From contig JAJCZA010000020.1 of assembly GCA_029262635.1 (NCBI GenBank), forward strand, positions 1 through 64,000: a stretch of 64,000 bases of DNA, written 5' to 3'. Under the pieces are notes generated by a model, which saw nothing but the letters and a program-made list of their open reading frames with translations, ran no database searches and was not told where the DNA came from. The position numbers were made by a program, and so were the translations under genes. How positions within the stretch are numbered: the first letter of the stretch is position 1; each line of letters begins with the position of its first letter. Origin of the DNA: Vampirovibrionales bacterium (GTDB taxonomy: Bacteria; Cyanobacteriota; Vampirovibrionia; Vampirovibrionales; Vampirovibrionaceae). Shown here one piece after another: positions 1-64,000 of this stretch.

Positions 1-122
1 TAGAAGGAATGAATTCTCGTATCCGTCACTATTTAGCAAGATTTCGACGGAAAACATTTTGCTATTCAAAATCAAAATCAATGGTCGTCGCAAGCCTTAA
101 ATTACTTTTTGCATTAAAACTC

Positions 123-914
123 TCAAATAGTTAGCAACACCGTTTTTTCTTGCTTAGATAATCTATACATCTTGGCAGATAGAACCTCCGTTCTTTCTTG
201 CCTAAGGAGGAAAGAAAGAGGGGACTCACTGACAGCGTTTTGGACAGAGGTTTTGGATTTCCAATCTCCGTCCTCATCCTCTGGATAAATAGTTTCAAGG
301 GATATAAAGCTACCATAGTCCTGAAACACGAGCATTTTTTCAGCCTCGCTTTCAGAATACTCATAAGTTTCCATCAATTCCATTTTGACTTCTTGAAAAG
401 TCGGAATACGTTTATATTTTTGTTCAAGTTTTTTTGTTGTTCTGTATATCTGTCTCTCTTCCTTACGAGACTTGCTAGGTAAAGTATCGGTTCTTTTCAG
501 CTCATCGCGTATTGAGCCTAGAATTCTTTGTCTTAGATAAAAGTGCCCTCGGTTTAAATTTTTTTCAGTTAGCTCTCCCTCAAAGCGTCGGATACCATCT
601 AATAGACCTTCTAGGCCCGCATTAATGATATCTCCTAGTTCTACAGAGGGGGGAAGTTGGCCCTTCATGTGGTAAGCAATCCTATAAGCGAGAGGGAGTA
701 ATTGTTTTACGGCTTTGTCTTCTCCCTCTCGGGGGAGCGTCCTATCTCTTTTAGGTTGGTTTTCTGGAGTTTCCTCTTCGAGAAGATCTGTTATTTCGAA
801 CGTGTCATCGGCTTCATCGAAGTCGCCTTGGAACCGAACCGGTTTCGTTTTTTCTGGCTGGGCTGCAAAAACGAGGCTTATTCCCGATTGAGAGGAAATC
901 ACGGGTGATAACAT
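123..914 (-). CDS. FliA/WhiG-type RNA polymerase sigma factor, C-terminally truncated
   Basis: A sigma-70 family protein of 263 aa. After a low-complexity N-terminal extension (about residues 1-65), sigma region 2 is clear: LLPLAYRIAYHM, then GQLPPSVELGDIINAGLEGL, as in FliA/WhiG, followed by RQRILGSIRDELK. A region 3-like helix follows (LPSKSRKEERQIY, then IPTFQEVKMEL). Region 4 starts (LSKQEKTVLL) but stops after LTI, so the -35-binding helix-turn-helix is missing; neither other frame downstream restores a convincing one before the window edge. The start at 914 follows AAGG at about 8 nt. The extension holds PVRFQG (residues 25-30), a motif shared with other proteins here. The family reads flagellar and late genes; with region 4 gone the role is doubtful. 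It may be a decaying gene or one broken by a frameshift. Confidence 0.8.
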   Translation of the reverse strand: MLSPVISSQSGISLVFAAQPEKTKPVRFQGDFDEADDTFEITDLLEEETPENQPKRDRTLPREGEDKAVKQLLPLAYRIAYHMKGQLPPSVELGDIINAGLEGLLDGIRRFEGELTEKNLNRGHFYLRQRILGSIRDELKRTDTLPSKSRKEERQIYRTTKKLEQKYKRIPTFQEVKMELMETYEYSESEAEKMLVFQDYGSFISLETIYPEDEDGDWKSKTSVQNAVSESPLSFLLRQERTEVLSAKMYRLSKQEKTVLLTI

Positions 915-1388
915 GGGAGAGCCTTTATATTGACTGAGGGCTGTAAGATAGAATGGTAGACACTACTAGTTCACGATTAGATCCGTGAAAGGGAGAAATT
1001 GATCAAGGGGTTTCATTTCGTTACAAATGAGTTGTTACAAAGCTTTTACGCAACAAGCCCTAAATAAAGCCTGCTTTGCAGGCCCAAAAAAAAGCCCCTA
1101 TATTTTCATACAGGGGACATCACAACATCTCTGTCTCTCTCTTTTTAAATCAGACACCATGCAAGTTCGAAGGGGGATAAACTTGAGGTGTAAAAGCTCT
1201 TTCCTTGGTTTTTACCAAGGGGAATTTTTGATTTTGAATAGCTTATGCGCTATATAATAATAAAAACATTATTAAGGCTAAAATTGCTTCAAAGTATCTA
1301 AATTATATCCATTTCGATACATTTTTTAGCTAAAAGGGCAAAATCCACTGTAGATAAAGGGTTTTCAGCTTTACATTAACCCGGTTCT
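915..1388. other. Intergenic region between sigma factor and nadC
   Basis: No convincing gene in 474 bp. It holds one strong minus-strand terminator (1086-1116), a GCCTGC/GCAGGC hairpin just beside it (1068-1083), and a CCTTGG/CCAAGG hairpin near 1203-1220. On the minus strand directly after nadC, a stretch reads as 20-odd protein-like residues (ending KKCIEMDII) without a start codon; it may be a gene remnant or chance. Confidence 0.4.
1086..1116 (-). terminator. Rho-independent terminator downstream of nadBC
   Basis: On the minus strand a 9-bp stem (CCCCTGTAT paired with ATATAGGGG, one G-U) with a 4-nt loop is followed by C and eight T. It lies about 270 nt after nadC and ahead of the sigma gene, so it probably ends the nadB-nadC transcript. 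Confidence 0.75.
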
Positions 1389-2231
1389 TCAGGAAAAATC
1401 AAGACCAATATCGATCATGGGGGCACCGAGGGTAATTTTACTGGTCGAAATAAAGGAAACGCCCGTCTCCGCAATAGCCCGTATTTGGCTTAAAGTAATC
1501 CCTCCACTTGCTTCAGCAATGGCTTTTCCGTTGATAGTGGCCACCGCCTGACAAAGGGTGGCCGGGTCCATATTGTCCAGTAAAATAATATCCGCACCGG
1601 ATTCTACGGCCTCTTTTACCTGTTCCAACGTGTCAACTTCCACTTCAATGGTAGCTGTGTGGGATAAATGTTGTCGAAGTTCGTCAACCGCTTTTTTAAT
1701 ACTGCCGACTGCTTTAATATGGTTATCTTTCAGCATAGCGGAACTGCCCAAATTAAATCGATGAGGTGACCCACCGCCATGGAGCACGGCTTGTTTTTCA
1801 AGAAAACGAAGTCCAGGCGTAGTTTTTCGTGTATCAGTTACTTTCGCGGAAGTTCCGGCAATAGCATCTGCATAACGCCGAGTCTCCGTAGCAATTCCGC
1901 TCAGGTGCTGCAAAAAATTAAGGGCTACCCGTTCAGCCTTAAGAAGGGAAGCGGTTTGTCCTTGCACGGTTAAAACCTTATCGCCCGCCTGAAGCGAGTC
2001 GCCATCTGATACGCTTAAATCCAGCTTCAATGCAGGATCAACAGCCCAAAAAACTTGGCACGCTATATCTAATCCAGAGATAACACAGGCTTCTCGAACG
2101 GATAGGCTTCCGGTGCTCTGATTTTCAGGAGTGTTAAGAACGGCCAGATTGTCCGTTGTGACATCGCCCTGCCCTAGATCTTCTAGTAAGGCTTCTGTTA
2201 TCAGTTTTTTGATAACGGGAATAACGGTCAT
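1389..2231 (-). CDS. nadC: Nicotinate-nucleotide pyrophosphorylase (quinolinate phosphoribosyltransferase)
   Basis: Converts quinolinate and PRPP to nicotinate mononucleotide, CO2 and PPi in cytosolic de novo NAD synthesis. The 280-aa length is normal. Family signatures are present in order: EDLGQGDVTTD near the N-terminus, ALNFLQHLSGIAT, DTRKTTPGLRFLEKQAV, GGGSPHRFNLGSSAMLKDNH, VEVDTLEQV, IILLDNM, and the C-terminal EASGGITLSQIRAIAETGV. The start overlaps the nadB stop by 4 bp, so the two genes are translationally coupled, in the order nadB then nadC. nadA (quinolinate synthase) is not in the window. Confidence 0.96.
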   Translation of the reverse strand: MTVIPVIKKLITEALLEDLGQGDVTTDNLAVLNTPENQSTGSLSVREACVISGLDIACQVFWAVDPALKLDLSVSDGDSLQAGDKVLTVQGQTASLLKAERVALNFLQHLSGIATETRRYADAIAGTSAKVTDTRKTTPGLRFLEKQAVLHGGGSPHRFNLGSSAMLKDNHIKAVGSIKKAVDELRQHLSHTATIEVEVDTLEQVKEAVESGADIILLDNMDPATLCQAVATINGKAIAEASGGITLSQIRAIAETGVSFISTSKITLGAPMIDIGLDFS

Positions 2232-3880
2232 CCACTGACTCCTAAGGAAACAGCGTCTCGTCTCATACGGGGAACTTGTGTGCTATGTCGAGCTTCTGGT
2301 AAGGCATCCGGGTAATCCTCCCGATGGTGAGCCCCTCGACTTTCTTTTCGGGCTAACGCCGCTTCGGTAATTAAACGGGCCAAAAGCAATTGATTTACAT
2401 AATCAATGCCCAACGGCGCATATTTCCAATAATTCATCTGGCTGGCTTGATCTTCAAGGTTTTTAATCTCAAAGAGAGCTTGCTTAAGGGCTTTTTCTGT
2501 TCGGACAATGCCAACATATCGCCACATTAGCTGATGTAAGGCTTCCACATCAGCTTCCAATGATTCTGACAAATCAAAACAGTAATTAACGGGCTCTAAT
2601 TTAACTAAGGAAGTAAGGGTAGATGGGATCTCTTCTGGTGAAAACTCATCGCCAATGGCTATGGCGCAATTTTTTGCCAAAACCACACATTCCAACAAAG
2701 AGTTGCTGGCTAGGCGGTTTCCACCATGGAGTCCTGTCCAAACAGTTTCACCCACAACAAACAAACCATCAACCTTGGTTCGACCGCTCAAGTCTACTTC
2801 AACACCACCCATAATATAATGAGCCGCTGGCGCCACAGGCATCTGGTTTTTCCTAATATCAATTCCAAATTGCTCCGCCGCTTTTAGAATGGAAGGAAAA
2901 CGCTTCTCAATCTTCTTATCAGGCAGGTGGGTAATATCTAAATAGACATGACTCAAGGAAGCGTCTTGTTTTATCAGGCCAGCCGTCTCATGTTGTTTTT
3001 CAATTTCACGATAAATGGCTCGGGTCACCACATCACGAGGCGCCAACTCACCTCTTGGATCGTAATTTGAGGTAAACGGCTCTCCATGAACATTCCTTAA
3101 AATACCTCCTTCTCCCCGAAGGGCTTCGGAGATGAGAAAATGGGCTTTTCCATCAAGAAAAAAAGCGGTGGGATGAAACTGAACAAATTCCATGTCATGT
3201 AAAACACAATCAGCAGAATAAGCTAACGAAAATCCATTTCCCGTCGCTCCTTCCGGATTTGTACTTTGAGCAAAAAGGCGTCCTAGGCCACCGGTTGCCA
3301 GAATCGTGTACTGAGACAGAATCATTAACTCTCTCTGGTTTTTATATTCAATGGCCCGGCACCCATAACAACGGCCGTCCTTGGAAAACAGCTCGGAGAC
3401 CTCGCAGAACTCGAGCACTTCAATATTAGGATCCTCATGTACCCGATTGACCAAGGTCATTTCAACCTGTTTTCCGGTGGCATCACCTCCTGCGTGAAGG
3501 ATTCGACGGACACTATGCCCGGCTTCCAATGTTAACTCAAGTTCACCTAGTTCATTAGTATCGAAAGGGACGCCCATCAATAGTAGTTCGGAAATAGCCT
3601 GATACCCATCTCCTAGAATACGTCGAACGACTTCCTCTTTACAGAGTTCAGAGCCAACATTCAGGGTGTCCTGCACGTGAAGTTCAAGTGAATCACCACT
3701 ATTTTCCGGCAAAACAGCGGCAATACCACCTTGAGCATATCGAGAGTTATTTTCTGACAAAGCGTTCTTGGTGATAATCAAGACTCGAACCCCAGCCTTG
3801 GAAAGTTTTAACGCCGTAAACAAACCCGAAATACCGCTACCAATAATTACTGCCGGTATGGACTTGGTTTCAAAACTCAC
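2228..3880 (-). CDS. nadB: L-aspartate oxidase
   Basis: FAD enzyme that oxidises L-aspartate to iminoaspartate, the first step of de novo NAD synthesis. At 550 aa it matches the family. Visible are the dinucleotide fold GSGISGLFTALKLS at residue 13 on, SRYAQGGIAAVL, the conserved HSVRRILHAGGDATGKQ, the substrate-side MEFVQFHPTAF, ISEALRGEGGILRN, PAAHYIMGGVEVDL and GLHGGNRLASNSLLE, which separate NadB from succinate dehydrogenase. First gene of the nadB-nadC unit. It is divergent from rimP across a 267-bp gap that should hold both promoters. Confidence 0.96.
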   Translation of the reverse strand: MSFETKSIPAVIIGSGISGLFTALKLSKAGVRVLIITKNALSENNSRYAQGGIAAVLPENSGDSLELHVQDTLNVGSELCKEEVVRRILGDGYQAISELLLMGVPFDTNELGELELTLEAGHSVRRILHAGGDATGKQVEMTLVNRVHEDPNIEVLEFCEVSELFSKDGRCYGCRAIEYKNQRELMILSQYTILATGGLGRLFAQSTNPEGATGNGFSLAYSADCVLHDMEFVQFHPTAFFLDGKAHFLISEALRGEGGILRNVHGEPFTSNYDPRGELAPRDVVTRAIYREIEKQHETAGLIKQDASLSHVYLDITHLPDKKIEKRFPSILKAAEQFGIDIRKNQMPVAPAAHYIMGGVEVDLSGRTKVDGLFVVGETVWTGLHGGNRLASNSLLECVVLAKNCAIAIGDEFSPEEIPSTLTSLVKLEPVNYCFDLSESLEADVEALHQLMWRYVGIVRTEKALKQALFEIKNLEDQASQMNYWKYAPLGIDYVNQLLLARLITEAALARKESRGAHHREDYPDALPEARHSTQVPRMRRDAVSLGVSG

Positions 3881-4083
3881 GCCAGATTTATCTCCGATTT
3901 TAATTCTTAAGTGAACAAACCGCTCAAACTTGAAAAGCGGATTATAGCACTAACGTATTTAAAAAGCTTTCAAACTAACCCATGAATAAGCTTGTTAGAG
4001 ACGCCCTCTTTATACTTTCTCAAACCCGATTGAATTTCACCTATTTTATGATAGGATGTCTGCCATAACTTTTTGATTTAATC

Positions 4084-4118
4084 AGAAAGTGGGTGATTTC
4101 CGCCCACTTTCTTTTTTT
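4084..4118 (+). terminator. Intrinsic terminator in the rimP leader (candidate attenuator)
   Basis: A perfect 10-bp stem (AGAAAGTGGG at 4084-4093, CCCACTTTCT at 4103-4112) with a 9-nt loop runs into seven T. It sits only 29 nt before the rimP start and no gene precedes it on this strand. A possible -10 element, TATGAT (4047-4052), lies just upstream. The arrangement suggests premature termination of the rimP-nusA-infB transcript. In E. coli this operon is known to be autoregulated by NusA; regulation here is inference. Confidence 0.7.
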
Positions 4119-4147
4119 AGACCTTCTAATTTAAAAGGAGTCGCCCT

Positions 4148-4732
4148 TTGGGCAATAAACGTAATATACCGCTAGATCCCGAAGCTATCCAGCAAATTGA
4201 GCAGGATGTATTAACGCTTTTGGAAAAAACACTGGACACTGAATTTCCAGGAGAGTTTTTTGCGTTAAACGTTCAATTGGAAAAAGAGTTTGGCAATTGG
4301 TATTTACGCGCTTATATTGCCCGCCCATTTCAGGGTAAAATCGACGGAACACTCCCCGTGTCTATCAAGAATTGTGAAGACATCAGTCGCCTGTTGGACC
4401 CCATGCTAGACGAACTAAAGAGCTTGGAACCCTTGTCGTATAATCTGGAGGTCAGCTCGCCCGGTCTGTTTAGAGAGTTGACGACGGAACGCGAATTCCA
4501 ATTTTATCAGGGTTGCTCGGTTAAGGTTAGTCCTAAAGAGACGGAGACGGGTCCAGAAGCAAACAAGCCTTTCCAACAGGGGGTTATAAAAGGCTATAAC
4601 CCGACAACCCATACGTTAATCCTTATTCCTCTTCCAGAGGCGTTGTCTGAACAGCCTTCTGTTGAAATTTCTTTATCTCAGGTGTCACCACCGCTTTCCG
4701 TGACCCTTAGTCCCAGTGTTTCTAAAGTATAA
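4148..4732 (+). CDS. rimP: Ribosome maturation factor RimP
   Basis: Assists 30S subunit maturation. The 194-aa product is somewhat longer than the usual 150-170 aa because of a C-terminal extension. The family core is visible: DISRLLDPMLDEL, then LEVSSPGLFRELTTEREFQ (about residues 100-118), then the beta-barrel part with GVIKGYNPTTHTL. The start is TTG, chosen because AAGGAG at 4135-4140 lies 7 nt upstream and no in-frame ATG fits. First gene of rimP-nusA-ylxR-infB-rbfA, a conserved order. Confidence 0.93.
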   Translation: MGNKRNIPLDPEAIQQIEQDVLTLLEKTLDTEFPGEFFALNVQLEKEFGNWYLRAYIARPFQGKIDGTLPVSIKNCEDISRLLDPMLDELKSLEPLSYNLEVSSPGLFRELTTEREFQFYQGCSVKVSPKETETGPEANKPFQQGVIKGYNPTTHTLILIPLPEALSEQPSVEISLSQVSPPLSVTLSPSVSKV

Positions 4733-4778
4733 ATCAGGTAATAGTAATTAATATTAACGATGAACGGAGCTTTCCAAA

Positions 4779-6149
4779 ATGGTCAAACCGATTAAAATTG
4801 GTCCCGCCCTGGTTGAACACGTTGAACTCCTCGAACGTGAACGGGGAATTCCAAAAGATGTTACCCTTGATGCCCTAAAAGAAGCTATGTTGGCCGCTTA
4901 TAAGCGTTATGCTAAACTCCCAACCATTGAGGGCTATGAATGTCAATTGATTGAGCGAACGGGCGAAATCAGTTTATTCCTTGTTCAAGAGGTTGTCGAA
5001 AAAAGGAACCCTGAACTAGAAGAAGAAGGGCTTGAGCATACGGAAATCACCCTGGAAGAAGCGAGAAAGTTAAAAGCCGACGCCGATGTTGGTGACTTAC
5101 TTGAAATTGAAGTAACCCCTGACGATTTTGGCCGAATTGCGGCCCAATCCGCTAAGCAGGTCATTACTCAGCGTATTCGAGAAGCCGAAAAAATGCTGAT
5201 TCTCAAAGAGTTTGAAGAGAAAAAAGGCCTCGTAACCACCGGAATTGTGCAACGGATTGAAGGCCGAAATGTGGTTGTTAATATTGGAAAAAGCGAAGCG
5301 GTTTTACCACCAAGAGAACAGCTCCCCGGTGAATACTACCGAGTGGGCAACAAACTCCGGGTTTACGTGGCCGATATTCGAGAGTCAGGCCGGGTCCCTC
5401 AGGTTATTGTTTCCCAAGCCCATCCTCAGATGGTTCGGGAAGTCTTCGAACTGGAAGTTCCCGAAATTGAGGACGGCATTATCGTCTTGAATAACATTGC
5501 CCGGGAAGCCGGATTCCGAACCAAGGTTGCTGTTAGCTCAACGGATCCAGAAGTCGATCCGCAAGGTGCTTGTATTGGAACCCGTGGTAGCCGGATTCAG
5601 GCCATTGTCAACGAGTTGAAAAACGAAAAAATTGATATCATTCGTTACTCGGATGATCCGGTGGATTATATTGTTAATGCGCTGGCTCCCGCTAAAATTG
5701 TCAACGTTTATATTGATTTTTCAAGAGAAGACTTGAAACAGGCACTGGTTGTTGTTCCTGACGATCAATTAAGTCTTGCTATTGGCCGGGACGGGCAGAA
5801 TGTCCGTCTTGCCGCTAAGCTTACCGGTTATAAGCTAGACATTAAAAGTGTTAATACCATTGAAAATGAAGGCTTACCACTTCATATCTACGAACAGTAC
5901 TATGGTGATCCTGAAGAAGCAGAAGCGGAACAAGCCAGAGCCGTGGCTGGAGAACTCCCTGTAGAAGGACCCTCGAAAGAAGTACCGGTTCTGGAAACCG
6001 AAACCGAAATTACAGCAGGTGAAGAGGAAGCCGAAAACGAAACGCCTGAAAAACTAGAGGAAGTAGAAGTTTCGGCTGAAGAGGTCGAGAGCGAGCCTGT
6101 AGCTGAGGAAGAAGTTGCTACCGAAGCGGAACCCGAAGTAACCCATTGA
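4779..6149 (+). CDS. nusA: Transcription termination/antitermination factor NusA
   Basis: Binds RNA polymerase and nascent RNA, modulating pausing, termination and antitermination. At 456 aa it has an N-terminal polymerase-binding domain (1-125), an S1 domain (about 145-215, containing GLVTTGIVQRIEGRNVVVNI), and two KH domains (about 225-375) with GACIGTRGSRIQAIVNEL and SLAIGRDGQNVRLAAKLTG. A strongly acidic Glu-rich tail (about 385-456) replaces the C-terminal repeats of proteobacterial NusA. Its stop codon overlaps the start of ylxR. The neighbouring rimP and infB confirm the identity. Confidence 0.97.
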   Translation: MVKPIKIGPALVEHVELLERERGIPKDVTLDALKEAMLAAYKRYAKLPTIEGYECQLIERTGEISLFLVQEVVEKRNPELEEEGLEHTEITLEEARKLKADADVGDLLEIEVTPDDFGRIAAQSAKQVITQRIREAEKMLILKEFEEKKGLVTTGIVQRIEGRNVVVNIGKSEAVLPPREQLPGEYYRVGNKLRVYVADIRESGRVPQVIVSQAHPQMVREVFELEVPEIEDGIIVLNNIAREAGFRTKVAVSSTDPEVDPQGACIGTRGSRIQAIVNELKNEKIDIIRYSDDPVDYIVNALAPAKIVNVYIDFSREDLKQALVVVPDDQLSLAIGRDGQNVRLAAKLTGYKLDIKSVNTIENEGLPLHIYEQYYGDPEEAEAEQARAVAGELPVEGPSKEVPVLETETEITAGEEEAENETPEKLEEVEVSAEEVESEPVAEEEVATEAEPEVTH

Positions 6150-6424
6150 GCTTAAAAGAAAAACAATCCATTATAAGGGTTCGGCGGTGCATAAGCTGTC
6201 GAACCCTTAAGCCTTCTTTAGAACTGATTCAAATCACTTATTCATCAATAGAAAAATGTTTTTCGTTAAATCAAAATCCGCCATTAAATGGGCGTTCTGC
6301 CTACCTTTGTCCGAATCCTGAATGTTACCAAATGGCACAAAAAGGAAAGAAGTTGGAAAAGGCGTTGAAAAGAGCGATCCCGAGTGATATATTAGAAGGT
6401 CTAAGTCAGGTTTTTCGTTTTTAA
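6146..6424 (+). CDS. ylxR: YlxR family RNA-binding protein
   Basis: Small basic protein (92 aa) of the YlxR/DUF448 family, found between nusA and infB in Firmicutes and Cyanobacteria. Diagnostic parts are RRCISCRTLKPSLELIQI near the N-terminus and GRSAYLCPNPECYQMAQKG, with KKLEKALKRAIP after it. The start is TTG at 6146, sharing bases with the nusA stop (TTGA), a coupling that fixes the start. Family members are reported as nucleic-acid binding; the exact role here is unknown. Confidence 0.92.
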   Translation: MSLKEKQSIIRVRRCISCRTLKPSLELIQITYSSIEKCFSLNQNPPLNGRSAYLCPNPECYQMAQKGKKLEKALKRAIPSDILEGLSQVFRF

Positions 6425-6444
6425 ATAAGGATATTAGAGAACCC

Positions 6445-9105
6445 GTGACCCCAAAAGTACGCGTTTATGAACTTTCAAAAGCACTTGATCTTTCCAATAA
6501 GGAAGTGATGACTTTATTAAGTAAAGAATTTGCTGTTTCTGTCAAAAGTCACTCCAGCTCGATTGATCAATCTATTGCAGACCAGCTTGTTGATAGGGTT
6601 AAAAAAGGAAGTGTTGCTAAAGCAACAGAAGCAAAAAAGCCCTCAAAAAAAACGGAGCCTGAACCCTTAAAGCCTGAAGAAGAGGAAGATCGCCCACGCA
6701 TTAAGTTGCGAAAGCGAGTCAAAGTGCCTCCTCCTGAGGCAGTGGAACAAGAAGAGGAAAAGTCCGACGAAACTCCAGAATTACCCGCAATAGAGGCCAC
6801 AGAAGCGACTGAATCACCCGTCCCTTATAATGGAGATATTCTTGATCCTGAAGAAGTAAAAGCCCGTCGAGAGAAGCTCCAGCAACAAGCTGAAGCGGAG
6901 AAAGAAGAACAGGCTGAAGACTTAACCGAACCTGAACGAATTGAAGTCGTTGAAAAGAAAAGTGCGATTAAAACACTAGAAACACCCAAAGGTAAAAAAC
7001 AGATGGAACCGACCCTGCACGGTAAGGCTCCTCGAAAGCTTGAATCCGCACCTCAGGCTCCTAAACCCATTCAGTCCGACTCAAAACATGCCCCTCCAAA
7101 ACAGCCACCACCTAAAGTTGCGGAAAAACCGAGTGGTGAAAGTTATAAACCTGGACAACGAAAATCAACTGTTCCTCCTCATATGCGGAAAAAAACGGTC
7201 CACGAGGGTAGCCTAGCTGTTCTCAAAAAAGGAAGTTCGAGAAAGCAAAAAGAAAAGAAGGAGGAAGAAGCTCCGGCTGAAGAGCTTCCTAAAGTGGTTA
7301 CCATTGACAATAAGCTTACGGTCACAGAACTAGCAGAGCTCTTGCGTACCCGTGAAACGGAAATTATTAAAACCGTTTTCATGAAAGGGATTGTGGTCAC
7401 GGTAAACCAGACACTGGATCCTGATTTTGCGAAAACGATCGCTGAAGAGCTTGAATTTGAGGTTCTTGAGTCAGATAAAAAAGATGAAGACGCTGAATAT
7501 AGCTCAACAGAAGCCCTTGAGAAAAAAGGGAAGCTGGACGATAAGAAATACAAAAACCTGAAGTCTCGCCCACCCGTTATTTCTATTATGGGACACGTCG
7601 ATCATGGTAAAACCTCGCTTCTTGATGCGATTCGGGAAACGCGCCATCAAATTGTGGATACCGAGGCAGGGGGTATCACCCAGAGTATTGGGGCCTACAC
7701 CGTTAAGAAAGGCGATAAAGAGATTGTCTTTTTGGATACACCCGGTCACGAAGCGTTCACAGCCATGCGGATGCGCGGTGCAAAGTCCACAGATATTGCC
7801 ATTCTCGTCGTTGCCGCTGATGACGGGGTCATGCCCCAAACGATTGAAGCGATTAACCATGCCAAAGCCGCGGAAATCCCGATTATTATTGCGGTCAATA
7901 AAATGGATAAGCCCGATGCGGATGCGGATCGGGTACTTAGTCAACTTGTTGAGCATGGATTGAACTCCGAGGACTGGGGTGGTGATACGCTGGTGAGTCG
8001 GGTCAGCGCACTTAAAAAAGAAAATCTGGATAGTGTACTGGATAATATCCTACTTGTGGCTGAGTTGCTGGACTTAAAAGCAGATACCACGGTTCCGGCG
8101 GAAGGGATTATTATTGAAGCCAAGCTCGATAAAAAGAAAGGTCCATTGGCCACAGCTTTGGTTCAAAACGGAACACTCAAAATCGGTGATAATATTATGA
8201 TTGGCCCTGTTGGTGGCCGGGTTCGGGCTTTGATCGATGATCAGGGAAAACGGATCAAAAAAGCCGGTCCAGCGACTCCAGTCAAAATTCTGGGACTCAG
8301 CAGTGTTCCCAATGCGGGCGACATGCTGAAAGTCATTACAGATGATAAAAAATTCAAACAGATGCTCACCTCTGAGCGGGATCGAGAACGGGAAAACCGA
8401 CTGGAACGTCGGCAAATTATGCCGGGTCTCCGTGCACCGCTGGAAGGGGAGGAAGTGGAAGAGCAATACATTCACTTTATTGTAAAAGCGGATACCCAAG
8501 GCTCAACAGAGGCTGTGAACGATGCGCTTTCCGCCTTATCTCATGACGAAATTAAGGTGAAGATTATTCATAGCGGAACCGGTGATATTTCGGAAGCCGA
8601 TGTCATGCTGGCTTCCGCAAGTAACGCAATTATCATCGCGTTTAACGTATTTGAGGACCAGAATGCGGGCTTAGCGGCGGAAAAAGCAGACGTAAGCATT
8701 CGGAAATATGATGTAATCTATCATATCGCTGAAGATGTTGAGAAAATCATGCTGGGTCAGTTATCTCCAGAAACCATTGAAACCGAAATCGGTCAGGCTG
8801 AAGTACGAGAGCTGTTTACGGCCGGAAAAACAGTTATTGCCGGTAGTATGGTCACTGAAGGAAAAATCTTGCGTCATGCGACGGTTCGAGTGATTCGGGG
8901 GGGACAGGAAGTTCATAAAGGTAACGTGGCTAATATCAAACGTTTTAAGGATGACGTTAAGGAAGTCGCCGGTGGCTTTGAATGTGGCATCACACTTTAC
9001 AACTTTAATGGCTTTGAAATTGGCGATGTGATGACTTTCTTTATTACAGAAGAAAAAGCTCGAACCAGTGATAGTATTAGGCGAACCAACACGCCGGTAT
9101 CATAG
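6445..9105 (+). CDS. infB: Translation initiation factor IF-2
   Basis: GTPase that brings initiator fMet-tRNA to the 30S subunit and promotes subunit joining. The 886-aa protein has an N-terminal IF2 motif ([15 protein letters not shown]), a long charged Pro/Lys/Glu linker to about residue 280, a second IF2_N segment, and the G domain: G1 [13 protein letters not shown]2 [11 protein letters not shown]3 [10 protein letters not shown]4 NKMD and G5 SAL. Domains II to IV follow. The start is GTG at 6445; no in-frame ATG lies nearby. The N-terminal linker is the usual variable part. Spacing to rbfA is 13 nt. Confidence 0.97.
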
Positions 9106-9118
9106 AGGAACCCATTAG

Positions 9119-9481
9119 ATGGCACGGGAATTTAGCCGAGGCGACCGGGTACGTAAAGCCCTGATTCGTGAAATTAGTGACGTTTTGGCAACTGAGGTGA
9201 AAGAGCCTTTTCTCCGGGATAAGATTATTTCGGTTACTGACCTTGAGCTTTCTAAAGATTTTAGCCATGCCAAGGTTTTTCTGAGTATGTTGGGTTCTGA
9301 TGAGGACAAGGCGAAGGTCATGGAACTGATTGAGGAGTATGCTCCGAAAATCCGTACTCTTGTCGGCCGTCGACTTAAACTCAGATACACAACTAAGCTG
9401 GTTTTCCGATTTGACGACTCCCTTGAGCGAGGTACCCGGGTTAATGAACTTCTTAAAAAGATTGCCGATGAAAAAGGTTAG
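9119..9481 (+). CDS. rbfA: 30S ribosome-binding factor RbfA
   Basis: Binds the 30S subunit near the 5' end of 16S rRNA during late maturation and cold adaptation. The 120-aa length is typical. The KH-like fold can be followed from RVRKALIREISDVLATEV through KVFLSMLG to the family's conserved RTLVGRRLKLRYTTKLVFRFDDSLERG. GAGG lies 10-13 nt before the ATG. Last gene of the rimP operon; it converges on pdxA, with the two stop codons overlapping by 4 bp. Confidence 0.96.
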   Translation: MAREFSRGDRVRKALIREISDVLATEVKEPFLRDKIISVTDLELSKDFSHAKVFLSMLGSDEDKAKVMELIEEYAPKIRTLVGRRLKLRYTTKLVFRFDDSLERGTRVNELLKKIADEKG

Positions 9482-10485
9482 TTTAGGGTCGTGATCGCTG
9501 AGTCTGTTATTTGATTCGTTTTTTTGTTTAAAAGTAAATCACTGGCCAAATTTAAGGCCGCTTGAAGACTCTCGGGATTTGCAACACCCTGATCCACAAT
9601 ATCCGATGCCATACCATGACTGACGGACGTTCGAATAAAAGGCAGGCCAATGGTGACATTAACCGCCTTAAAGCCTGCCAACAGCTTCATCGGAATCAGT
9701 CCCTGATCATGGTAAGAGGCGACATATAAATCAAATTCAGGAGATGTAATATTAAAGCCTCGGAACAAAGCATCTGCCGCACAAGGCGGTTCAATAGGCA
9801 CTCCATACTCTCGGCTTACGGCTTCAAGAGCGGGCATAATCGTATCTCGTTCTTCGCTCCCATTGATTTCGCCAGCATGGGGATTGACGCCCAGAACACA
9901 CACATGCGGTGAGGCGATGGCCTCGTATTGTCGAATAAACCGGATCGCGCTTCCCAACGTTTTTGCAATTTTCTGTTCGGTTAGAAGGTTTGAAACATCT
10001 TTCAACGCCACATGACGGGTTAATAAAAGCATCCGGAAACCTTCAAACACGAATAACATATCCGATTGCCAGCCTTCACCGGGACGAGCCTTATCAGGCA
10101 TGGCAAAATGCAGGTTAGAAAGGTGTTGAAGAATCTCCGTATGCCCTTCAAAAGGAATACCAACACTTTTTAGATTTTCTTTTGAAATAGGACCCGTTAC
10201 CAGAGCGTCTGCTTCATTATGAGCAATTAACTCAACCGCTTTTTCTAGAGCCAGGTAGGAGACTGCTCCGGGTCCCTTTCCTTCAATATGAAGGTATTCG
10301 ATGCGAGGGGAATGAGGAAGAACTACCCCTAACTGCCGGGCGACTTCATTGAGCTGAGGGATATCTCCAATAATTTTCATTTGAGACCCACTAGGCATCT
10401 GAACCGTGTTTACCAGAACTTTCGCCATAATCTCCGGGCCAATTCCTGTGGGATCGCCAATGGTCATACAAAATGTCTGTGTCAT
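9478..10485 (-). CDS. pdxA: 4-hydroxythreonine-4-phosphate dehydrogenase family protein (PdxA or PdxA2)
   Basis: NAD-dependent metal enzyme. Classical PdxA oxidises 4-phosphohydroxy-L-threonine for pyridoxal phosphate; the PdxA2 subgroup acts on 4-phospho-D-threonate or -erythronate. Seen are GDPTGIGPEI at the N-terminus, TGPISKENLKSVGIPFEGHT, PHAGEINGSEE, YVASYHDQGLIPMKLL and NVTIGLPFIRTSVSHGMASD, which supply metal and substrate histidines. I start at ATG 10485, where AAGGA lies about 7 nt upstream, rather than a TTG at 10533 without a ribosome site. It is directly downstream of a DUF1537-type sugar-acid kinase, the known partner of PdxA2, so the catabolic role is a serious alternative. Family call is firm, subgroup is not. 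Confidence 0.92.
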   Translation of the reverse strand: MTQTFCMTIGDPTGIGPEIMAKVLVNTVQMPSGSQMKIIGDIPQLNEVARQLGVVLPHSPRIEYLHIEGKGPGAVSYLALEKAVELIAHNEADALVTGPISKENLKSVGIPFEGHTEILQHLSNLHFAMPDKARPGEGWQSDMLFVFEGFRMLLLTRHVALKDVSNLLTEQKIAKTLGSAIRFIRQYEAIASPHVCVLGVNPHAGEINGSEERDTIMPALEAVSREYGVPIEPPCAADALFRGFNITSPEFDLYVASYHDQGLIPMKLLAGFKAVNVTIGLPFIRTSVSHGMASDIVDQGVANPESLQAALNLASDLLLNKKTNQITDSAITTLN

Positions 10486-10549
10486 TTTTTTGTCCTTGCC
10501 CGCTAAGAAGTCTATAAAAACCGTTCGACTCAAATTGTTTTAAGCGGCT

Positions 10550-11923
10550 TTATCCTGATAGTTTAGCGGATGAAATTTCATGTTGTTTAAGATACCTAAC
10601 AATATTAGCAAGAGCAAGATTCGACCCAAAATTACCGGACTTAGTCACTAACCATTGATGTCCAGAGGTGCTTTCGCTGGAAATATTCCTTAATAAGGGA
10701 ATGGAAGGCTCAATTTCCGCTGCGATTATTAAATGATTATATCCCAGCCGATGACAGGTATGAGTGGCTGTGTCGCCACCTGTTAGAATAATTTTGGCCG
10801 GTTTTTCTTGCAGAACCGTTTCTAAAATTTGGGATAATATAGTTTGGGCCCGAGAGGTTACTTCTTCCTCTGTTAACCCATTTTCCTCAGCCAGTTCTAA
10901 CGTTCTGGGTAGACTCTCTTCTTTAGCGGAAGTAGAAACCACAACCGTATTTGAGTCTCCCAACGCATCAACGATGTGTTCAATAACAGGCTCAAGGGGA
11001 GATAAGCCTAAAATATGCTCTGGGTCAATGTCCACCACTAAAAGCTCACTACCTTCACCATAGTAAAGGTAATTGTCCATGAGTTGCAAAATCTGTGTTC
11101 GAGTTAAAGCCGTATTCGTGCCGGACCCAATTAAGATAGGGGATGGCGAAAAAAGTTTTTTTTCAGTTTCAGGAAGGGGCTCCAAGCTAATGTTTGGCCA
11201 ATGTTTACTCAGGGCTTGTGCTAAGCCAGCGGAGCCACAAGGGAGGACTTTCGCGGTTTTTTGAACCTTCTCGATGACCAGCGCAATTTGCTCTAAATCC
11301 GTATTAGAGCAAGCGTCTACGACGACCAGCTTTTTTCCCTCAGCAATAAGCTCGGTTAATTCGGCTAATAAGGGGCCAGCTCCTCGAAGAACTGTTGCCA
11401 GTTCAATGTGTGCAACGATATCCGATTTAGAGGCCTCAGCCATGACCGTCGGGATATGAGATTGACATGCCGGAAAGCGAGGATCTTGGGATACTTCCGT
11501 CTGCTCGATGGGAATACCATGCACCAATTGATACCCGCCAACCGTCCGACGCCCTTCCTGAGGGTAAGCAGGGGCTACCACAACGCAATCCCAACCCAAC
11601 TCATCGACAGCAGCCAGGCACTCTTCGGTAAAGTGCCCTCGCAGGGTTGAATCCATTTTTTTATAAAAATGCTCCGCGCCGTAATGATCCTTTAGTAATT
11701 CAATAGCTTCTCTCACTTTAGCAATCGCATTTCGAGGCTCAATGTGACGAGATTCTGTGCTAATAGACCACACTTGGTTCTCTTCATCACTTGAGGCGGG
11801 GAGTTTATCCGGCTCTAAAAGAACCCGAGTTTGACACCCAGCATGAAAAAATTGCAATGCAGTATCACACGCACCAGTTAAATCATCGGCAATAATACCA
11901 ACGGTTAATCCGGGTAATTGCAT
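10550..11923 (-). CDS. Four-carbon acid sugar kinase family protein (DUF1537)
   Basis: ATP-dependent kinase family (OtnK/DtnK/DenK) that phosphorylates D-threonate, D-erythronate or 3-oxo-tetronate. The 457-aa protein shows the N-terminal substrate domain (GIIADDLTGACDTALQF, KKMDSTLRGHFTEE, PAYPQEGRRTVGGYQLV, VSQDPRFP) and the C-terminal nucleotide domain (KIILTGGDTATHTCHRLG, LVTKSGNFGSNLALANIV). It lies upstream of pdxA on the same strand, matching known kinase-PdxA2 pairs for threonate catabolism. No dedicated sugar-acid transporter or aldolase is seen in the window, so the substrate is inference. Confidence 0.87.
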   Translation of the reverse strand: MQLPGLTVGIIADDLTGACDTALQFFHAGCQTRVLLEPDKLPASSDEENQVWSISTESRHIEPRNAIAKVREAIELLKDHYGAEHFYKKMDSTLRGHFTEECLAAVDELGWDCVVVAPAYPQEGRRTVGGYQLVHGIPIEQTEVSQDPRFPACQSHIPTVMAEASKSDIVAHIELATVLRGAGPLLAELTELIAEGKKLVVVDACSNTDLEQIALVIEKVQKTAKVLPCGSAGLAQALSKHWPNISLEPLPETEKKLFSPSPILIGSGTNTALTRTQILQLMDNYLYYGEGSELLVVDIDPEHILGLSPLEPVIEHIVDALGDSNTVVVSTSAKEESLPRTLELAEENGLTEEEVTSRAQTILSQILETVLQEKPAKIILTGGDTATHTCHRLGYNHLIIAAEIEPSIPLLRNISSESTSGHQWLVTKSGNFGSNLALANIVRYLKQHEISSAKLSG

Positions 11924-11968
11924 AAAAAGTCCTCTTTAAAATCGAAACAAAAACAGAGCGATCGGGCT

Positions 11969-12325
11969 CTAAAAGGCTGTGGCTGGCTGCTGTTGACCAC
12001 CCATGGCACTATCTCGCTTGCTTCCGACAAAACTAACAGAGGTTGCTTTAATCATGGGGTATTCTTTCGGGTTTCCGGCCTGATCGGTCCAGCGGTTAAC
12101 CTCTAATGAGCCCTGCACACTGACGAGGGCTCCTTTTTTTACCCACTCTCCAACGAATTCAGCTTGCTTACCCCAAACTTCAATATTAAACCAATCGGTT
12201 ACCGGGTTCTGCTTTGAGAAGGTTCGGTTAACCGCAACCGAAAACTTAGCCTTGACACTACCCGATTCAAAGTATTTAATTTCAGGGTCCTGACCCAATC
12301 GTCCAACAATCACTACCGAATTCAT
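11969..12325 (-). CDS. ssb: Single-stranded DNA-binding protein
   Basis: Coats single-stranded DNA in replication, recombination and repair. The 118-aa product is an OB fold: MNSVVIVGRLGQDPEIKYF, then KFSVAVNR, WFNIEVWGKQAEFVGEWVKK, GALVSVQGSLEVNRW. It is short: only about 15 residues follow the OB fold and it ends QQQPATAF instead of the acidic DDxxPF tip that recruits partner proteins in most bacterial SSBs. It may be a compact variant or a second paralogue. No partner gene adjoins it. Confidence 0.93.
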   Translation of the reverse strand: MNSVVIVGRLGQDPEIKYFESGSVKAKFSVAVNRTFSKQNPVTDWFNIEVWGKQAEFVGEWVKKGALVSVQGSLEVNRWTDQAGNPKEYPMIKATSVSFVGSKRDSAMGGQQQPATAF

Positions 12326-12846
12326 CTATCCGTTCCTTATCAATAAAGATTAAAAAATAACAAAGTGGAGGTCATTATAACCCATTCCACCTCACATCAC
12401 CAAAAAGACAAGCCCCAATCGTAGATAATGTAACAAAGGGCTGGTTTACTTGGCGCTTTCTCTTATTTGAAGTTGATCGATACTATTAGGGTAATCTTGG
12501 GCCCGACCTCAATAAATGCTTTGACTCTTGATTCGTTATATTCCTCCCGGCCTCCTCCTTCTAACTCTATGGTTTTTTCCCAGTTACTGTAAAGGTAAAC
12601 GTATCTCCGGTCTCATTTGAAGAAAGTAACATCCCTGAGCCAAGATGTTTAGCATATCGAACGATGGCATGATTAAAAATCTCTAAATGGGAATATTCAT
12701 TAGATGTAAATCCTTATAAATAAGAGGTGGTAGTTGTAAGGGTTATGGAATGCTATAAAAATAGCAATTTAAATTCAACTTTAAATAACGATTTGTATCT
12801 AATTTAAACTAATCTCGACAAAAAAAGAAGTGGAAGCAATGGCTCA
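12326..12846. other. Intergenic region between ssb and the inositol-phosphatase gene
   Basis: 521 bp, AT-rich, with no intact gene. The only protein-like signal is a start-less minus-strand reading frame (12567-12713), listed separately. No clear terminator or repeat was found. Confidence 0.4.
12567..12713 (-). pseudogene. Possible gene remnant, 48 codons without start
   Basis: A minus-strand open frame ends in TAG and reads like the C-terminal part of a folded protein (for example IFNHAIVRYAKHLGSGML and GDTFTFTVTG). It has no ATG/GTG/TTG near its beginning; an out-of-frame ATG preceded by AAGGA lies nearby, which suggests a frameshifted small gene. Family unknown. It may also be chance. Confidence 0.25.
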
Positions 12847-13686
12847 TCAAGCCATGTTCACCACATGAGAATCTTTACACACGGCGACGAGTTGGTTATG
12901 AATGTCCGTCCCATTAGAGCCCAGAATATTAATGCGTCGTGTATCATAATCGAGAGAGTGACCTCTAAAATTAGAAATTTGTCCACCGGCTTCCTCTACA
13001 ATCAAAGAGCCTGCGACCACATCCCACGGAGATAGACGGAGTTCCCAAAATCCATCCAGGCGGCCTGAAGCAATATAAACCAAGTCCAATGCCGCGCTCC
13101 CTGCCCGTCGAACACCATGACATATTTTCATAAACGTTAAAAAATAATCCATGTTGTCTTCCGGCTTAACATGAACGTCGTAAGGAAACCCAGTGGCTAA
13201 CAGTGACTGATCTAGCGCAGTCACTTGACTGACTCGAATGGGTTTTCCGTTTAAAAAGGCGCCCTGTCCTTTGATGGCCGTGAACAGCTCGTCTTTCATC
13301 GTATCGTAAACCACACCCACCACCGGCTGACCTTTTTCCATAAATGCGATAGAAACGGAAAAGTGGGGAAATCCATGAGCAAAATTGGTAGTCCCATCCA
13401 GTGGATCGACCACCCAGGAGTATTTCATATCCATCACAGAGCCCTCTTCAAAGGTCTCTTCGGTAATGAGAACCGACTCCGGGAGGTGTTCCTCAGAAGA
13501 ACGGCGGGTTAAAATATCCCGAATCTGCCGATCGCATTCCAAATCCACAGTGGTGACCAAATCAATACCTGACGATTTGGTATTGATATCAAATTTTTTT
13601 TTGTAATTTTTCCGCTGACACTGGGCCGCCTCTTTGGCCGCCTCAATGGCAATGTCCAACCGTTTACTCCAATGCGATGGTTCCAC
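12847..13686 (-). CDS. Inositol-1-monophosphatase family protein (SuhB-like)
   Basis: Mg-dependent phosphatase of the IMPase/FIG superfamily, 279 aa. Metal-binding motifs are intact: ITEETFEEG (Glu ligand), DPLDGTTNFAHGFPHFSVSI (DxDGT signature) and LSPWDVVAGSLIVEEAGG (WDxxAG). Likely substrates are myo-inositol-1-phosphate or related sugar phosphates; some members (SuhB) act with Nus factors, others as NADP phosphatases, and sequence alone does not decide. ATG start at 13686, preceded by GGAGAAGG. It stands alone and is divergent from dusB. Confidence 0.92.
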   Translation of the reverse strand: MEPSHWSKRLDIAIEAAKEAAQCQRKNYKKKFDINTKSSGIDLVTTVDLECDRQIRDILTRRSSEEHLPESVLITEETFEEGSVMDMKYSWVVDPLDGTTNFAHGFPHFSVSIAFMEKGQPVVGVVYDTMKDELFTAIKGQGAFLNGKPIRVSQVTALDQSLLATGFPYDVHVKPEDNMDYFLTFMKICHGVRRAGSAALDLVYIASGRLDGFWELRLSPWDVVAGSLIVEEAGGQISNFRGHSLDYDTRRINILGSNGTDIHNQLVAVCKDSHVVNMA

Positions 13687-13836
13687 GGGCCTTCTCCTCT
13701 TTTCCGGTCAATAACAAGTTTTCTCAAAGCAATTTTTTTTGCCGGGCCGCCTTTGTATTGGAACTATGATATATTTAGGCAGCTTGACCTATTAATCCTT
13801 ATCTTATCACCCTAAACTTTGAAATAAAAACGAACA

Positions 13837-14853
13837 ATGACTCACTCCTCTCCTCATCTTGCCTCTCCACTTCAGATTGGTCCTGTCAGTGTCAATAGCC
13901 GGGTTATGCTGGCACCCATGGCAGGGGTCACGGATGTGGTATTCCGGGATTTAGTTCGCCGAAAAGCGCCAGAATCTCTGATTTGCACGGAAATGATCAG
14001 CTCCAACGGTATTATTTATTCTAAACGCCGGGATGCTCGAATATTAGACAAAGGGGAAAACGACCATCCCATTGCCTACCAACTAGCAGCTAATCGAGAA
14101 GAAGTTTTACTCCAAGCCGCGGAACAAATTATTGAGGATAAAAATCCTGATACTATTGACCTGAACATGGGGTGCCCGGTCAAAAAAATCACCGGAAATT
14201 TTGAAGGGTGTGCGTTAATGAAAGAGCCGGAGAAAGCTTACCAGCTCATTTCTAAACTGGTCCGTCATATTGATAAGCCGGTGACGGTCAAATTCCGTTT
14301 AGGCTGGGACGCCAACAGCATGAACTATGTGGAATTTGGACAAATGGCTGAAGCCGCTGGGGCTAGCATGGTTACGCTCCATGCCCGGACTCGAGCACAA
14401 GGTTATGGCCCCGGATGCAAGTGGGAGGCTTTTGGTGAACTCAAAAATCACCTGAAAATCCCGGTTATTGCCAACGGAGACATTGACTCAGCGGAAACGG
14501 CCCGAAAAATTTTAGATACCTACCATGTGGATGGTGTGATGGTTGGTCGAGGCTGTCTTGGAAAACCCTGGCTGATTGGTGATATTGATTACATGCTGAA
14601 GCACGAAGGCATGCCCTTGCAACGTCCGTTAGAGGAAAAGCTGGCTATTTGCCTAGAGCACGCTAAAATGCACTGCGACTATCGGGGTGAAGTTGCGGGA
14701 ATTCGGGATATGCGAAAACACCTGACATGGTATGTCAAGGGATTCCATGGTGCGACTCGCTATCGAAAAGAACTAACCGCCGTTGAGACCATGGACGATA
14801 TTAAGCAGATTTTTGAAGCCATTCTCAATGAGCAATACGCTCAAGTCGGGTAA
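13837..14853 (+). CDS. dusB: tRNA-dihydrouridine synthase (DusB-like)
   Basis: FMN enzyme that reduces uridines in the tRNA D-loop using NADPH. At 338 aa it has the TIM-barrel motifs APMAGVTDVVFRDLVRR, TEMISSNGI, DLNMGCPVKKITGNFEGCAL (catalytic Cys in the NMGCP context), TVKFRLGWD, TLHARTRAQGY and IANGDIDSAETARKIL with VGRGCLGKPWL for FMN phosphate binding, then a C-terminal helical domain (GIRDMRKHLTWYVKGF). The overall layout fits DusB of Cyanobacteria and Firmicutes. It appears monocistronic and converges on a small minus-strand gene. Confidence 0.94.
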   Translation: MTHSSPHLASPLQIGPVSVNSRVMLAPMAGVTDVVFRDLVRRKAPESLICTEMISSNGIIYSKRRDARILDKGENDHPIAYQLAANREEVLLQAAEQIIEDKNPDTIDLNMGCPVKKITGNFEGCALMKEPEKAYQLISKLVRHIDKPVTVKFRLGWDANSMNYVEFGQMAEAAGASMVTLHARTRAQGYGPGCKWEAFGELKNHLKIPVIANGDIDSAETARKILDTYHVDGVMVGRGCLGKPWLIGDIDYMLKHEGMPLQRPLEEKLAICLEHAKMHCDYRGEVAGIRDMRKHLTWYVKGFHGATRYRKELTAVETMDDIKQIFEAILNEQYAQVG

Positions 14854-14885
14854 TGAGATAGCTAAAACAGCTATTTAGCTAAACT

Positions 14886-15083
14886 TTAGCCCATCATTGA
14901 GCCGGTTTCCCCTCTAAAAATAGCATCCACCAGTCCTTGCATAACGAAATCGCTTTTTTCTTCGGCTCTATCGCCTAAAAATTCAGAGTCGTTAGAAGGG
15001 TTAAGAAAACGCTCCTTAAATTCCTCGTTAAGTCTTTCTTTCTGGTGTTTACTTATATTGCCACCAATGCCACTGACCGACAT
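14886..15083 (-). CDS. Small hypothetical protein, 65 aa
   Basis: Not recognised. A charged, probably soluble peptide starting MSVSGIGGNISKHQKERL and ending in a Gly/Met-rich tail. It starts at ATG 15083 after a G-rich stretch (CGGGGGG about 8 nt upstream) that can act as ribosome site. It sits convergent to dusB and divergent from the large TPR gene. No membrane segment or cysteine pattern. Coding status rests on start context and amino-acid composition only. Confidence 0.5.
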   Translation of the reverse strand: MSVSGIGGNISKHQKERLNEEFKERFLNPSNDSEFLGDRAEEKSDFVMQGLVDAIFRGETGSMMG

Positions 15084-15321
15084 CTTAAAACCCCCCGTAG
15101 TAATACCCTAATACTTGTGCTTTCTTGATAAAAATAGAAAATTCTATTTGCATAAAAACCATTTTTAGAATTTTTGTGCGCTTTTGACGCAAAGTGCTTT
15201 CTCTGCTCCCTCGAATACCCGATTTTTTATCGTCTCTGCCTTCTAACTGTCCCTTAGGCGAAAAGCGTCTGATACAATAAGAAATAAGGGAGAATTAGAG
15301 TAAAACTGAGAGGCTGGCCGA

Positions 15322-18300
15322 GTGAACTTACGAACCCCCCGTCAAATTTGTTCAGGATGGATCCTGGTTTCTCTCATTACGTCTCAGCTGTGGACCTCCC
15401 CTTATGCCTTGGCCGAATCCCTTTCCATGGCTCCAGAGAACCCACCAGATAAGTTACATGAACGCATTACCCGAAAAGAAGTTAAAACGCCCCTTATTAT
15501 TACTCGCTCGGTCATTGATCTTCCCCGTAAAGTGAATGAGGCGGAGTTTCGCATTACTTCAAAAGACGGTCAATTCATCGATATGAAGGAAACCCCTCGG
15601 CAGAAAATAACCCGGCGACAAGGAAACATCTTACAACTGGATGTTCGAAAATATTTACCGCCCAATACCTTACAGGAGTTCCCTCTACAGGAGGAAAAAG
15701 ACTTTCTGAAAAGCACTTCACTGGTTGATTCAGGGAGTACTTCAGTTAGTATCAAAGCTCACGAAGTAGCCAAGGGCGAAATTTATGCTTATGAGGCGGG
15801 TAAAACTCTGCAAAAATGGGTTTACGATCATATCAAAACCGAAAAACACCATGACCAGCCTAAATCTGCCAGCGAGACGCTTTTATCCCGTTCGGGGAGC
15901 TCGTTAGAGAAAGCCTTACTTCATGTTGCCCTGTGTCGAAGTATGGGAATTCCGGCCCGAATCGCTGCGGGTGTTGAGTTTGACGAGTTGGGGCAAACAG
16001 GTGTTGGTAGCTTTAAATACCATGTATGGAGTGAGGCTTTTATTGGGGAATGGGTTCCCTTTGACCCGAGTCATCAGGATTTTCTCGTGGATGCGACCCA
16101 TATTAAGTTTACCGATAGTGCTTTCGACTCGATGGATGATTCTGACCTGCTTTACAAAAAGGTTAAAGAACAAATGGATCGTATGACCATCGAAGTTCTT
16201 AGGGCTGAAGCGGCAGGAAGTACGGAGATTAGTCTGACAGGACGTGCCGTGGAAAACCGAGAGCTCCAACCACCCGCCATTGATATCCTACAAATTGATA
16301 TTCAGAAGCGCACTGAACAAGATGTTCATCAATTTACAATTACGCCCAGCGATAATATTTTAAGCCTCAAGTCCAACGAAAGTTTATTCACTTACGGAGC
16401 CGAACAACTGCTTGAAGGTAACATCGACGAAGCTCGCCAGGCATTTTTAAGGCTCTCCGACCAACGTCTATCAACAGCCGTTGAGCATTACAGTTTGGGT
16501 GAAAAGTTGGTCGGCCTCGGGCTTTTCAGCCTAGCTCAACGTGAATTTGATAAGGCTACCCGTCTGGATTCCTCTCTTTTGGCCAACGTTAATAACTGGA
16601 AACATGAACACTTTCCTCTCCGCTTGATCGCCAAGGATTTGGAGAATACCTATTTACTGGCTTTGACCAAGGCATCAACCGGCGAGGATGTTACAACAAC
16701 GAAAGACCTTTTGAAAGAAGTGATTCAAAAAGCTCCCAACTTCTCACCGGCTCATCTTCAACTGGGACAGCTTTATTTTTCCAACCATGAACTGGAGCAA
16801 GCAGAAAAAGCTTATAACCAATTCTTACAAATCCGTTCCGGTGACCCACGGGGAAATCTGGGTATTGGCCTTTTGAAAATGGAACAGGCTCAATATGCAC
16901 AGGCTGTTGAAAGATTCCGTCGTTCAGAGAAACAAGCAAGTCTCTACCACTCGCCTCAAGCACAACGCATGAAGCGGGATATTGACAATTGGAAAAAAAT
17001 GGCTGAAGGACGATTACTTCTGACCGAAAACCCAAAATCAGAAACCCGACAGGCCACGGGTTGGCTGATGGTAGGGCAAGCTTTCCGAGAACAGGGGCGA
17101 ATTGAAAATGCGAAAACAGCCTACCAAAAAGCCATTGCGCTACGCTCTAACGATTCTTTAGCTAGACTGGCCCTGTTGGATCTCTATTTGGCTCAAGGCG
17201 AAAAATTAAAGGCCGAAAAACTCTTTACTGAATTAAAAACAACCTCTTTCCCTACAGCTAAAAGCCAAAGCGTTTTTCACCGCCTAAATGGCTATAACCA
17301 CATGCGTAACCGGTTTTATCCTGAAGCGGAAAAAGCCTTAAAACAAGCCCTCTATATGGACGGTACCGATCCAGAAAGCTATCTTGTCTTGTCACAAGTC
17401 TATATGCGCCAAGGGGAAAAGCAGGTAGCTTCTGATCTACTACGTCAAGGTATTCAGCAGGTACCCGACATTTTTGGGAAAAATAAATTACGTCACCAGT
17501 TGGCCAAAATTTTGATTAATATGAACCCAGATGAAGCAGAACGTCAGTTTAACGCCCTCTTACTTGATGATCCCTCCAATCCAGAAAATTATTATGGGTT
17601 AGGAAAGATCGCATTAAGCGCTAATGATTTTACGACCGCTCGTTCTCGTTTTTTCCAGTCTTACCTGCTTGATCCAGACGATCCAGAAAACCTGACAGCT
17701 CTTGCGACTTTATACAATAAAGAAAACATGATTGAAGAAGCCATGACCTATTACCAACGAGCCCTTCGAATCTCTCCCGGCCATTATGAAGCCGCCACTC
17801 GGTTGGGCAAACTGATTGAAAGTCATAACCTTCGAATCAAACGCCCTAAGCGTATTATTGAATTAAGTACGGATGAATACGATTATTTGGCTGACTTCCT
17901 TTCCAAGAACCTTCAAACTCAACTCAAGCTTAAGGCTATTTACGATAAATTGGCCGATCGACTCAAAGGATACTCTAATACGGATATTCAAAGTATTATG
18001 AGTCGCCACCAAAGCGTCCCCTTGCTCAAAAAACATTACGCCGTTCTCCAGTCGGCCTTAAAACGACTCGAATCCATTACGCCTCCCGGACGGTTTAATC
18101 AGTATCATTATCAGGCCGCCAATGTACTTCAGTCCAATCTGGAATTCGCCCGTTTTCTACAGGAAAATGTACCTCAGATGTTTTTGGGTAAGGCTAAACA
18201 AAACTTTCAACTCAAGTTAATCCAAAATGGTTTGGCGTCTGAGAAAGCCTCAATTCCCTTTCAAAAAGAAACGCAAGCCATTTTTAGCCATACGACTGAT

Positions 18301-18504
18301 ATACAAGTAGCGGCTATTCTGCTGGAAGCAGGGTATGATATGAACCCGAGCAATCCCAATCGGTTTAACCCTCAAGAGCCCAGTCTAAAAAAATTGTTGG
18401 GTATTCTCGTGGAGTCCGAACCAAAGGGTAACAAGCACTCTTCGTCTACTCGCACGCCGAAAGCCCCTTCTAAACCACCTCCGCCAAGAGCTTTCAAAAA
18501 ATAG
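15322..18504 (+). CDS. Exported TPR protein with transglutaminase-like domain
   Basis: A 1060-aa protein. A signal peptide is visible (basic start, hydrophobic ILVSLITSQLW, then ALA at about residue 32), so it is probably periplasmic or surface-exposed. Residues about 165-255 resemble a transglutaminase core: SLEKALLHVALCRSMGIPAR, KYHVWSEAFIGEWVPFDPSH. The usual catalytic Cys position (G-x-C) is Ser194, while His234 and Asp248 are kept, so peptidase activity is doubtful. From about 370 to 860 there are many TPR repeats (such as PAHLQLGQLYFSNHELEQA and ARLALLDLYLAQGEKLKA). It ends in a Pro/Lys-rich tail. GTG start with GAGAGG upstream. Likely a scaffold in envelope assembly; function unknown. 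Confidence 0.85.
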   Translation: MNLRTPRQICSGWILVSLITSQLWTSPYALAESLSMAPENPPDKLHERITRKEVKTPLIITRSVIDLPRKVNEAEFRITSKDGQFIDMKETPRQKITRRQGNILQLDVRKYLPPNTLQEFPLQEEKDFLKSTSLVDSGSTSVSIKAHEVAKGEIYAYEAGKTLQKWVYDHIKTEKHHDQPKSASETLLSRSGSSLEKALLHVALCRSMGIPARIAAGVEFDELGQTGVGSFKYHVWSEAFIGEWVPFDPSHQDFLVDATHIKFTDSAFDSMDDSDLLYKKVKEQMDRMTIEVLRAEAAGSTEISLTGRAVENRELQPPAIDILQIDIQKRTEQDVHQFTITPSDNILSLKSNESLFTYGAEQLLEGNIDEARQAFLRLSDQRLSTAVEHYSLGEKLVGLGLFSLAQREFDKATRLDSSLLANVNNWKHEHFPLRLIAKDLENTYLLALTKASTGEDVTTTKDLLKEVIQKAPNFSPAHLQLGQLYFSNHELEQAEKAYNQFLQIRSGDPRGNLGIGLLKMEQAQYAQAVERFRRSEKQASLYHSPQAQRMKRDIDNWKKMAEGRLLLTENPKSETRQATGWLMVGQAFREQGRIENAKTAYQKAIALRSNDSLARLALLDLYLAQGEKLKAEKLFTELKTTSFPTAKSQSVFHRLNGYNHMRNRFYPEAEKALKQALYMDGTDPESYLVLSQVYMRQGEKQVASDLLRQGIQQVPDIFGKNKLRHQLAKILINMNPDEAERQFNALLLDDPSNPENYYGLGKIALSANDFTTARSRFFQSYLLDPDDPENLTALATLYNKENMIEEAMTYYQRALRISPGHYEAATRLGKLIESHNLRIKRPKRIIELSTDEYDYLADFLSKNLQTQLKLKAIYDKLADRLKGYSNTDIQSIMSRHQSVPLLKKHYAVLQSALKRLESITPPGRFNQYHYQAANVLQSNLEFARFLQENVPQMFLGKAKQNFQLKLIQNGLASEKASIPFQKETQAIFSHTTDIQVAAILLEAGYDMNPSNPNRFNPQEPSLKKLLGILVESEPKGNKHSSSTRTPKAPSKPPPPRAFKK

Positions 18505-18522
18505 TTTTCTGAGTGGGTACTA

Positions 18523-19248
18523 TTAATTCAGAGAATCATGAAGCTTCGCTAAAAAATAGGTGGCCAGTTCAATCGTTGCATGAGCTTTCAGTGCTTCGTC
18601 GTGAGTTTCATCTTTCCATGGTTTCCAGGCACATTGGTTATAGATGAATGTTAGGGGCGTATCGGGATACGTGGCGCAAAATTCGGGTCGTTTTGGGTTA
18701 CCAAAAATTGTACACCGATTATCTTCTCCTACGTATGGACAATGGTAAAAATATACGCTGGACCGTTCCTGTTCTTCCACTTCCGCCAAAACATCATTGA
18801 CCATCTGCGGAAATTTTTTATGTGCCGCTTCCATTGATTCATAAGGAAGAAAGACACTCGTAAACTGAGAAGCAAACGTATCGCCTTGTTGAGACTTCTC
18901 CAATAATTCCTCATACGAGAATTCGGAACTGGCAAACCGACAGCAAACACCACACATATGGCAGGAAAACGTCTTTTTATATGCATTAATCTGCTCTAGC
19001 TGTTCCAGAATATCTTTTCCCACTTCCTGTTCCAGAAGCCGAATCCCAGCCTGATACCAATCGCTGTATCCGCAGTCCTTATGAGGTAATGGTTCGAGTA
19101 GCTCAGGTACCGTTCCTTCCAGCTCGCAGACTGGACAGGTGAATTTGCTTCGCAAGTCATTCAGGCGGTTTTCCAGCATTTCTCGAATATCCTGAAAAAG
19201 TTCCCTGTAACGCATTTTTGTATGGGATAATTCGTATTTCAGACTCAT
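18523..19248 (-). CDS. YkgJ/UPF0153 family cysteine-cluster protein
   Basis: A 241-aa protein with the zinc/iron-chelating YkgJ domain: SCHMCGVCCRFASSEFSYEE (about residues 94-113), then CPYVGEDNRCTIFGNPKRPE and FCATYPDTP. The family is thought to bind metal through these cysteines, but its biochemical role is not established. An extra N-terminal pair CPVCELEG plus a Cys at CGYSDW may form a further metal site. It converges with the TPR gene and is divergent from lpxK with only about 40 bp between. Confidence 0.82.
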   Translation of the reverse strand: MSLKYELSHTKMRYRELFQDIREMLENRLNDLRSKFTCPVCELEGTVPELLEPLPHKDCGYSDWYQAGIRLLEQEVGKDILEQLEQINAYKKTFSCHMCGVCCRFASSEFSYEELLEKSQQGDTFASQFTSVFLPYESMEAAHKKFPQMVNDVLAEVEEQERSSVYFYHCPYVGEDNRCTIFGNPKRPEFCATYPDTPLTFIYNQCAWKPWKDETHDEALKAHATIELATYFLAKLHDSLN

Positions 19249-19292
19249 AAACCCATTGTACGTTATTTATACGAAATCCGAAGCCAAATTTG

Positions 19293-20387
19293 ATGAAACA
19301 TTCAATTGCCCACAGCCATTACCAAAAACCGCCTTGGTGGATTGCTCTGCTAAAGCCCTTAAGTTGGTGTTATGAGTTAATTGTCAAACTCCGGATTCTG
19401 GCCTATCGCTTTGGTCTAATCCAAACTGTCCGGGTTAATGTTCCCGTTATTAGTGTCGGTAACCTAACCACCGGCGGTACGGGAAAAACCCCAATTATTA
19501 TGGCACTGGCTGAAAACCTGATAGCTTCAGGTAAAAAAGTGGTGATCCTGTCCCGAGGCTATGGAGCAAAAACCCCTATTCAATATGGTCAACCCCAATC
19601 CGCTAACCATGGTGACGAGGCATGGCTAATCCAGAAACACCTGCCTGAAGCCATTGTCGTTGTGGGGAAAAATCGCTCTCAAAATGCATTGAAAGCAATT
19701 GAAGAACATCAACCGGATATAATCCTACTGGACGACGGCTATCAGCACATCAAACTGGAACGGGATGTGAACATCTTGTTAGTGGATGGATACCAGATGA
19801 TGGGAAACGGCTTGAGCTTACCGGCCGGCCCTATGCGAGAGCCTTTTAATGAAATAAAACGGGCTGATGCCCTTTGGGTGACCAAAACCCGACGAGCTGG
19901 AAATTACGAACAAATTGAGCATTGGCGGAATCAATACGCCCGATCGCCCAATATTCCAATGGGAGCTGTATTATTTGAGTCTATTGGCTTTCGACATTTA
20001 GCGACAGATAAAATTTTATCGTTAGAAACACTGAAGGGGAAAAAGGTACTCGCATTTTCAGGTATTGCTTCTCCCACTACCTTTCAACAAAATATCGAAA
20101 CCCTTGGTGCTCATATTACGGGACACTTAATATTCCCGGATCACCACAACTATACACTCAAAGACGTTGAAACCCTTCTTAAAGAAAGTCACCCACCCTC
20201 TGGCGATTCGATACCCATCGTTACAACCGAGAAGGATCGGGTTAAAATAGAGAATCTACTAACTTCCGAGCAATGCACTTCGATATACACATTGATTGTC
20301 CGCCCGGTTATTCCTTCAGACGCTCTTCCCGATACCCTAAAAGATTTATTGTCATTGGATACCTCCCATGTCCCGGTTTGCAAATAG
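19293..20387 (+). CDS. lpxK: Tetraacyldisaccharide 4'-kinase
   Basis: Phosphorylates the 4' position of the lipid A disaccharide at the inner membrane, using ATP. Visible are the N-terminal membrane-associated helix, the P-loop VGNLTTGGTGKTPIIMALAE, LSRGYG, LLDDGYQHIKLERDVNILLV (catalytic Asp), PAGPMREPFNEIKRAD and FSGIASPTTF. The start is ATG 19293, next to a TTG 3 nt upstream. It overlaps the GT9 gene by 20 bp. Its presence is direct evidence that this organism makes lipid A and has an outer membrane. Confidence 0.93.
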   Translation: MKHSIAHSHYQKPPWWIALLKPLSWCYELIVKLRILAYRFGLIQTVRVNVPVISVGNLTTGGTGKTPIIMALAENLIASGKKVVILSRGYGAKTPIQYGQPQSANHGDEAWLIQKHLPEAIVVVGKNRSQNALKAIEEHQPDIILLDDGYQHIKLERDVNILLVDGYQMMGNGLSLPAGPMREPFNEIKRADALWVTKTRRAGNYEQIEHWRNQYARSPNIPMGAVLFESIGFRHLATDKILSLETLKGKKVLAFSGIASPTTFQQNIETLGAHITGHLIFPDHHNYTLKDVETLLKESHPPSGDSIPIVTTEKDRVKIENLLTSEQCTSIYTLIVRPVIPSDALPDTLKDLLSLDTSHVPVCK

Positions 20388-21414
20388 CCCAAAAAAAATT
20401 CTTGTTATCCGCTATCGCTTTATCGGCGATACCCTATTGATGGTCCCATTTTTGCGTAATCTACGCCGAGCTTACCCGGAAGCTGTTATTGATGTACTTG
20501 TGGCTCCTAATTCCGGAGAAATCCTGAAGCATTGCCCCTATATTAACCAGCTCATTTACTTCAATACCACCCGAAAACACCGCTATGAGAACAGACAAGG
20601 TGAACCGCCCCGTTCGTTTTTTTCTTATATCAATGAACTAAAAGCCCGACAATATGACATGGCTTTTGTTTTGAAGCGTTCCTTTTCGTCGGCTCTGTTG
20701 ACTTTTTTAGCAGGTATCCCCAAACGAATTGGCTACAAGACGGAAGCTCGCCAATTCCTGCTCACCGACTCCCTACCCTATAATAAAACCGCTCCAGAAG
20801 CTGAGTGTTTTCTTGACGCCCTTAGATCCATCGGAGTGCCTGTTGATGACAGTCACCTGGAAAGCTGGTGGACGGATACAGAAGAATCCCATATTGACCA
20901 GTTGACCCAAGGCGTTCAGCCAGCCCTCACCCCTCACCCAAAAGAGAGGGATGCTTGCCACGTACTTTTGCACATGACCTCCTCAAACCCATCCAAAGAA
21001 TGGCCCGAACATGTATTTTTCCATGTGGCTCAATGGCTCATTGAAGAACACAATGCTATTCTACACAGCGTCGGAACCGACAGCGATGCTTCCCGTTATC
21101 AAAACCTGATCCACACTCTGAACAGTCCTGACATAAAACGATTTTATAACTGGTGTGGTAAAACAGATCTGTTGGAAAGTCTCTCTCTGATCAAACGAAT
21201 GAATTTAGTTATTGGCGTGGATTCTGGCACCCTGCACATGGCTTCTGCCACTGGTGTTCCTGTCATTGCCTTATTTAACCCTGAAAATATTAGTAAATGG
21301 GCCCCTCCTCATCCCCAATCTATTGTTATTAGTGAACGTGATCCCAACCAAATTTTAGCGAAAGTACAGGACGCATGTCAGACCCTACTCCAAGTTCAAA
21401 CCCTCAGCCATTAA
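20368..21414 (+). CDS. Glycosyltransferase family 9 (heptosyltransferase-like)
   Basis: ADP-heptose:LPS heptosyltransferase-like enzyme, 348 aa, expected to extend the LPS core at the inner membrane face. N-terminal Rossmann part KILVIRYRFIGDTLLMVPFL, acceptor-side LAGIPKRIGYKTE, and the donor-binding C-terminal part with SSNPSKEWPEH and NLVIGVDSGTLHMASATGVP are all typical of GT9. It overlaps lpxK upstream by 20 bp and mutS2 downstream by 40 bp, so all three should be co-translated. The exact sugar is not decided by sequence. Confidence 0.87.
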   Translation: MSRFANSPKKILVIRYRFIGDTLLMVPFLRNLRRAYPEAVIDVLVAPNSGEILKHCPYINQLIYFNTTRKHRYENRQGEPPRSFFSYINELKARQYDMAFVLKRSFSSALLTFLAGIPKRIGYKTEARQFLLTDSLPYNKTAPEAECFLDALRSIGVPVDDSHLESWWTDTEESHIDQLTQGVQPALTPHPKERDACHVLLHMTSSNPSKEWPEHVFFHVAQWLIEEHNAILHSVGTDSDASRYQNLIHTLNSPDIKRFYNWCGKTDLLESLSLIKRMNLVIGVDSGTLHMASATGVPVIALFNPENISKWAPPHPQSIVISERDPNQILAKVQDACQTLLQVQTLSH

Positions 21415-23885
21415 AAGCGCCTCAAAGTACCCTTGAAGCGCTGGAATGGTTCACCATTCATGAAAAACTGCTAGACTACTGCCAAACTCCTTTTGGCCGG
21501 GCGCTTTGGCAAACTGAACCGTTTTTAACGAATGCTCATACCGTCGAAGCCTGCCTTAATGAGGTGGATGCCCTGAAAATTCTGATTCTTCGCTACAATG
21601 AGCCGTTACTTGATAAGCAGCCCATTCAAGATATTAGCGATGTCCTAAGCCGAGTCAAAAAAGGCGGAGAAGTGAATGCGGCAGATCTGGGGAAATTGTT
21701 GAACACTTTGAAGCAGGGTGTCCGTTTTTTAAACCACTTTAAACAAGCTCTCCAGAAAGAGCCAGCACAACAAGAGGCTCTCCTCCCTCTTCTCGGTAAT
21801 ATTATATTCCCTGATGAGAGTATCCGAGAGCTAGAAAAAACCGTCAGCCCTTCAGGTGATATTCTCGATGAGGCCAGTCCCAACCTGTTTCAACTCCGAG
21901 AAAAATTTAGAAGCCAGCGCCGAACTATTTACGAAAAACTCCAGAAAGTTCTCCACACACCAGAACTCGCCAAGGCGCTTCAGGAACCCATCATCACCGA
22001 GCGGGATGGTCGTTATGTCCTTCCTGTGCAGGTCGCGTTTAAAAGCAAGATTCCCGGTGTGGTTCATGCAGGTTCATCCAGTGGCGCCACCGTTTTTGTT
22101 GAACCCAAAAACGTGATTGAACTTAATAATACCTTGCAGGAAACCCAAACCCTGATCCAAAAAGAGGTTCGTCAGATTCTGAAAGAAGCATCCCTGTTTC
22201 TGGAATGCCACAGTGGGGATATGGGCGTGTTTATTGAACATCTGGCTCAAGTGGACAAGCGCTTCGCCGCCGCTCGCCTTAGCCGTCAATTAAACGCCTG
22301 TGCCCCTGAACTCGTTCTCAGCGAGCAAGTTCTCGATTTAAAACAAGCCCGCCACCCCCTCCTTGTTTTTACCGAAAGCGACCCAAAACGAATCGTCGCC
22401 AATGACATTCAGCTAGGCCTTGATGGACATCGCACCCTCATCATTACCGGCCCTAACACCGGCGGAAAAACGGTTCTGCTAAAAACCATTGGACTTTTCG
22501 CTCTGATGCTCCGAGCCGGACTCCATCTGCCCGTCAACGAAAACTCCCAGATGTCTCTGTTTGAACCAATATTGGCCGACATTGGCGATCAGCAAAGTAT
22601 CGCCCAGAGCCTCTCTACATTTTCCGCCCATCTATCTCACCTCACCCATTTTGTAGCCGACAACACAGATTTATCTCATGGACTGGTGTTGATTGATGAG
22701 ATTTGCGCCGGAACCGACCCTGCCGAGGGCGGTGCGCTGGCTCGATCCGTCATTAAAGAACTGTACGATAAAGGCAGTTTGAGTATTATTACGACTCACC
22801 TCGGCGAACTCAAGTTAGAAGCCCACGAACAGACGGGTTACCTTAACGCCAGCGTAGAATTCGATCCAGAAAACCTAAAACCCACCTATCGATTAATTAT
22901 TGGGGTGCCTGGCACCAGCAACGCCATTACCATTGCCCGTCGACTGGGACTAAAGGCAACGGTTACAGATCGAGCTAAAAGCTATCTGAGCCAACCTCTG
23001 AAAGAATCTACCGAATTACTAGAAGACCTTGAGCTAAAAAATCGACAACTCTCGGAACAACTCCATCAGGCCGAGTCCTATAAAAAATCCACGCAAGACG
23101 CCTATGAAAAAGTAGATCAGCAACGCCACCAGATTGAATCCTCCAAGCGCCAGACCTTACAGCAATTTAAAGCGGGCCTGAAAGAACGGGTGCATCAACT
23201 GGAAGCGGAAATCCGTCACCTCAAAAAAGAACTCCTCAAAGCTCGAAACGCCACTCAAGAAAAGCTGGATGAGGCATCAGTCGATAGAATGAATACCCAC
23301 TTAAAACAGCTGAACAAGGAGGCAGAACATCTGTTTGACACCTCTTACGCCGATATTGAAGCCGACAGCGAAAAATTAACGCTCAGCGAGCTGGCCATTG
23401 GCGATCAAGTGCAAAGCAAAAAATGGAACGTGAAAGGCGAGATCATCTCGCTGGAAAACGAACGGGAAGTCATTATCCAATCAGGCCTGATCAAAGTCAC
23501 CGTACCACTTGTGGATCTGGAATTTTCCCGAGGTCGGGGCGGGCGACGAGAAACCCACCAGGAGCGTAAGACTAAACAGAAGAAACAGACTATCGTTCCT
23601 CAGGCATCGCCTCGAACCGATCGCTCATCAGAAACAATCGCCATTGGGCTGGAATGCAATCTATTGGGCTTACGAGTTGAGGAAGCACTAGAAAAAATGG
23701 CGCAATTCTTGGATAAAGCGTCTCTAGCCAATCACCAGGTAGTTAGCGTTATTCATGGTCATGGGACCGGTGCTCTTAAAAAAGCGGTTCGGAATTACCT
23801 GAAAGACTCGCCCTATGCCCACAAATTTTATCCCGGCTCCCCCCAAACTGGCGGTGATGGTCAAACCATCATTGAACTAAATTGA
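21375..23885 (+). CDS. mutS2: Endonuclease MutS2
   Basis: MutS-family ATPase with a C-terminal Smr nuclease domain; roles described for the family are suppression of recombination and, in Bacillus, rescue of collided ribosomes. The 836-aa protein has the N-terminal clamp region, the ATPase with Walker A TGPNTGGKTVLLKTIGLF, ADIGDQQSIAQSLSTFSAHL, Walker B LVLIDEICAGTDP, a coiled coil of about 150 residues, a KOW-like segment, and the Smr domain with LLGLRVEEAL and VIHGHGTGALKKAV. It begins inside the GT9 gene. Length is normal. Confidence 0.95.
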   Translation: MSDPTPSSNPQPLKAPQSTLEALEWFTIHEKLLDYCQTPFGRALWQTEPFLTNAHTVEACLNEVDALKILILRYNEPLLDKQPIQDISDVLSRVKKGGEVNAADLGKLLNTLKQGVRFLNHFKQALQKEPAQQEALLPLLGNIIFPDESIRELEKTVSPSGDILDEASPNLFQLREKFRSQRRTIYEKLQKVLHTPELAKALQEPIITERDGRYVLPVQVAFKSKIPGVVHAGSSSGATVFVEPKNVIELNNTLQETQTLIQKEVRQILKEASLFLECHSGDMGVFIEHLAQVDKRFAAARLSRQLNACAPELVLSEQVLDLKQARHPLLVFTESDPKRIVANDIQLGLDGHRTLIITGPNTGGKTVLLKTIGLFALMLRAGLHLPVNENSQMSLFEPILADIGDQQSIAQSLSTFSAHLSHLTHFVADNTDLSHGLVLIDEICAGTDPAEGGALARSVIKELYDKGSLSIITTHLGELKLEAHEQTGYLNASVEFDPENLKPTYRLIIGVPGTSNAITIARRLGLKATVTDRAKSYLSQPLKESTELLEDLELKNRQLSEQLHQAESYKKSTQDAYEKVDQQRHQIESSKRQTLQQFKAGLKERVHQLEAEIRHLKKELLKARNATQEKLDEASVDRMNTHLKQLNKEAEHLFDTSYADIEADSEKLTLSELAIGDQVQSKKWNVKGEIISLENEREVIIQSGLIKVTVPLVDLEFSRGRGGRRETHQERKTKQKKQTIVPQASPRTDRSSETIAIGLECNLLGLRVEEALEKMAQFLDKASLANHQVVSVIHGHGTGALKKAVRNYLKDSPYAHKFYPGSPQTGGDGQTIIELN

Positions 23886-23893
23886 AGCTCAGC

Positions 23894-24646
23894 CTACTCA
23901 TGAGTTTTAATAGACTCTGATGCATTAATTCCACAGATATTCTCGTAGGGGCAGTAGCGATCAGGGCATGTTTCAGGAAGAGAATAAGCGGTTTCGAAAA
24001 TGATTTGCCCAACCGTTTGGCGCAAAACCTGACGAGTTTCCTCATGCTTTAGGGATGTATAAAAAACTGGAATCGAACGAATTTGGTCTTTTACTTCCAC
24101 ATAAATAAACTGGAACTGTTCCGGTGTCATCCTTTCATTTAGCCCCAAATCTTGCCGAGCTTCGTAAACAGCGTAAAGGTAAACCCGGGTTTGCCAGTCG
24201 TTTTCCGGATTTTTGGGTACGGCAGTGCCCGTTTTCCAGTCAATTACCAGCACGCGATCATCGGATTGAGCAATACGATCGACCCGACCAACTAACCAGT
24301 TATTGCTTGATCCATCCAGAGTTAACGGTACTTGAAACCCCCATTCGCTTCCTAAAATAGGTAGCTTAACCATGGGATCAGCCATGAGTAACCGCCAGGC
24401 AGATTGAACCTCCGAGGTCGCATTGCCGATAATCGCCTCACAGTTTAATCCCCGCGCATGGTAGTCCAGTAATTTGTGTACATCTTGCCCTAGTTGAAAA
24501 TTTTGATGATCCGTGGGCCAATGCAGTTGATTGACATAATCCAGAAAATATTTTTTTCGGCACCGACTCCATGTCTTCAATTGATTCACGGAGAACAAGC
24601 GAGGGGATGAAACCGCCAAATTTTGGGGGGCTGGCACTTTACCCAA
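23894..24646 (-). CDS. RecB-family PD-(D/E)XK nuclease with Fe-S cysteines
   Basis: A 250-aa stand-alone nuclease like the C-terminal domain of RecB/AddB. Active-site parts: GQDVHKLLD (His), VGRVDRIAQSDDRVLVIDWK (Asp and D-x-K) and QTRVYLYAVYEA (Q-x-x-x-Y). Four cysteines, Cys29 plus Cys227, Cys232 and Cys238 (CPDRYCPYENIC), match the split Fe-S staple of AddB, Cas4 and Dna2. Its start overlaps the end of the upstream helicase by 8 bp, so the two are translated together and probably form a DNA end-processing complex. Cas4 is an alternative name by homology but there is no CRISPR locus here. Confidence 0.85.
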   Translation of the reverse strand: MGKVPAPQNLAVSSPRLFSVNQLKTWSRCRKKYFLDYVNQLHWPTDHQNFQLGQDVHKLLDYHARGLNCEAIIGNATSEVQSAWRLLMADPMVKLPILGSEWGFQVPLTLDGSSNNWLVGRVDRIAQSDDRVLVIDWKTGTAVPKNPENDWQTRVYLYAVYEARQDLGLNERMTPEQFQFIYVEVKDQIRSIPVFYTSLKHEETRQVLRQTVGQIIFETAYSLPETCPDRYCPYENICGINASESIKTHE

Positions 24647-27600
24647 GAGTCACCCCCGTTTCTTCTCTTTGATTTAATTCGATTATTTCCGCCAGAATTG
24701 TGTAGCCAATGGAAGGCTCCGCCTGTTCCTGTCTACTATATCGGTTATGATATTGGGTATGGGCTGTTAAATACAGCCCTCGCTTGGCTCGAGTTAGGCC
24801 CACATAAATTAGTCGAGCTTTTTCTTCGGCCTTGGTTCGAATACTTTTTTCCATATATGAATCGGGCAAAGGGCCATCTGCCAAAACAGAATCCAGCTCT
24901 CGAACCAATTTATCGTCAGCATTAAAGTCGATTTTTATCTTACGCATAAATGGCATGAACACCACATCAAACTCTTGCCCCTTAGATTTATGAAGGGTCA
25001 TAACCTGAACAAAGTCTTTCCCTGTATCATTTAGCAATTCTGTAAACGACTTCTTATTTTTAGGCGATCGTTGCAACAACTGAAATTGTTGAATCACCAG
25101 TTCTAAAGGTGACAAGTGATCCACGTCGTAAAACTGCCTCAAAATATCCCGGGCCTGAATGGCACACAAATAACCATTGCTCCGATCTTCAACGGATGCG
25201 AATAGATGATCTGTCATTCTAATCAACAATTGGGCAATATTGCTTCCTAAGCCATCTCGACTAAAATCAATCACGTCGTAATAAAGCTGCTGTAGAAATT
25301 CATCGTCCAGCGTATTGGGTGATTGATACAGAATTGCTCGTTCAGTAAGAATTGCCTTTCGTTCCGGGTTATTCGGAAAAAGGCGGGCCTCTACCATGGC
25401 CTCGAATAACCGAACCTGATTAACCGGCTCGCTTGGTGTAGCAATGAGTTGAAGGTAAGCAAGAAGAACGGAAAAAACCGGATTCATGCCAAGTTTTTCA
25501 CTAAGACTAATGGCGGGAATGCCCTTGCTTTGTAATATAGCTGCCATTCTATTAACTTGCTCGTTGTAAGCCGGCAGAACAGCAATTGATAATTCCGGGT
25601 TCGTTTTTTTAATCGCTCGAATTCGTTCAGCAATCCAATGTTCTTCATCCCGATCAATATCAAATAAACGGGCTTCTGGTGGAAAGAGAATCATCGGATT
25701 TTTTCCAAAATCTTTCTCTGAGAGACAAACGATATCGACGGGCTGAAACGCTTGTGCCAATTGAGAAATTTTACCCACTCGACGCACCCATTGATTGGCC
25801 AGATGAATAATTTCTGGGGCGCATCGGCCACTGCGGTCCATGGTCACCACCTGATTCGCTGTCTGAATAAAATTACGAAAAACGGACGTATCCGCCGAAC
25901 TGAATGTGGTAGTAATCGACTGGTTTGTATCGCCGGTTCGGATTAAATTAGGGCTACCACCGCTAATCAGGGTAATAAACCGTTGAAGCAGAAGGGAAGA
26001 ATCTTGAGCTTCATCCTCGATAATCACCCGAAATTTACGTTGGTAATACGACCGAATGTCGGGATACCTCTCTAACAAAGCCACGGCTTTTAGAATTAAA
26101 TCTGTAAAATCCAAATACCCTTTTTCGGTGAGCCTGTTTTGATACAACTGGAAAGACGGAATAAATTGTCGTAAGCCAAAACTTTGAGGATGAGCTTGAA
26201 GAAATTGCTGAAGCCGCTTAATCGTTAGCCCCTGTGTTTTGGCATAAGAAATTCCACGAGTTAATGTTCTCAAGCTCTGCCCTCGAGGTTGATTCTCTCC
26301 CATACTAGTGTGTTCCGAGATAGCCTTGAGAATTTCATTCTGCTCGTAATCGTCCAGAATTTGAATATCTTCTGGTAAAAAACCAAGATACAAGGCATGG
26401 TCGTTCTCTGTTAAAATCCGAAATGCTAAGCTATGAATGGTCGAAATTATCGGTAGTTTTACTGTCACCTGATCTAGCTTGCCCTTTATTCGACTCAACA
26501 TAGTTTTAGCAGCGCTATCCATGTATGTGAGTACTAAAATTTCATCGGGTTCAAGACCTTGCTCAATTAACTCCAGAATTAGTTCCACGTTGACAAACGT
26601 TTTTCCTGCGCCGGGAACCGCCGTAATCGCCATGGTGCCGGAACGGTAATCAAGTACGGATTGTTGATCCACTCGAAGGCTTGCTCGCTGAAGGCTCTCT
26701 CGTTTTAAAGGGTCTGTTATCTGAGAAATCAGACGGGATTTTAAAGCTCCCTGCTGATTAAACCCCTGATCATCCAGTTCACTGGCATATGTCCGCACCT
26801 GTTCTAAAGCCAACAACATCAATGTTCGGGTTAGGTGTGCTGCCCGCACCCGGACAAAGGCCTCTCGAGCTTCTTCTGTAAAATCAGCCGTAGAACCATC
26901 CCACACGGCTGAATGCACCCAGGCATTATACAGCGGAGCGTTATCCGTCCGAGCCCACTCTCGGCTTCCCACATCTAACCAAAAATAAATTTTTCGGCGA
27001 GCCTCAAAATCGATCAGTTTTTGCGGTGTTCCCAAAATCACCGCCGTTGGATCAATGTCCATAGGCGTATCCGGCGTATCGGCCACAATGCCGGTCTTTG
27101 CCTGACTCAGCCAAAGCCGATTAAATTGTTCCCAGTCCTCGTTTTCTGACTCATTATCATGGTTGCTTGCATGCCAGCGTGCAAAAAGGGTTCGCTGTTT
27201 TTCGTAACTTTCTATCAACTTTTTAATATCAGAAAAAGTATCCTTGTCTGTCGCAAACAGGGTGGTTAAATGAGAAAACCCATGTAACATCTGTGCCTCA
27301 AAGGACAAATCCTGGGCAGTCGTCAGCCAGTTGATTAGTAACTCATATCGCCGTCGAGTTTCTGTATGTGGCGAAAAATCCTCGTCCGTTGTCAGACTAT
27401 CCCAATCTAAAGTTAATGACGATTCATTCACTTGCTGAAAGGCCACCATTTTTTCTACCAATCGATCCACCACGCCGGGATCAATTAAATGTAGCTTTAA
27501 TAAATGACTAAATATGGTTTTATACTCGATAGGCGATAAATAATAGGACCATCGTCGGCTATTAGCCCACTGTAATAAATACAAAAAGCCCCGACAAACG

Positions 27601-28760
27601 GGATTATCAAAGGGGCGTTGAGTTCCTGAAAGGAGCTGAAGGTGAATTGCTCGTTTGCTCAGTCGATTTTTCAATACATAAATCGCCAGTGGATCATTCA
27701 CCGGCGTAACCACCGAAAAGTCTCCCGGTTGATACCCTTGCTCCAGTAAACGGAGCATATCATGAACCACCTGATCCAACATCTCTACCCGAGTTAAAGC
27801 ACTATCTCGGTTCACCAACACATGATTCAGCGGTAAAAAGTCAGTGTCCGTTGTCGTACGCCAGTTGTTCAATAAAATAGCTGCGTCCTTTGCCACAGAG
27901 TCTTCTCGATTAAGAACAATTGTTTCTCCTGGTTTTAGAGCCTTTAGAGCTTCCCAGTCATAAGGGTAAGCATTGAGATACCCTCGTCGAGATCCGCCAT
28001 CGATATCCGTCGAAAGGATAAGCGTCTCTAACGTGGGTGCCAGAAACTTGATAAACGCCTGTTGCGCCGGAATGGTTTCGTCCACATCATCAACAATTAA
28101 GTGTTTTACATGGGTTTTAATCCAATGCTGAAATAATTCGCTGGATTCAAGTATTCCATGGAATACGTCCAACTGTTTGTTAGCGTCTAGCACTCGAAGA
28201 GTATAGCTAAGATGATCAAACTGTCGCTCAATTTCCGCCGTTTCAGGTACGCAAATTTCCGCCAGCAAATGAGAACGGCGAGTCATTTCCGGTCGAGATA
28301 ACCGGTTTTCCGATCGCAGGCGAATCCGTCGAATCAGTTGCTTGATCAGCGCCGCTTCCGTCCCTGGAAAATCATCAAAAGCAGACGGATTCTTAAGTTT
28401 CTGTTCTGTCAACAGGCGCTTTAACAAGAGTTCCGAGTCTTCCATCCCTGATAACATGGGACGAATCGCCGAGGCACCCGGAAAAGAGCTAACCTCTGTT
28501 GGAGGGTTTAACTGGGCTTCTACTTCCGGCCAAAAGTTAAATAGAGATGTTCGAACGTAGCCCGAATACGTATAAATAGACAGCTCCCCCATGGGGCAAC
28601 TCAATTGTGTCAACAGCCGTTGGGTAAACTCTTTTTTACGCGCATGTTGACAGCACAACACCAGAATAGATTGGCTGGGGTGTTTTTGAATCAGACGCTT
28701 TACTTCAGCGATCAGTCGATCTGTTTTTCCAGAGCCTAAAGGCCCTTCAACATAAAGCAT
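24639..28760 (-). CDS. Tandem SF1 (UvrD/AddA-like) helicase, 1373 aa
   Basis: Two superfamily 1 helicase units in one chain. N-terminal unit (about 1-650): Walker A GPLGSGKTDR at residues 6-15, a Walker B-like LIVDDVDE near 223, and a 2A-like part (FSVVTPVNDP); it resembles AddB. C-terminal unit (about 690-1373): Walker A AVPGAGKTFVN near 715, DEAQD near 914, RTGDTNQSI, VMTLHKSKGQEFDVVF near 1258 and RLIYVGLTRAKRGL, all UvrD/AddA motifs. No nuclease domain is fused; it is supplied by the next gene. I infer an AddAB/RecBCD-type double-strand-end processing machine with fused motors. ATG start at 28760 has a weak ribosome site. Confidence 0.88.
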   Translation of the reverse strand: MLYVEGPLGSGKTDRLIAEVKRLIQKHPSQSILVLCCQHARKKEFTQRLLTQLSCPMGELSIYTYSGYVRTSLFNFWPEVEAQLNPPTEVSSFPGASAIRPMLSGMEDSELLLKRLLTEQKLKNPSAFDDFPGTEAALIKQLIRRIRLRSENRLSRPEMTRRSHLLAEICVPETAEIERQFDHLSYTLRVLDANKQLDVFHGILESSELFQHWIKTHVKHLIVDDVDETIPAQQAFIKFLAPTLETLILSTDIDGGSRRGYLNAYPYDWEALKALKPGETIVLNREDSVAKDAAILLNNWRTTTDTDFLPLNHVLVNRDSALTRVEMLDQVVHDMLRLLEQGYQPGDFSVVTPVNDPLAIYVLKNRLSKRAIHLQLLSGTQRPFDNPVCRGFLYLLQWANSRRWSYYLSPIEYKTIFSHLLKLHLIDPGVVDRLVEKMVAFQQVNESSLTLDWDSLTTDEDFSPHTETRRRYELLINWLTTAQDLSFEAQMLHGFSHLTTLFATDKDTFSDIKKLIESYEKQRTLFARWHASNHDNESENEDWEQFNRLWLSQAKTGIVADTPDTPMDIDPTAVILGTPQKLIDFEARRKIYFWLDVGSREWARTDNAPLYNAWVHSAVWDGSTADFTEEAREAFVRVRAAHLTRTLMLLALEQVRTYASELDDQGFNQQGALKSRLISQITDPLKRESLQRASLRVDQQSVLDYRSGTMAITAVPGAGKTFVNVELILELIEQGLEPDEILVLTYMDSAAKTMLSRIKGKLDQVTVKLPIISTIHSLAFRILTENDHALYLGFLPEDIQILDDYEQNEILKAISEHTSMGENQPRGQSLRTLTRGISYAKTQGLTIKRLQQFLQAHPQSFGLRQFIPSFQLYQNRLTEKGYLDFTDLILKAVALLERYPDIRSYYQRKFRVIIEDEAQDSSLLLQRFITLISGGSPNLIRTGDTNQSITTTFSSADTSVFRNFIQTANQVVTMDRSGRCAPEIIHLANQWVRRVGKISQLAQAFQPVDIVCLSEKDFGKNPMILFPPEARLFDIDRDEEHWIAERIRAIKKTNPELSIAVLPAYNEQVNRMAAILQSKGIPAISLSEKLGMNPVFSVLLAYLQLIATPSEPVNQVRLFEAMVEARLFPNNPERKAILTERAILYQSPNTLDDEFLQQLYYDVIDFSRDGLGSNIAQLLIRMTDHLFASVEDRSNGYLCAIQARDILRQFYDVDHLSPLELVIQQFQLLQRSPKNKKSFTELLNDTGKDFVQVMTLHKSKGQEFDVVFMPFMRKIKIDFNADDKLVRELDSVLADGPLPDSYMEKSIRTKAEEKARLIYVGLTRAKRGLYLTAHTQYHNRYSRQEQAEPSIGYTILAEIIELNQREETGVTLG

Positions 28761-28957
28761 CGGGAAATAAAATATCCAAACGAACGATTATCAAGACGGG
28801 TGAGTCTCCTCATGTCTGTTATCATAATTCGCATAAGCTCGAAGGTAAACGAGTTTTATGAGATCCTAACGAAAAATCATCGTTTGACTATAACGTCAGA
28901 AAAATATTTGCTATAGTATTACTTGAGCCTTTATTTGTTTATTTGGGGAATTCTCTG

Positions 28958-29188
28958 TTGTTACCTGTTGTTACTGAACAAATCCGACTCGTACTGGAAC
29001 AAAGCCTTATCGATGATGAAGGTGGCTGGAAAAAACAAATGGTTCATCGTCTGAAAGGGGAAAACCCTGAAATCAATTCGATTCTTTTAGACTTGGCGCA
29101 AAAATCCAGTGACCCTAAATCGGTTATCCTTGCTGGTTATCTAATTTATGACGCACTGGAACAGGCACAAAAAGAAGAAGAGACATGA
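28958..29188 (+). CDS. Small hypothetical protein, about 76 aa
   Basis: Not recognised. A soluble, mostly helical-looking protein (EQIRLVLEQSLIDDEGG, then SILLDLAQKSSDPKSVILAG) ending in a Glu-rich tail. I favour TTG at 28958 because GGGGA lies 8 nt upstream; a TTG at 28943 would add five residues. It is divergent from the helicase and precedes the flagellar cluster by about 470 bp. No motif gives a function. Confidence 0.5.
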   Translation: MLPVVTEQIRLVLEQSLIDDEGGWKKQMVHRLKGENPEINSILLDLAQKSSDPKSVILAGYLIYDALEQAQKEEET

Positions 29189-29279
29189 CTGAACGAACTC
29201 ATGCCCAGTCTTATTGAAGAGAAGTAAGCAAGTCTAATCACTTAAAACCTTAATCGCTCCTGACTTTCTCGTGTGTTTT

Positions 29280-29561
29280 TTAATTCTGACCTGACTCCGA
29301 AAGCATTTGCTCGACTAACGGTGTTCTATTTTGGTGATAATAGAAGTAGGATGTCAGATCGTCTGAAATTTTTTCAACGTCTTTCAGCATGATCTGAATA
29401 TCTTCCTGAACTTTAGGATCCCTCGTATTCATCAGATTATGACCTTCCTCATTTTGCAACGACTGACCATTTATATAACCTTTGTATTCTACCCATCGGC
29501 TAAATAGTCGAAAAATTGAATAAAATCCAAGAAAAACTAGCCGATTTCCAATTTTTTCCAT
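29280..29561 (-). CDS. Small hypothetical protein, 93 aa, possible membrane anchor
   Basis: Not recognised. The N-terminus (RLVFLGFYSIFRLFSRW) is amphipathic or membrane-inserting; the rest is polar with a helical stretch (QEDIQIMLKDVEKISDDL). ATG start at 29561 lies about 100 bp from fliW on the opposite strand, so the two share a promoter region. No close family comes to mind. Confidence 0.5.
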   Translation of the reverse strand: MEKIGNRLVFLGFYSIFRLFSRWVEYKGYINGQSLQNEEGHNLMNTRDPKVQEDIQIMLKDVEKISDDLTSYFYYHQNRTPLVEQMLSESGQN

Positions 29562-29604
29562 AGAATAAAGTAATACTTGCGGTATTTCGTAACACCCCCA
29601 TACA

Positions 29605-29633
29605 TTTATCCCAATTAACCCTTATTATATAAT
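29605..29633 (+). promoter_or_regulatory. Candidate promoter of the fliW-csrA-flagellar unit
   Basis: A consensus -10 TATAAT at 29628-29633 has a weak -35 (TTTATC, 29605-29610) at 17 bp. Transcription would start about 22 nt before fliW. The surrounding bases are AT-rich, so chance matches are possible. Confidence 0.3.
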
Positions 29634-29661
29634 AATCATTGATGTAGGTAAAATTTTTCAA

Positions 29662-30147
29662 ATGGGTCATATTAAAATATCAACGACACGTTTTGGAGAG
29701 ATAGAGGTAGATGAAAAGCTTATTGTTAGCTTTTCTGAGCCCATTCTTGGATTTGAAAACGAAAATCGGTTTATCATTCTAGATCATTCAGAAGACTCTC
29801 CGTTCAAGTGGTTTCAATCGGTTGATTCCCCTGGACTGGCTTTCGTCATTACCAACCCTAAGCTGTTTGGCATTGACTATGAATTTTCGCTTTCCGAAGA
29901 GGTGGCCAAGAAGCTTTCACTCACATCGGCTGATGACGCGTTAGTTGTTACAATTGTTAATATCCCTCAAAATAATCCGGGGCTAATGACCGCTAACCTG
30001 TTAGGCCCGATTATTATTAACGAAAAAAACAAAATGGCTGTTCAACATGTGCTCAGCGAATCCAAGTTTGATACGAAAACACGTCTGATTCCTGACGATA
30101 CGCTAGCCAGTCAACCCTCTTCCGCCATTGCAGATACGGGAGAGTAA
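29662..30147 (+). CDS. fliW: Flagellar assembly factor FliW
   Basis: A 161-aa beta-barrel protein that binds flagellin and, when free, binds and inhibits CsrA, linking flagellin export to translation. Typical features: TTRFGEIEVDEKLIVSF, GFENENRFIILDHSEDSPF, WFQSVDSPGLAFVITNP and NPGLMTANLLGPIIIN. The csrA gene follows 6 nt after its stop, as in many genomes outside the gammaproteobacteria, so the partner-switch is very likely present. Flagellin itself is not in this window. Confidence 0.94.
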   Translation: MGHIKISTTRFGEIEVDEKLIVSFSEPILGFENENRFIILDHSEDSPFKWFQSVDSPGLAFVITNPKLFGIDYEFSLSEEVAKKLSLTSADDALVVTIVNIPQNNPGLMTANLLGPIIINEKNKMAVQHVLSESKFDTKTRLIPDDTLASQPSSAIADTGE

Positions 30148-30153
30148 TCGCCG

Positions 30154-30405
30154 ATGCTGGTATTGACACGAAAGACCGGGCAAAAAATTATAATTAATAA
30201 TAATGTTGAAGTCACGGTTCTGGAAACACGAGGGGATACGGTGAAGCTTGGGATTAATGCCCCTAAAGAAGTAACCATCTACCGAGAAGAGATATTCGAA
30301 GAAATCCGTAAAACAAACCAGCAAGCAGGTCAAGCCAGTCAATCTTTAAATTTGGATCAGGCGATTCAAATCGCGAACCAGTCTTCCACTCAACCGGATA
30401 AATGA
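30154..30405 (+). CDS. csrA: Carbon storage regulator CsrA
   Basis: RNA-binding post-transcriptional regulator that recognises GGA in mRNA leaders and blocks translation, typically of flagellin. The 83-aa protein starts with the invariant MLVLTRKTGQKIIIN, then GDTVKLGINAPKEVTIYREE with the RNA-contacting Arg. The C-terminal tail after residue 60 (Gln/Ser-rich) is longer than in E. coli CsrA (61 aa), as in FliW-regulated CsrA proteins. Directly downstream of fliW. Confidence 0.95.
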   Translation: MLVLTRKTGQKIIINNNVEVTVLETRGDTVKLGINAPKEVTIYREEIFEEIRKTNQQAGQASQSLNLDQAIQIANQSSTQPDK

Positions 30406-30441
30406 TTTCATTGAGTTATTAAACTAATAATAAGGCAGAGA

Positions 30442-31164
30442 TTGGTTATGGCCGGGTTTCTCTTATTTTTAACCCCGATTAGGGACGCTTTCTTCAAGGA
30501 AAACGACCCAACACATGCTTATGCCATGCTGGCTCCTCATTTAAACAACAGAAAATTAGGCCCTGAGGAAAAACGTGCTGTTTATGAATTGGCTGGACTG
30601 ATTTTACGGAAGCAGAAAAAATACGATGAAGCCATTCAAATCTACAGCGCAATCAAAGACTGGTATCAAATCGGTTATTGCGAAATGCTTCGGGGAAACC
30701 TTCTCGCAACAAGGAATTATTGGGCACGGACAACCGAACAGCGTGAAAACCATTGGAGTTTAACCCTATTTGGAATGATCTCCCGTCAACTGAACCACTA
30801 CCCCACTTCTTTTCAAATTAGAAATCATATCGAAAGCGATATTCACAACCTGATTTCGGCGATGCAGTTCAACTATCTGGAAAATGTGCTTGCTTATGCT
30901 GACTTCTTAATTCAGATTAACCCGGAAGCCTATAAGTTTCTAGGCCGTTCGCTGATGCACAGTAGCTGGGTGGATCGAGCAGGTGATTTTCTTCTCAAAG
31001 GACAGAAAGCGCTACCCAATGACCCGGAAATCTATTTTCACCTGGGAGAATATAGTGAAAAGAAACAACTGTTTGAGGACACCCGTATCATGCTTCATCA
31101 ATGTCTTTTGATTAGTCCAACATACTACCCGGCTCAAGAAATCCTTGACCGCCTGCCCGCCTGA
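30442..31164 (+). CDS. TPR-repeat protein with N-terminal hydrophobic segment
   Basis: A 240-aa protein with a short hydrophobic start (MAGFLLFLTPI) and helical pairs of TPR type (YELAGLILRKQKKYDEAIQI; PEIYFHLGEYSEKKQLFEDT). Start is TTG 30442 (AAGG 6 nt upstream) or ATG 30448. It sits between csrA and flgB, so a role in flagellar assembly or motility is possible but unproven. No catalytic motif. Confidence 0.7.
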   Translation: MVMAGFLLFLTPIRDAFFKENDPTHAYAMLAPHLNNRKLGPEEKRAVYELAGLILRKQKKYDEAIQIYSAIKDWYQIGYCEMLRGNLLATRNYWARTTEQRENHWSLTLFGMISRQLNHYPTSFQIRNHIESDIHNLISAMQFNYLENVLAYADFLIQINPEAYKFLGRSLMHSSWVDRAGDFLLKGQKALPNDPEIYFHLGEYSEKKQLFEDTRIMLHQCLLISPTYYPAQEILDRLPA

Positions 31165-31340
31165 TCTTCTTTTATGAAACACTCCCCCATGTGATGTACT
31201 CCAGAAAAAGGGGATTTCCTTTAGTTCTCGTATGTTCTTACTCGTAAAACCTTTACTCTCACTCACTGTTCTTTAAAACTCACCTCTTTGTATGAGGAAA
31301 AAACCTCTCTCCACGACTAAAGTAAAAGAGAGAGGTAAGG

Positions 31341-31366
31341 TAACCATAGGGTTAATCTAACCATGG
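31341..31366 (+). promoter_or_regulatory. Candidate translational switch around the flgB start codon
   Basis: TAACCAT occurs twice, at 31341-31347 and 31358-31364, and GGTTA lies between (31350-31354). GGTTA can pair with either copy: with the second it buries the ATG in a stem closed by CCAT/ATGG; with the first it frees the ATG. A GGA overlaps the start codon region, a possible CsrA contact. The nearest AAGG ribosome site is unusually far, about 22 nt. Function is inference. Confidence 0.35.
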
Positions 31367-31821
31367 ATTTGGTTTCTTCATTTACAAACGAGGTTGTTAA
31401 TAAAGCGCTTGATGGTTCATCAATGCGACATACAGCTATTGCCAGTAATCTAGCAAATGTGGATACGCCGGGCTACCAGAAAAAACAGGTGTCTTTTGAA
31501 ACTCAGCTTGAGAGTGCTATCCAGATTCATCACAATAATATGACCTCAAAAAATATAGCTTCCAATGGACGACCGCTTCAGATGAAAGCCACCCAAAGTG
31601 GTCATGTGCATGACGGAGTTGTGGTTCAGGACATCAATGATGTAACTCCTCAGCTTGAAGAAACAGACAATCAAGAGTATCGAAACGATGGAAACTCGGT
31701 TGACGTGGAAACAGAAATGGTCAGGCTTGCCCGAAACACCCAACGCTACATCGCACTCAACAATGTTCAAGGTCGATTAATGCGAGGAACTCGGGATGTC
31801 ATTAGTCAGACCGATGGTTAG
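31363..31821 (+). CDS. flgB: Flagellar basal-body rod protein FlgB
   Basis: Proximal rod protein of the flagellar basal body, exported by the flagellar type III system. The 152-aa length is usual. N-terminal signature HTAIASNLANVDTPGYQKK and C-terminal heptad region (VDVETEMVRLARNTQRYIAL) are diagnostic. First of the basal-body genes flgB-flgC-fliE-fliF-fliG-fliH-fliI. Its leader holds repeated pairing elements described separately. Confidence 0.96.
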   Translation: MDLVSSFTNEVVNKALDGSSMRHTAIASNLANVDTPGYQKKQVSFETQLESAIQIHHNNMTSKNIASNGRPLQMKATQSGHVHDGVVVQDINDVTPQLEETDNQEYRNDGNSVDVETEMVRLARNTQRYIALNNVQGRLMRGTRDVISQTDG

Positions 31822-31854
31822 TAAACAGACGAAAAGAGAAACAGGTAGGTTTTA

Positions 31855-32379
31855 ATGGATATTTTTGACATCACCGCATCCGCCTTGACGGCACAACGGC
31901 TCCGGCTAGATACCATTGCCAGTAATCTGGCCAATGTCAATACCACTCATAAAGAAGACGGCAGTGTGGGCGCTTACCGCCGGAAAAACGTAGTGTTTGG
32001 CCCGCTACTTGACGCGGCTTCCGATCGACTTTACAAAGGAGGAAGTGGGCTGGCTGGCAGTATTCCTATGCGCCCCTCTTCCAGCGGCATGAGCATCGGC
32101 CCTAATGGAGAACCCGTATTTAATCTTTATGCCAGTAAAAATACCACTTCAGGAACGGGGGTAGAGGTATTGCAAATTACAGAAGACAGTGAAACGCCAA
32201 TGCGCCTAGTCTACGACCCAAGTCATCCTGATGCCAATGGGGATGGATATGTAGAAATGCCTAACGTCAACCCCATAACGGAGATGGTGGATATGATTTC
32301 CGCCACTCGAGCCTATGAAGCCAACGTAACGGCCTTACAATCCGCCAAGTCTATGATGCAATCGGCATTAGAAATATAA
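31855..32379 (+). CDS. flgC: Flagellar basal-body rod protein FlgC
   Basis: Rod protein following FlgB. The 174-aa product has the N-terminal rod motif LRLDTIASNLANVNTT and the C-terminal MPNVNPITEMVDMISATRAY typical of FlgC. GNP-type loops and an Asp-rich turn (HPDANGDGYVEM) are as in the family. It follows flgB by 33 nt in the same direction, with AGG-type ribosome site before the ATG. Confidence 0.96.
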   Translation: MDIFDITASALTAQRLRLDTIASNLANVNTTHKEDGSVGAYRRKNVVFGPLLDAASDRLYKGGSGLAGSIPMRPSSSGMSIGPNGEPVFNLYASKNTTSGTGVEVLQITEDSETPMRLVYDPSHPDANGDGYVEMPNVNPITEMVDMISATRAYEANVTALQSAKSMMQSALEI

Positions 32380-32427
32380 CCTAACAAGATAAAACGAGAC
32401 CAATGGATAAAATGGAGTTAACGAGTT

Positions 32428-32748
32428 GTGGATATTAACAGTAACGACATTAACCTGTCACTCAATAAGCTAAAACCCCTTAAGCTCAGTGAAAACCTAA
32501 AGCCCTCCGACAATACCGGTGAAGTGCTTGAAGGGTTTGGCAATATGTTGAAAAAGGAAATGGATAAAATTAACAACACGCAGGCCAACGCGAATTCAGC
32601 GGTTGAAACATATGCTTCCGGGGGGAACATTGAGCTGCATAATGTAATTGCGGCTGTAGAAAAGGCCAATATGAAGCTGCAATTAGCGGTTCAAGTAAGA
32701 AACCGGCTTATTTCCGGTTATCAGGAACTCTGGAGAATGCAGATTTAA
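32428..32748 (+). CDS. fliE: Flagellar hook-basal body complex protein FliE
   Basis: Joins the MS ring to the rod. The 106-aa product carries the family C-terminal part: NIELHNVIAAVEKANMKLQL then AVQVRNRLISGYQELWRMQI. The start is GTG at 32428, with GGAG about 11 nt upstream; no ATG fits. Position between flgC and fliF is the canonical order. Confidence 0.94.
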   Translation: MDINSNDINLSLNKLKPLKLSENLKPSDNTGEVLEGFGNMLKKEMDKINNTQANANSAVETYASGGNIELHNVIAAVEKANMKLQLAVQVRNRLISGYQELWRMQI

Positions 32749-32794
32749 TGATCATTGAGGTTATTTATAGGAAGTCGACAGGAATTTTAATGCG

Positions 32795-34357
32795 ATGAAT
32801 AAATTTAAAAACTTATTTCAGGCGTTTGCCAATCGGTGGGGGCAATTAAGTTTTAACCAACAGATTGTCGTCGGTACCATGCTGGTGGCTCTGACATTTG
32901 CCAGTATTTTCCTGTTTCAACGGGCTCAGGATGATTATGATGTCCTTTACTCCAACCTGAGTCTAGCGGATGCTGCTGCTGTAACCGCCAAATTAAAAGA
33001 AGAGAAACAATCCTTTAAACTGGCCGATGGCGGACAGACTATTTTGGTTCCGGTCTCTCGGAAGAACGATCTGGTCTTGGCAACTACCAACGATTTGAGC
33101 GGGGAGTCCACGGTTAACCTGACCGAGATTCCGCCGGTGGTTTCTAAAAAAGTGGAAGAACAGTGGATTAAAAAATTGAACACGGATGCCATTATCTCCG
33201 TTCTTAAAAGTATTCGAGGGATTAAAAACGCTCAGGTGATTGTCTCTAAACCCGAAAAAAACCTGTTCGTGGAAGACGACGAGCCGTCAACGGCTTCTGT
33301 CATGTTAACCGTAGAACCAGGTTTTAGAATGCGGGAAGAACAAATTAAAACCATTAAAAATTTAGTTTCCCACTCGGTTCCTGGTTTACTACCGGAAAAC
33401 GTTGTGATTTCCGATAGCGGAGGAAATTCTCTTGAAGGACCCGGAGGAATTGGCGGGGGTGTTCTCTCGACCGCCGAAAGCCGGCGTAAAAGTTTTGAGA
33501 AAGACACGGCTAAAAAAGTCATGTCCATGCTGGTACCTGTGGTCGGTAAAGAGAATGTGGTGGTTACTGTTAGTGCTCTTATGAATTTTGATCAAGCCCA
33601 AACTCAAATTCACCGAATTATTCCATCGGGCGGTGATAGCTCTAATCCTACGGGTGTTGCGGTCAGCACTCAGCAACAGACTGAAGAATACGCCGGGAAT
33701 AAAGCCACGGTAGGGGGTGAAACCGGTGTTGTTGCTAATACACCTGAATATAATGCTCAAACCGCTAACGGAGAAAAGAAAACCGATTACAAACTAGATA
33801 AACAGACCACCAATTACGAACTATCTAAAGAAGATAAGACCGTCGTTTATGCCGGAGGCAATATTGAGCGAATGACAGTCGCTGTCGTATTGAATAAAGT
33901 CCTCACAGCGCAAGAGACAGAAGAAATTAAGGAGTTGGTTGCCAATGCTGCCGGCATTGACTACGCCCGTGGAGATTCCATCGATCTTAAAGGTTTCCAG
34001 TTTACGGCACCTATTGAGGATAAAAGCTCTGGCATAGCCGAAGCAACCCGCCAGGCGCAAGAACAAGCTTTCTACCTGCAATTGGCCACATTGGTGGGAG
34101 TTATTCTAATGGTTATTATTGCCATGTTCCTTTTTTACGGCCTGATTAAGCAGCCTGCCGAAGGGGAGCTGGTTGAAGAAGAACCTTATGAAGTCTATGA
34201 GCCCATAGAAGAGCTGATCGAAGATACACACATTCCGGTTATTGAAGCCAAACTGGATCCAGAGATTGAGCACCTCCGAGAAGCCCTTAACAATGCTATT
34301 TCAGACGATCCGACCGAAGCGGCTCGTTTACTGGTGGCTTATATGAAAGAGAATTAA
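32795..34357 (+). CDS. fliF: Flagellar MS-ring protein FliF
   Basis: Forms the membrane ring on which the rotor and export apparatus assemble. At 520 aa it has a first transmembrane helix (about 24-41), ring-building motifs (VLYSNLSLADAAAVTAKLKE, ALMNFDQAQTQ), a second helix (LVGVILMVIIAMFLFYGLI, about 430-450) and a cytoplasmic acidic tail that should bind FliG, ending in DPTEAARLLVAYMKEN. Family identity is clear and the gene order supports it. Confidence 0.96.
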   Translation: MNKFKNLFQAFANRWGQLSFNQQIVVGTMLVALTFASIFLFQRAQDDYDVLYSNLSLADAAAVTAKLKEEKQSFKLADGGQTILVPVSRKNDLVLATTNDLSGESTVNLTEIPPVVSKKVEEQWIKKLNTDAIISVLKSIRGIKNAQVIVSKPEKNLFVEDDEPSTASVMLTVEPGFRMREEQIKTIKNLVSHSVPGLLPENVVISDSGGNSLEGPGGIGGGVLSTAESRRKSFEKDTAKKVMSMLVPVVGKENVVVTVSALMNFDQAQTQIHRIIPSGGDSSNPTGVAVSTQQQTEEYAGNKATVGGETGVVANTPEYNAQTANGEKKTDYKLDKQTTNYELSKEDKTVVYAGGNIERMTVAVVLNKVLTAQETEEIKELVANAAGIDYARGDSIDLKGFQFTAPIEDKSSGIAEATRQAQEQAFYLQLATLVGVILMVIIAMFLFYGLIKQPAEGELVEEEPYEVYEPIEELIEDTHIPVIEAKLDPEIEHLREALNNAISDDPTEAARLLVAYMKEN

Positions 34358-34420
34358 TCCTTTATAATAAAGTGTAAAAGTTACTTAAACTATTTCTTAA
34401 AGAGAGGCACAGGAGCACCC

Positions 34421-35443
34421 ATGGCCGAACTCACTCTTACCACCATGTCTAACTCACAGAAAGTTGCCGCACTACTGGTTGCATTGGGACCTCAGGTCGC
34501 ATCCCAAATCATGAAAAATATTTCAGAAGAGGGCGAAGTTGAGCATTTGGCTCTTGAAATTGCGTCGCTTAACAAAATCACCCCGGAACTACTCAATGAC
34601 ATCCTTGAAGAGTTTTATGCCCTGTTTCAGGCCAGTGGATACTTAGCCTCCGGGGGTGTTTCCTACGCTCGAACTGTTTTAGAAGAGGCCTATGGGTCTG
34701 CTGAAGCGGATAAGATTTTAGAACGACTTGTTGCCACCCTTCAAACCAATCCATTCGACTTTTTTAACAATGCGGATCCAGCCCAGCTTGCGACATCGTT
34801 TCAAAACGAAAATGCTCAACTTGTGGCACTTGTTTTGGCTTATCTGAAGCCGGATCGATCGGCAGCGATTCTGGGTGGCTTGCCTACTGATATGCAGACC
34901 GAAGTAGCGACCCGAATTGCTGAGATGGATCGGACCAACCCAGAAGTCCTTCGAGAAGTTGAACGTATTCTGGAGAGTAAGTTCTCCTCTGTTGTAACCG
35001 CTGACTTTAGTCTAGCAGGTGGAGTGGAGTCCCTGGCCGAAATTCTGAACCGGGCCGATCGGTCGACCGAAAAACTCATTCTCGATAATCTGGAAAATGA
35101 AGATCCTGAAGTGGCCGAACAAGTACGAGAACTCATGTTTGTATTCGAAGATTTGGTTCACATCGACGATCGCTCCATTCAACGCATTCTCCGGGAAGTG
35201 GAAACCAAGGATCTGGGACTGGCACTCAAGGGGGTTGGCGACGATGTTCGGGACAAGATTCTCAAAAACATGTCCGAGCGGGCTTCCGCCATGCTGGCCG
35301 ACGATATGGAATTCATGGGGCCCGTTCGTTCTGCTGATGTTCAGGAAAAGCAAACCTTTATTGTAAGCGTTATTCGGTCTTTGGAAGCCTCTGGTGAGAT
35401 CCAGATCAGCCGCGGTACGGATGAGGATGAGTTTATTGAGTAA
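34421..35443 (+). CDS. fliG: Flagellar motor switch protein FliG
   Basis: Rotor protein at the cytoplasmic face, generating torque with the stator. The 340-aa chain shows the three FliG domains: N-terminal KVAALLVALGPQVASQIMKN, middle AQLVALVLAYLKPDRSAAIL with EHPQ-like region replaced by NENAQ, and the C-terminal torque helix RSIQRILREVETKDLGLALK followed by ILKNMSERASAMLADDMEFM. Charged torque residues are present. AGGAG precedes the ATG. The end overlaps the fliH start region. Confidence 0.96.
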   Translation: MAELTLTTMSNSQKVAALLVALGPQVASQIMKNISEEGEVEHLALEIASLNKITPELLNDILEEFYALFQASGYLASGGVSYARTVLEEAYGSAEADKILERLVATLQTNPFDFFNNADPAQLATSFQNENAQLVALVLAYLKPDRSAAILGGLPTDMQTEVATRIAEMDRTNPEVLREVERILESKFSSVVTADFSLAGGVESLAEILNRADRSTEKLILDNLENEDPEVAEQVRELMFVFEDLVHIDDRSIQRILREVETKDLGLALKGVGDDVRDKILKNMSERASAMLADDMEFMGPVRSADVQEKQTFIVSVIRSLEASGEIQISRGTDEDEFIE

Positions 35444-36320
35444 GTTCAGCAAACAATCCATTGAAGTCGGCTCGGCTTTTCAGTTAAGCGGCGCGCATGA
35501 TCGGCAACAGCATATAGAACAAACCCTTGAGCGCCTAAAAAAGGTGCGGATTAAAGAAGCTGAGGTTGAGTGCCAACGACTCTTGGATAATGCCCGGCAA
35601 GAGGCCCAGGACATCATCCAGCTTGCTCACCAAAAAGCGGCAACGATTGTTCAGGAAGGCGAATCTCAAGTTGAAATTGTTTTAAAGCAAGCCTACGAAG
35701 AGGGAGAAAACGCCGGATTTACTAAAGGCAAGGAAACAGGCCTTCAGCAGGCAGAAGTCGAAACCTTCCACCTACTTACAAGCGCGCAACTCCTCTTGAA
35801 TGGTGCCTACGACGCTCAACAAAAAATCCTGAAAGGGTTTAAAATTGATGCGCTGGAACTGATCACCCATGTCACCCAAAAGGTCCTCCAGCAAGAGTTA
35901 GCTCAACAGCCAGAGGCCTTACTTCATATCATTGATACTGCCGTTGAAAACCTGCATCTGAGTGGCAAAATAAAGGTACTTATCAGTACGGAAACATTGA
36001 ACATCCTGAACGAATACAGTACCGAAACTCAGGAAGCTTTGGGCCGCTTGAACCGCTTCCAGCTGGAAGCGGATCCCTTACTGGATGGCTATGAAATTTT
36101 TATACTGGCCGAAGAGGGGAATTTTGTTCTTTCTCCGGAGAATCAAGCAAAAACATTGATCCAGCCTCTTGCAAAGCATCTTGAACTACCCGAAATTTCT
36201 GTTGATGAAGTCAATCAGCCATTAGAAAACTTGCCAGAACCTCGGCAAATCGAAGCTCCCTCACTTGAAGCCAAACTTGAAACCGATGAGCCTCCTCCTT
36301 TACCTGATGAAGAGGTCTAG
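35427..36320 (+). CDS. fliH: Flagellar assembly protein FliH
   Basis: Regulator of the export ATPase FliI. About 297 aa from ATG 35427; a GTG at 35394 would extend it further into fliG. It contains a long helical region with heptads and a small-residue stretch (AYEEGENAGFTKGKETGLQQ, GxxxG-like), then a C-terminal domain (ALELITHVTQKVLQQELAQQ) typical of FliH/V-ATPase E subunits, and an acidic Pro-rich tail (DEPPPLPDEEV). The identity rests on both sequence and position between fliG and fliI; the family is divergent. Confidence 0.88.
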   Translation: MSLLSKFSKQSIEVGSAFQLSGAHDRQQHIEQTLERLKKVRIKEAEVECQRLLDNARQEAQDIIQLAHQKAATIVQEGESQVEIVLKQAYEEGENAGFTKGKETGLQQAEVETFHLLTSAQLLLNGAYDAQQKILKGFKIDALELITHVTQKVLQQELAQQPEALLHIIDTAVENLHLSGKIKVLISTETLNILNEYSTETQEALGRLNRFQLEADPLLDGYEIFILAEEGNFVLSPENQAKTLIQPLAKHLELPEISVDEVNQPLENLPEPRQIEAPSLEAKLETDEPPPLPDEEV

Positions 36321-36322
36321 CC

Positions 36323-37645
36323 ATGCCTCATCCCCGCTCACTGACCAATGAAATCGATAAAGCCCAACCCTACCAAGAGTTTGGCGTTGTTGAGCAAGTC
36401 ATTGGCCTGACCATCGAATCGACCGGACCCAAGGCTAAGATCGGTGATTTGTGCGAAATACACACGGATAATCCCCATGATCCGATTCTTCAGGCTGAAG
36501 TGGTTGGGTTTAGGGACGATCGTATTCTATTGATGCCTTTGGGCGAAATGGACAACCTTTCACCCGGTTGCAAAGTGATTAATACTGGCGAGGCATTCAA
36601 AGTTTGCGTCGGCCCTGAGTTACTGGGCCGTATTGTCGATGGACTCGGTAATCCCATTGATGATCGTTTTGAACTGTCTCATGACCTGAAATATCACATC
36701 CATGCTCATGCACCTCATCCCTTACGGCGAACCGACATTGACGAACCTTTACCCATGGGTATTAAAGCGATTGATGGGTTTTCAACCATTGGTACAGGGC
36801 AACGAATTGGTATTTTTGCTGGCTCCGGCGTCGGTAAGAGTACAACACTAGGCATGATTGCAAGAAACACGGAAGCCGATCTTAGTGTTATTGCCCTGAT
36901 TGGTGAACGGGGACGAGAGGTTAAAGATTTTATTGATAACGCTTTGGGTCGTGAGGGGCTTAAGCGGGCGGTAGTTGTGGTTTCTACCTCTGAGCAACCG
37001 GCCCTGCTTAAAATCAAGGCCGCTCTTGTGGCAACCAGTATTGCGGAATATTTTCGAAAATCCGGTAAAAATGTTCTGCTGATGATGGACTCACTAACTA
37101 GAGTTGCCATGGCTCTAAGAGAAGTGGGATTAGCTATTGGCGAACCGCCAACCACTCGAGGGTATACGCCCAGCGTGTTTGCCTTTTTGCCTAAATTATT
37201 GGAACGGACAGGTACCTCTGAAAACGGTTCGATTACCGGTCTATATAGTGTTCTTGTTGAGGGCGATGACTTTAACGAACCCGTTTCTGATGCCGTTCGA
37301 GGGCTGCTTGATGGCCATATCCTGTTGGATCGTGCCCTTGCCGAGCAGAACCATTTTCCCGCCATTGATATTCTGGGCTCTATTAGTCGGTTAATGGTCA
37401 ATGTCGCAGATCAAGAACATCAACAGAATGCGGGGAAAATTAAAGACCTGATGGCCGCTTATCGAAAGGCGGAGGATCTCATTAACATCGGGGCCTATGT
37501 TCAGGGGACAAACCCCAAAATTGACACCGCCATGGCCTTAAAAGGCGAAATCGATCAGCTCCTTCGTCAGGGGATTAATGAAAATGCCTCTATGGAGACC
37601 ACCTTGGACCAAATGAAAAAAATAGCGCTAAGAATCAACGTTTAA
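36323..37645 (+). CDS. fliI: Flagellum-specific ATPase FliI
   Basis: Hexameric ATPase that energises the flagellar type III export. At 440 aa it shows the N-terminal barrel, Walker A FAGSGVGKSTTLGMIARN, LIGERGREVKDF, VVVSTSEQPAL, Walker B VLLMMDSLTRVAMALREVGL and GEPPTTRGYTPSVFAFLPKL, the last being typical of FliI/YscN rather than F1-beta. It starts 3 nt after fliH. No fliJ follows; the next gene is a thiolase across 147 bp. Confidence 0.96.
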   Translation: MPHPRSLTNEIDKAQPYQEFGVVEQVIGLTIESTGPKAKIGDLCEIHTDNPHDPILQAEVVGFRDDRILLMPLGEMDNLSPGCKVINTGEAFKVCVGPELLGRIVDGLGNPIDDRFELSHDLKYHIHAHAPHPLRRTDIDEPLPMGIKAIDGFSTIGTGQRIGIFAGSGVGKSTTLGMIARNTEADLSVIALIGERGREVKDFIDNALGREGLKRAVVVVSTSEQPALLKIKAALVATSIAEYFRKSGKNVLLMMDSLTRVAMALREVGLAIGEPPTTRGYTPSVFAFLPKLLERTGTSENGSITGLYSVLVEGDDFNEPVSDAVRGLLDGHILLDRALAEQNHFPAIDILGSISRLMVNVADQEHQQNAGKIKDLMAAYRKAEDLINIGAYVQGTNPKIDTAMALKGEIDQLLRQGINENASMETTLDQMKKIALRINV

Positions 37646-37792
37646 ACCTCATTTTAATGGGCTTATTGTTTTTCTTTTAAGATAACTCTTGAAAGAAAAT
37701 CCTGTTTTTGATAACTTGCCTTTTAATAAGTTATGGACAGATTTTTTGCTTTTGTAGCAAGAGGTATAAGTATTTTTTAGGGGAGTTTTATC

Positions 37793-39463
37793 ATGACCAT
37801 TCAGCACGTGCCTAGCCGTTCCACCATGCCTAAATTTGAGGGAAGCTACACACGAAACAAGCCCGGTGGTGGGATTGAATCTTATAGATTTGATGACGTT
37901 GTCCTTTTGGATGGAGGGTTTAGACTCCCCTTTGCAACACAGGGTAAGGAACTTGCGACAACTTCTCCTTTTGACATGCTTAAACTCGTTTCAGGAAAAA
38001 TGGTTGGTCGCCTTGAAAAAATGGGGGTTCAAAAAGAAGATATTCAACAAACTAAAACGGGTGGTATTTCGCCCGTCGTCGACTATAACCAACCTTTTAA
38101 TTTCCGATCGGGAATTACTGCTGGCGGACTCGATCCTAATGAATTTACGTCACGAGAGGATAACATCTTGTGTGGAACCGGATTTGATGTAATCGCCCAA
38201 TCGGCTTTCCCACTTTGTAATGGTGGTGAAGACCAAGTTATCCTTGCCGGTGCCGCAGAAAATATGTCCCAATCTCCTCAGAAAGATGCCAAGGTCAATC
38301 TACTGGGTATGAAAGCAGCTAAGGCGGTTAAAGCGATGTCACTTACTAGCCTGAAGAAAATGTCCTTTTCGGAAAAGACTCAGACCCTTAAGGATTCGCT
38401 AAGGGCGATTAAAGACTTCCAGATGTATAAATTAACTAAAAATCTGGATATGAGTTTGATTAAAGGGCTTACAGATCCAGCGGCAGACTGGATGCTGGTT
38501 ACAGCGGATATATTGGCCAATCGGTTTAATATTTCTCAAGAAGCGATCGATCAATACTCCCTTCTGTCTCAACAGCGTTATGCTGAAGCTCAAGAAGCCG
38601 GACGTTTTTCAAAAGAGATTATGCCTATTACTCAGGAAGATTTTCCCAGCCTTCGGGTGAAGCCTGGAACCGTTTTTGATACAGATAGCCACGCCCGTCC
38701 AGATGCGACCATAGAGGGCATCAAAAAACCGAGGCCTATGGGGGGGATGTTTACTAAGTTTAAAAAAGGAAAATATCCTATAGAAAATTTCTTCAAGCAT
38801 AGAGCCTCCAATGCGAGTGGTGTTGTTGATGGGGCAGCTATTGCTCCAATTAGCACTGCGGAATTTGCCTTTAAAAAAGGAGCGTCGGTGTTGGCTAAAG
38901 TCGTGAGTATGGCGACTGTGGGTGTTCATCCGGATATCATGGGCTACGGGCCGGCTAAGGCCATTCCGGCTGCACTAGAACAAGCTGGATTGACCATGGA
39001 TCAAATGGATATGGTTGAAATTAACGAAGCCTTTGCCGGTCAGGTCCTTGCTTGTGCTAACGATCTGGTTATGGACGAAGGTGTTCTAGACGACGTTGAA
39101 AGAAAAATTCTTCTTGGCGCTGAACCTAATGCCTCTGAGGGTGCAGACCGGAATGTCTTGAATGACGTTCGTGAAAAATTGGCCCCGACTCTCCGTAGCC
39201 CGGAACATAAAGCTAAACTCAATAAACTGATGGAAAAGCTCAATGTGGATGGCGGATCCATTGCCATTGGGCATCCGCTACCGGTGTCAGGTTTGCGAAT
39301 TGCCCTTCACGCCAGTCAGATGATGAAAGAGCAAAACCTCCAACATGCCGTAGTTTCAGCCTGCATTGGTGGTGGGCAAGGCATTGCACTGGTTCTTGAA
39401 AACCCACACTACGACCCAACCCAACCCAAGCGGCCCACAAAGGCTATTGCCGCCAATTTTTAG
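37793..39463 (+). CDS. Thiolase (acetyl-CoA acyltransferase family), enlarged
   Basis: Thiolases cleave 3-ketoacyl-CoA with CoA or condense acetyl-CoA. All catalytic residues are present: Cys127 (LCGTG), NEAF, His494 (GHP) and Cys524 (CIGGG), with the usual 30 residues between the last two. At 556 aa it is about 130-150 aa longer than normal; extra sequence lies in the middle (about 165-230) and in front of the NEAF motif and after it (DVERKILLGAEPNASEG region). It is closer to FadA/FadI-type than short-chain PhaA. MPKFEG (residues 12-17) matches the shared N-terminal motif. GGGGAG precedes the ATG. Possible use: acetoacetyl-CoA or fatty acyl breakdown. Confidence 0.87.
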   Translation: MTIQHVPSRSTMPKFEGSYTRNKPGGGIESYRFDDVVLLDGGFRLPFATQGKELATTSPFDMLKLVSGKMVGRLEKMGVQKEDIQQTKTGGISPVVDYNQPFNFRSGITAGGLDPNEFTSREDNILCGTGFDVIAQSAFPLCNGGEDQVILAGAAENMSQSPQKDAKVNLLGMKAAKAVKAMSLTSLKKMSFSEKTQTLKDSLRAIKDFQMYKLTKNLDMSLIKGLTDPAADWMLVTADILANRFNISQEAIDQYSLLSQQRYAEAQEAGRFSKEIMPITQEDFPSLRVKPGTVFDTDSHARPDATIEGIKKPRPMGGMFTKFKKGKYPIENFFKHRASNASGVVDGAAIAPISTAEFAFKKGASVLAKVVSMATVGVHPDIMGYGPAKAIPAALEQAGLTMDQMDMVEINEAFAGQVLACANDLVMDEGVLDDVERKILLGAEPNASEGADRNVLNDVREKLAPTLRSPEHKAKLNKLMEKLNVDGGSIAIGHPLPVSGLRIALHASQMMKEQNLQHAVVSACIGGGQGIALVLENPHYDPTQPKRPTKAIAANF

Positions 39464-39486
39464 CAAGTATTAACAAAGGAATTATC

Positions 39487-39807
39487 ATGAACATAAATTC
39501 AGCACCCATCCACTTTGGGACAATAATTACAACAAAGCGTCCTGTTTTGTTTATACATTCACCCGGTAAAAATCTGACCTTTGCTACAGAGCAGGATATG
39601 TTAGATCGAATTAAAGAAGAGCAGGAAACTTCTAGCGCAGAAGTGAGAAGACTTAGTATGACTTTATATGATCCACTACCCCCTAACCAAGTGGATTACG
39701 TCGAGCAAGAAAAACAATTGGGGTCCGAACATCGTCCGGCGGTCACTCACCAACTAGAGGATATTAATCTCGAGAAGCTTGGAAAACGATTAGAATTAAA
39801 AGCCTGA
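39487..39807 (+). CDS. Hypothetical protein with N-terminal PIHFG motif, 106 aa
   Basis: Not recognised. It starts MNINSAPIHFGTIITTKRPV, with PIHFG at residues 7-11 resembling the motif of other proteins in this window, and continues polar and charged with no membrane segment. An AAAGGA ribosome site lies about 8 nt before ATG. It follows the thiolase by 23 nt in the same direction, so they are probably co-transcribed. Confidence 0.6.
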   Translation: MNINSAPIHFGTIITTKRPVLFIHSPGKNLTFATEQDMLDRIKEEQETSSAEVRRLSMTLYDPLPPNQVDYVEQEKQLGSEHRPAVTHQLEDINLEKLGKRLELKA

Positions 39808-39824
39808 ATCGAGTTTATGTCCTG

Positions 39825-41135
39825 CTATCTTGATAGATTAACCAAGGTTTCCACATGATGCGTGTGGGGAAACATATCTACGGGCTGGATGGCCTCGACT
39901 TTCCAGCCTTTGGCCACCAGTTGTCTTAAGTCGCGTGCCAACGTGGCCGGATCGCAGCTGACATAGATCAATTGTTTTTTCACATGCTCGTTGACCCAGG
40001 TAATCACATCCTTATGACACCCGGCTCTGGGTGGATCCAGAATCACCACGTCCACATCCTGATCCAAATCCTTTAAAACCTTTTCTGCATTGCCTAATCT
40101 AAGGGAAAGGGCAGGCGAATCATTTCGTTCAATATTAAAATGCCCATCGGAAACCGCTATTTTCGAGTTTTCAATGGCCAAAAGCTTTTCGGTTCGATCT
40201 TTAAAGTAAATGGCAAACGTGCCCACACCCGCGTAAAGATCCCAAAGTGACGTCATTTTTTCAGGCAGCCATTGCTCTAATTGGTTCATAATCAAAGGCA
40301 GTGCGTTGGTATTTACCTGATAAAAGCTGGGCGAAGAAACCTGAAATTGCTTTGTTCCCAGTTCGAACACCAGATACCCACGCCCGTGGAGCCCAAACTG
40401 CTTACCCCCTGCCAAATGGTCTACCCCCACCAGCTCTGGAAAGGTTTCAAGGAGCTTAGGCAATAGGGTGTCTAGGGTTTGCGTTTTAAAAGAGTCCCCG
40501 ATCAAGGAGAGTACCATTTCCTCTTTCTCGTTTTGGCGCATTTGAATCGACTCGATGCCAGTTTCTTTGGGCAAATGCTCCTGAAGATAATGTACTAATT
40601 TCAAAAAGCTCTCTGGCATGCTCAGGCAATGGGTTAAAGGAGCCACTTGGTGCGTCCCGTGTTTAAAATATCCGATTTGAATCCCAGGCTCTTCCGGTTT
40701 GTCTTTTACAAAAAGTCGGGCTTTATTGCGGTAGCCTGTGCTGGAACCCTCGCCTTCAGAAGCCAAAAGCGGCGCGACAGACACATCCGGCAAACGTCCT
40801 AAACGATTGAGTGTCTCTTCCACGATTTGTCGTTTCCAAAACCGCTGAACAGGTAGTTTAATATGCTCCCAGTCACACTCCACACTCGGATGCTCAACAG
40901 GCAAACGATCCGGGGAGGGGGTAATAATGCGTTGAATAACGCCTCGTTTTGTTTTGCCGGGACCTTTTTTTAGAGCCACTTCCAGAACATCACCTGGAAC
41001 CGCGCCACGAACAAACACGACTTCGCCAGACTCCAGTCGGCCAAATCCATCACCGCCATGAACCAGTTTATCAATGGTGAGTTCAGTGAGAACCTTACTT
41101 TCTTCAGAAGGGTCAGAAACCGTAGGGGATGACAT
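39825..41135 (-). CDS. rlmD: 23S rRNA (uracil-5-)-methyltransferase RlmD/RumA-like
   Basis: SAM-dependent RNA m5U methyltransferase, 436 aa. An N-terminal TRAM domain (GGDGFGRLESGEVVFVRGAV) precedes the catalytic fold: FYQVNTNALPLIMNQLEQWL, SAM site LWDLYAGVGTFAIYF, VVILDPPRAGCHKDVI, and VSCDPATLARDLRQLVA with the catalytic Cys. The four-Cys Fe-S cluster of E. coli RlmD is not evident: only one Cys (VECDWEH) is seen where CxGC is expected. Target site in rRNA or tRNA cannot be told from sequence. It lies downstream of the thioesterase on the same strand. Confidence 0.9.
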   Translation of the reverse strand: MSSPTVSDPSEESKVLTELTIDKLVHGGDGFGRLESGEVVFVRGAVPGDVLEVALKKGPGKTKRGVIQRIITPSPDRLPVEHPSVECDWEHIKLPVQRFWKRQIVEETLNRLGRLPDVSVAPLLASEGEGSSTGYRNKARLFVKDKPEEPGIQIGYFKHGTHQVAPLTHCLSMPESFLKLVHYLQEHLPKETGIESIQMRQNEKEEMVLSLIGDSFKTQTLDTLLPKLLETFPELVGVDHLAGGKQFGLHGRGYLVFELGTKQFQVSSPSFYQVNTNALPLIMNQLEQWLPEKMTSLWDLYAGVGTFAIYFKDRTEKLLAIENSKIAVSDGHFNIERNDSPALSLRLGNAEKVLKDLDQDVDVVILDPPRAGCHKDVITWVNEHVKKQLIYVSCDPATLARDLRQLVAKGWKVEAIQPVDMFPHTHHVETLVNLSR

Positions 41136-41156
41136 GAGAGGGGCTCCAATTCTTAT

Positions 41157-42368
41157 TTATCTGGTAAGAACAGCCCAACTTCGTTGAATTCGATGGGCTT
41201 TGTCTCGAAAGAATAACACAAGCCGTTGCTTTAATGGGATTTCTAAAGATTCTCGATGATCCGCCAGTGATTTTTCTTCCTGCTCCCTTAAGCTTCGGCG
41301 TAAATCCGCTGCCTCGGCCCGTTTTTTCTGGGCTTCTGTTTTAGGAGTCCACTCTGGGAGCTGAGCCGGTTCACCGTGTTCATTTAGGTGAACATACACG
41401 AGATAGCATGATGCGATTTTTCGAGGTGTCTCAGGTTGGTTTGGGTTAATGGCTTCGATTTCTACCTGAACCTCCATGGATGTTTTCCAGGTTTTGGTGA
41501 CGGTTGCTCGGGCATGAACCGTTTCTCCTTTAAATCCCGGGGCAATAAAACTCATTCGATCCATTCGAACGCCCGCAATAATCTCACCGAGCGCTTGATT
41601 CTTTGCGGCTTCTCGTCCAGCCTTTTCAAGTATTTCCAAAATAACGCCGCCAAAGACATTACCGGTAATGTTGGTGTGCTTTCGGCTCATTGTTTCAGAT
41701 ATTTCAGTGATATAAGGTGTATCACTTTCGCCTAAAGGAATATAGGGAGCTGCCTGCTCTTCTTCCTTTCGGTGAATTTTTCGGACTTCTGCTCCCTGTG
41801 CCCGATGAAAATCCTCAATGGATGTTTCAATGAGAGGAGGAACATGGGTGGGTTTTCTATTTCTATCCAAAGCCACAAAAACCAAATGGGCTGAAGCGAC
41901 AGGCACTTCCGTTGGTTCGCCTCGACGGTAGCCATAAGCCGACACATCAATTTGAACCTCAGCCGAGTGGTTAAATACTTTGGTGATTCGGCTCTTCATT
42001 TTGATGAAATCCCACGCCTTAATAGGGTTTATAAAGTTCAGCCGATCCAGCGATGCGGTAACAAACAGGCTTTTACCTTCCATGTGCCGAAACAAAGGGA
42101 CGGCACCTAACGTGTCAATAAGCTTGAGCAAGTAGCCCGCTTCCACATTGCCCATCTCGTTGCAATGCTCCTGTAAGGCTGGCTGGAAGAGAAACCCTCG
42201 TGATGCGGCTGATGTTTTAGAACGAGGTGATTTCAGGCTCAACGCATCTTCATCCCCGATCCACTCTCCCACTGGATCATCCGCCTGGCCAAATTTCAAC
42301 GGCATTGGGTTTTCCTTTTTTGAAAACAACACAGAGTTTTTGAAAGACGGCATCTGAACAAAGGCCAT
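41157..42368 (-). CDS. Acyl-CoA thioesterase with two hot-dog domains (ACOT9/BFIT-like)
   Basis: Hydrolyses acyl-CoA to free acid and CoA. The 403-aa protein holds two hot-dog repeats: about 70-180 (NVEAGYLLKLIDTLGAVPLF, FINPIKAWDFIKMKSRITK) and about 220-345 (SRKHTNITGNVFGGVILEIL, VRMDRMSFIAPGFKGETVHA). A charged helical tail follows (LRRSLREQEEKSLADHRE). The start is ATG 42368 (AGGA at about 10 nt) or ATG 42305 (AAGGA at 6 nt). In the shorter form the protein begins MPLKFGQAD, the same motif as its neighbours carry. It lies upstream of the RNA methyltransferase. Confidence 0.84.
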   Translation of the reverse strand: MAFVQMPSFKNSVLFSKKENPMPLKFGQADDPVGEWIGDEDALSLKSPRSKTSAASRGFLFQPALQEHCNEMGNVEAGYLLKLIDTLGAVPLFRHMEGKSLFVTASLDRLNFINPIKAWDFIKMKSRITKVFNHSAEVQIDVSAYGYRRGEPTEVPVASAHLVFVALDRNRKPTHVPPLIETSIEDFHRAQGAEVRKIHRKEEEQAAPYIPLGESDTPYITEISETMSRKHTNITGNVFGGVILEILEKAGREAAKNQALGEIIAGVRMDRMSFIAPGFKGETVHARATVTKTWKTSMEVQVEIEAINPNQPETPRKIASCYLVYVHLNEHGEPAQLPEWTPKTEAQKKRAEAADLRRSLREQEEKSLADHRESLEIPLKQRLVLFFRDKAHRIQRSWAVLTR

Positions 42369-42617
42369 ACGAACCCATTCCTATTTCCAGTTGTATTTTT
42401 TACTATTAATTAATGCTCTTTTGACGCTCTTTTTGGGGTGATTCCTGTTTCTGACGGAAATGAATACGCTCTAGTCTATCATAGAATGTTTCTGGCAATT
42501 AACCAAAGAACCAGATCCTTCTACGGCCAGCCTTCGGTAATAGATCCTTTCGGGGTTTCTTTTCTGGCTTGAAGGACTATAATCCTCTTGTTAAGGTAAT
42601 CGTTGGGGCACGATGAG

Positions 42618-43628
42618 ATGAAACTGGTGACGTTTGAAGTTCAAACTGTCCTGGGTCGGTTTTCCCGTCTCGGGGTCATCGTTGGCGATCGGATTTTGGA
42701 CCTGAATGCCGCCTATGCCTGGCACCTGAACGAGCAAGGCGACCCACAGGCCAAACGGGTGGCGGATGTGTTGATTCCTGCTAACATGCGAGAGTTTCTG
42801 GAAAACGGCGAGCGGGCTATGGAAAACGCTCGGTTGATGCAGGAGTACTATAAAAACCATGCCTTCGCCGAAAATGAGGGGCTTAATGGCGAAATGTTGG
42901 TGTTTAACCTGAAGGATGTTCAGCTCAAAACACCGTTGTCTAATCCTAATTCACTACGAGATTTTCTGGCTTTTGAGGTTCACACCAAATCTGGATTTGA
43001 ACGCCGGAAAGAACCGATGCCTCAAGAATGGTACGAACTTCCGGTCTATTACAAAGGCAACCATCGAACCCTTATTGGCCCCGAAGAGCCTGTTCTTTGG
43101 CCTCAGTATACCGAAAAGCTGGATTACGAACTGGAACTGGCTTGTGTTATTGGTAAAAAGGGGCGCAATATTCATGAGAGTCAGGCCGCCAACTATATTG
43201 CTGGCTACATGATTCTTAATGACATTAGCGCCCGGGATATTCAAGGACGAGAGATGAAATGCCGTTTGGGGCCCGCCAAGGGTAAGGATTTTTGCAGTGT
43301 CTTTGGTCCTTACCTGGTTACGCCAGACGAAGTGGGCGATCCTCGTAATTTACGAATGACAGCTAAGATCAATGGCGAAACCTGGTCGGATGGTAACTCT
43401 AGTACCTCCCACTGGACATTCGAGCAAATGATCGCCCATGTCTCCATGGATGAAACCCTCTACCCCGGCGATATCTTTGGTTCAGGCACCGTGGGTAACG
43501 GGTGTGGACTGGAATTAAACCGCTGGATACAACCCGGCGACGAAATCGAGTTGGAAATTGAAAAACTAGGTGTTTTACGGAACACCATTATGGCACCGGC
43601 TTCCGTTAAAACGGTAAGCGTCTCTTAA
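42618..43628 (+). CDS. Fumarylacetoacetate hydrolase family protein
   Basis: FAH-family metal-dependent C-C hydrolase, 336 aa from ATG 42618. A TTG at 42603 would add five residues. Family signatures: ELPVYYKGNHRTLIGPEEPV, the metal ligands in KLDYELELACVIGKKGRNI, AGYMILNDISARDIQGREM, GKDFCSVFGPYLVTPDE, and GDIFGSGTVGNGCGLEL. Followed by a homogentisate dioxygenase-like gene about 42 bp on, so it probably cleaves fumarylacetoacetate or maleylacetoacetate in tyrosine breakdown. No maleylacetoacetate isomerase or hydroxyphenylpyruvate dioxygenase is nearby. Confidence 0.9.
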   Translation: MKLVTFEVQTVLGRFSRLGVIVGDRILDLNAAYAWHLNEQGDPQAKRVADVLIPANMREFLENGERAMENARLMQEYYKNHAFAENEGLNGEMLVFNLKDVQLKTPLSNPNSLRDFLAFEVHTKSGFERRKEPMPQEWYELPVYYKGNHRTLIGPEEPVLWPQYTEKLDYELELACVIGKKGRNIHESQAANYIAGYMILNDISARDIQGREMKCRLGPAKGKDFCSVFGPYLVTPDEVGDPRNLRMTAKINGETWSDGNSSTSHWTFEQMIAHVSMDETLYPGDIFGSGTVGNGCGLELNRWIQPGDEIELEIEKLGVLRNTIMAPASVKTVSVS

Positions 43629-43670
43629 TCAAAGATAACCATCATCGCTTTTATGCAGGAGGACTGACTG

Positions 43671-44780
43671 ATGTACCATTTCGTCAAAGGCACCACATGC
43701 GAGCAAGCCCATGTGAACATCCCCAAGGGAACCTACGAAGAAGAATTTGGCCGGGAAGGTTTTTTTGGCCCGGCATCCCATCTCTATCACGTTAATTGTC
43801 CTACCGGATGGACCCGCATTGAAGGCCCACTTAAACCTCGCGCTTTTGACTGCAATCAAATTAATGAATCTATAGATAAAGCCGGGGATCGAACACCCGT
43901 TCTTTATAATGATGATGTGGTGCTTTCGGTTTCGAAGCCTAAAATCCCTATGGACTTTTACTTTCGTAACGCCGATGGTGATGAGTTGTACTTTATCCAT
44001 CAGGGAAGCGGTATTCTTGAAACCGACTTTGGCCCGCTGAATTTTAAAAAAGGCGACTACATCGTGATTCCGAGAGGAACGACCTATCGGCTTATTCCTG
44101 ATGATGAAAACAATTTTTTCCTCATAACCGAATCCAGAGGCATCTATCGTCAGCCGGATCGTGGGATATTAGGTCATCATGCACTTTATGACCAAACGGT
44201 TCTCCGAGTCCCAGAACCCCAAGCTATTGCCCGTGATAAACGGGACGAATGGGAGGTTCGCATCAAGCGAATCGGTGAATATTCATCCGTCTTTTACCCA
44301 TTCTGCCCGGTTGAAATAAAAGGCTGGAAAGGCGATCTCACCGTTTGGGCGCTTAATGTGAGCGACATTTGCCCCGTTATGAGCCACCGGGCCCACCTAC
44401 CGCCGAGTGCGCACATTACCTTTGTTAACGATAAATTTGTCGTGTGCAGTTTTGTGCCTCGTCCATTAGAAAGCACTCCAGGAGCAGAGCGTGTGCCTTT
44501 CTATCACCGAAATATTGATTATGATGAGGTCCTATTCTATCATGAGGGTAATTTCTTTAGCCGGGAAGGCATTGATACGGGAATGATTACGTTCCATCCA
44601 CAAGGTATCCACCACGGACCACATCCTGGAGCGGTTAAAGGCGCTGCTAATCTAGAGGAAACCAATGAAGTTGCTGTGATGATTGATACCCGTTACCCTT
44701 TAAAGATGACACCTGAAGCTCATGCAGCTGAATGGAAAGATTATTACTTAAGCTGGCAAAGCGAAGCGCTGTCCACCTAA
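43671..44780 (+). CDS. hmgA: Homogentisate 1,2-dioxygenase-like cupin
   Basis: Fe(II) ring-cleaving dioxygenase of tyrosine/phenylalanine catabolism. At 369 aa it is shorter than mammalian or Pseudomonas HGD (about 430-445). Candidate iron ligands: His279 (YHRN), Glu286 (DYDEV) and His315 (HHGPHPG). The His-His distance of 36 equals that of the human enzyme, but Glu286 is one residue later than strict spacing predicts, where Asp285 falls. Other parts: GTYEEEFGREGFFGPASHLY and FDCNQI. AGGAGG precedes the ATG. It follows the FAH gene, supporting a homogentisate pathway. Confidence 0.83.
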   Translation: MYHFVKGTTCEQAHVNIPKGTYEEEFGREGFFGPASHLYHVNCPTGWTRIEGPLKPRAFDCNQINESIDKAGDRTPVLYNDDVVLSVSKPKIPMDFYFRNADGDELYFIHQGSGILETDFGPLNFKKGDYIVIPRGTTYRLIPDDENNFFLITESRGIYRQPDRGILGHHALYDQTVLRVPEPQAIARDKRDEWEVRIKRIGEYSSVFYPFCPVEIKGWKGDLTVWALNVSDICPVMSHRAHLPPSAHITFVNDKFVVCSFVPRPLESTPGAERVPFYHRNIDYDEVLFYHEGNFFSREGIDTGMITFHPQGIHHGPHPGAVKGAANLEETNEVAVMIDTRYPLKMTPEAHAAEWKDYYLSWQSEALST

Positions 44781-44847
44781 CATCTGTTAAGGGCTACTAG
44801 TGTTAATTATTAATTGATTCTGACTTATTTTGACAAAGGACACAACG

Positions 44848-45501
44848 ATGAGTGAATACATTGAACTGGATCCCAATGCGCTTTCCATGAAAGACAAATA
44901 TAAATTGCTGATTGGCGCTATTGTGCCTCGACCCATCGCTTTTGTCTCAACTCTCTCTAAAGAGGGTGTCGCCAATCTGTCACCGTTTAGTTTTTTTAAT
45001 GGGGTTTCATCCGATCCACCCTGCCTTATGATTTCAACCACCTACCGAAGTTCCGATGGTGAGAAAAAAGATACAGCCCGCAACATCGAAGCAACCAACG
45101 AGTTTGTGGTTAACGTGGTGACGGAAGAGATTGTCGGCCCCATGAACCAGACCTCCGCGGAATACGCTCAGGATATCAGTGAATTTAAGAAGGCAGGACT
45201 ATCTCAAGCCCCCAGCAAAATCATTAAAGCCCCTCGTGTCGCTGAGTCTCCCATTAATTTAGAGTGTAAACTCTACCAGACACTTAATATTGGCAACCCC
45301 GGCCCTGGTAGCAGTATTTTGTTTATCGGGGAAATCGTTTACTACCATATTCGAGAAGATATTTATCAAGATGGCCGCATTCTCACCGAGAAACTCAAAC
45401 CCGTAGGGCGCCTCGCCGGAACCACCTATTGCCCGATTCGAGAAATCTTCAATATCCCTCGCCCCATCATCGAGGAAGCGGATCAGGTGAAAAGCTTATA
45501 G
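44848..45501 (+). CDS. Flavin reductase family protein (FMN-binding split barrel)
   Basis: DIM6/NTAB-type flavin-binding protein, 217 aa from ATG 44848 with AAAGGA 7 nt upstream. Typical stretches: LIGAIVPRPIAFVSTLSKEG, NLSPFSFFNGVSSDPPCL, KDTARNIEATNEFVVNVVTE and INLECKLYQTLNI. Members supply reduced flavin to monooxygenases or act as oxidoreductases in aromatic degradation. It follows the homogentisate dioxygenase by 67 bp in the same direction, so a role in the same pathway is plausible. Partner monooxygenase not seen. Confidence 0.85.
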   Translation: MSEYIELDPNALSMKDKYKLLIGAIVPRPIAFVSTLSKEGVANLSPFSFFNGVSSDPPCLMISTTYRSSDGEKKDTARNIEATNEFVVNVVTEEIVGPMNQTSAEYAQDISEFKKAGLSQAPSKIIKAPRVAESPINLECKLYQTLNIGNPGPGSSILFIGEIVYYHIREDIYQDGRILTEKLKPVGRLAGTTYCPIREIFNIPRPIIEEADQVKSL

Positions 45502-45726
45502 CCTAAGCTATTGTAGTTTCCGGCTTGCCGATGAATTTCTGGCGGGATAATAACTTCGTAAGGCCGCCAATAATCACAGATTACAACTAAAGACACATCG
45601 TTTGAACTCTTTCCCAAAAGGGCTTTAGAGTTTGTCAAGCTCCAAACCATCAACAACAGCAAGTCTAATCGGCTTTGGCAAAGCATCAGCGACCGACCGC
45701 TTTAATCCACTGAAACACGGCAACAT
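45483..45726 (-). pseudogene. Frameshifted small gene (about 80 aa in two frames)
   Basis: An ATG at 45726 with AGGA 6 nt upstream opens a 33-codon frame starting MLPCFSGLKRSVADALPKP and ending at TAA 45625-45627. From about there the +1 frame continues in protein-like sequence (SKALLGKSSNDVSLVVICDY, IIPPEIHRQAGNYNSLGY) to a stop at 45483. Together this looks like one gene with a +1 shift at CTC-TAA. PCFSG (residues 3-7) resembles the motif of other proteins here. Family unknown. It could be a pseudogene, a sequencing error or a recoded gene. It lies downstream of rlmB on the same strand. Confidence 0.45.
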
Positions 45727-45857
45727 TATAAATCCTGACAACAAGTCTCTATCCCCTAACATAAAGCAATTAGAGGCTACTATATCTTATTTTGGTTAGC
45801 AATGCCGTTTTTCATATGGGATATAAATTGGAGTCAATGCATTCAATTTTAGGCTTA

Positions 45858-46643
45858 CTATTTAGACTGACCTCGACTTTTAATATCAAAACAGAGCACC
45901 GCGGCGGCGGCGGCGACATTAAGCGAATCAACAACGCCGTGCATAGGGATTTTAACCAGAAAATCACATTTTTTCTCGATGAGCCGACCCATGCCTTTGC
46001 CTTCACTGCCGAGGACAAGCGCCGTGGGCATGGCATAGTCTTGCTCAAAGTAGGGAATAGCCTTTTCGTTGTTGGCGGTACCGACAATCCAGAACCCGGC
46101 TTCTTTCAAGATATCCAGGCTTTGTCCAATGTTTGAGACCACAGCCACGTCCACAGTGGCTTCAGCGCCAGAGGCTGTTTTCGCAACAACCGGGCCAAAA
46201 CCGGCGCTTTTTTTCTTGCCGACCACTACCCCGTTAATGCCACCGGCATCGCACACTCTGAGGATAGCCCCAAAATTTCGAGGATCCGTGACATCGTCTA
46301 ACACCAGAATTACGGGATGAATCCCTTTTAGTTCTGCGTTTTCTCGGCTGGTCTGCGTTAGCTCATGGATACTGAGAAGTGCTTTGGAAGACACTTTAGC
46401 CACGACCCCCTGATGGGATGCGTCCGGGTCATTGATCATCTGATTAAGCTTAAGGCGGGGAATCCGCTGAATACTAATCCCGTTCTGTCGAGCTTCGTCG
46501 TAAATTTCTTCAATCCGCTTATCCGGCTTATGCCCTTCGGCGATGAGGACCTTAAACACCCGCTTAGGATCCGCTTTTAAAAGCGCCAGCACACTGTTTT
46601 TGCCAAAAATATAATCGCTACTTTGAGTCGAGGGAAGTGTCAT
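45858..46643 (-). CDS. rlmB: 23S rRNA (guanosine-2'-O-)-methyltransferase RlmB-like
   Basis: SPOUT-class (TrmH family) ribose methyltransferase; RlmB modifies G2251 of 23S rRNA. An N-terminal substrate domain (YIFGKNSVLALLKADPKRVF, DPDASHQGVVAKV) is followed by the knotted fold with VLDDVTDPRNFGAILRVCDA, VLGSEGKGMGRLIEKKCDFL and IPMHGVVDSLNVAAAAAVLC. I take ATG 46643; a TTG at 46673 would add ten residues, neither with a strong ribosome site. It is downstream of a secreted propeller-like protein on the same strand. Confidence 0.92.
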   Translation of the reverse strand: MTLPSTQSSDYIFGKNSVLALLKADPKRVFKVLIAEGHKPDKRIEEIYDEARQNGISIQRIPRLKLNQMINDPDASHQGVVAKVSSKALLSIHELTQTSRENAELKGIHPVILVLDDVTDPRNFGAILRVCDAGGINGVVVGKKKSAGFGPVVAKTASGAEATVDVAVVSNIGQSLDILKEAGFWIVGTANNEKAIPYFEQDYAMPTALVLGSEGKGMGRLIEKKCDFLVKIPMHGVVDSLNVAAAAAVLCFDIKSRGQSK

Positions 46644-46688
46644 GGTCAGGTGATTGCTTTCTATATATGGCAAGATAGGGCACGTTTT

Positions 46689-47825
46689 TTACTGTCCTTT
46701 TTTGACCCATTGGCCCGTTTGGGAATTATAAAGAACCTGGGGTTGAACGACAACCCCGTTGGCCGCTACAGCGGGCGAGATGTCCTGGAGGGAGAGCAGA
46801 CGAGTCTGTTCGCTATCCACATCATACCGCCAAAGGCCTAAAAATTTTCGATTTTTTTTATCAAATGCCCAAACATTAAACAAAATGGCTGAACTACTAC
46901 CGGGCTCCCACCCCATAGGAAAGATATCCCATTCGAGCTGTTTTAGGTTTGGGATAGTACCCTGCTGATTCCAAAAATGACTGATAACACGGTGTAATTC
47001 CGGATAGACCGTCACGGTTCCTTTATCCTCATCATAGACTAGAATATCTGACGTTTTAAGCCCTAGGTATAAAATGCCGCTTCGGCGTTTGAATAACAGG
47101 CGATTCCCGTCAGCTGACCAGTCGACAACGGTCAGAGTTTCAAAAAGACTCGGTGTCGGGTTATCCTGCCCGACAGCCAGCAGGAGTTTCCGGTTACTGA
47201 TTTGCCGATCCGGATTATAAACGGCAGCCTGATGAATTTCCTTAGCCGTTAGACCGGTTCGGCTGGTTTTCCGTTTCCAGAATTTCCACTTGGGCGGATT
47301 TTCCGCTTTTAATTTTTCCTGTGTCTCAAACTGAGCTTGATAATAGTCTTCTGGCAACAGTCGAGATTCCGATGATACTGACTTTTTCGGGAGCCCAACA
47401 AGATACAATCGGGAAAAAGTTTGCCGATTGTGAGGCATATAAATCACTTCAGAATACGCCATGCTCCTTCGGTTAGGGGATAGAACGGCATCACTGCGGA
47501 TAAACTTTTTGTTTTCAATTTGCCAGAGGTTTAGTTCGGTGGCCCCATTATTATATGGACGAGTTTTCATGTCGTGGGTTTCTATATTAGAGGGACTATC
47601 AATAGAGTACGAGGGTAAACTCTCTTTAACATTGGCATTAATAGTCGAATTCATCGGTGATTCTTCTACTCGACCCTGTTGAAGGTTTGTTGGCAGGGCT
47701 GGTGTTTGTGAAGGGTCCAGCGGCTGGGCCAGAGTTAATCCATTATTCAAGAGAAGACAAACACCCACTATGGTAAAGCCGGTAGAAAGTCGAAAAAAAA
47801 GCGATGACATATTTAATGGGTTCAT
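46689..47825 (-). CDS. Exported protein, possible beta-propeller
   Basis: A 378-aa protein with a signal peptide (hydrophobic FTIVGVCLLLNNGLTLAQ, cut after about residue 33), a Ser/Pro/Asn-rich linker to about 90, then a region with TolB/WD40-like blades (SDAVLSPNRRSMAYSEVIYM; LTVVDWSADGNRLLFKRRSG; FNVWAFDKKNRKFLGLWRYD). No catalytic motif. Probably periplasmic or surface. ATG start at 47825; the 46-nt gap to rlmB allows a shared transcript. Function unknown. Confidence 0.7.
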   Translation of the reverse strand: MNPLNMSSLFFRLSTGFTIVGVCLLLNNGLTLAQPLDPSQTPALPTNLQQGRVEESPMNSTINANVKESLPSYSIDSPSNIETHDMKTRPYNNGATELNLWQIENKKFIRSDAVLSPNRRSMAYSEVIYMPHNRQTFSRLYLVGLPKKSVSSESRLLPEDYYQAQFETQEKLKAENPPKWKFWKRKTSRTGLTAKEIHQAAVYNPDRQISNRKLLLAVGQDNPTPSLFETLTVVDWSADGNRLLFKRRSGILYLGLKTSDILVYDEDKGTVTVYPELHRVISHFWNQQGTIPNLKQLEWDIFPMGWEPGSSSAILFNVWAFDKKNRKFLGLWRYDVDSEQTRLLSLQDISPAVAANGVVVQPQVLYNSQTGQWVKKGQ

Positions 47826-48063
47826 AACTCTATTCTGACACAGGAAAGTTATGGGGATGAGGTTTATCAGATGGGTTTTGTTAAAAATCCTCAGAATATA
47901 TTAATAAATGTTACAAAACAAAAGAAAACAAGCAATTTGATCGCTTTAATATTTTTTATTTAAATATAAAGTATATATTAAAGATACTTTAAAGTTCTCT
48001 CATCTCATTCAAGTCTGTCACTTAACGTCACTTTTACTCGTCACCTTCATAGGAGTCACCATT

Positions 48064-49659
48064 ATGGAACCTCTGTTTAACTTCAGTACTTTAAATAGCG
48101 GAAACACAACGTCCTTACAAAGCAATGGGAGCGGTATCGGTGTTGATGTCGATCCGTTTGATGGCCGAGGTGGCGACTTTTTGGATCCAAATGATATTGG
48201 CGGCGAAGTCAATAATGTTAACATCGGTCGAGGCGGAAGTGTGTTTGGCGCACACCCTAACTCAAAAGACATTTTGAAAATTACCCGAAGTCAGATTGGT
48301 GGCGTTTTAACCGGATTTACCTCAATCGATGCCACCATTCCTATTTTTCAGGGTGGCAACTTCGCTTTACCCGTACCAGACTTGGGCATTAACCCTAGCC
48401 CGTTTGACATTACGGCCTCTAGCACGTTTTTCGCAAACCAAATTCGTCCGGCTGTCTCACAAGGGAGCGGCAGCTTATTCAGTAGTCACCCCACCTCAGC
48501 AGGAATTTTGTTCGATGTGACCAGCCATGGTAACGCCCTAATTGGTCGCCAGTCTATTTTTAACCGACCCATTTCCCTTCAGCCTGTCAATACTGGCTCC
48601 AATGTCCAGACCTATGTTCCCTTTAATCCAGACAACCCCGTGAATAACAATGCTCCCATTTATGGAATACCTTCGCTCACTCATAACCCCTATGATTTCT
48701 TTAACGGATCATCTCTCGACTTTTATCCGGGCGTATTTTCCAATAACGCTCAGCCGGTTCCTCATCCGTTTTTCTACCCTCAAAAATATCCGTTTGGGCA
48801 ATTCCCCAGCTATTCTACCTACCCGAATAACCTACCGTTTCCGGCACAACATCCTCATTTTGGCTTTCCACCAGCACAGAGTGTAAATATGGGTTCCTTT
48901 CAGGACCGCTACGAATTGGTTCAACGGCTCGTAGCTGAAAACGGAAGCACGGCTCCTGATTTCGTTCCTCGGAATGTTCCCGGTGGCGTGACAGATTTCC
49001 TCTTTCGTTTTCCTTTCCTCAGTGATGAACGTCAGGACGCATTACGAGAAACGTTTGCCAACCCCACTCTGGTGGATGAAGATATTCTGGCCGAAACCGG
49101 CATTTCCTCCGAAGGCGGCGCTTATGACCAAGGTGTTGTTACCAATCCTTATGTTTTTGATGGCTTTTTAACCGATACCAACCCCGCAAGCAGTTTTAAT
49201 CAAGGTCTGGTAGTCACCAATGGCAATGGCAACGGAAAAGTGAAAGGTACCGAAACACAGGATTGGATTTTTGGTAACCAAAGTCGAGCCAACATCATCG
49301 ATGGTCAGGGCGGCTACGACCGGATCCAAGGCGGAATGAGGGCCGATTTAATCAACGTGGCCCAAGGCGACAACGTATCGGCGTTGGCTGGCGAGGACAT
49401 CCTCTTTTTTGACTTTGATCCAGAAACAAGCAACCCGTTTGTTTTGAACACAAGAATTGATGCCGGAAGCGGTTTGGATACAGTGGTGTTAACCGTTGAT
49501 AAAGATTTATCCGACGAAGCTAACGTCCCTTCGTTCACACAGATGGGGGATGGTACTCTACGAGTGAGCCTAAACGGCAAGCACCTCTACGTCAGCAATG
49601 CAGAACGGTTTATCGTCGCTGATAAAGCCGGTGATATTGGTGCCATTTTTGAAGCCTAA
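48064..49659 (+). CDS. Probable secreted protein with RTX-like C-terminal repeats
   Basis: A 531-aa acidic protein without Sec signal peptide. Its N-terminal half contains two copies of an SxFxxHPxSxxIL element (SVFGAHPNSKDIL and SLFSSHPTSAGIL). A Pro/Tyr/Phe-rich segment follows (FFYPQKYPFGQFPSY, about residues 235-275). The C-terminal third holds degenerate Ca-binding RTX nonapeptides (GTETQDWIFGNQSRANIIDG, GGYDRIQGGMRADLINVAQG) and ends as such proteins do. RTX proteins normally leave by type I secretion; no transporter is in the window. ATG start follows AGGAG at 8 nt. Possible adhesin or surface factor, inference only. Confidence 0.7.
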   Translation: MEPLFNFSTLNSGNTTSLQSNGSGIGVDVDPFDGRGGDFLDPNDIGGEVNNVNIGRGGSVFGAHPNSKDILKITRSQIGGVLTGFTSIDATIPIFQGGNFALPVPDLGINPSPFDITASSTFFANQIRPAVSQGSGSLFSSHPTSAGILFDVTSHGNALIGRQSIFNRPISLQPVNTGSNVQTYVPFNPDNPVNNNAPIYGIPSLTHNPYDFFNGSSLDFYPGVFSNNAQPVPHPFFYPQKYPFGQFPSYSTYPNNLPFPAQHPHFGFPPAQSVNMGSFQDRYELVQRLVAENGSTAPDFVPRNVPGGVTDFLFRFPFLSDERQDALRETFANPTLVDEDILAETGISSEGGAYDQGVVTNPYVFDGFLTDTNPASSFNQGLVVTNGNGNGKVKGTETQDWIFGNQSRANIIDGQGGYDRIQGGMRADLINVAQGDNVSALAGEDILFFDFDPETSNPFVLNTRIDAGSGLDTVVLTVDKDLSDEANVPSFTQMGDGTLRVSLNGKHLYVSNAERFIVADKAGDIGAIFEA

Positions 49660-49805
49660 GACTCATTTGTCAGCAATATTTTGAGGTTTTGAGTACAACG
49701 ACTCTAACAACCCAGGACACCCCAAAACCCAGAAACAACAAATGGGCAGGAGCCAGGGAATAACCTAGTAACATGCGGAACGGATGGACAATGAAACGAG
49801 ATTTT

Positions 49806-49835
49806 ACCCCCTGATAACGACAGGGGGTTCTTTTT
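49806..49835 (+). terminator. Rho-independent terminator after the RTX-like gene
   Basis: An 8-bp stem (ACCCCCTG/CAGGGGGT) with a 7-nt loop is followed by TTCTTTTT. It is about 150 nt downstream of the stop codon at 49659. Confidence 0.8.
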
Positions 49836-50003
49836 AGGCCTTGAAAGGTTGAATATTTGTAACTTATTCTGTTTTTTAAGTTTCATAGAACAAACATAGG
49901 CTAATATGGCGAAAACCACACTAAATAAAAGGTTTGATCCCAAATACCACGTTTTTAAATCTAAATAGAAATGTAATCTAAAAAAGAAGATAAAAGTTTA
50001 AAC

Positions 50004-50024
50004 GCCTGATCAGGCATTTTTTTT
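50004..50024 (+). terminator. Short palindrome with T-tract
   Basis: GCCTGATCAGGC (50004-50015) can form only a short stem with a GATC loop, but it is followed by A and eight T, so it may work as a weak terminator for a transcript covering the 20-codon ORF upstream. Confidence 0.4.
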
Positions 50025-50185
50025 CATTTTTGGTGTTTCATGAGAAACGTGGATTTTAATTCCATATAATCTAATAAATATAAATTTGGTTTTTACATCG
50101 ATATAACATGTGGTTTGGGGCGTATAGGATTCGGAGCCTCTCATCGTTTTTCCGTAAAGGTAATTAATTATATTAAGGATATGGT

Positions 50186-53100
50186 GTGGTTAATATGAAT
50201 ACAGTCTCCTTTCCAGCGGCTTCTCCCGCAAAAAAAGACGTAAACAAGCGGGAAATCCAACCCGATAAGCAGCCTGTATTTTCTGGCCCTAACAAACGAG
50301 AGCTAACAGAGACTTCTGCCTCCGCTTTACAAGCAAATTTTATGCCCGTCCTCTTTTCAGGCGAAAAACGAAAGGCTAAAGTTACAGAAGGATTACTTAA
50401 AAAAGCCCTAAAAAAACTTGAAGTACCCGAAATGCTCTCGGTGCTGGAAAACGCAAAAATTTTGGCGGCTGAAAAAGGCCACCCGCAAGTCACCGCTTTG
50501 CACCTACTAACAACTCAAGTGAATGCCATGCTCGGTGACATTAACCCCAAGGCGACGTTAAGCCGACAAGGGAATACAATCCTGAAGCAGTTTGAAAACC
50601 CTCGCGGCCTCTGGTCAGCTAACTTAGGAATTATTCAAAAGGCGTCTCATCCTGAAGACATTTTATTCCATTTAAAACGAGTCGCTATCAAACTCCACGA
50701 AACGTTAGATAACATTCCCGCGAAATCCCCTCTCAAGGTCACCCAAGTGAAGTTGAGTCAGAACGTCCTTGACTTATTAATGGAGCAGATTCAGTTTTTA
50801 AAAGATCGTCGTCCCAGTGACAAAGAAATGCATGAAGTGACAAGCAGAGAGGTTGATGCAAATTTACCCCCTGAGTTTGAGGCTAGCTATGGTGCTCAAG
50901 AAAATGAAATAGAGAAAATAGGTACGGATTTAGAAGCCCGATTCCCAAAACATTTAAAGGCTCTAACCTCTTACGATCTTCAGATTCTAGAGACGTATGT
51001 TTCATTCAAAAAGCTTTCAGATGCTTATAATCAGGTTAAGTTGGATATCGAGTCAGGCGAAACCCAAATGTCGGAAGACCAAAAAGCGACGAAAGAGACT
51101 TTTGCAATCACGTCTCTATCTCCGGAAGGACCTGTTCAACAGAGTGTTCCGTTCAATGACATGCCGAAAGTACTTGAACGCTTCAAAAAAGACTTTCTGA
51201 CTCTCCTCGATCAGGCTTTTTTAAATGATTCTGATCGAGTGTCGGAATCAGAGCAGGAGCTCGACACAATCCCTTTAGAGGCGATTGAATTGATGCTTAA
51301 ACTTAAAGGGGTGGAGAAAAAACTCGATCAGATGGATGAACAGGTTGAAACCTTACGACTTAAAGCGGAAGAGAATTGGCGAAAAGAAATAGACCAGGGC
51401 ATTTTCTCACACATCATCACGGGTACCTATAATGAATTTATTCCCTCAGGTTATTTAAAAGACACGCAAATAGCTCAAGCTCGCTCTCTGTTTTTAAGTT
51501 TGATTAACACTCTGGTGGGTGATCATGCGTCCACCTCAGAATCATCAAGCGCTTATCTGAATCGAATTGTTGAAAATGGCGGTGGTGATCCAGAAATTAA
51601 AAATCTGACCCAAATGCTTCGAATGCGAGAAATCCTCCTGAGCAAAGTTGAAGGTAGTACAATGCCACTGCTTCCTGGCGAACCCAAGCCGTTGCCTTCA
51701 CTCTCTCTCTTAAAAGAACTGAAAGATGTTACGGCTTTAATTAAGGCTTATTCCCAAGTCGACTGGAAGGATCTTAAAAATAAATCCGTCGATTTGAAGC
51801 TGGCGAAAACGTTGTTAGATTCCAACCCGCTCATTCCGCCACCGGTTCGATCAGAACTGATAAATTTTCTAAAGCAGGGCAATAAAAATAACTGGCAGGC
51901 ACAACCGATGCTGGTTCTGATGGGTGGCTATGGAACAGGGCTGGTTAAACGAGAAGTCATCAAATTTCTCGAAGCTATCCTACCCATGAACGCTTATGAA
52001 GCGAAGGGACCTTATGACGGTCAGCTTACGAACACCGAGCAGGGAGCACTTTCGAAAGAAAAAGAACTTTCTGTACCCGCTAAAGCTCTAATCCACAGCG
52101 TTGAATCCGCCCGACAAAAGGGCACACTGCCCACCCCATCACCCAGTACGTTTATTAATCTGGGTAATCTATTGAATTTTCTAGAAGAAGGCGGATTCTC
52201 CCAATTTAGCTCCCTTATGGGCACACAAAAGCGCAAAGATTTCGAAGAACCTGAACTACGAGGCATTACCATGGACTTGAGTCCGTATGTGTTTGTAACT
52301 TCCGTTGAAAATGAAGGCGTGCTCGACTATTTGGGCAGTCATTATGGGGGCAATCTAAATCATCGAGATTGGAGCTTGATTGAGCTGGGTAAAGACATTG
52401 ATATTTTCACTAAAATCAGAGCGGCTGAAACAGAAATTGCCCCGGCAATTGAGGCAGAATATAACGCTAGGTTCGCCAAAGGAGCAGTTAAAACCATTGT
52501 AACCTATTGGGCGATTGACGCTCGGCATGATGAAATTGAAAGGATATTAACCGAAGCCGCTCGAACCGCCGCAGGAAAAACCAGTAGTACCCAAACCCAA
52601 ACAATTCCAGCCGAGGTGGAAATCCTTGAAAAAGAGTACTTAGGACCTCAAACAACCTCTTTCTTAAACAAGCATTTAACCGAAGATACGGTGGGAAGCG
52701 TAAACGCCTTAGCAGCCTTCGGCTATGGTGGCGGTGCGGTTATGCGCATGGGTATTCATAGCGCTGGAACATTTTCTCGTAAAGATACAGGCGGACGATT
52801 AGCCCAAATGAGACATGCCGTCGGCCCTATCGGTACTATGGCAAAAGATTCCAGCATTAAAGCAACGGAATTGCTTTCAGCGGTTGTTAGCGAGCTCACC
52901 GATTCAGGCAGTGGAAAAAAGGCGATGTACAAAGTGTTTGAGGATATGACACAAGGCCATGAGCTGATTGTCAATTGGAAGGAAAACGTGGATGGCCCTA
53001 GCGCAGGCGCCGCGATGGCCACCGCGACGATTAGTCGATTAACAGGAATTCCTGTACGTCATGATGTAGCCATGACCGGCACGCTCGCCGATGGATTGCT

Positions 53101-53503
53101 AGTGGGTGAAATTGGCGGCATTTTCAATAAAATTTCAGCCGCTTACGTTGCCGGAACCACCAGTGACATTAAAACCATCCTCATGCCAAAAGCCAACTAT
53201 ATTGAAATGCTAAAAGACCATCCTCAATTTGTCGAAAAGCTAGAACAAGCGGGAACAAAACTAATTGGCGTTGAAACACTGGATGAGGTACTTCGACATT
53301 CGCTGGTGGATTACCAGAAACTCCACCAACCCGCGGAAATTAACACCAAACCAGACGCCGAGGTCCAGGATCCAACAGAGAAAATTCTAACGGTCATTCG
53401 AGAAGCCAACAAAACATCAGCTCAATCAGCCCAAGCCATTATCCCGGATGTCGTCGCTGCTGTTATTAAGCAATTGGCGGAACAGGGGATCTTAAAGAAA
53501 TAA
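50186..53503 (+). CDS. Lon-like serine protease with Clp_N-like region and degenerate AAA+ P-loop
   Basis: A 1105-aa protein. The C-terminal part (about 840-1050) is a Lon protease domain: DGPSAGAAMATATISRLTG with Ser939 and GGIFNKISAAYVAG with Lys982, the 43-residue spacing of the E. coli Lon dyad. Residues about 85-130 (LENAKILAAEKGHPQVTALH) resemble a Clp_N repeat, then a long helical/coiled region. The expected Walker A (LVLMGGYGTGLVKREV, 576-591) lacks GK[ST], so ATPase activity is doubtful. The N-terminus has two copies of the shared motif, PVFSG (30-34) and PVLFSG (54-59). GTG start with AAGGAT 6-7 nt upstream. Not a normal Lon, LonB or LonC; substrate unknown. Confidence 0.82.
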   Translation: MVNMNTVSFPAASPAKKDVNKREIQPDKQPVFSGPNKRELTETSASALQANFMPVLFSGEKRKAKVTEGLLKKALKKLEVPEMLSVLENAKILAAEKGHPQVTALHLLTTQVNAMLGDINPKATLSRQGNTILKQFENPRGLWSANLGIIQKASHPEDILFHLKRVAIKLHETLDNIPAKSPLKVTQVKLSQNVLDLLMEQIQFLKDRRPSDKEMHEVTSREVDANLPPEFEASYGAQENEIEKIGTDLEARFPKHLKALTSYDLQILETYVSFKKLSDAYNQVKLDIESGETQMSEDQKATKETFAITSLSPEGPVQQSVPFNDMPKVLERFKKDFLTLLDQAFLNDSDRVSESEQELDTIPLEAIELMLKLKGVEKKLDQMDEQVETLRLKAEENWRKEIDQGIFSHIITGTYNEFIPSGYLKDTQIAQARSLFLSLINTLVGDHASTSESSSAYLNRIVENGGGDPEIKNLTQMLRMREILLSKVEGSTMPLLPGEPKPLPSLSLLKELKDVTALIKAYSQVDWKDLKNKSVDLKLAKTLLDSNPLIPPPVRSELINFLKQGNKNNWQAQPMLVLMGGYGTGLVKREVIKFLEAILPMNAYEAKGPYDGQLTNTEQGALSKEKELSVPAKALIHSVESARQKGTLPTPSPSTFINLGNLLNFLEEGGFSQFSSLMGTQKRKDFEEPELRGITMDLSPYVFVTSVENEGVLDYLGSHYGGNLNHRDWSLIELGKDIDIFTKIRAAETEIAPAIEAEYNARFAKGAVKTIVTYWAIDARHDEIERILTEAARTAAGKTSSTQTQTIPAEVEILEKEYLGPQTTSFLNKHLTEDTVGSVNALAAFGYGGGAVMRMGIHSAGTFSRKDTGGRLAQMRHAVGPIGTMAKDSSIKATELLSAVVSELTDSGSGKKAMYKVFEDMTQGHELIVNWKENVDGPSAGAAMATATISRLTGIPVRHDVAMTGTLADGLLVGEIGGIFNKISAAYVAGTTSDIKTILMPKANYIEMLKDHPQFVEKLEQAGTKLIGVETLDEVLRHSLVDYQKLHQPAEINTKPDAEVQDPTEKILTVIREANKTSAQSAQAIIPDVVAAVIKQLAEQGILKK

Positions 53504-53522
53504 CAGATGCTATTGAGTGTAC

Positions 53523-53542
53523 TTTTGTTGAGAGCCTATCCC
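53523..53542 (+). repeat. Short sequence similar to one at 62727-62744
   Basis: TTTTGTTGAGAGCCTATCCC here and CTTTGTTAGAGCCTACCC at 62727-62744 share most bases. Both lie just after the stop codon of a plus-strand gene. They may be ends of decayed mobile elements or a shared 3' element; only two copies were found. Confidence 0.25.
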
Positions 53543-53568
53543 GAAAGAATAAGGGTAAAATTAGCAAG

Positions 53569-54636
53569 TTATAACCAGTTCTTTCGTTTAAAATAACCCA
53601 CCATTGTTATGGTTACGACGATCATGACCCCCCAAACCGTCGGATAACCCCAAGCCCATTTTAACTCAGGCATGTTCTCAAAATTCATGCCATAAACCCC
53701 AACAATAAACGTCAAGGGGATAAAAATTACGGCGAATATGGTTAGAATTTTCATGACAGCGTTCATTCGGTTGCTAATCGTTGATAAATAAATGTCCATC
53801 ATGCTACTCAATATTTCTCTAAAGGATTCAATGATATCCATGATCTGAACCGTATGATCATGAATATCTCGAAGGTAAATCTTCGTTTCCTCTCTGACGA
53901 GAAAAGACCCGGTTTTTTGTAAGGTACTAATAACCTCCCGAAGAGGCCAAATAGCCTTCCGTATTAGTATCATTTCTCTCTTGTAATGGTATATTTCTTT
54001 CATTGCCGCTTCATTAGGATCTTTCAGAAGCGTTTCTTCCAAAATTTCAATTTTATCGCCAAATCGCTCTAAAACAGAAAAATAATTATCTACAATAGCA
54101 TCTATTAGCGCATTTACTAGATAATCTGAGCTCGATTCCCGAATACGTCCACTCGCTCCCCTAATTCGTTCTCGAACAGCCCCAAACGTATCCTCAGGTT
54201 TCTCCTGAAATGAAATAACATAATTATCCCCTAATATCAGACTGACTTGCTCTAAGGTAAATTCCTGACTCTCCTCAGAGATATAGAGCATTTTTAAAAT
54301 AATAAAAAGATAATTATTAAATTCTTCTATTTTTGGCCGTTGATCCGTATTCATTATATCTTCAAGCACAAGCTGATGAATGCCGAAGGCTTTACCTATC
54401 GCTTGAATCGTCTCGCTATCATGAATACCATCTACGTTAATCCAAGTGGTGGTCTTACCCTTTTTGTAAGTCAGACATTCGTCAAGAGTTTTGGGTTGAG
54501 TCTCTGTGAATGTTTTTTTATCATAATCTAGAACCGTAATTGAGGCGGTGTCTACCTTTTGCCGACCGACAAAAATCAAAGTTCCTGGAGCCAGTCCAAC
54601 TTTTTTAGAACGTTTTTTTAGTAGTCTCTTTTTCAT
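53569..54636 (-). CDS. corA: Magnesium/cobalt transporter CorA
   Basis: Pentameric inner-membrane Mg2+ (Co2+, Ni2+) channel. The 355-aa chain has a large cytoplasmic domain (NVDGIHDSETIQAIGKAFGI, LEDIMNTDQRPKIEEFNNYL) and two C-terminal transmembrane helices (about 293-315 and 330-348) joined by the invariant GMN loop (residues 316-318, YGMNFENMPE). The C-terminus FKRKNWL is typical. It converges on the Lon-like gene across 65 bp. Expression is probably from its own promoter in the gene-poor region upstream. Confidence 0.95.
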   Translation of the reverse strand: MKKRLLKKRSKKVGLAPGTLIFVGRQKVDTASITVLDYDKKTFTETQPKTLDECLTYKKGKTTTWINVDGIHDSETIQAIGKAFGIHQLVLEDIMNTDQRPKIEEFNNYLFIILKMLYISEESQEFTLEQVSLILGDNYVISFQEKPEDTFGAVRERIRGASGRIRESSSDYLVNALIDAIVDNYFSVLERFGDKIEILEETLLKDPNEAAMKEIYHYKREMILIRKAIWPLREVISTLQKTGSFLVREETKIYLRDIHDHTVQIMDIIESFREILSSMMDIYLSTISNRMNAVMKILTIFAVIFIPLTFIVGVYGMNFENMPELKWAWGYPTVWGVMIVVTITMVGYFKRKNWL

Positions 54637-54974
54637 TTCGTATCAACACATCTGGTTTCCGGGAGCATTATTCACCTTAATTGCGTCCCTATAAAACCAA
54701 CTAGAATTGATGATAATCCTCTAACACTTAACGAATAAACCCTGATCCCACTTTGAAAGAACTAAAAATACCAACAAACGGGTTAGGGCCAGAGCTATTT
54801 TCTGGAGGACTTTTAAGTTGTCCGAGAACCAGATAATGAAAATTGCTTCTCAATAATCTGCTTCTTCCTAGTTTCAACTACCAAATTGCTTCAATAGTTT
54901 ATACCAAGATAAGGACAGCGTCCTGCTCCGGAGTCACACCGGATTTCTGGTTTTTACAAATACCAAAAGGCTTT

Positions 54975-55109
54975 CTAAAAACCGTTTCGGAGGTTTACTG
55001 TTCCCATCGCCCCGGTAATATTGCTATCACCGTTACGAGAAAAAAGCCTTGATGCATCCACTGGAGCAAATACTTTGAGTCGAAACTCATCATATGATGC
55101 TTCAAACAT
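54975..55109 (-). CDS. Possible small gene or remnant, 44 codons
   Basis: Minus-strand ATG at 55109 with AGAGG 6 nt upstream opens a 44-aa frame reading MFEASYDEFRLKVFAPVDAS, then RLFSRNGDSNITGAMGTVNL, then RNGF and a stop. Composition is that of a real protein, but no family is recognised. It may be the end of a decayed longer gene. Confidence 0.3.
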   Translation of the reverse strand: MFEASYDEFRLKVFAPVDASRLFSRNGDSNITGAMGTVNLRNGF

Positions 55110-55336
55110 CGAGTGCCTCTGTTACTTGCCTATCGCTTATATGTATCGCTACAAAAAGGAGGGAAACAAGCCCAAGCCCTTCATCACGTCTCACCTTACG
55201 ATTTAACGGAGAGGAAAGTCTCGAAACACCAACCCGTCAGTTGGTAGAATTACTATACGAGTTTTTATTTACGGGTCAAATAGTAGGTATACATTTGTTG
55301 AGTAACGTTCTATTAAAACATCTGAACGACCTGTGA
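55094..55336 (+). CDS. Possible small protein with LRFNG motif, 80 aa
   Basis: Plus-strand ORF with a Ser/Thr/Pro-rich N-terminal part, then LRFNG at residues 35-39, then an amphipathic helical end (RQLVELLYEFLFTGQIVGIH). The Ser/Thr-rich leader followed by x-F-x-G is like the start of the sigma factor and Lon-like protein. There is no ribosome site before ATG 55094, and it overlaps a minus-strand candidate by 16 bp, so coding status is weak. Confidence 0.3.
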   Translation: MMLQTSSASVTCLSLICIATKRRETSPSPSSRLTLRFNGEESLETPTRQLVELLYEFLFTGQIVGIHLLSNVLLKHLNDL

Positions 55337-55623
55337 TAATCAGTGTTTTTCTTATAATCCATTTAAGTTCTCTCTTGTCAAAAAAAAGAAAATAAGCTCT
55401 CACTGGTTAGTCAAGGGGTCCTCTGAAGAAACTACCGAAGATGCTTCTTACAGAGGGCTGCATTAAAACTTTTTTATCCCACTTTCATCTCTAAAAGTCA
55501 TATACCTTCTGGCAATGACAAAAAATAGAATAACCAAAGGGGTTCCAGAATAAAAAGAAAGGCTAAAATAGAATAAGCAGTTTTTAAGCCGGTTTTGTCC
55601 GACTTAAGGAAAAGGAGTCCCGT

Positions 55624-57012
55624 TTGGACAACATTTTTTATTCCGACGAAGAAAACATGAGAAAACGCACGTTAAAAACATTAAAGACTCGAATGCTTCG
55701 TGCTTTTGTCGTGAGCGATGTTCACATGAATGATCGCCCTTATAATCACGATGAACATGCTGAGAATCAACGACGAAAGCACTTTCGTGAGTTCTTAACC
55801 CACCTAGTAAAAACTCACGATGATAAAAACGAACAACTTATTCTTGTTCTAAACGGGGATATTCTCGACATTATGGGCTCCTGGTTTGGCACAACACGTC
55901 CTTGGGACGAAGATACCCACCAAGTTGAGGCCGTTTTACTGGAAGTAATCCAGCGCATCCTCAGCAACAACCAGGCTATTTTCCAACAATTTTCTCACTT
56001 GCTAGCGTTTAATAATGTTCAGATTATTTATGTCATTGGAAACCATGACAGTATGCTGAATTTCTACCCTGCCAGCAAATCCCTAATCCAAGCAACGGTG
56101 AGTCCTGACGAAAAGAGCCAAAACCAGTTTCTATTCATGAACTCTTTTGAGTCGATGGAGTTAGGGCTTTATGCTGAACATGGCCACCGCTTAGATAGTT
56201 TTAATCATAACGACCCCAAAAGCCCGTTTGTTAATAACCCCTTTGATCCAGCTTTGTCAGCTAAAAACCGATTCACTTTTGGTGACTATGTTGAAGTACT
56301 TGTAATTAACCGATTTGTAGAAGAAATCACCAAAAAGCTTTCTCTTCTAGGCTATTCAGCCGAAACCATTACGGTTATTCGGCAGGAATTACAGGACATT
56401 CAGTATCTTCGCCCATTGACGTTGATTCCTTTGTGGGTAAAAAATACGGCTAAACAATTCCGAAAGCACCCGGAAAACGAAGAGAAGGAAGAAAGCATTG
56501 AATCGGTTATCCTGTCCGTTATGGCCGAGATTCTAGATACGAATACCACACGCCCTCTACTGGAAAAACTAAATTTGCCCCGAAAATTCATGACCCCACT
56601 CCTCCATTGGTTTGTCCACTTGCCGGGCACTCTACCGCTGGTCACTTTCATCATTTCAACCATCTACAGCCGCTCTCACTCCAACCGTTCCCAGTTTCGG
56701 TTAGCTCAACGCCTCCACCGCAATAAAGGATACAAATTTATTACCTTTGGCCATACCCACGGCCCAGCGGCTTTATCCTTGAGTCATGACGGCTACTATT
56801 TTAATACGGGAAGCTGGTTACCTATTATCTATTTGTTTAAAAATCTGGACTTTGATCAAACGACTCTCGAAACGTTGAATCCGTTCGTTCGCTTTAACAA
56901 AATTGAGCATAGCGGTATCTTAAAAATAGAAAAAAACCTAACTGAGCCCGATAGCGAACCGGTTTTTTCACTGCAAACCACCCGAAGCAACCTGCCCCTC
57001 TTTGAAGATTAG
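55624..57012 (+). CDS. Metallophosphoesterase (calcineurin-like)
   Basis: A 462-aa protein with the five metal-binding blocks: VVSDVHMND (DxH), LVLNGDILDIMGSW (GD), VIGNHDSMLNFYPA (GNHD), LYAEHGHRLDSF (H) and FGHTHGPAAL (GHTH). A 180-residue helical insertion lies between the fourth and fifth blocks. The combination is like UDP-2,3-diacylglucosamine hydrolase-type and related phosphoesterases, but longer; substrate unknown. TTG start with AAGGAG 7 nt upstream. A hydrophobic stretch (PLVTFIISTIY) may touch the membrane. Confidence 0.85.
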   Translation: MDNIFYSDEENMRKRTLKTLKTRMLRAFVVSDVHMNDRPYNHDEHAENQRRKHFREFLTHLVKTHDDKNEQLILVLNGDILDIMGSWFGTTRPWDEDTHQVEAVLLEVIQRILSNNQAIFQQFSHLLAFNNVQIIYVIGNHDSMLNFYPASKSLIQATVSPDEKSQNQFLFMNSFESMELGLYAEHGHRLDSFNHNDPKSPFVNNPFDPALSAKNRFTFGDYVEVLVINRFVEEITKKLSLLGYSAETITVIRQELQDIQYLRPLTLIPLWVKNTAKQFRKHPENEEKEESIESVILSVMAEILDTNTTRPLLEKLNLPRKFMTPLLHWFVHLPGTLPLVTFIISTIYSRSHSNRSQFRLAQRLHRNKGYKFITFGHTHGPAALSLSHDGYYFNTGSWLPIIYLFKNLDFDQTTLETLNPFVRFNKIEHSGILKIEKNLTEPDSEPVFSLQTTRSNLPLFED

Positions 57013-57221
57013 AGATTTGAAAAGATAAAAAGTTGGGGTTTATCCTACAAAGAGAAAAACCCTTCTACTTTCTCTCGCTTATTAAAAAATCCTTAAAAAC
57101 AAGCCGCTTTTAAAAAAGGTGTGCTTTTATATTAAATAAGGGGATTTAACCACAAAGTAGATTATTAAATATTGTTCAATTAGGTTTTTAGGAGGCAATA
57201 ACGAGCGGAGGCTAGAGGTTG

Positions 57222-57434
57222 ATGAGAATTAAGAAGGAAAATAACCAGTTTAACGCCATCCAGTTTGGTGTTGGAGAATTTCAAAAAACACACGACGGAG
57301 AAACAGTCCATACGGTCGATGCGCTGAAGTTTTTGGACCGCAATCAGAAAATTGAAAGTTCGTTTTCACCTGGACTCTATGAGCGAATCGCATCATCAGT
57401 TAATGATTTTGAGAAACTGAACCTATTATCCTGA
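57222..57434 (+). CDS. Small protein with AIQFG motif, 70 aa
   Basis: Not recognised. It begins MRIKKENNQFNAIQFGVGEF, with AIQFG at residues 12-16 like the N-terminal motif of several neighbours, and continues charged and polar. ATG at 57222, with GGAGG 10 nt and AGAGG 3 nt upstream. It is followed 49 bp later by another small gene in the same direction, so they may be a pair. Confidence 0.55.
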   Translation: MRIKKENNQFNAIQFGVGEFQKTHDGETVHTVDALKFLDRNQKIESSFSPGLYERIASSVNDFEKLNLLS

Positions 57435-57483
57435 CTTCAGATAGTCGCTTCTTTTCTTAAGAGAAAACAAGGAGATTGTTAAC

Positions 57484-57729
57484 ATGCAAGTGTTTAACTC
57501 ACTTTCTCATTTACCACTGGTAAATAATACTAAAGTTGTGACCGGAAAGGGAGGAGAGAACTCATATCAACAATCAACAACACCGATGCAGGCACAGCCT
57601 TCTCCAAAAAAGCAACCGCTCATAGGGGCAGAGGTAGCGTTACATTATTTTGTACCCACCTCGCAAAACAATCGGGTCCGAGAAGGCGTTCAACGGCTCA
57701 TACAGCACCACAATACTCAATTACCTTAA
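57484..57729 (+). CDS. Small hypothetical protein, 81 aa
   Basis: Not recognised. Starts MQVFNSLSHLPLVNNTKVVT, has a Gln/Ser/Pro-rich middle (QQSTTPMQAQPSPKKQP) and a C-terminal segment YFVPTSQNNRVREGVQRLIQ. Strong start: AAGGAG about 9 nt before ATG 57484. Composition resembles the disordered N-terminal leaders of other proteins here. It converges on the biotin ligase gene, 2 bp apart. Confidence 0.55.
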   Translation: MQVFNSLSHLPLVNNTKVVTGKGGENSYQQSTTPMQAQPSPKKQPLIGAEVALHYFVPTSQNNRVREGVQRLIQHHNTQLP

Positions 57730-57731
57730 AT

Positions 57732-58349
57732 TTAGTATATTTTAGGTAACTCTGAGCCCGGAATTTGATAGCTTTTCCAAGCGGATTCCACAGCACGAGT
57801 ATCCTGAGCAAACACTTTTTGGTGCCAGTCATCTACTTGATAAGCAAGCGCTTCAATTAGTCTATCGGTTAAAAAGCGTTCATACTGATGGGGAGGTAAT
57901 TCTTCAGCCAAACTGGTTGTCTGGATTTTAAGCTGAGATAAAACAGGTTTAATATTAATTCCGATACCCGTAATCAGGGCTCTAATTTGACCTTGCTGAA
58001 CCAGGGTTTCAGTCAAAATGCCTCCCAGCTTTTTACGATTGACCATGAGGTCATTAATCGGCTTTAACTGAACGGTTAAGTTAGTGACTGTTTTAATCGC
58101 CTCAACACAAGCAATACCAGCCGATAGGGTAAATAAAGTCGTCATGGGGATCGGATTATCGTTCGAAGGGTGAATAAGGGATAAATAAATCCCACCTTCG
58201 GGCGAAACCCAAGTCCGGCCTTGAGTGCCCTTCCCCCGTGTCTGATGCTTTGCCACAAGACCGATCGGCCGATTAATTTCTCCTGCAAGAAACAGCCGCT
58301 TGGCTTCTTCATTGGTCGAATCGACTTCCAGTAAGCTTCGGATTTCCAT
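57732..58349 (-). CDS. birA: Biotin-[acetyl-CoA-carboxylase] ligase
   Basis: Attaches biotin to the lysine of carboxyl carrier proteins. The 205-aa, single-domain form lacks the N-terminal DNA-binding domain, so it is not a repressor. Motifs: DSTNEEAKRLF, AKHQTRGKGTQGRTWVSPEG (biotinyl-AMP loop), GIYLSL, LKPINDLMVNRKKLGGIL (KWPND variant) and ITGIGINI. It is at the downstream end of the leucine cluster and presumably biotinylates the carrier protein two genes upstream. An AGAGG lies 9 nt before the ATG. Confidence 0.93.
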   Translation of the reverse strand: MEIRSLLEVDSTNEEAKRLFLAGEINRPIGLVAKHQTRGKGTQGRTWVSPEGGIYLSLIHPSNDNPIPMTTLFTLSAGIACVEAIKTVTNLTVQLKPINDLMVNRKKLGGILTETLVQQGQIRALITGIGINIKPVLSQLKIQTTSLAEELPPHQYERFLTDRLIEALAYQVDDWHQKVFAQDTRAVESAWKSYQIPGSELPKIY

Positions 58350-58373
58350 TATTTAATGCCTCTAACTTCTATT

Positions 58374-59312
58374 TTAAGATGATACGGGCAACGAATTTAG
58401 CGTTTTTAGCCGTTTAAGTTGACGGCTGGGCAATTCTTTATTTAATTGTTTTTCTATATTTCCCGATACCTGAGCCAATTTAGCAAGATCTACACCACTT
58501 TCAATGCCCATGCGAGCCAGCAGATAAACCAGATCTTCAGTGGCCAAGTTACCCGAAGCTCCTGGCGCATAAGGACATCCACCCAAGCCTCCGGCGGAAG
58601 AATCAAACGTGCGAATGCCCAGCTCTAATCCGGCACACACATTAGCCAACGCTGTACCAAACGTATCATGAAAGTGCAAGGCGAGACGCTCCTTGGCAAG
58701 GGTCTCTGTAATGAACCCAACCGTTCGATACACATCCGTAGGCACGGCAGCCCCAACCGTATCTCCTAAAGACACTTCATCAACCCCCATCTCTAACAGG
58801 CGTTGAGTCACCTCAAACACGTCTTTAGGGTCAACATCTCCTTCATAAGGACAGACAAAACAGGTAGACACATACCCTCGAACAGACAAGCCAGCCTGTT
58901 TTGCTTTTTGAACAACTTGTTCAAATGTTTTCAGGGACTCTCCAACAGTCATGTGGATATTTTTTTTCGTAAACGAATTAGAAGCCGCCGTAAACACAGC
59001 AATCCGCTGAATCCCGGATTCAATTGCCCGCTCTAGTCCTTTCACGTTCGGAACTAAAGCAGAATAAACAACTCCCGGCTGTTGAGTCACCGAAGCAATT
59101 AGCTGTGCCGCATCCGCTAATTGAGGAACCGCTTTGGGATGAACAAACGAGGTCATCTCAATTTGCCGGAGTCCAGCTTCCGCCAGTCCTTCGATAAACG
59201 CCACCTTCGTCTCAACAGGCAGAATTTCCGGCTCATTCTGCAAACCATCTCGTGGGCCAACTTCAACAATATTAACGGACTTGGGAAAATCTTTCACATA
59301 CCGATTAGTCAT
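58374..59312 (-). CDS. Hydroxymethylglutaryl-CoA lyase
   Basis: Cleaves HMG-CoA to acetoacetate and acetyl-CoA, the last step of leucine breakdown. The 312-aa TIM-barrel protein has VEVGPRDGLQNEPEILPVET, EMTSFVHPKAVPQLADA, CFVCPYEGDVDP, GDTVGAAVPTDVYR, LHFHDTFGTALANV and the HMG-CoA lyase signature SAGGLGGCPYAPGASGN with the catalytic Cys. Its start overlaps the end of the carrier-protein gene by 8 bp. Clear member; the related LeuA-type enzymes lack the GGCPYAP signature. Confidence 0.95.
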   Translation of the reverse strand: MTNRYVKDFPKSVNIVEVGPRDGLQNEPEILPVETKVAFIEGLAEAGLRQIEMTSFVHPKAVPQLADAAQLIASVTQQPGVVYSALVPNVKGLERAIESGIQRIAVFTAASNSFTKKNIHMTVGESLKTFEQVVQKAKQAGLSVRGYVSTCFVCPYEGDVDPKDVFEVTQRLLEMGVDEVSLGDTVGAAVPTDVYRTVGFITETLAKERLALHFHDTFGTALANVCAGLELGIRTFDSSAGGLGGCPYAPGASGNLATEDLVYLLARMGIESGVDLAKLAQVSGNIEKQLNKELPSRQLKRLKTLNSLPVSS

Positions 59313-59856
59313 TTATGGTCTCCGGCTGTAACTGGGCCAGCAGGGTATTTATTTCCACCACATCACCCTCATTCACTCCAATCGACTTCACAATACCTTT
59401 AAACGGTGCGTTCAAAGACATTTCCATTTTCATGGATTCCATGATGATGATGGTATCGTCAGGTGAAACGGAATCACCGACAGTGACCTTAATACCCAGA
59501 ACTTTCCCTGGCATGGTTGCTTTCAGATCGCCAGAAGCGTTGCTTATTCCCTGATTTCCGCCTCTGCTTCGCTTTGCGCCGATGGGTATTTTCTCAAACG
59601 TGTAGAGATTACCCAAAACCCAAATTTGAACCATTTTTTTCCCAGGATCGCTATAAGCAGTATAATAAGGAACCACTTGCCCATCAATTTCCAGAAGCCC
59701 CTGATTCTCTTTCTGAGAAATTATACGAGCCTGAAGCGTTTGAGGTGAGTCCGTGTCCGGCTTATGACAACCCACCGTCAAAGCAGATCCATTTAAGGTC
59801 AGATCGATAACGACCGGCTGATCATGCCCCGGCAACGTCAATTGAATGCGCCCCAT
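59305..59856 (-). CDS. Biotin carboxyl carrier part of methylcrotonyl-CoA carboxylase alpha
   Basis: A 183-aa protein with a beta-barrel (BT-like) region (about 1-100: GRIQLTLPGHDQPVVIDLTL, QIWVLGNLYTFEK), then a biotinyl domain with MESMKMEM and Lys143 as the biotinylation site, GVNEGDVVEINTLLAQLQ following. The start overlaps the biotin carboxylase stop as TAATG, with GGAGGG upstream. In most organisms these domains are fused to the biotin carboxylase in a single alpha subunit. Here the split falls after the carboxylase end ...GWRAY. An in-frame upstream start at 59889 lacks support. Confidence 0.9.
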   Translation of the reverse strand: MGRIQLTLPGHDQPVVIDLTLNGSALTVGCHKPDTDSPQTLQARIISQKENQGLLEIDGQVVPYYTAYSDPGKKMVQIWVLGNLYTFEKIPIGAKRSRGGNQGISNASGDLKATMPGKVLGIKVTVGDSVSPDDTIIIMESMKMEMSLNAPFKGIVKSIGVNEGDVVEINTLLAQLQPETIND

Positions 59857-61373
59857 TAGTAAGCCCTCCAACCGTTCGCTAACAACCACGGACTCTCGCC
59901 GTTATGGGTCAACGTTCGTTCGGATTCTAAACCATGACCGTTCCCCAACGCCAATGCGACTGCAGCCCATACGACATCAGGAATATCCTCCATCGTGTGT
60001 TCCGACGTAATGGAATGTTCCTCCAGAAAATGCGTATGAATCACTCCGCTTTGGAATTGGGGATGCTTGATAACATCCCGTAAAAAGCAGGTATTGGTCA
60101 TCACGCCCAGAACTGGAAAGTGATTCAAAGCCCATTCGGCTTTAGCCATTGCTTTTTTCCTGTCCTCGGCCCAGACAATTAACTTCGAGAGCATCGGATC
60201 ATAATGAATAGAGACTTCAGCCCCGGAATCCACCCCAGAATCCACACGGATACCAGGGCCATCTGGCGGAAGATAGTGAACCAATTGACCAATAGAAGGC
60301 ATAAAGTTTCGACTGGCATCCTCAGCATAAATCCGACACTCAATGGCATGGCCGGTTTGCGTCAGATTGTCCTGTTTAAACGGTAAAGGTTCACCTTGGG
60401 CCACAGCAATTTGCGCCTGCACTAAGTCCTGACGAGTCACCATCTCAGTAACAGGATGCTCTACTTGAAGTCGGGTATTGACCTCCAAAAAGTAAAACGA
60501 CCCATCCTCCGAGAGAATAAATTCTACCGTGCCTGCGTTCGTATAATGAATGGCCTTAGCGGCGTTAATAGCCGCCTGCCCCATAGCATCCCGAAGTTCC
60601 GGAGTAAGCGCCGGAGAAGGGGTTTCTTCAATGATTTTTTGATGGCGACGCTGAATAGAACATTCCCGCTCAAACAAATGCACCACATTGCCATGATCAT
60701 CACCAAAAATTTGAAATTCCACATGACGAGGCCGAGTAATGTACTTTTCCAGAAAAATTCGGTTGTCACCAAAAGCGTTTTGAGCTTCTCTTGCAGCGGA
60801 CTCTAAAGCGTCAGGCAGTTCGCTGGCTTTATGAACAAGCCTCATTCCTTTCCCACCACCTCCGGCAGCGGCCTTAACTAGCAACGGGTACCCAATAGCG
60901 TCAGCGGCCTTGGAGAGCGTCTTTAACTCACCGGCCAACTTACTCATGTCTAAATCGCCTGACCAACCCGGCACCACCGGAACCCCTGCTTTTTCCATAA
61001 TAGCTTTGGCTACAATCTTATCACCCATGGACTCAATAACCTCAGGCTTAGGACCAATAAACATGATCCCCGCCTGCTTACAGGCTTTGGCAAACGCCGC
61101 ATTCTCCGATAAAAAGCCGTAGCCCGGATGAATCGCATCGGCGTTTGCCTGTTTCGCAATGTCTAAAATTAAGCCCTGCTGCAGATAGGTCTCCGCCGCT
61201 GTATTACCCGGTAAGTGATAAGCTTCATCAGCCATCCGTACATGGAGCGCGTTTTTATCCGCATCCGAATACAGGGCAATAACTTGAAGCCCCATCTCCT
61301 GAAGGGTTTTTGTGATACGAACCGCTATTTCTCCCCGGTTGGCGATGAGAACTTTCTTAAAGGGATTAGACAT
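59856..61373 (-). CDS. Biotin carboxylase subunit (methylcrotonyl-CoA carboxylase alpha, split)
   Basis: ATP-grasp enzyme that carboxylates biotin on the carrier protein. At 505 aa it shows LIANRGEIAVRITKTLQEMG, YHLPGNTAAETYL, AAAGGGGKGMRLVHKASEL, ERECSIQRRHQKIIEETPSP, FYFLEVNTRLQVEHPVTEM and IECRIYAEDA. The C-terminal SPWLLANGWRAY is where fused alpha subunits continue into the BT domain. Membership in the MCC rather than the ACC group is inferred from the leucine-pathway neighbours. The start lies 8 bp inside the upstream hydratase gene. Confidence 0.93.
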   Translation of the reverse strand: MSNPFKKVLIANRGEIAVRITKTLQEMGLQVIALYSDADKNALHVRMADEAYHLPGNTAAETYLQQGLILDIAKQANADAIHPGYGFLSENAAFAKACKQAGIMFIGPKPEVIESMGDKIVAKAIMEKAGVPVVPGWSGDLDMSKLAGELKTLSKAADAIGYPLLVKAAAGGGGKGMRLVHKASELPDALESAAREAQNAFGDNRIFLEKYITRPRHVEFQIFGDDHGNVVHLFERECSIQRRHQKIIEETPSPALTPELRDAMGQAAINAAKAIHYTNAGTVEFILSEDGSFYFLEVNTRLQVEHPVTEMVTRQDLVQAQIAVAQGEPLPFKQDNLTQTGHAIECRIYAEDASRNFMPSIGQLVHYLPPDGPGIRVDSGVDSGAEVSIHYDPMLSKLIVWAEDRKKAMAKAEWALNHFPVLGVMTNTCFLRDVIKHPQFQSGVIHTHFLEEHSITSEHTMEDIPDVVWAAVALALGNGHGLESERTLTHNGESPWLLANGWRAY

Positions 61374-62181
61374 TCGGAGTGGATTCCTTGGACTTTGTTA
61401 CCCAATAAGGCCGTCGCTTTTCAAGAAAGGCTTTAATTCCTTCTTGGCCTTCTTTTGAAATACGACGTTCGGCGATCATTTCGGTGGTGACCTTTTCCGC
61501 CGTATTCCATAAGGGGCCACTCACTTCGTAAATTAATTTTTTACAGGCTGACACGGCCTCGGGCCCATTTTTTAGAATCAGTTTAATTTCCTGCTCAATC
61601 CATTCATCCATCTCGGTGGTATGGAGTTTTACTTCATTAACCAGATTAATTCGTTGGGCTTCTTTGGCATCAAAGCGTTCAGCCGTCAGAAAATATCGGC
61701 TAGCATTGGCGTTTCCTATTTTTTCCAGAACAAAGGGCGAGATAACGGCGGGTAAAATGCCCAATTTTACTTCCGTCAGGCCAAACAAACAGCGATCCAG
61801 CGTCACTGCCATATCACAGGCGGCAATCAATCCAACGCCACCTCCGAAAGCGGCACCATGAACACGGGCAATGGTTGGCTTGGGGCAGGTTCGAATGGTC
61901 TGAAGCATATGAGCTAGTTCTTTAGCGTCTTCTACATTTTCCCGGAAGTCGTAATCCACCATCTTTTTCATCCAGTTCAGATCCGCGCCAGCACAAAAAG
62001 ACTGACCTTCACTCCGCAGCACAATAGCTCGAACCGTTTCATCTTCCCCCAAAAGCTTAAAGGCCTGTTCCAGCTCCTGAATAACTTGTTCATTAAAGGC
62101 GTTATGCCGTTCGGGTCGATTCAGGGTCAGGGTGCCCACCTGATTTGAACACTCATATTGAACAAACTCAAATTCTGCCAT
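61366..62181 (-). CDS. Enoyl-CoA hydratase/isomerase, probably methylglutaconyl-CoA hydratase
   Basis: Crotonase-fold enzyme, 271 aa. Oxyanion-hole and active-site parts: LRSEGQSFCAGADLNWMKKM (CAGADL), VHGAAFGGGVGLIAACDMAV and LTEVKLGILPAVISPFVLEK (E at the catalytic position), followed by YFLTAERFDAKEAQRINLVN. In this cluster the likely reaction is hydration of 3-methylglutaconyl-CoA to HMG-CoA. It overlaps the biotin carboxylase gene by 8 bp. The upstream edge is separated from the carboxyltransferase gene by two small plus-strand genes. Confidence 0.9.
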   Translation of the reverse strand: MAEFEFVQYECSNQVGTLTLNRPERHNAFNEQVIQELEQAFKLLGEDETVRAIVLRSEGQSFCAGADLNWMKKMVDYDFRENVEDAKELAHMLQTIRTCPKPTIARVHGAAFGGGVGLIAACDMAVTLDRCLFGLTEVKLGILPAVISPFVLEKIGNANASRYFLTAERFDAKEAQRINLVNEVKLHTTEMDEWIEQEIKLILKNGPEAVSACKKLIYEVSGPLWNTAEKVTTEMIAERRISKEGQEGIKAFLEKRRPYWVTKSKESTPNV

Positions 62182-62365
62182 GACGATTCTCTCGCCTCCC
62201 TAATTACAATGCCTAGTGACTAATGGAAAGTATAGCAAGGACAAACAGAAGATTAAAAGGGAAAGAAAACGAAAGGTCATATTTATATGCCCCCGCCGTT
62301 GGTGAACCCGTCTGTTTTTGTTAATATAGAACCACATTACACACGGACAGATAAGAGGGGGATTT

Positions 62366-62725
62366 ATGATGCACACACAATTTTCAGGGATGACATATTA
62401 TGTTAGTCAAAAACCTTTGCCTGATCTGGCAGAAAAACTTCAGAAACAGGCAAACCAGAATGGTAACCCCTTTGCGCATCTGGTTTACGGAAAGGCAAAA
62501 AACAATGATGATGTCGTCATTCGAGATGTGTTGGCTATCTCCCATCCCGACGAGAAAAATTTTGACATGATGATGCTCGGTAACTCCTATGACTTGATCC
62601 CTGTTCAACTTGATACTTCCCAAGCCCCCACCACTCTGAATGACATCATACAGTTCACCCGGAAAAGCCTGCCTTTTATAAAAGATTTTCCCATTGCCCA
62701 AGTTATGAAAACGTTGAACCTGTAG
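62366..62725 (+). CDS. Hypothetical protein with TQFSG start motif, 119 aa
   Basis: Not recognised. Begins MMHTQFSGMTYYVSQ, with TQFSG at residues 4-8, the motif seen in other proteins here. The rest looks like one alpha/beta domain (KLQKQANQNGNPFAHLVYGK, LNDIIQFTRKSLPFIKDFP). GAGGGGG lies 4-9 nt before the double ATG. It interrupts the leucine cluster on the opposite strand. No cysteine or catalytic pattern. Confidence 0.6.
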   Translation: MMHTQFSGMTYYVSQKPLPDLAEKLQKQANQNGNPFAHLVYGKAKNNDDVVIRDVLAISHPDEKNFDMMMLGNSYDLIPVQLDTSQAPTTLNDIIQFTRKSLPFIKDFPIAQVMKTLNL

Positions 62726-62859
62726 CCTTTGTTAGAGCCTACCCAAAAAATAACCGGGTCAAGCTAGACATTAAGAGTAAACTTTATTAAAATGACATTG
62801 CCAATGTCTTCAATGGAATACATTGGCTGAAAGTAGAGTAGTTGAAGGGGATGGATAAA

Positions 62860-63042
62860 ATGAATTTAAGCTTTGGTAATTGGCCCATACACGGTGATCT
62901 CAAAAAACAACAACCTTTTTTTGGTGATGACGGGCCTGGTGGATTTATTTCAGCAGGATGGCCTCCTACTACTGAGACGAAACACCCTGACCTCCGTGCA
63001 CCATTGGCTCAAGATGTTTTTGAGGAAGGTATGGGCGTATAA
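62860..63042 (+). CDS. Small protein with LSFG start motif, 60 aa
   Basis: Not recognised. From ATG 62860 the peptide starts MNLSFGNWPIHGDLKKQQPF and is Gly/Pro/Asp-rich. LSFG (residues 3-6) places it with the motif-carrying group. AAGGGG is 9 nt upstream; an ATG at 62851 is an alternative start. It is followed by a strong terminator 27 nt after the stop. Opposite strand to the leucine genes. Confidence 0.55.
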   Translation: MNLSFGNWPIHGDLKKQQPFFGDDGPGGFISAGWPPTTETKHPDLRAPLAQDVFEEGMGV

Positions 63043-63068
63043 TTTAGAACTAAAACCATTTCAAATTA

Positions 63069-63092
63069 GGCGCTGAATATTCAGCGCCTTTT
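63069..63092 (+). terminator. Rho-independent terminator after the LSFG small gene
   Basis: A 20-nt perfect palindrome (GGCGCTGAAT paired with ATTCAGCGCC) followed by TTTT. It lies 27 nt downstream of the small plus-strand gene and, on the other strand, about 30 nt after the carboxyltransferase stop, so it could serve both directions. Confidence 0.8.
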
Positions 63093-63119
63093 GATTGTGA
63101 GAGCAAAAGGATTAAAAAA

Positions 63120-64000
63120 TCACATTCTAAATACGCCATGTTGACGGGGTTTAAAAGGTTTGTTGAGGGAAGCGGCAATGCTCAGACCTAAAACTATTCG
63201 GGTATCTGCCGGGTCGATGACGCCGTCGTCCCACAGGCGGGAGGTACTGTAATAGGCACTGCTTTCGGTATCATATTTTTTCAGAATCGGCTCCGTAATT
63301 TCCGCCTCTTGGGCCGAGGTTAACGGCTTTTCACCTTTTTTCGCCAGTTGATCCTTTTTTACCGTTAGCATCACGTTGGCGGCTTGCTCACCGCCCATGA
63401 CGGAAATTCGAGCGTTGGGCCACATGTAAAGTTGCCGCGGCGCATAGGCCCGGCCGCACATGCCGTAATTCCCCGCTCCGTAAGAGCCTCCAATAATGAC
63501 GGTGAACTTGGGCACGTTGGCATTGGAAACCGCCATGACCATCTTGGCCCCGTCTTTGGCAATACCGCCCGATTCATAATCTCGTCCGACCATAAAGCCG
63601 GTAATATTTTGTAGAAAGACGATGGGGATGCCTCGCTGACTGCAGAGTTCTACAAAGTGTGCGCCTTTCTGGGCGCTTTCAGAAAATAGAACACCGTTAT
63701 TCGCCAAAATTCCGACAGGATGGCCGAAAATTCGAGCGAATCCACAGACCAGTGTTGATCCGTAGAGTTCTTTAAATTCGTGAAATCCACTACCATCCGT
63801 AATACGAGCGATAATTTCCCGCACATCGTAGGGCTTACGAATATCCTTATTGATAATGCCGTAAATTTCTTTTGAGTCATAGAGCGGGTCTTGGGGTTCA
63901 TCGACTTTTAACTGAACCGGCTTTTGACGATTCAGATTTTCTACGATGTTACGAGTGATGGCCAGGGCATCCTCGTCGTTTTCCGCATAATGATCAGTCA
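63120..64000 (-). CDS. Methylcrotonyl-CoA carboxylase beta (carboxyltransferase) subunit, 5' end outside window
   Basis: Transfers carboxyl from biotin to 3-methylcrotonyl-CoA. The frame runs open from the window end, so the N-terminal half is missing. Seen: [117 protein letters not shown] and the end [20 protein letters not shown]. These fit MccB/Pcc[16 protein letters not shown]-type sequence and the neighbours favour MccB. Likely first or early gene of the leucine operon. Confidence 0.93.

Follow-up and report, generated by a model that had tools for sequence, protein, structure and literature searches.

A short N-terminal Phe-Gly motif in a Vampirovibrionales bacterium and its possible role as an address tag on accessory proteins

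Several otherwise unrelated proteins of a Vampirovibrionales bacterium, one of the uncultured and non-photosynthetic relatives of cyanobacteria, carry a short peptide built around Phe-Gly (here, the tag; roughly Pro-x-Arg-Phe-Gly) near their N-termini, and the question that this locus raises is whether the peptide recurs by chance or marks its carriers for a common fate. The window, the whole stretch of 64,000 nucleotides that was analysed, is positions 1-64000 of contig C20 in a 31-contig draft genome of 2.99 Mb (G000). An initial annotation had described a recurring N-terminal motif here, and every copy for which it gave coordinates translates as it was read. The copies are listed below; "strict" denotes a match to the pattern P-x(0,2)-[RKHQ]-F-x(0,1)-G.

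825..842, minus strand: PVRFQG, strict, residues 25-30 of a sigma-like protein (gene 123-914, minus strand)
37826..37843, plus strand: MPKFEG, strict, residues 12-17 of an accessory thiolase (gene 37793-39463, plus strand)
39505..39519, plus strand: PIHFG, strict, residues 7-11 of a 106-aa uncharacterised protein (gene 39487-39807, plus strand)
42288..42302, minus strand: PLKFG, strict, in the leader of a thioesterase-superfamily (4HBT) protein (gene 41157-42368, minus strand), read from an assumed upstream ATG, the caller's start lying downstream of the tag
50273..50287, plus strand: PVFSG, looser and failing the strict pattern, in a Lon-like protease (gene 50186-53503, plus strand)
50345..50362, plus strand: PVLFSG, a looser variant, the second tag of the same Lon-like protease
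57255..57269, plus strand: AIQFG, looser, without the preceding Pro, in a 70-aa reading frame (57222-57434, plus strand)
62375..62389, plus strand: TQFSG, looser, without the preceding Pro, residues 4-8 of a 119-aa protein (gene 62366-62725, plus strand)
62866..62877, plus strand: LSFG, or (N)LSFG from 62863, in a short frame from 62851 or 62860 that was not called as a gene; a weak candidate

Two further copies stand only in part. LRFNG translates at 55196-55210, but its frame has no called gene; PCFSG, which had been assigned to a frameshifted gene, was found at 45706-45720 on the minus strand, but in a short open frame where no gene could be recognised. The sigma-like protein gives a sub-threshold match to Pfam Sigma70_r2 and matches the FliA_WhiG model at positions 2-184 of 224 only. 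The 106-aa protein is a single locus in its own genome; single-sequence AlphaFold models of this protein and of the 119-aa protein had a mean pLDDT of about 50 and were not used.

A strict pattern and its confinement to the N-terminus

Genes were called with a purpose-made hexamer caller in 721 kb of G000, yielding 628 genes as a discovery sample, and gene starts are predictions throughout. Within this sample the strict pattern stood out in a scan for position dependence; no such signal was seen in these genes when L or V was substituted for the F. The pattern was fixed after the first 721 kb and before fresh data were used, the latter being 369 kb of G000 with 353 proteins. Looser variants of the tag, such as LLFSG and VYFG, are counted only where so stated. 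The statistics thus rest on stretches, amounting to about a third of one genome together with small samples of relatives.

In the fresh sample the strict pattern has 14 matches in 11 of the 353 proteins within residues 1-45. Its density there is 0.88 per 1000 residues compared with 0.07 beyond residue 90, a ratio of 10.9, and a ratio of about 11 is found in the discovery and fresh samples alike. Shuffled N-termini give a mean of 2.5 proteins, with none of 1000 shuffles reaching 11. The replication has a Poisson p of about 5e-8 and, by a conservative two-sample binomial test, a p of about 2e-5. When both samples are taken together, the density per thousand residues falls from 1.38 (residues 1-20) to 0.63 (21-45), 0.17 (46-70) and 0.16 later, with 0.08 inside proteins. 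There is no C-terminal excess of the strict pattern: the last 60 residues show the interior level, 0.08 per thousand. A slightly wider pattern occurs in the first 80 residues of 70 of 981 genes, whereas a control stretch has it in 15 of its 624 genes, from which it is estimated that some 5% of genes are tagged, or about 130 proteins per genome.

The loose pattern of the initial annotation, [PAT].{0,2}F.?G, behaves differently. In the window, from which the pattern was itself derived, it occurs in 15 of 53 N-termini (residues 2-60) versus 6.2 after shuffling, and none of 1000 shuffles reaches 15. In the fresh stretches, however, the scan against shuffled N-termini that had been proposed shows no significant excess (51 of 353 proteins versus 43.6, with 125 of 1000 shuffles as high), and N-termini are merely 1.1 times denser in matches than protein interiors. 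The claim of a recurring N-terminal motif therefore stands, genome-wide, in the tighter form, while the loose form is mostly background. An EM-trained position weight matrix picked up hydrophobic N-termini as contaminants and was dropped, since it generalised less well than the regular expression.

These results bear on the simplest alternative, that Phe-Gly is common and that its recurrence is a random coincidence or an artefact of composition. Such an account fits what the loose pattern does in the fresh stretches, as well as several single matches at conserved protein starts, and the set does contain background matches of this kind, with a native Phe-Gly, in ribosomal protein L16 and in the phosphoglucomutase-like IKFGTDGW. 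As an account of the whole it is extremely improbable, given that the strict pattern replicates at 11-fold with 0 of 1000 shuffles as high and that orthologues retain the tag. The motif is almost certainly real and under selection. No one curated NCBIfam model covers many tagged members: at E 0.01, 140 families match, each in at most 1 of 66 members. A search of the open-licence literature found no publication on such an N-terminal motif.

Tagged proteins, their orthologues and their leaders

Codons within the tag vary freely (Phe is 27 TTT and 8 TTC, as in genome usage, and all four Gly codons are present), so selection acts on the protein, and a DNA- or RNA-level motif was rejected on this ground. 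Orthologues, read by eye with the loose pattern and not blind, point the same way: within the order, orthologues of thiolase, PrkA and the ClpP-like proteins retain the tag. The accessory thiolase has MPKFEG in G000; its counterparts carry TQFG in G005, a genome of the same family, and LRFG in G010, from the same order, although the rest of the leader has diverged. PrkA is tagged, in strict or loose form, in G000, G005, G006, G008, G010 and G016; the PrkA leaders of family f8, in the same class, have no tag. A homologue of the Lon-like protease in G005 has a leader with PIYFG. Retention of this kind is the strongest argument for selection at the protein level.

The set of tagged proteins is mostly soluble and mixed in function. 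Members include ClpP-like proteins, PrkA, DUF444, the Lon-like protease, aminopeptidase P, thiolase, thioesterase (with the 4HBT domain detected) and PhzF, as well as a PLP enzyme, a PLD-type enzyme, an HD-domain protein, PRPP synthetase, a NAMPT-like enzyme, a DEAD/DSHCT helicase and many small uncharacterised proteins. Copy number, again scored by eye and not blind, suggests a preference among them. Across three genomes, none of 3 housekeeping ClpP proteins is tagged, compared with 7 of 8 soluble accessory ClpP-like proteins (Fisher p 0.024), whose leaders hold up to three tags each. Likewise, the tag is missing from housekeeping PRPP synthetases but present on the additional copy in G005; true FliA is untagged, and the window's sigma-like protein, a partial FliA match, is tagged. 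The tag thus appears to sit mostly on spare copies of enzymes and to be absent from the housekeeping copies examined. The accessory ClpP-like proteins keep the catalytic Ser, His and Asp.

Tagged genes also tend to be neighbours, forming 12 adjacent pairs versus 4.7 expected, a value reached in 3 of 2000 shuffles. At least seven tagged genes are clustered in G005, together with those for the NAMPT-like enzyme and PRPP synthetase. Tagged ClpP-like, PrkA and DUF444 genes lie together in G005, as do tagged PrkA and ClpP-like genes in G000 and G010.

Clustering of this kind, with functionally linked neighbours tagged together, is what would be expected if the tag bound a hypothetical scaffold, hub protein or compartment surface and so gathered accessory enzymes at one intracellular site. 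The two or three tags in some leaders fit such docking, as do the many tagged enzymes of normally cytosolic kinds. Against it, C-terminal tails, where docking motifs are also expected, show no excess, and strict tags do not double up more often than expected overall (1 case versus 2.5), a count that speaks against general multivalency of the tag. Docking is, on balance, doubtful.

The two tags of the Lon-like protease had suggested a case of self-recognition or a degradation tag. The first idea loses its basis, since PrkA, several ClpP-like proteins and the extra PRPP synthetase also have at least two copies. The second would have ClpXP, Lon or accessory ClpP receive tagged proteins in particular conditions. 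In its favour, there are ClpP-like and Lon-like proteases with a tag, and hydrophobic-basic-hydrophobic stretches resemble N-terminal motifs described for ClpX substrates. However, about 130 unrelated proteins make a large set for a single degron, and the proteases, being tagged themselves and with the catalytic residues of the ClpP-like proteins kept, look like cargo. Nothing in the analysis points toward degradation, and a degron is improbable.

The leaders themselves have a characteristic make-up. Compared with untagged N-termini of the same genome, they are enriched in Ser (1.60-fold), Pro (1.47-fold), Gln (1.36-fold) and Asn (1.33-fold) and depleted in Asp (0.60-fold) and Glu (0.80-fold). 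Any disordered tail would show such an excess of Ser, Pro, Gln and Asn, which is not specific to type III signals, and the low hydrophobicity of tagged N-termini is partly a product of the analysis's own filter. The residue before the tag Phe is basic or polar. Since in most cases the tag separates a variable leader from the domain, with small or hydrophobic residues modestly enriched after its Gly, the Gly could be imagined to end a leader that a hypothetical dedicated protease removes, releasing the mature enzyme. Cleavage is nevertheless very improbable: some tags are repeated within one leader, others begin at residue 2-4 (MNIPKFAG, MHIPKFSG) and so leave nothing for removal, and no residue is strongly conserved after the Gly, which in 35 listed instances is followed by Ala, Ser, Thr, Gln, Leu and others.

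Range of the tag and candidate export routes

The tag is clear in family f1 (G000, G005) and, through orthologues, in f2. G001, also of f1, is weak by the strict pattern, with one protein, and has in addition a tag-like TPYFGKV in two adjacent genes. Tagged genes also occur on a contig titled Vampirovibrio sp. and in another named relative. No excess of the strict pattern is seen in samples from other families of the class (302 genes pooled from f3, f4, f5 and f8) or outside it, where 131 genes of E. coli and 83 genes on contigs titled Myxococcota, Deltaproteobacteria and Acidobacteria were scanned. In the gut Gastranaerophilales (f6) the strong form is rejected, as the strict pattern is not enriched (2 matches, 1.6-fold). 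A variant, [VI][RKHQSTN]F[SAQKENTR]G, has 8 versus 5 matches (6.6-fold) in one f6 sample and 4 versus 4 (4.4-fold) in a second; this is only suggestive, and these bacteria may have a sparse variant at best.

Among machines that might read such a signal, the type III-type gate is the one found across the tagged genomes: FlhA and FliP are present in G000, G001, G005, G006, G008, G010 and G016, and nearly all genomes of f1-f3 have two of each. FlhA2 is 66-81% identical across f1, f2, f3 and f6, and FlhA1 is 35-40% identical to FlhA2. The FlhA2 gene of G005 is some 3.6 kb away from a cluster of tagged genes, which also has a partial FlhA-like gene (model positions 326-557) nearby. In the small samples available, f1 and f2 combine two gates with tags, f3 and f5 have two gates and no tags seen, f8 has one gate and no tags, and f4 has neither. 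A gate is thus not sufficient, given two in f3 and f5 and one in f8 without visible tags. Furthermore, FlhA2 is located in a flagellar-type operon, so that its ordinary role may be motility. Taken together, the gates without tags in f3 and f5 and the setting of FlhA2 make the link circumstantial. No paper on type III secretion in Vampirovibrionales was found in the open-licence literature.

Two other routes were considered. VirB4 (PF03135) is absent in G000, G001, G005, G010, G035 and G032, with the Caulobacter control detected, and type IV export was rejected on this ground; a plasmid-borne T4SS has been described in V. chlorellavorus (PMC4451040). The contractile sheath (PF04984) is absent in G001, G005, G006, G008, G010 and G016. 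Its presence in G000 only, among tagged genomes, speaks against the idea that the tag marks the payload of a contractile injection system.

A possible address tag and its likeness to known systems

As the initial annotation had supposed, the motif is best read as a tag for sorting or for recognition by an adaptor, given the replicated enrichment, the N-terminal confinement, the retention in diverged leaders and the preference for accessory copies. Judged from sequence, the tag is probably a lineage-specific N-terminal sorting signal on soluble accessory proteins; the confinement, the Ser/Pro/Gln/Asn-rich, Asp-poor leader and the preference for spare active copies all argue for this. The strict peptide or a looser variant, set in such a leader, would serve as an address; a putative receptor for N-termini would recognise the Phe-Gly peptide and so route the tagged protein to one place or machine. 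In the export form of this proposal the leader would feed tagged enzymes to the type III-type gate, or to a receptor ahead of it.

Export as the function, and the choice of gate, are speculative. Passage through a type III-type gate is a tentative suggestion, and PrkA, DUF444 and the ClpP-like proteins fit export poorly, not being obvious secreted effectors. Export is slightly favoured over intracellular docking, which is a close rival. The explanation as a whole, an address tag with a commitment to export, is offered with modest confidence, somewhat short of even. It is an evenly balanced matter whether these bacteria have an undescribed targeting system, in which a tag of about five residues on about 130 unrelated proteins would, by way of a dedicated receptor, take a parallel set of accessory proteins (proteases, a kinase, NAD and fatty-acid enzymes, a protein resembling a sigma factor) either outside the cell or to a separate site within it.

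The tag offers a means, from sequence alone, of listing a coherent set of uncharacterised proteins in hard-to-culture bacteria related to an algal predator, described relatives of the lineage being predators of green algae. Should the tag prove to be an export signal, that list would amount to their set of effectors, until now a matter of guesswork; should it instead denote an internal location, a compartment or scaffold not yet described would be implied.

Several known systems resemble the tag in part. Type III secretion signals are likewise N-terminal, lie in a disordered, Ser/Pro/Asn-rich and Asp-poor leader and occur on unrelated soluble proteins. However, they are generally described without a fixed Phe-Gly sequence, some genomes with gates have no tags, and export is here proposed from sequence. 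Cargo and docking peptides, such as those for encapsulation in bacterial microcompartments or encapsulins, are similar in that unrelated enzymes are brought to a single location by a short peptide at one terminus; unlike the tag, they are amphipathic helices or C-terminal peptides. The N-terminal recognition motifs of ClpX share with the tag a short length, an N-terminal position and hydrophobic plus basic residues, but here the tagged proteins include proteases themselves. Finally, the FGLK motif of chloroplast transit peptides also places Phe-Gly in a Ser-rich N-terminal leader. The tag differs in having no Leu-Lys after Phe-Gly (an FGL[KR] continuation occurs in 0 of the 35 listed instances) and in the basic or polar residue that precedes its Phe.

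Neighbourhoods of tagged genes

PrkA and an accessory ClpP-like protease, both of which carry the N-terminal Phe-Gly tag, constitute a conserved neighbourhood: their genes adjoin in the window's own genome (G000), in G005 of the same family and in G010 of the same order. In G005, this neighbourhood also includes DUF444, which is tagged too. A further cluster of tagged genes is present in G005.

PrkA/ClpP-like neighbourhoods and tagged-gene cluster
L004:11747-15562 (G000), PrkA/ClpP-like
L092:677-6013 (G005), PrkA/ClpP-like with DUF444
G010:C53:13260-16490, PrkA/ClpP-like
L093:5750-14381 (G005), NAMPT-like enzyme, extra PRPP synthetase and several proteins of unknown function

Type III gate genes and a possible variant tag

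Genes for the export gate proteins FlhA and FliP occur as two sets in nearly all sampled Vampirovibrionales genomes (f1-f3) and in most sampled genomes of family-level group f5. The FlhA of gut Gastranaerophilales (f6) is the orthologue of FlhA2; FlhA1 is an additional, diverged type. Partial FlhA-like genes, distinct from the full-length genes and spanning C-terminal-domain positions, are also seen in G005 and in f6 (1 per genome).

Type III gate and partial FlhA-like genes
G000:C5:417958-423196, type III gate locus
G000:C22:85613-87601, type III gate locus
L083:118-759, type III gate locus
L093:17000-17866 (G005), partial FlhA-like gene adjoining FlhA2

Gut Gastranaerophilales possibly carry a variant of the tag. 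Examples are NPINFNGLYF, KPVSFKGYDARPL, and the pair SPQFSGMVP and CPQFTGFIP from two related proteins.

Variant-tag candidates, Gastranaerophilales
L101:17933-18346
L185:17553
L187:16937
L264:5117

Other genes of the window and its genome

The sigma-like protein (window 123-914) may lack part of region 4, since its FliA/WhiG match ends at model position 184 of 224; a full FliA is encoded separately in G000. Among the sampled genomes, only G000 has a contractile-sheath gene (G000:C7:97298-97777), which is possibly prophage. Window 48064-49659 encodes a 531-aa protein high in Phe, Gly, and Pro, whose Gly/Asp repeats close to the C-terminus are RTX-like in appearance.

Follow-up and report, generated by a model that had tools for sequence, protein, structure and literature searches.

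Possible overlooked DNA-end trimming machinery in Cyanobacteriota: a pseudo-helicase, a motor and a separate Fe-S-type nuclease

A fused helicase gene and its nuclease neighbour

The window analysed here, a whole stretch of 64,000 nucleotides from a Vampirovibrionales genome, encodes on its reverse strand a large fused helicase protein and, next to it, a small nuclease (Table 1). The sequence-only reading of this locus had proposed fused helicase halves and a separate Fe-S-type nuclease, and this is borne out by the ORFs, the Pfam matches and the conserved cysteines. Conservation across many genomes excludes chance. A local oddity or a misassembled fusion is likewise ruled out, as numerous genomes of the class carry the same fusion.

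The C-terminal half (C-half) of the 1373-aa protein is a UvrD-like SF1A motor. Pfam places a UvrD-helicase domain at residues 698-967 (7.3e-57) and a UvrD_C domain at residues 1246-1335 (8.4e-20), and motor motifs I, II, III, V and VI are kept in 22/22 aligned fused proteins. A Pfam scan of the 1373-aa protein gave no match to a PDDEXK domain.

The N-terminal half (N-half), scanned alone, matches the UvrD-helicase family PF00580 at 1e-8 (35.6 bits against a cut-off of 23), and a profile comparison of the two halves with hhalign gave 98.6%. That the N-half should fold as a helicase domain, on which the sequence-only reading depended, agrees with its AF2 model, which is that of a whole SF1A helicase (pLDDT 85.4, pTM 0.83). 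In a fold search the model found UvrD/PcrA on top (Z about 28), and it aligned over its whole length with AdnB (Z 23.8, 594 residues, rmsd 4.7) and with AddB (Z about 21.8, 579-592 residues, rmsd about 5). The Pfam match, the hhalign result and the predicted fold rule out an unrelated P-loop protein.

The designation of the protein as “two-motor” did not survive. While the P-loop of the N-half is intact in the window protein and kept in its near relatives, it is lost in one further locus (L018) and in the forms of family f6 (e.g. GDLSTNKT), and all 22 aligned fused proteins depart from the canonical sequence in the regions of motifs III, V and VI. Of 13 N-halves encoded by separate genes, some retain the P-loop and others do not, and motif II varies. 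On this evidence from its motifs, the 1373-aa protein is best described as one motor plus one pseudo-helicase.

In the nuclease, Cys 29, 227, 232 and 238 are invariant in 17/17 aligned proteins, as are H57, D123, D136, K138, Q152 and Y156; part of the Cys set is missing from some cyanobacterial nucleases. The four-Cys signature predicts a cluster of the Fe-S type. The AF2 model of the nuclease (pLDDT 91) has its best fold matches in the AdnA nuclease (Z 17.8), ACE1 (17.0) and the AddB nuclease (15.1). The 8-bp overlap that had been noted between the two reading frames holds with a TTG start, and there is none if the GTG three codons on (24637) is used.

Table 1. Features of the helicase and nuclease genes (window positions)
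Feature	Position	Strand	Basis
PD-(D/E)XK (PDDEXK_1) nuclease, 250 aa, four-Cys Fe-S-type signature	23894..24646	-	PF12705, 2e-25
Nuclease C-terminal Cys 227, 232, 238	23933..23968	-	invariant in 17/17
Nuclease D136 and K138, in catalytic IDWKTG	24227..24244	-	invariant in 17/17
Nuclease C29, fourth Cys of signature	24560-24562	-	invariant in 17/17
Overlap of helicase and nuclease reading frames, 8 bp, given TTG start	24639..24646	-	ORF coordinates
Fused helicase ORF, 1373 aa	24639-28760	-	ORF list
C-half, residues 691-1373, UvrD-like SF1A motor	24639..26690	-	Pfam and motifs, clear within 695-1355
C-half motif VI, VGLTRAKRG	24777..24803	-	motif alignment
C-half motif V, TLHKSKGQEFD	24966..24998	-	motif alignment
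C-half motif III, GDTNQSITTTF, family-typical GDxNQ(S/A)I	25902..25934	-	motif alignment
C-half motif II, IIEDEAQD	26001..26024	-	motif alignment
C-half Walker A, AVPGAGKT	26598..26621	-	motif alignment
N-half, residues 1-690, degenerate UvrD-like (SF1A) helicase domain	26691..28760	-	PF00580, AF2 model, fold matches
N-half motif V region, TPQKLIDFE, non-canonical	27003..27029	-	motif alignment
N-half motif III region, STDIDGGSRRGY, without the motif III Gln of UvrD	27978..28013	-	motif alignment
N-half motif II region, LIVDDVDE	28077..28100	-	motif alignment
N-half Walker A, GPLGSGKT, intact in window protein	28722..28745	-	motif alignment

Distribution, gene order and co-occurrence in the phylum

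Searched with the large protein at 1e-20, 34/58 relatives gave a match, a count that takes in genomes matching via PcrA-type helicases alone, e.g. in family f8. A profile of the N-half (A1) matched 241/292 genomes of the phylum, 128 in the window's class and 113 outside it, including weak matches down to about 1e-9; 14 separate-gene loci were read directly. This profile misses some true N-halves, such as that of G068, which was found with a second profile (A5). Two sequences common to both alignments inflate the comparison of A1 with A5; independent support comes from the A1 profile search. The nuclease profile matched 235/292 genomes, and the best 80 records listed for the nuclease query are all cyanobacterial by title. 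All listed N-half matches in the class lie in ORFs >1100 aa, i.e. they are fused, whereas all those listed outside it lie in ORFs of 334 to 780 aa, i.e. they are separate.

The nuclease adjoins the fused gene in 20/25 loci. Two of the remaining five are cut by contig ends; the other three, all of family f3, have room, and no nuclease was found near the fused gene in any of them (3/3). The nuclease profile gave no match in seven f6 genomes (G197, G235, G249, G273, G275, G279 and G285). Outside the class, four genomes (L066, L071, L076 and L078) carry three separate overlapping genes in the order N-half, motor, nuclease, and in a fifth (L248) the N-half precedes the motor and the contig end follows.

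Twenty-four genomes of photosynthetic type were chosen because they carry the N-half; all of them (24/24) have the motor orthologue, 21 scored at full length and 3 judged from pieces. The full-length orthologues score 230 to 342 bits, versus 174 to 191 for second, PcrA-like copies. The nuclease is present in 23/24 of these genomes, and the three genes are scattered and unlinked. A PDDEXK_1 search of 32 genomes found ORFs >800 aa in 5/24 photosynthetic-type genomes and no long helicase-nuclease chain in the other 19/24. Altogether, the finding extends past the window: the fusion is the class-wide, two-plus-one form of a phylum-wide set composed of pseudo-helicase, motor and nuclease (hereafter the trio). 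The ancestral Cyanobacteriota form was probably three genes, the first two of which fused in the window's class.

RecC (PF04257) was detected in 40/292 phylum genomes, 35 of them in family f36, whose genomes are small and which is probably the Prochlorococcus/marine Synechococcus group, and 5 elsewhere. None of the 35 RecC-bearing f36 genomes matches the N-half or the nuclease, and the motor orthologue is absent in 21/21 of those tested; the best motor-profile scores in these 21 are about 99 to 118 bits, the PcrA level, versus 400 to 686 for true orthologues. The five RecC genomes outside f36 carry the N-half and the nuclease as well. In G132, G196 and the five f8 genomes tested, the N-half, motor, nuclease and RecC are all absent; the f29 genomes other than G196 keep the three parts of the trio. 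Among the same-phylum rows, 111 genomes have both the N-half and the nuclease, and 2 and 3 have one of them alone. This joint presence and absence of unlinked genes is our main evidence that the parts of the trio work together. The f36 pattern may be a single evolutionary event, so that Fisher p-values computed from genome counts overstate the association. recBCD has been reported in marine Prochlorococcus and Synechococcus, and the same source reports Synechocystis 6803 and Nostoc 7120 as being without E. coli-type recB and without recC (PMC5101192). Across bacteria, RecBCD and AddAB are reported to substitute for each other (PMC1193525).

Relation to known helicase-nucleases

AddAB, too, is described as one motor plus one pseudo-helicase. 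Judging from motifs and predicted folds, the trio has in common with it one active SF1A motor, an inactive, degenerate helicase-like partner and a nuclease of the AddB kind, whose four-Cys staple is invariant (17/17) and whose fold is AddB-like. The trio differs in that its helicase halves are fused or the whole forms three chains, and in having one nuclease, not two; while AddAB has a nuclease fused to each helicase chain, here it is a free, single-domain protein encoded by a separate 250-aa ORF. Against the curated models, the 1373-aa protein reaches 90.8 bits with TIGR02785 (cut-off 707.65) and 72.2 bits with AddA alpha (cut-off 860.75). Thus, of the proposed kinship with AddA and AddB, the likeness of fold to AddB stands and membership by HMM score does not. 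Similarly, the idea of an AddAB/RecBCD variant holds for AddAB-like parts in another arrangement, but not for a local rearrangement of AddAB.

The N-half resembles AdnB and the nuclease resembles the AdnA nuclease domain (see fold matches above). AdnAB, however, consists of two chains, each with a motor and a C-terminal nuclease, whereas the trio has a motor, a pseudo-motor and a separate nuclease. A UvrD-like motor and a RecB-family nuclease are common to RecBCD and the trio, and RecC is a chain with dead helicase domains. RecBCD differs by its distribution, 35/40 of the RecC-bearing phylum genomes being without N-half and nuclease. RecD models gave trace scores against the fused protein. Most likely, the trio works like AddAB/AdnAB, yet it falls outside AddAB, AdnAB and RecBCD as these families are defined.

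Two further systems are worth comparing. Fusions of UvrD with Cas4-like proteins, and a predicted operon, mostly of Clostridiales, in which the two remain separate, have been thought to serve repair (Hudaiberdiev 2017, PMC5704561). Compared by description, this operon has a UvrD-like helicase and a stand-alone pfam12705 nuclease, like the trio, but a pseudo-helicase partner is absent from the description given there (PMC5704561). ACE1, an Argonaute-associated Cas4 family protein (PDB 9iac, 9iab) that is cyanobacterial too, has the stand-alone nuclease fold nearest to that of the trio. It differs by belonging to another sequence family, with a weak, partial profile match to the trio nuclease, and no helicase partner of ACE1 is known from this analysis.

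The source genome (assembly of 2.99 Mb in 31 contigs, 95.9% complete) gave four matches to the 1373-aa protein: itself, a PcrA-like helicase on contig C2 and two neighbouring ORFs on contig C17. The latter, of 1219 and 1132 aa, each have a UvrD-type helicase domain and a PDDEXK_1 domain. Among solved chains, the helicase-nuclease that scores best for the 1219-aa ORF is AddA, with plain UvrD/PcrA helicases ranking above it, and the 1132-aa ORF has a weak AdnA match; neither reaches the cut-offs of the curated AddA/AddB models. We class the pair as AddAB/AdnAB-like on these matches. The AddA-like protein recurs within the window's family and order. The AddB-like protein has matches in 14/292 phylum genomes, none of them outside the window's class. 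The sequence-only reading had expected neither a standard AddAB or RecBCD nor a recC elsewhere in this genome: the C17 pair contradicts the former, while a search for RecC (PF04257) found no match in this genome and gives one in the E. coli control. A replacement for a missing AddAB in the source genome is ruled out by this pair. Its presence also means that the role of the fused protein and nuclease may differ here or be redundant.

Proposed role and alternatives

We propose, with a probability of roughly 60%, that the fused protein and its neighbouring nuclease make up a single helicase-nuclease for processing DNA ends, AddAB/AdnAB-like in action and built differently. We infer complex formation, the polarity, the roles of the parts and the biological function as follows. 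The C-half would act as a 3′-5′ SF1A motor unwinding DNA from an end, and the pseudo-helicase would hold or read the strand in the manner of AddB's helicase-like domain. Cutting of the unwound strands would fall to the free Fe-S-type PD-(D/E)XK nuclease, so that ends are resected for recombination or foreign linear DNA is destroyed.

In a transposon screen of S. elongatus, losses of ago, cas4, uvrD, recJcy, rpoD2 and Synpcc7942_0992 were reported to aid transfer or maintenance of RSF1010, and each of these six losses to benefit transformation (PMC10653904, Taton 2023). There, Synpcc7942_0992 is given as a PD-(D/E)XK protein and pcrA as a separate paralogue of uvrD (PMC10653904). A non-PcrA uvrD, Cas4-like/PD-(D/E)XK genes and recJcy are the set that the trio would predict, which makes them candidate counterparts of its parts. 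In one of our genomes (G084), a possible S. elongatus relative, the nuclease gene adjoins two genes that look by sequence like chlD and folK; none of the other 87 nuclease loci has these neighbours. Synpcc7942_0991 is reported to be pxcA (PMC11360081), which leaves two options: G084 is something other than S. elongatus, or the trio nuclease is not Synpcc7942_0992.

These data also bear on a reading that we consider unlikely, though the most serious of the alternatives: the trio could serve chiefly against foreign DNA or at replication forks, perhaps together with Argonaute and ACE1/Cas4-like proteins, rather than being the principal enzyme of break resection. That uvrD, recJcy and PD-(D/E)XK genes limit transformation and RSF1010 maintenance, in a study that also discusses stalled forks (PMC10653904), would fit such a machine, as would the place of ACE1 among the nearest folds of the nuclease. 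Argonaute and Cas4 homologues have also been named as limiting transformation (PMC7125226). PADLOC models for GajB and for a DRT helicase match the C-half, but the GajB matches may reflect merely the common UvrD fold. Moreover, an ORF and sequence look at the window identified no defence genes beside the trio, and a set that is near-universal in class and phylum, and absent where RecBCD occurs in its main family, suits housekeeping better.

Alternatively, the fused protein and the nuclease could have separate jobs; the operon would be a convenience, and the 1373-aa protein a UvrD paralogue that carries an accessory domain. In favour are family f3 and several f6 genomes, where a fused gene was detected and a nuclease was not, and the scattering of the parts in photosynthetic cyanobacteria. 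We nevertheless hold it to be quite improbable, given that distant lineages share the operon order and that the parts show near-perfect joint occurrence together with joint absence in f36, f8, G132 and G196. Least credible of all, and barely worth retaining, is a true AddAB member that split and then re-fused in the window's lineage. Its folds like those of AddB and of the AddB/AdnA nucleases, and the weak AddA model scores of the C-half, are what such a descent would leave. However, those scores lie far under the AddA/AddB cut-offs, the genome has an AddAB/AdnAB-like pair besides, and the split form is phylum-wide.

A broader proposition can be made, on which we are evenly divided: Cyanobacteriota may own an ancestral class of end-resection enzymes beside RecBCD, AddAB and AdnAB, with one motor, a dead helicase, a free Fe-S nuclease and often RecJ. 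It would have given way to RecBCD in the Prochlorococcus/marine-Synechococcus-like family; in cyanobacteria reported to be without recBCD, it would be the missing end processor. Synechocystis 6803, Nostoc 7120 and similar model cyanobacteria recombine readily. A conserved trio that is absent in the main RecC-bearing family provides three named candidates for end processing in such organisms. It also constitutes a natural experiment in dismantling AddAB, with motor, pseudo-helicase and nuclease occurring as free or fused chains. Break-repair research in Synechocystis has been described as limited (PMC11063404), and a description of the trio as a system was not found in the literature searched.

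Finally, gene neighbourhoods were considered. In the window, the fused gene lies among mutS2-like and flagellar-type ORFs (sequence look), which are uninformative on function. Of 88 cyanobacterial nuclease loci, 38 have a RecJ-type ORF close to the nuclease gene and co-oriented with it, mostly <1 kb downstream; these 88 loci comprise 80 records that are the best matches to one query and 8 further genomes, with some orders over-represented. RecJ is a likely partner of the trio in part of the cyanobacteria, and three of the RecJ-type ORFs were confirmed as DHH/DHHA1/RecJ_OB proteins.

Helicase-nuclease genes in the window's genome and across the phylum

On another contig (C17) of the window's own genome, we identified an AddAB/AdnAB-like pair. 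Each of its two proteins combines a helicase with a PDDEXK_1 nuclease domain, and their scores fall short of the curated AddA/AddB cut-offs.

Coordinates and basis of the features described
Feature	Location	Strand	Basis
AddAB/AdnAB-like pair, two chains	contig C17, L005:5897-9556 and 9492-12890	-	domains
MutS2-like gene	window 21375-23885	+	named by inspection of the sequence

Among phylum members, G132 and G196 lack both the trio and RecC, and the same holds for the five genomes of family f8 that were tested. Within the window's class, the partner nuclease was not detected at loci L243, L244 and L246 or in genomes G235, G273, G275 and G279, which have the fused helicase or a match to its N-terminal half. 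An AddB-like ORF is additionally present in G197 and G249.

Nuclease relatives and gene neighbours

Three cyanobacterial loci (L133, L134 and L135) encode a second, more weakly matching family of stand-alone PD-(D/E)XK proteins of ~285 aa, possibly ACE1-like (ACE1 being an Argonaute-associated Cas4 family protein).

In the window, the MutS2-like and nuclease genes are convergent, with 8 bases between their ends. In cyanobacteria, recJ lies near the nuclease gene in 38 of the 88 nuclease loci (L161-L232), 80 of which are best matches to one query, with some orders over-represented. A PAP_fibrillin gene is another common neighbour (cluster of 45 loci; one member Pfam-tested).

What the first reader, a model, noticed from the sequence alone, without database searches (positions are those of the whole stretch)
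50186..53503. Unusual Lon-like protease with Clp_N-like region and broken P-loop
The Ser939-Lys982 dyad has exactly the Lon spacing, but the ATPase Walker A lacks GK[ST], the N-terminal part resembles Clp_N rather than the Lon substrate domain, and the whole is 1105 aa. This domain mix is not one I know as a standard Lon class.
Basis: partly seen in the sequence, partly recalled or inferred. Interest (0 to 1): 0.6.

Follow-up and report, generated by a model that had tools for sequence, protein, structure and literature searches.

The report
Lon-type protease with dead ATPase
This gene encodes a large relative of the Lon protein-shredding machine that keeps its cutting site but has lost every part needed to burn ATP on its own, and the same losses in a distant relative suggest it is a working, ATP-independent variant rather than a decaying gene.

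Summary
Window 50186-53503 (+) is one intact 1105-aa ORF with a good ribosome site and native codon usage. Its C-terminal third is an S16 Lon protease domain (Pfam Lon_C, E 3e-18) with Ser939 and Lys982 43 residues apart. Residues ~525-815 are a Lon AAA+ module (profile match to LonA, E 9e-9, 238 columns; an AlphaFold model matches LonA structures) that has lost its own ATP machinery: no GxxGxGK[ST], no Walker B Glu, sensor-1 Asn to Glu, sensor-2 Arg to Asp, pore loop 1 deleted. Only the arginine-finger Arg survives. One other member was found, in another genus of the same family (1035 aa, 28% identical). It has the same losses and the same odd motif (G-x-YGT-x-LVK), and lies directly behind an active Lon gene. 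All 75 comparison Lons have an intact P-loop. The Clp_N reading is weak: the relative just reaches Pfam's cut-off over 19 residues; this protein does not. The window's genome has no other Lon. Best explanation: an ATP-independent, Lon-like compartmental protease, working like LonC but apparently derived from the LonA side. Lon-like proteases without ATPase are already known (LonC), so this is a new variant of a known kind.

The parts
50186..53503 (+). Whole ORF, degenerate Lon-type protease, 1105 aa (P0001)
50175..50179 (+). AAGGA ribosome-binding site, 6 nt before the GTG start
   Evidence: sequence printed
50186..50377 (+). Low-complexity N-terminal leader (res 1-64) with two 'F-S-G' elements (QPVFSG, PVLFSG), like leaders of the other Lons of the order
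   Evidence: function unknown
50378..50905 (+). Helical N-terminal domain (res 65-240); Clp_N-like motif at about res 84-112 (LSVLENAKILAAEKGHPQVTALHLLTTQV)
   Evidence: weak:
50906..51745 (+). Long helical/coiled-coil-like linker (res 241-520), no family match above cut-off
   Evidence: low-confidence model
51746..52630 (+). Degenerate LonA-like AAA+ module (res 521-815)
   Evidence: hhalign prob 95.7, E 8.7e-9; AF2 plus Foldseek
51905..51949 (+). Remnant of the P-loop, PMLVLMGGYGTGLVK (res 574-588); motif G-x-YGT-x-LVK shared with the relative
52151..52171 (+). Walker B position, FINLGNL (res 656-662), acidic pair replaced by G660-N661
52307..52309 (+). Sensor-1 position, Asn replaced by Glu708
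52364..52366 (+). Arginine-finger position, Arg727 retained
52529..52531 (+). Sensor-2 position, Arg replaced by Asp782
52631..53335 (+). S16 Lon protease domain (res 816-1050)
   Evidence: AF2 pLDDT about 90 in its C-terminal half
53000..53002 (+). Catalytic Ser939
53129..53131 (+). Catalytic Lys982

Best explanation
A Lon-type self-compartmentalising protease whose AAA+ ring has become a non-hydrolysing scaffold. Shown here by sequence: an intact Ser-Lys protease domain, and a collinear AAA+ module lacking every cis element of ATP binding and hydrolysis and lacking pore loop 1, conserved in this state in a second genus. Inferred: the pseudo-AAA+ and protease domains still form a hexameric chamber; the helical N-terminal domain and long linker replace the Lon substrate domain and recruit or gate substrates; peptides and already unfolded proteins diffuse in and are cut without ATP, while folded proteins are excluded. 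In mechanism this is what LonC does, but the gene appears to come from the LonA side of the family.
For: Lon_C 3e-18 with dyad at 43-residue spacing. AAA region alone matches a LonA profile, E 8.7e-9 over 238 columns, and with the protease domain 4e-32. Motif losses read off the alignment in both members. AF2 model of res 520-1050, pLDDT 75, best 50 PDB matches all LonA-type, E down to 3.7e-23. Relative in G005 (P0002) is 28-29% identical over the full length; conservation is highest at the dyad half (50%) and around the altered P-loop (41%), lowest in the N-terminal regions (about 20%): the altered ATPase is under constraint. 75 of 75 comparison Lons keep the P-loop. Own genome has no other Lon_C protein except RadA. 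MtaLonC is a described hexameric, ATP-independent Lon-like protease that degrades only unfolded substrates (PMC3391209).
Against: Only two members are known, both from draft genomes or MAGs. The protease domain is divergent (the LonA stretch 'HxHxPEGATPKDG' reads 'LIVNWKENVDG'; P0002 has GNSAG for GPSAG), so activity is likely but unproven. Hexamer formation and ATP independence are inferred. The AF2 alignment was mostly LonA, which biases the model toward the LonA fold. LonC kinship of the protease domain is not rejected (AU p 0.34).
Confidence: 0.6

Rival explanations
1. Regulatory subunit of a mixed Lon ring: the dead subunit joins hexamers with an active Lon and donates its retained arginine finger to the neighbour's ATP site, while its own N-domain brings new substrates.
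For: In G005 the homologue lies 222 nt downstream of an active Lon gene on the same strand; the Arg-finger Arg, which acts in trans, is the only ATPase element kept in both members.
Against: The window's genome (95.9% complete) has no other Lon beside RadA, and no Lon is adjacent on the contig, so here it must work alone unless the partner lies in the missing few percent.
Confidence: 0.15
2. A member of the known LonC subfamily that has diverged.
For: Same functional state (dead AAA+, live dyad); placing it with a LonC protease domain is not rejected (AU p 0.34); it has a 4-residue insertion (TTSD) in the same loop as the LonC insertion.
Against: No LonC_helical or AAA_32 match at E<=10; no CX3GLX(G/E) insertion, and P0002 has no insertion there at all; AAA region matches LonA but not the one LonC gene at hand, though that gene is split; tree puts it on the LonA side (92/91); LonC hit in PDB only E 0.009 against 8e-12 for LonA and LonB.
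Confidence: 0.1
3. A dedicated processing or regulatory protease with a narrow set of clients chosen by the N-terminal domain, not a general scavenger.
For: The N-terminal domain and linker (about 520 aa) are very large and fast-evolving; Clp_N-type modules are attached to other proteins in this class, including signal peptidase I in the same genome.
Against: No client known and no conserved gene neighbour: the two members lie next to different genes.
Confidence: 0.1
4. A decaying Lon pseudogene.
For: Walker motifs lost; few members; most of the order has lost Lon altogether.
Against: Intact 1105-aa ORF with ribosome site and native codon usage; the same substitutions and a shared motif at 28% identity in another genus; dyad half 50% identical.
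Confidence: 0.05

Closest known systems
LonC (MtaLonC / TTC1975; PMC3391209)
   Same: Live Lon protease domain with a degenerate AAA+ module; Walker B Glu and sensors lost; expected ATP-independent action on unfolded substrates
   Different: No LonC helical extension (LonC_helical) match, no LonC-specific CX3GLX(G/E) insertion; AAA+ region aligns with LonA; MtaLonC keeps a Walker-A-like motif and binds nucleotide; 1105 aa against about 720
LonA (E. coli, Bacillus, Yersinia Lon)
   Same: Order of domains N-domain, helical linker, AAA+, S16 protease; collinear AAA+ fold; A-type DGPSAG active site
   Different: No LON substrate-binding domain detected, no functional P-loop, Walker B, sensors 1 and 2, no pore loop 1
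P0003, active Lon beside the homologue in G005 (JAIEMW010000004.1)
   Same: Same family of organisms, tandem with the homologue, similar FG leader, no LON substrate-binding domain in the matches shown
   Different: Full set of AAA+ motifs; 23% identity; 898 aa
LonB / LonBA (PMC9569914)
   Same: S16 dyad; non-standard N-terminal regions
   Different: LonB and LonBA keep a working ATPase; AAA region shows no match to the LonB tested
ClpA/ClpB/ClpC N-domain (Pfam Clp_N)
   Same: Short motif L..A...A...GH..V...H.L in the N-terminal helical domain
   Different: Only one half-repeat recognisable; below Pfam cut-off in this protein; no Clp ATPase

Membership tests
Lon protease family S16 | Lon_C proteolytic domain with Ser-Lys dyad | tested here: met
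   E 3e-18, Ser939/Lys982, spacing 43
LonA (endopeptidase La) | AAA+ with Walker A GPPGVGKT and Walker B DE | tested here: not met
   GGYGTGLVK; FINLGNL; NCBIfam lon score 67.6 against cut-off 608
LonA (endopeptidase La) | N-terminal LON substrate-binding domain (PF02190) | tested here: not met
   no match at E<=10
LonA (endopeptidase La) | AAA+ module collinear with LonA | tested here: met
   hhalign E 8.7e-9, 238 columns
LonB | Full-length LonB model (TIGR00764) above cut-off | tested here: not met
   74.3 bits against cut-off 516.6, protease part only
LonC | Degenerate AAA+ with live dyad | tested here: met
LonC | Helical hairpin extension (LonC_helical PF20437) | tested here: not met
   no match in protein or in the genome
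LonC | CX3GLX(G/E) insertion between helix a3 and strand b9 | tested here: not met
   P0001 has TTSD, P0002 nothing; a LonC row shows the motif
LonC | Protease domain groups with LonC in a tree | tested here: inconclusive
   best tree says LonA side (92/91) but AU p 0.34 for joining LonC; one LonC row only
LonC | No ATPase activity, ATP-independent proteolysis | not testable with these tools
   needs biochemistry
Clp_N domain | Pfam PF02861 above cut-off | tested here: inconclusive
   not in P0001; exactly at cut-off in P0002; decoy ranks 4/380 and 0/380

The most novel reading that the evidence does not exclude
A separate, so far undescribed Lon subfamily in one family of Vampirovibrionia-like bacteria, in which a LonA-derived protease lost its ATPase independently of LonC, kept the ring as a scaffold with a conserved remodelled P-loop, and swapped the Lon substrate domain for a Clp_N-like recruitment domain.
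Probability: 0.4. Interest if true: 0.55.

Novelty: new variant of a known kind. Interest (0 to 1): 0.42.

Why it matters
If right, ATP-free Lon proteases arose more than once, so the Lon ring is useful without its motor. The pair of members gives a natural test of which AAA+ residues can be lost together and what the remodelled, conserved P-loop does. The G005 tandem of an active and a dead Lon is a ready system for asking whether dead subunits regulate live ones.

Tried and rejected
AF2 of the full chain with 3 sequences gave pLDDT 39 and was discarded. Broader ortholog search: an HMM of the AAA region in 382 genomes of the class found only G000 and G005 plus a weak hit to an ordinary Lon in G141; a pattern scan of 84,980 genomes found only the G005 contig, but the patterns are narrow, so distant members could be missed. 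A formal P-loop string at residues 792-799 was rejected (helical, not conserved). A viral-contig scan with P0003 alone found nothing; a LonA alignment found 80 ordinary Lons, used for the model. The plasmid search gave ordinary Lons. Literature: no paper on Lon in Vampirovibrio; six papers hold 'Vampirovibrionia' and 'protease', none about Lon from title and abstract.

Full report
Setting. The window is contig C20 of a 3.0 Mb genome, 95.9% complete, whose relatives are Cyanobacteria in NCBI's naming (one search names the nearest relative's contig 'Cyanobacteria bacterium'). The class name Vampirovibrionia is my own inference from gene content and genome sizes of the relatives.

Observation. 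The ORF 50186-53503 (+) encodes 1105 aa. The start GTG has AAGGA six bases upstream, and codon usage is that of the genome, so it is a native, intact gene. The only Pfam match above cut-off is Lon_C at 816-1041, E 3e-18; NCBIfam lists the LonA and LonB models far below their cut-offs. Ser939 and Lys982 lie 43 residues apart, as in Lon.

The AAA+ module. No AAA model of Pfam matches. A two-sequence profile of the region without the protease domain nevertheless aligns with a LonA profile over 238 columns, probability 95.7, E 8.7e-9, and does so collinearly: the LPW linker, the P-loop strand, Walker B, sensor 1, arginine finger, lid and sensor 2 fall in order. Against single sequences it matches two of four LonA chains well (E about 2e-5 and 3e-5), the other two weakly, and neither the LonB nor the LonC at hand. 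An AlphaFold2 model of residues 520-1050, built on 52 sequences, has mean pLDDT 75, and its best 50 PDB matches are LonA-type chains including mitochondrial LONP1, E down to 3.7e-23. That model is partly guided by the LonA rows in the alignment. The region of the missing pore loop (residues 601-653) is modelled with low confidence.

What is broken. From: GPPGVGKTS reads GGYGTGLVK (either Lys to Leu and Thr to Val, or a two-residue insertion before Lys with Arg/Gln for Thr; in the relative the last Gly is Glu as well). Walker B LLLDEI reads INLGNL (P0002 VVLDGL). Sensor 1 Asn is Glu708. Sensor 2 Arg is Asp782. The pore-loop-1 segment (RGHRRTYIGA) has no counterpart. Only the arginine-finger Arg727 is kept. 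As a control, 50 of 50 other Lons in the model alignment and 25 of 25 long LonA ORFs of the class keep GxxGxGK[ST].

A second member. G005, another genus of the same family, carries P0002 (1035 aa), 28-29% identical over its length. It shares all the losses and the motif G-x-YGT-x-LVK. Identity is 50% in the dyad half of the protease, 41% around the remodelled P-loop, and about 20% in the N-terminal regions. Its Ser911 and Lys954 are 43 apart (sequence). Loss of ATPase therefore predates the split of the two genera, and the remnant is under constraint. P0002 lies 222 nt behind P0003, an active Lon on the same strand. HMM search of 382 genomes of the class and a pattern scan of 84,980 genomes gave no further member.

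Lon in the order. Of 18 genomes of the order, four (including this one) encode any Lon; the rest have only RadA or nothing above threshold. None of the active Lons of the order shows the usual LON substrate-binding domain in the listed matches (three of the tables were cut at 25 rows). The window's genome has no other Lon.

N-terminus. The Clp_N reading rests on one half-repeat. P0001 alone gives no Pfam hit, and 4 of 380 decoy fragments score as well. P0002 gives 20.7 bits, exactly the cut-off, over 19 residues, and beats all decoys. I regard a divergent Clp_N domain as possible, not shown.

Placement. On the protease domain P0001 and P0002 are sisters (98/92). They fall on the LonA side of the tree, apart from LonB and LonC (92/91), but branches are long and a LonC grouping is not rejected (AU p 0.34). 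LonC-specific features were tested and not met.

Mechanism. The best-supported reading is an ATP-independent chamber protease that works like LonC (PMC3391209): hexameric, open to unfolded chains, with the N-terminal half as recruiter or gate. The dead ATPase and live dyad are shown at sequence level; ring, ATP independence and clients are inferred. The retained arginine finger and the G005 tandem leave room for mixed rings, but this genome seems to lack a partner.

Noticed in passing
window 123-914 (-), 41157-42368 (-), 37793-39463 (+), and all Lons of the order: Many cytoplasmic-type proteins begin with a disordered leader ending in P..[hydrophobic]-x-F-(Q/S)-G (for example a sigma factor...EKTKPVRFQGDFDE; a thioesterase-like protein...NPMPLKFGQADD). 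18 of 367 ORFs against 4.0 expected in this genome, P 2e-7, motif chosen partly after seeing examples; not significant with the same motif in G005 (8 against 5.0, P 0.13) or G020.
   Followed up: partly
L208:486-1613 (G000 contig C29, about 82 kb): Signal peptidase I (Peptidase_S26, E 2e-36) fused to an N-terminal Clp_N domain (22.6 bits, above cut-off) in the window's own genome.
   Followed up: partly
L207:1322-2692 (G057): A 456-aa protein made of six Clp_N repeats and no ATPase, next to a tilS-like gene; similar ORFs occur in other genomes of its family.
   Followed up: partly
order of the window's genome: Lon is missing from 14 of 18 genomes of the order, although LonA is common in another family of the class.
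   Followed up: no
window 48064-49659 (+): 531-aa upstream neighbour rich in Asn, Phe and Pro with no Pfam match at all.
   Followed up: no
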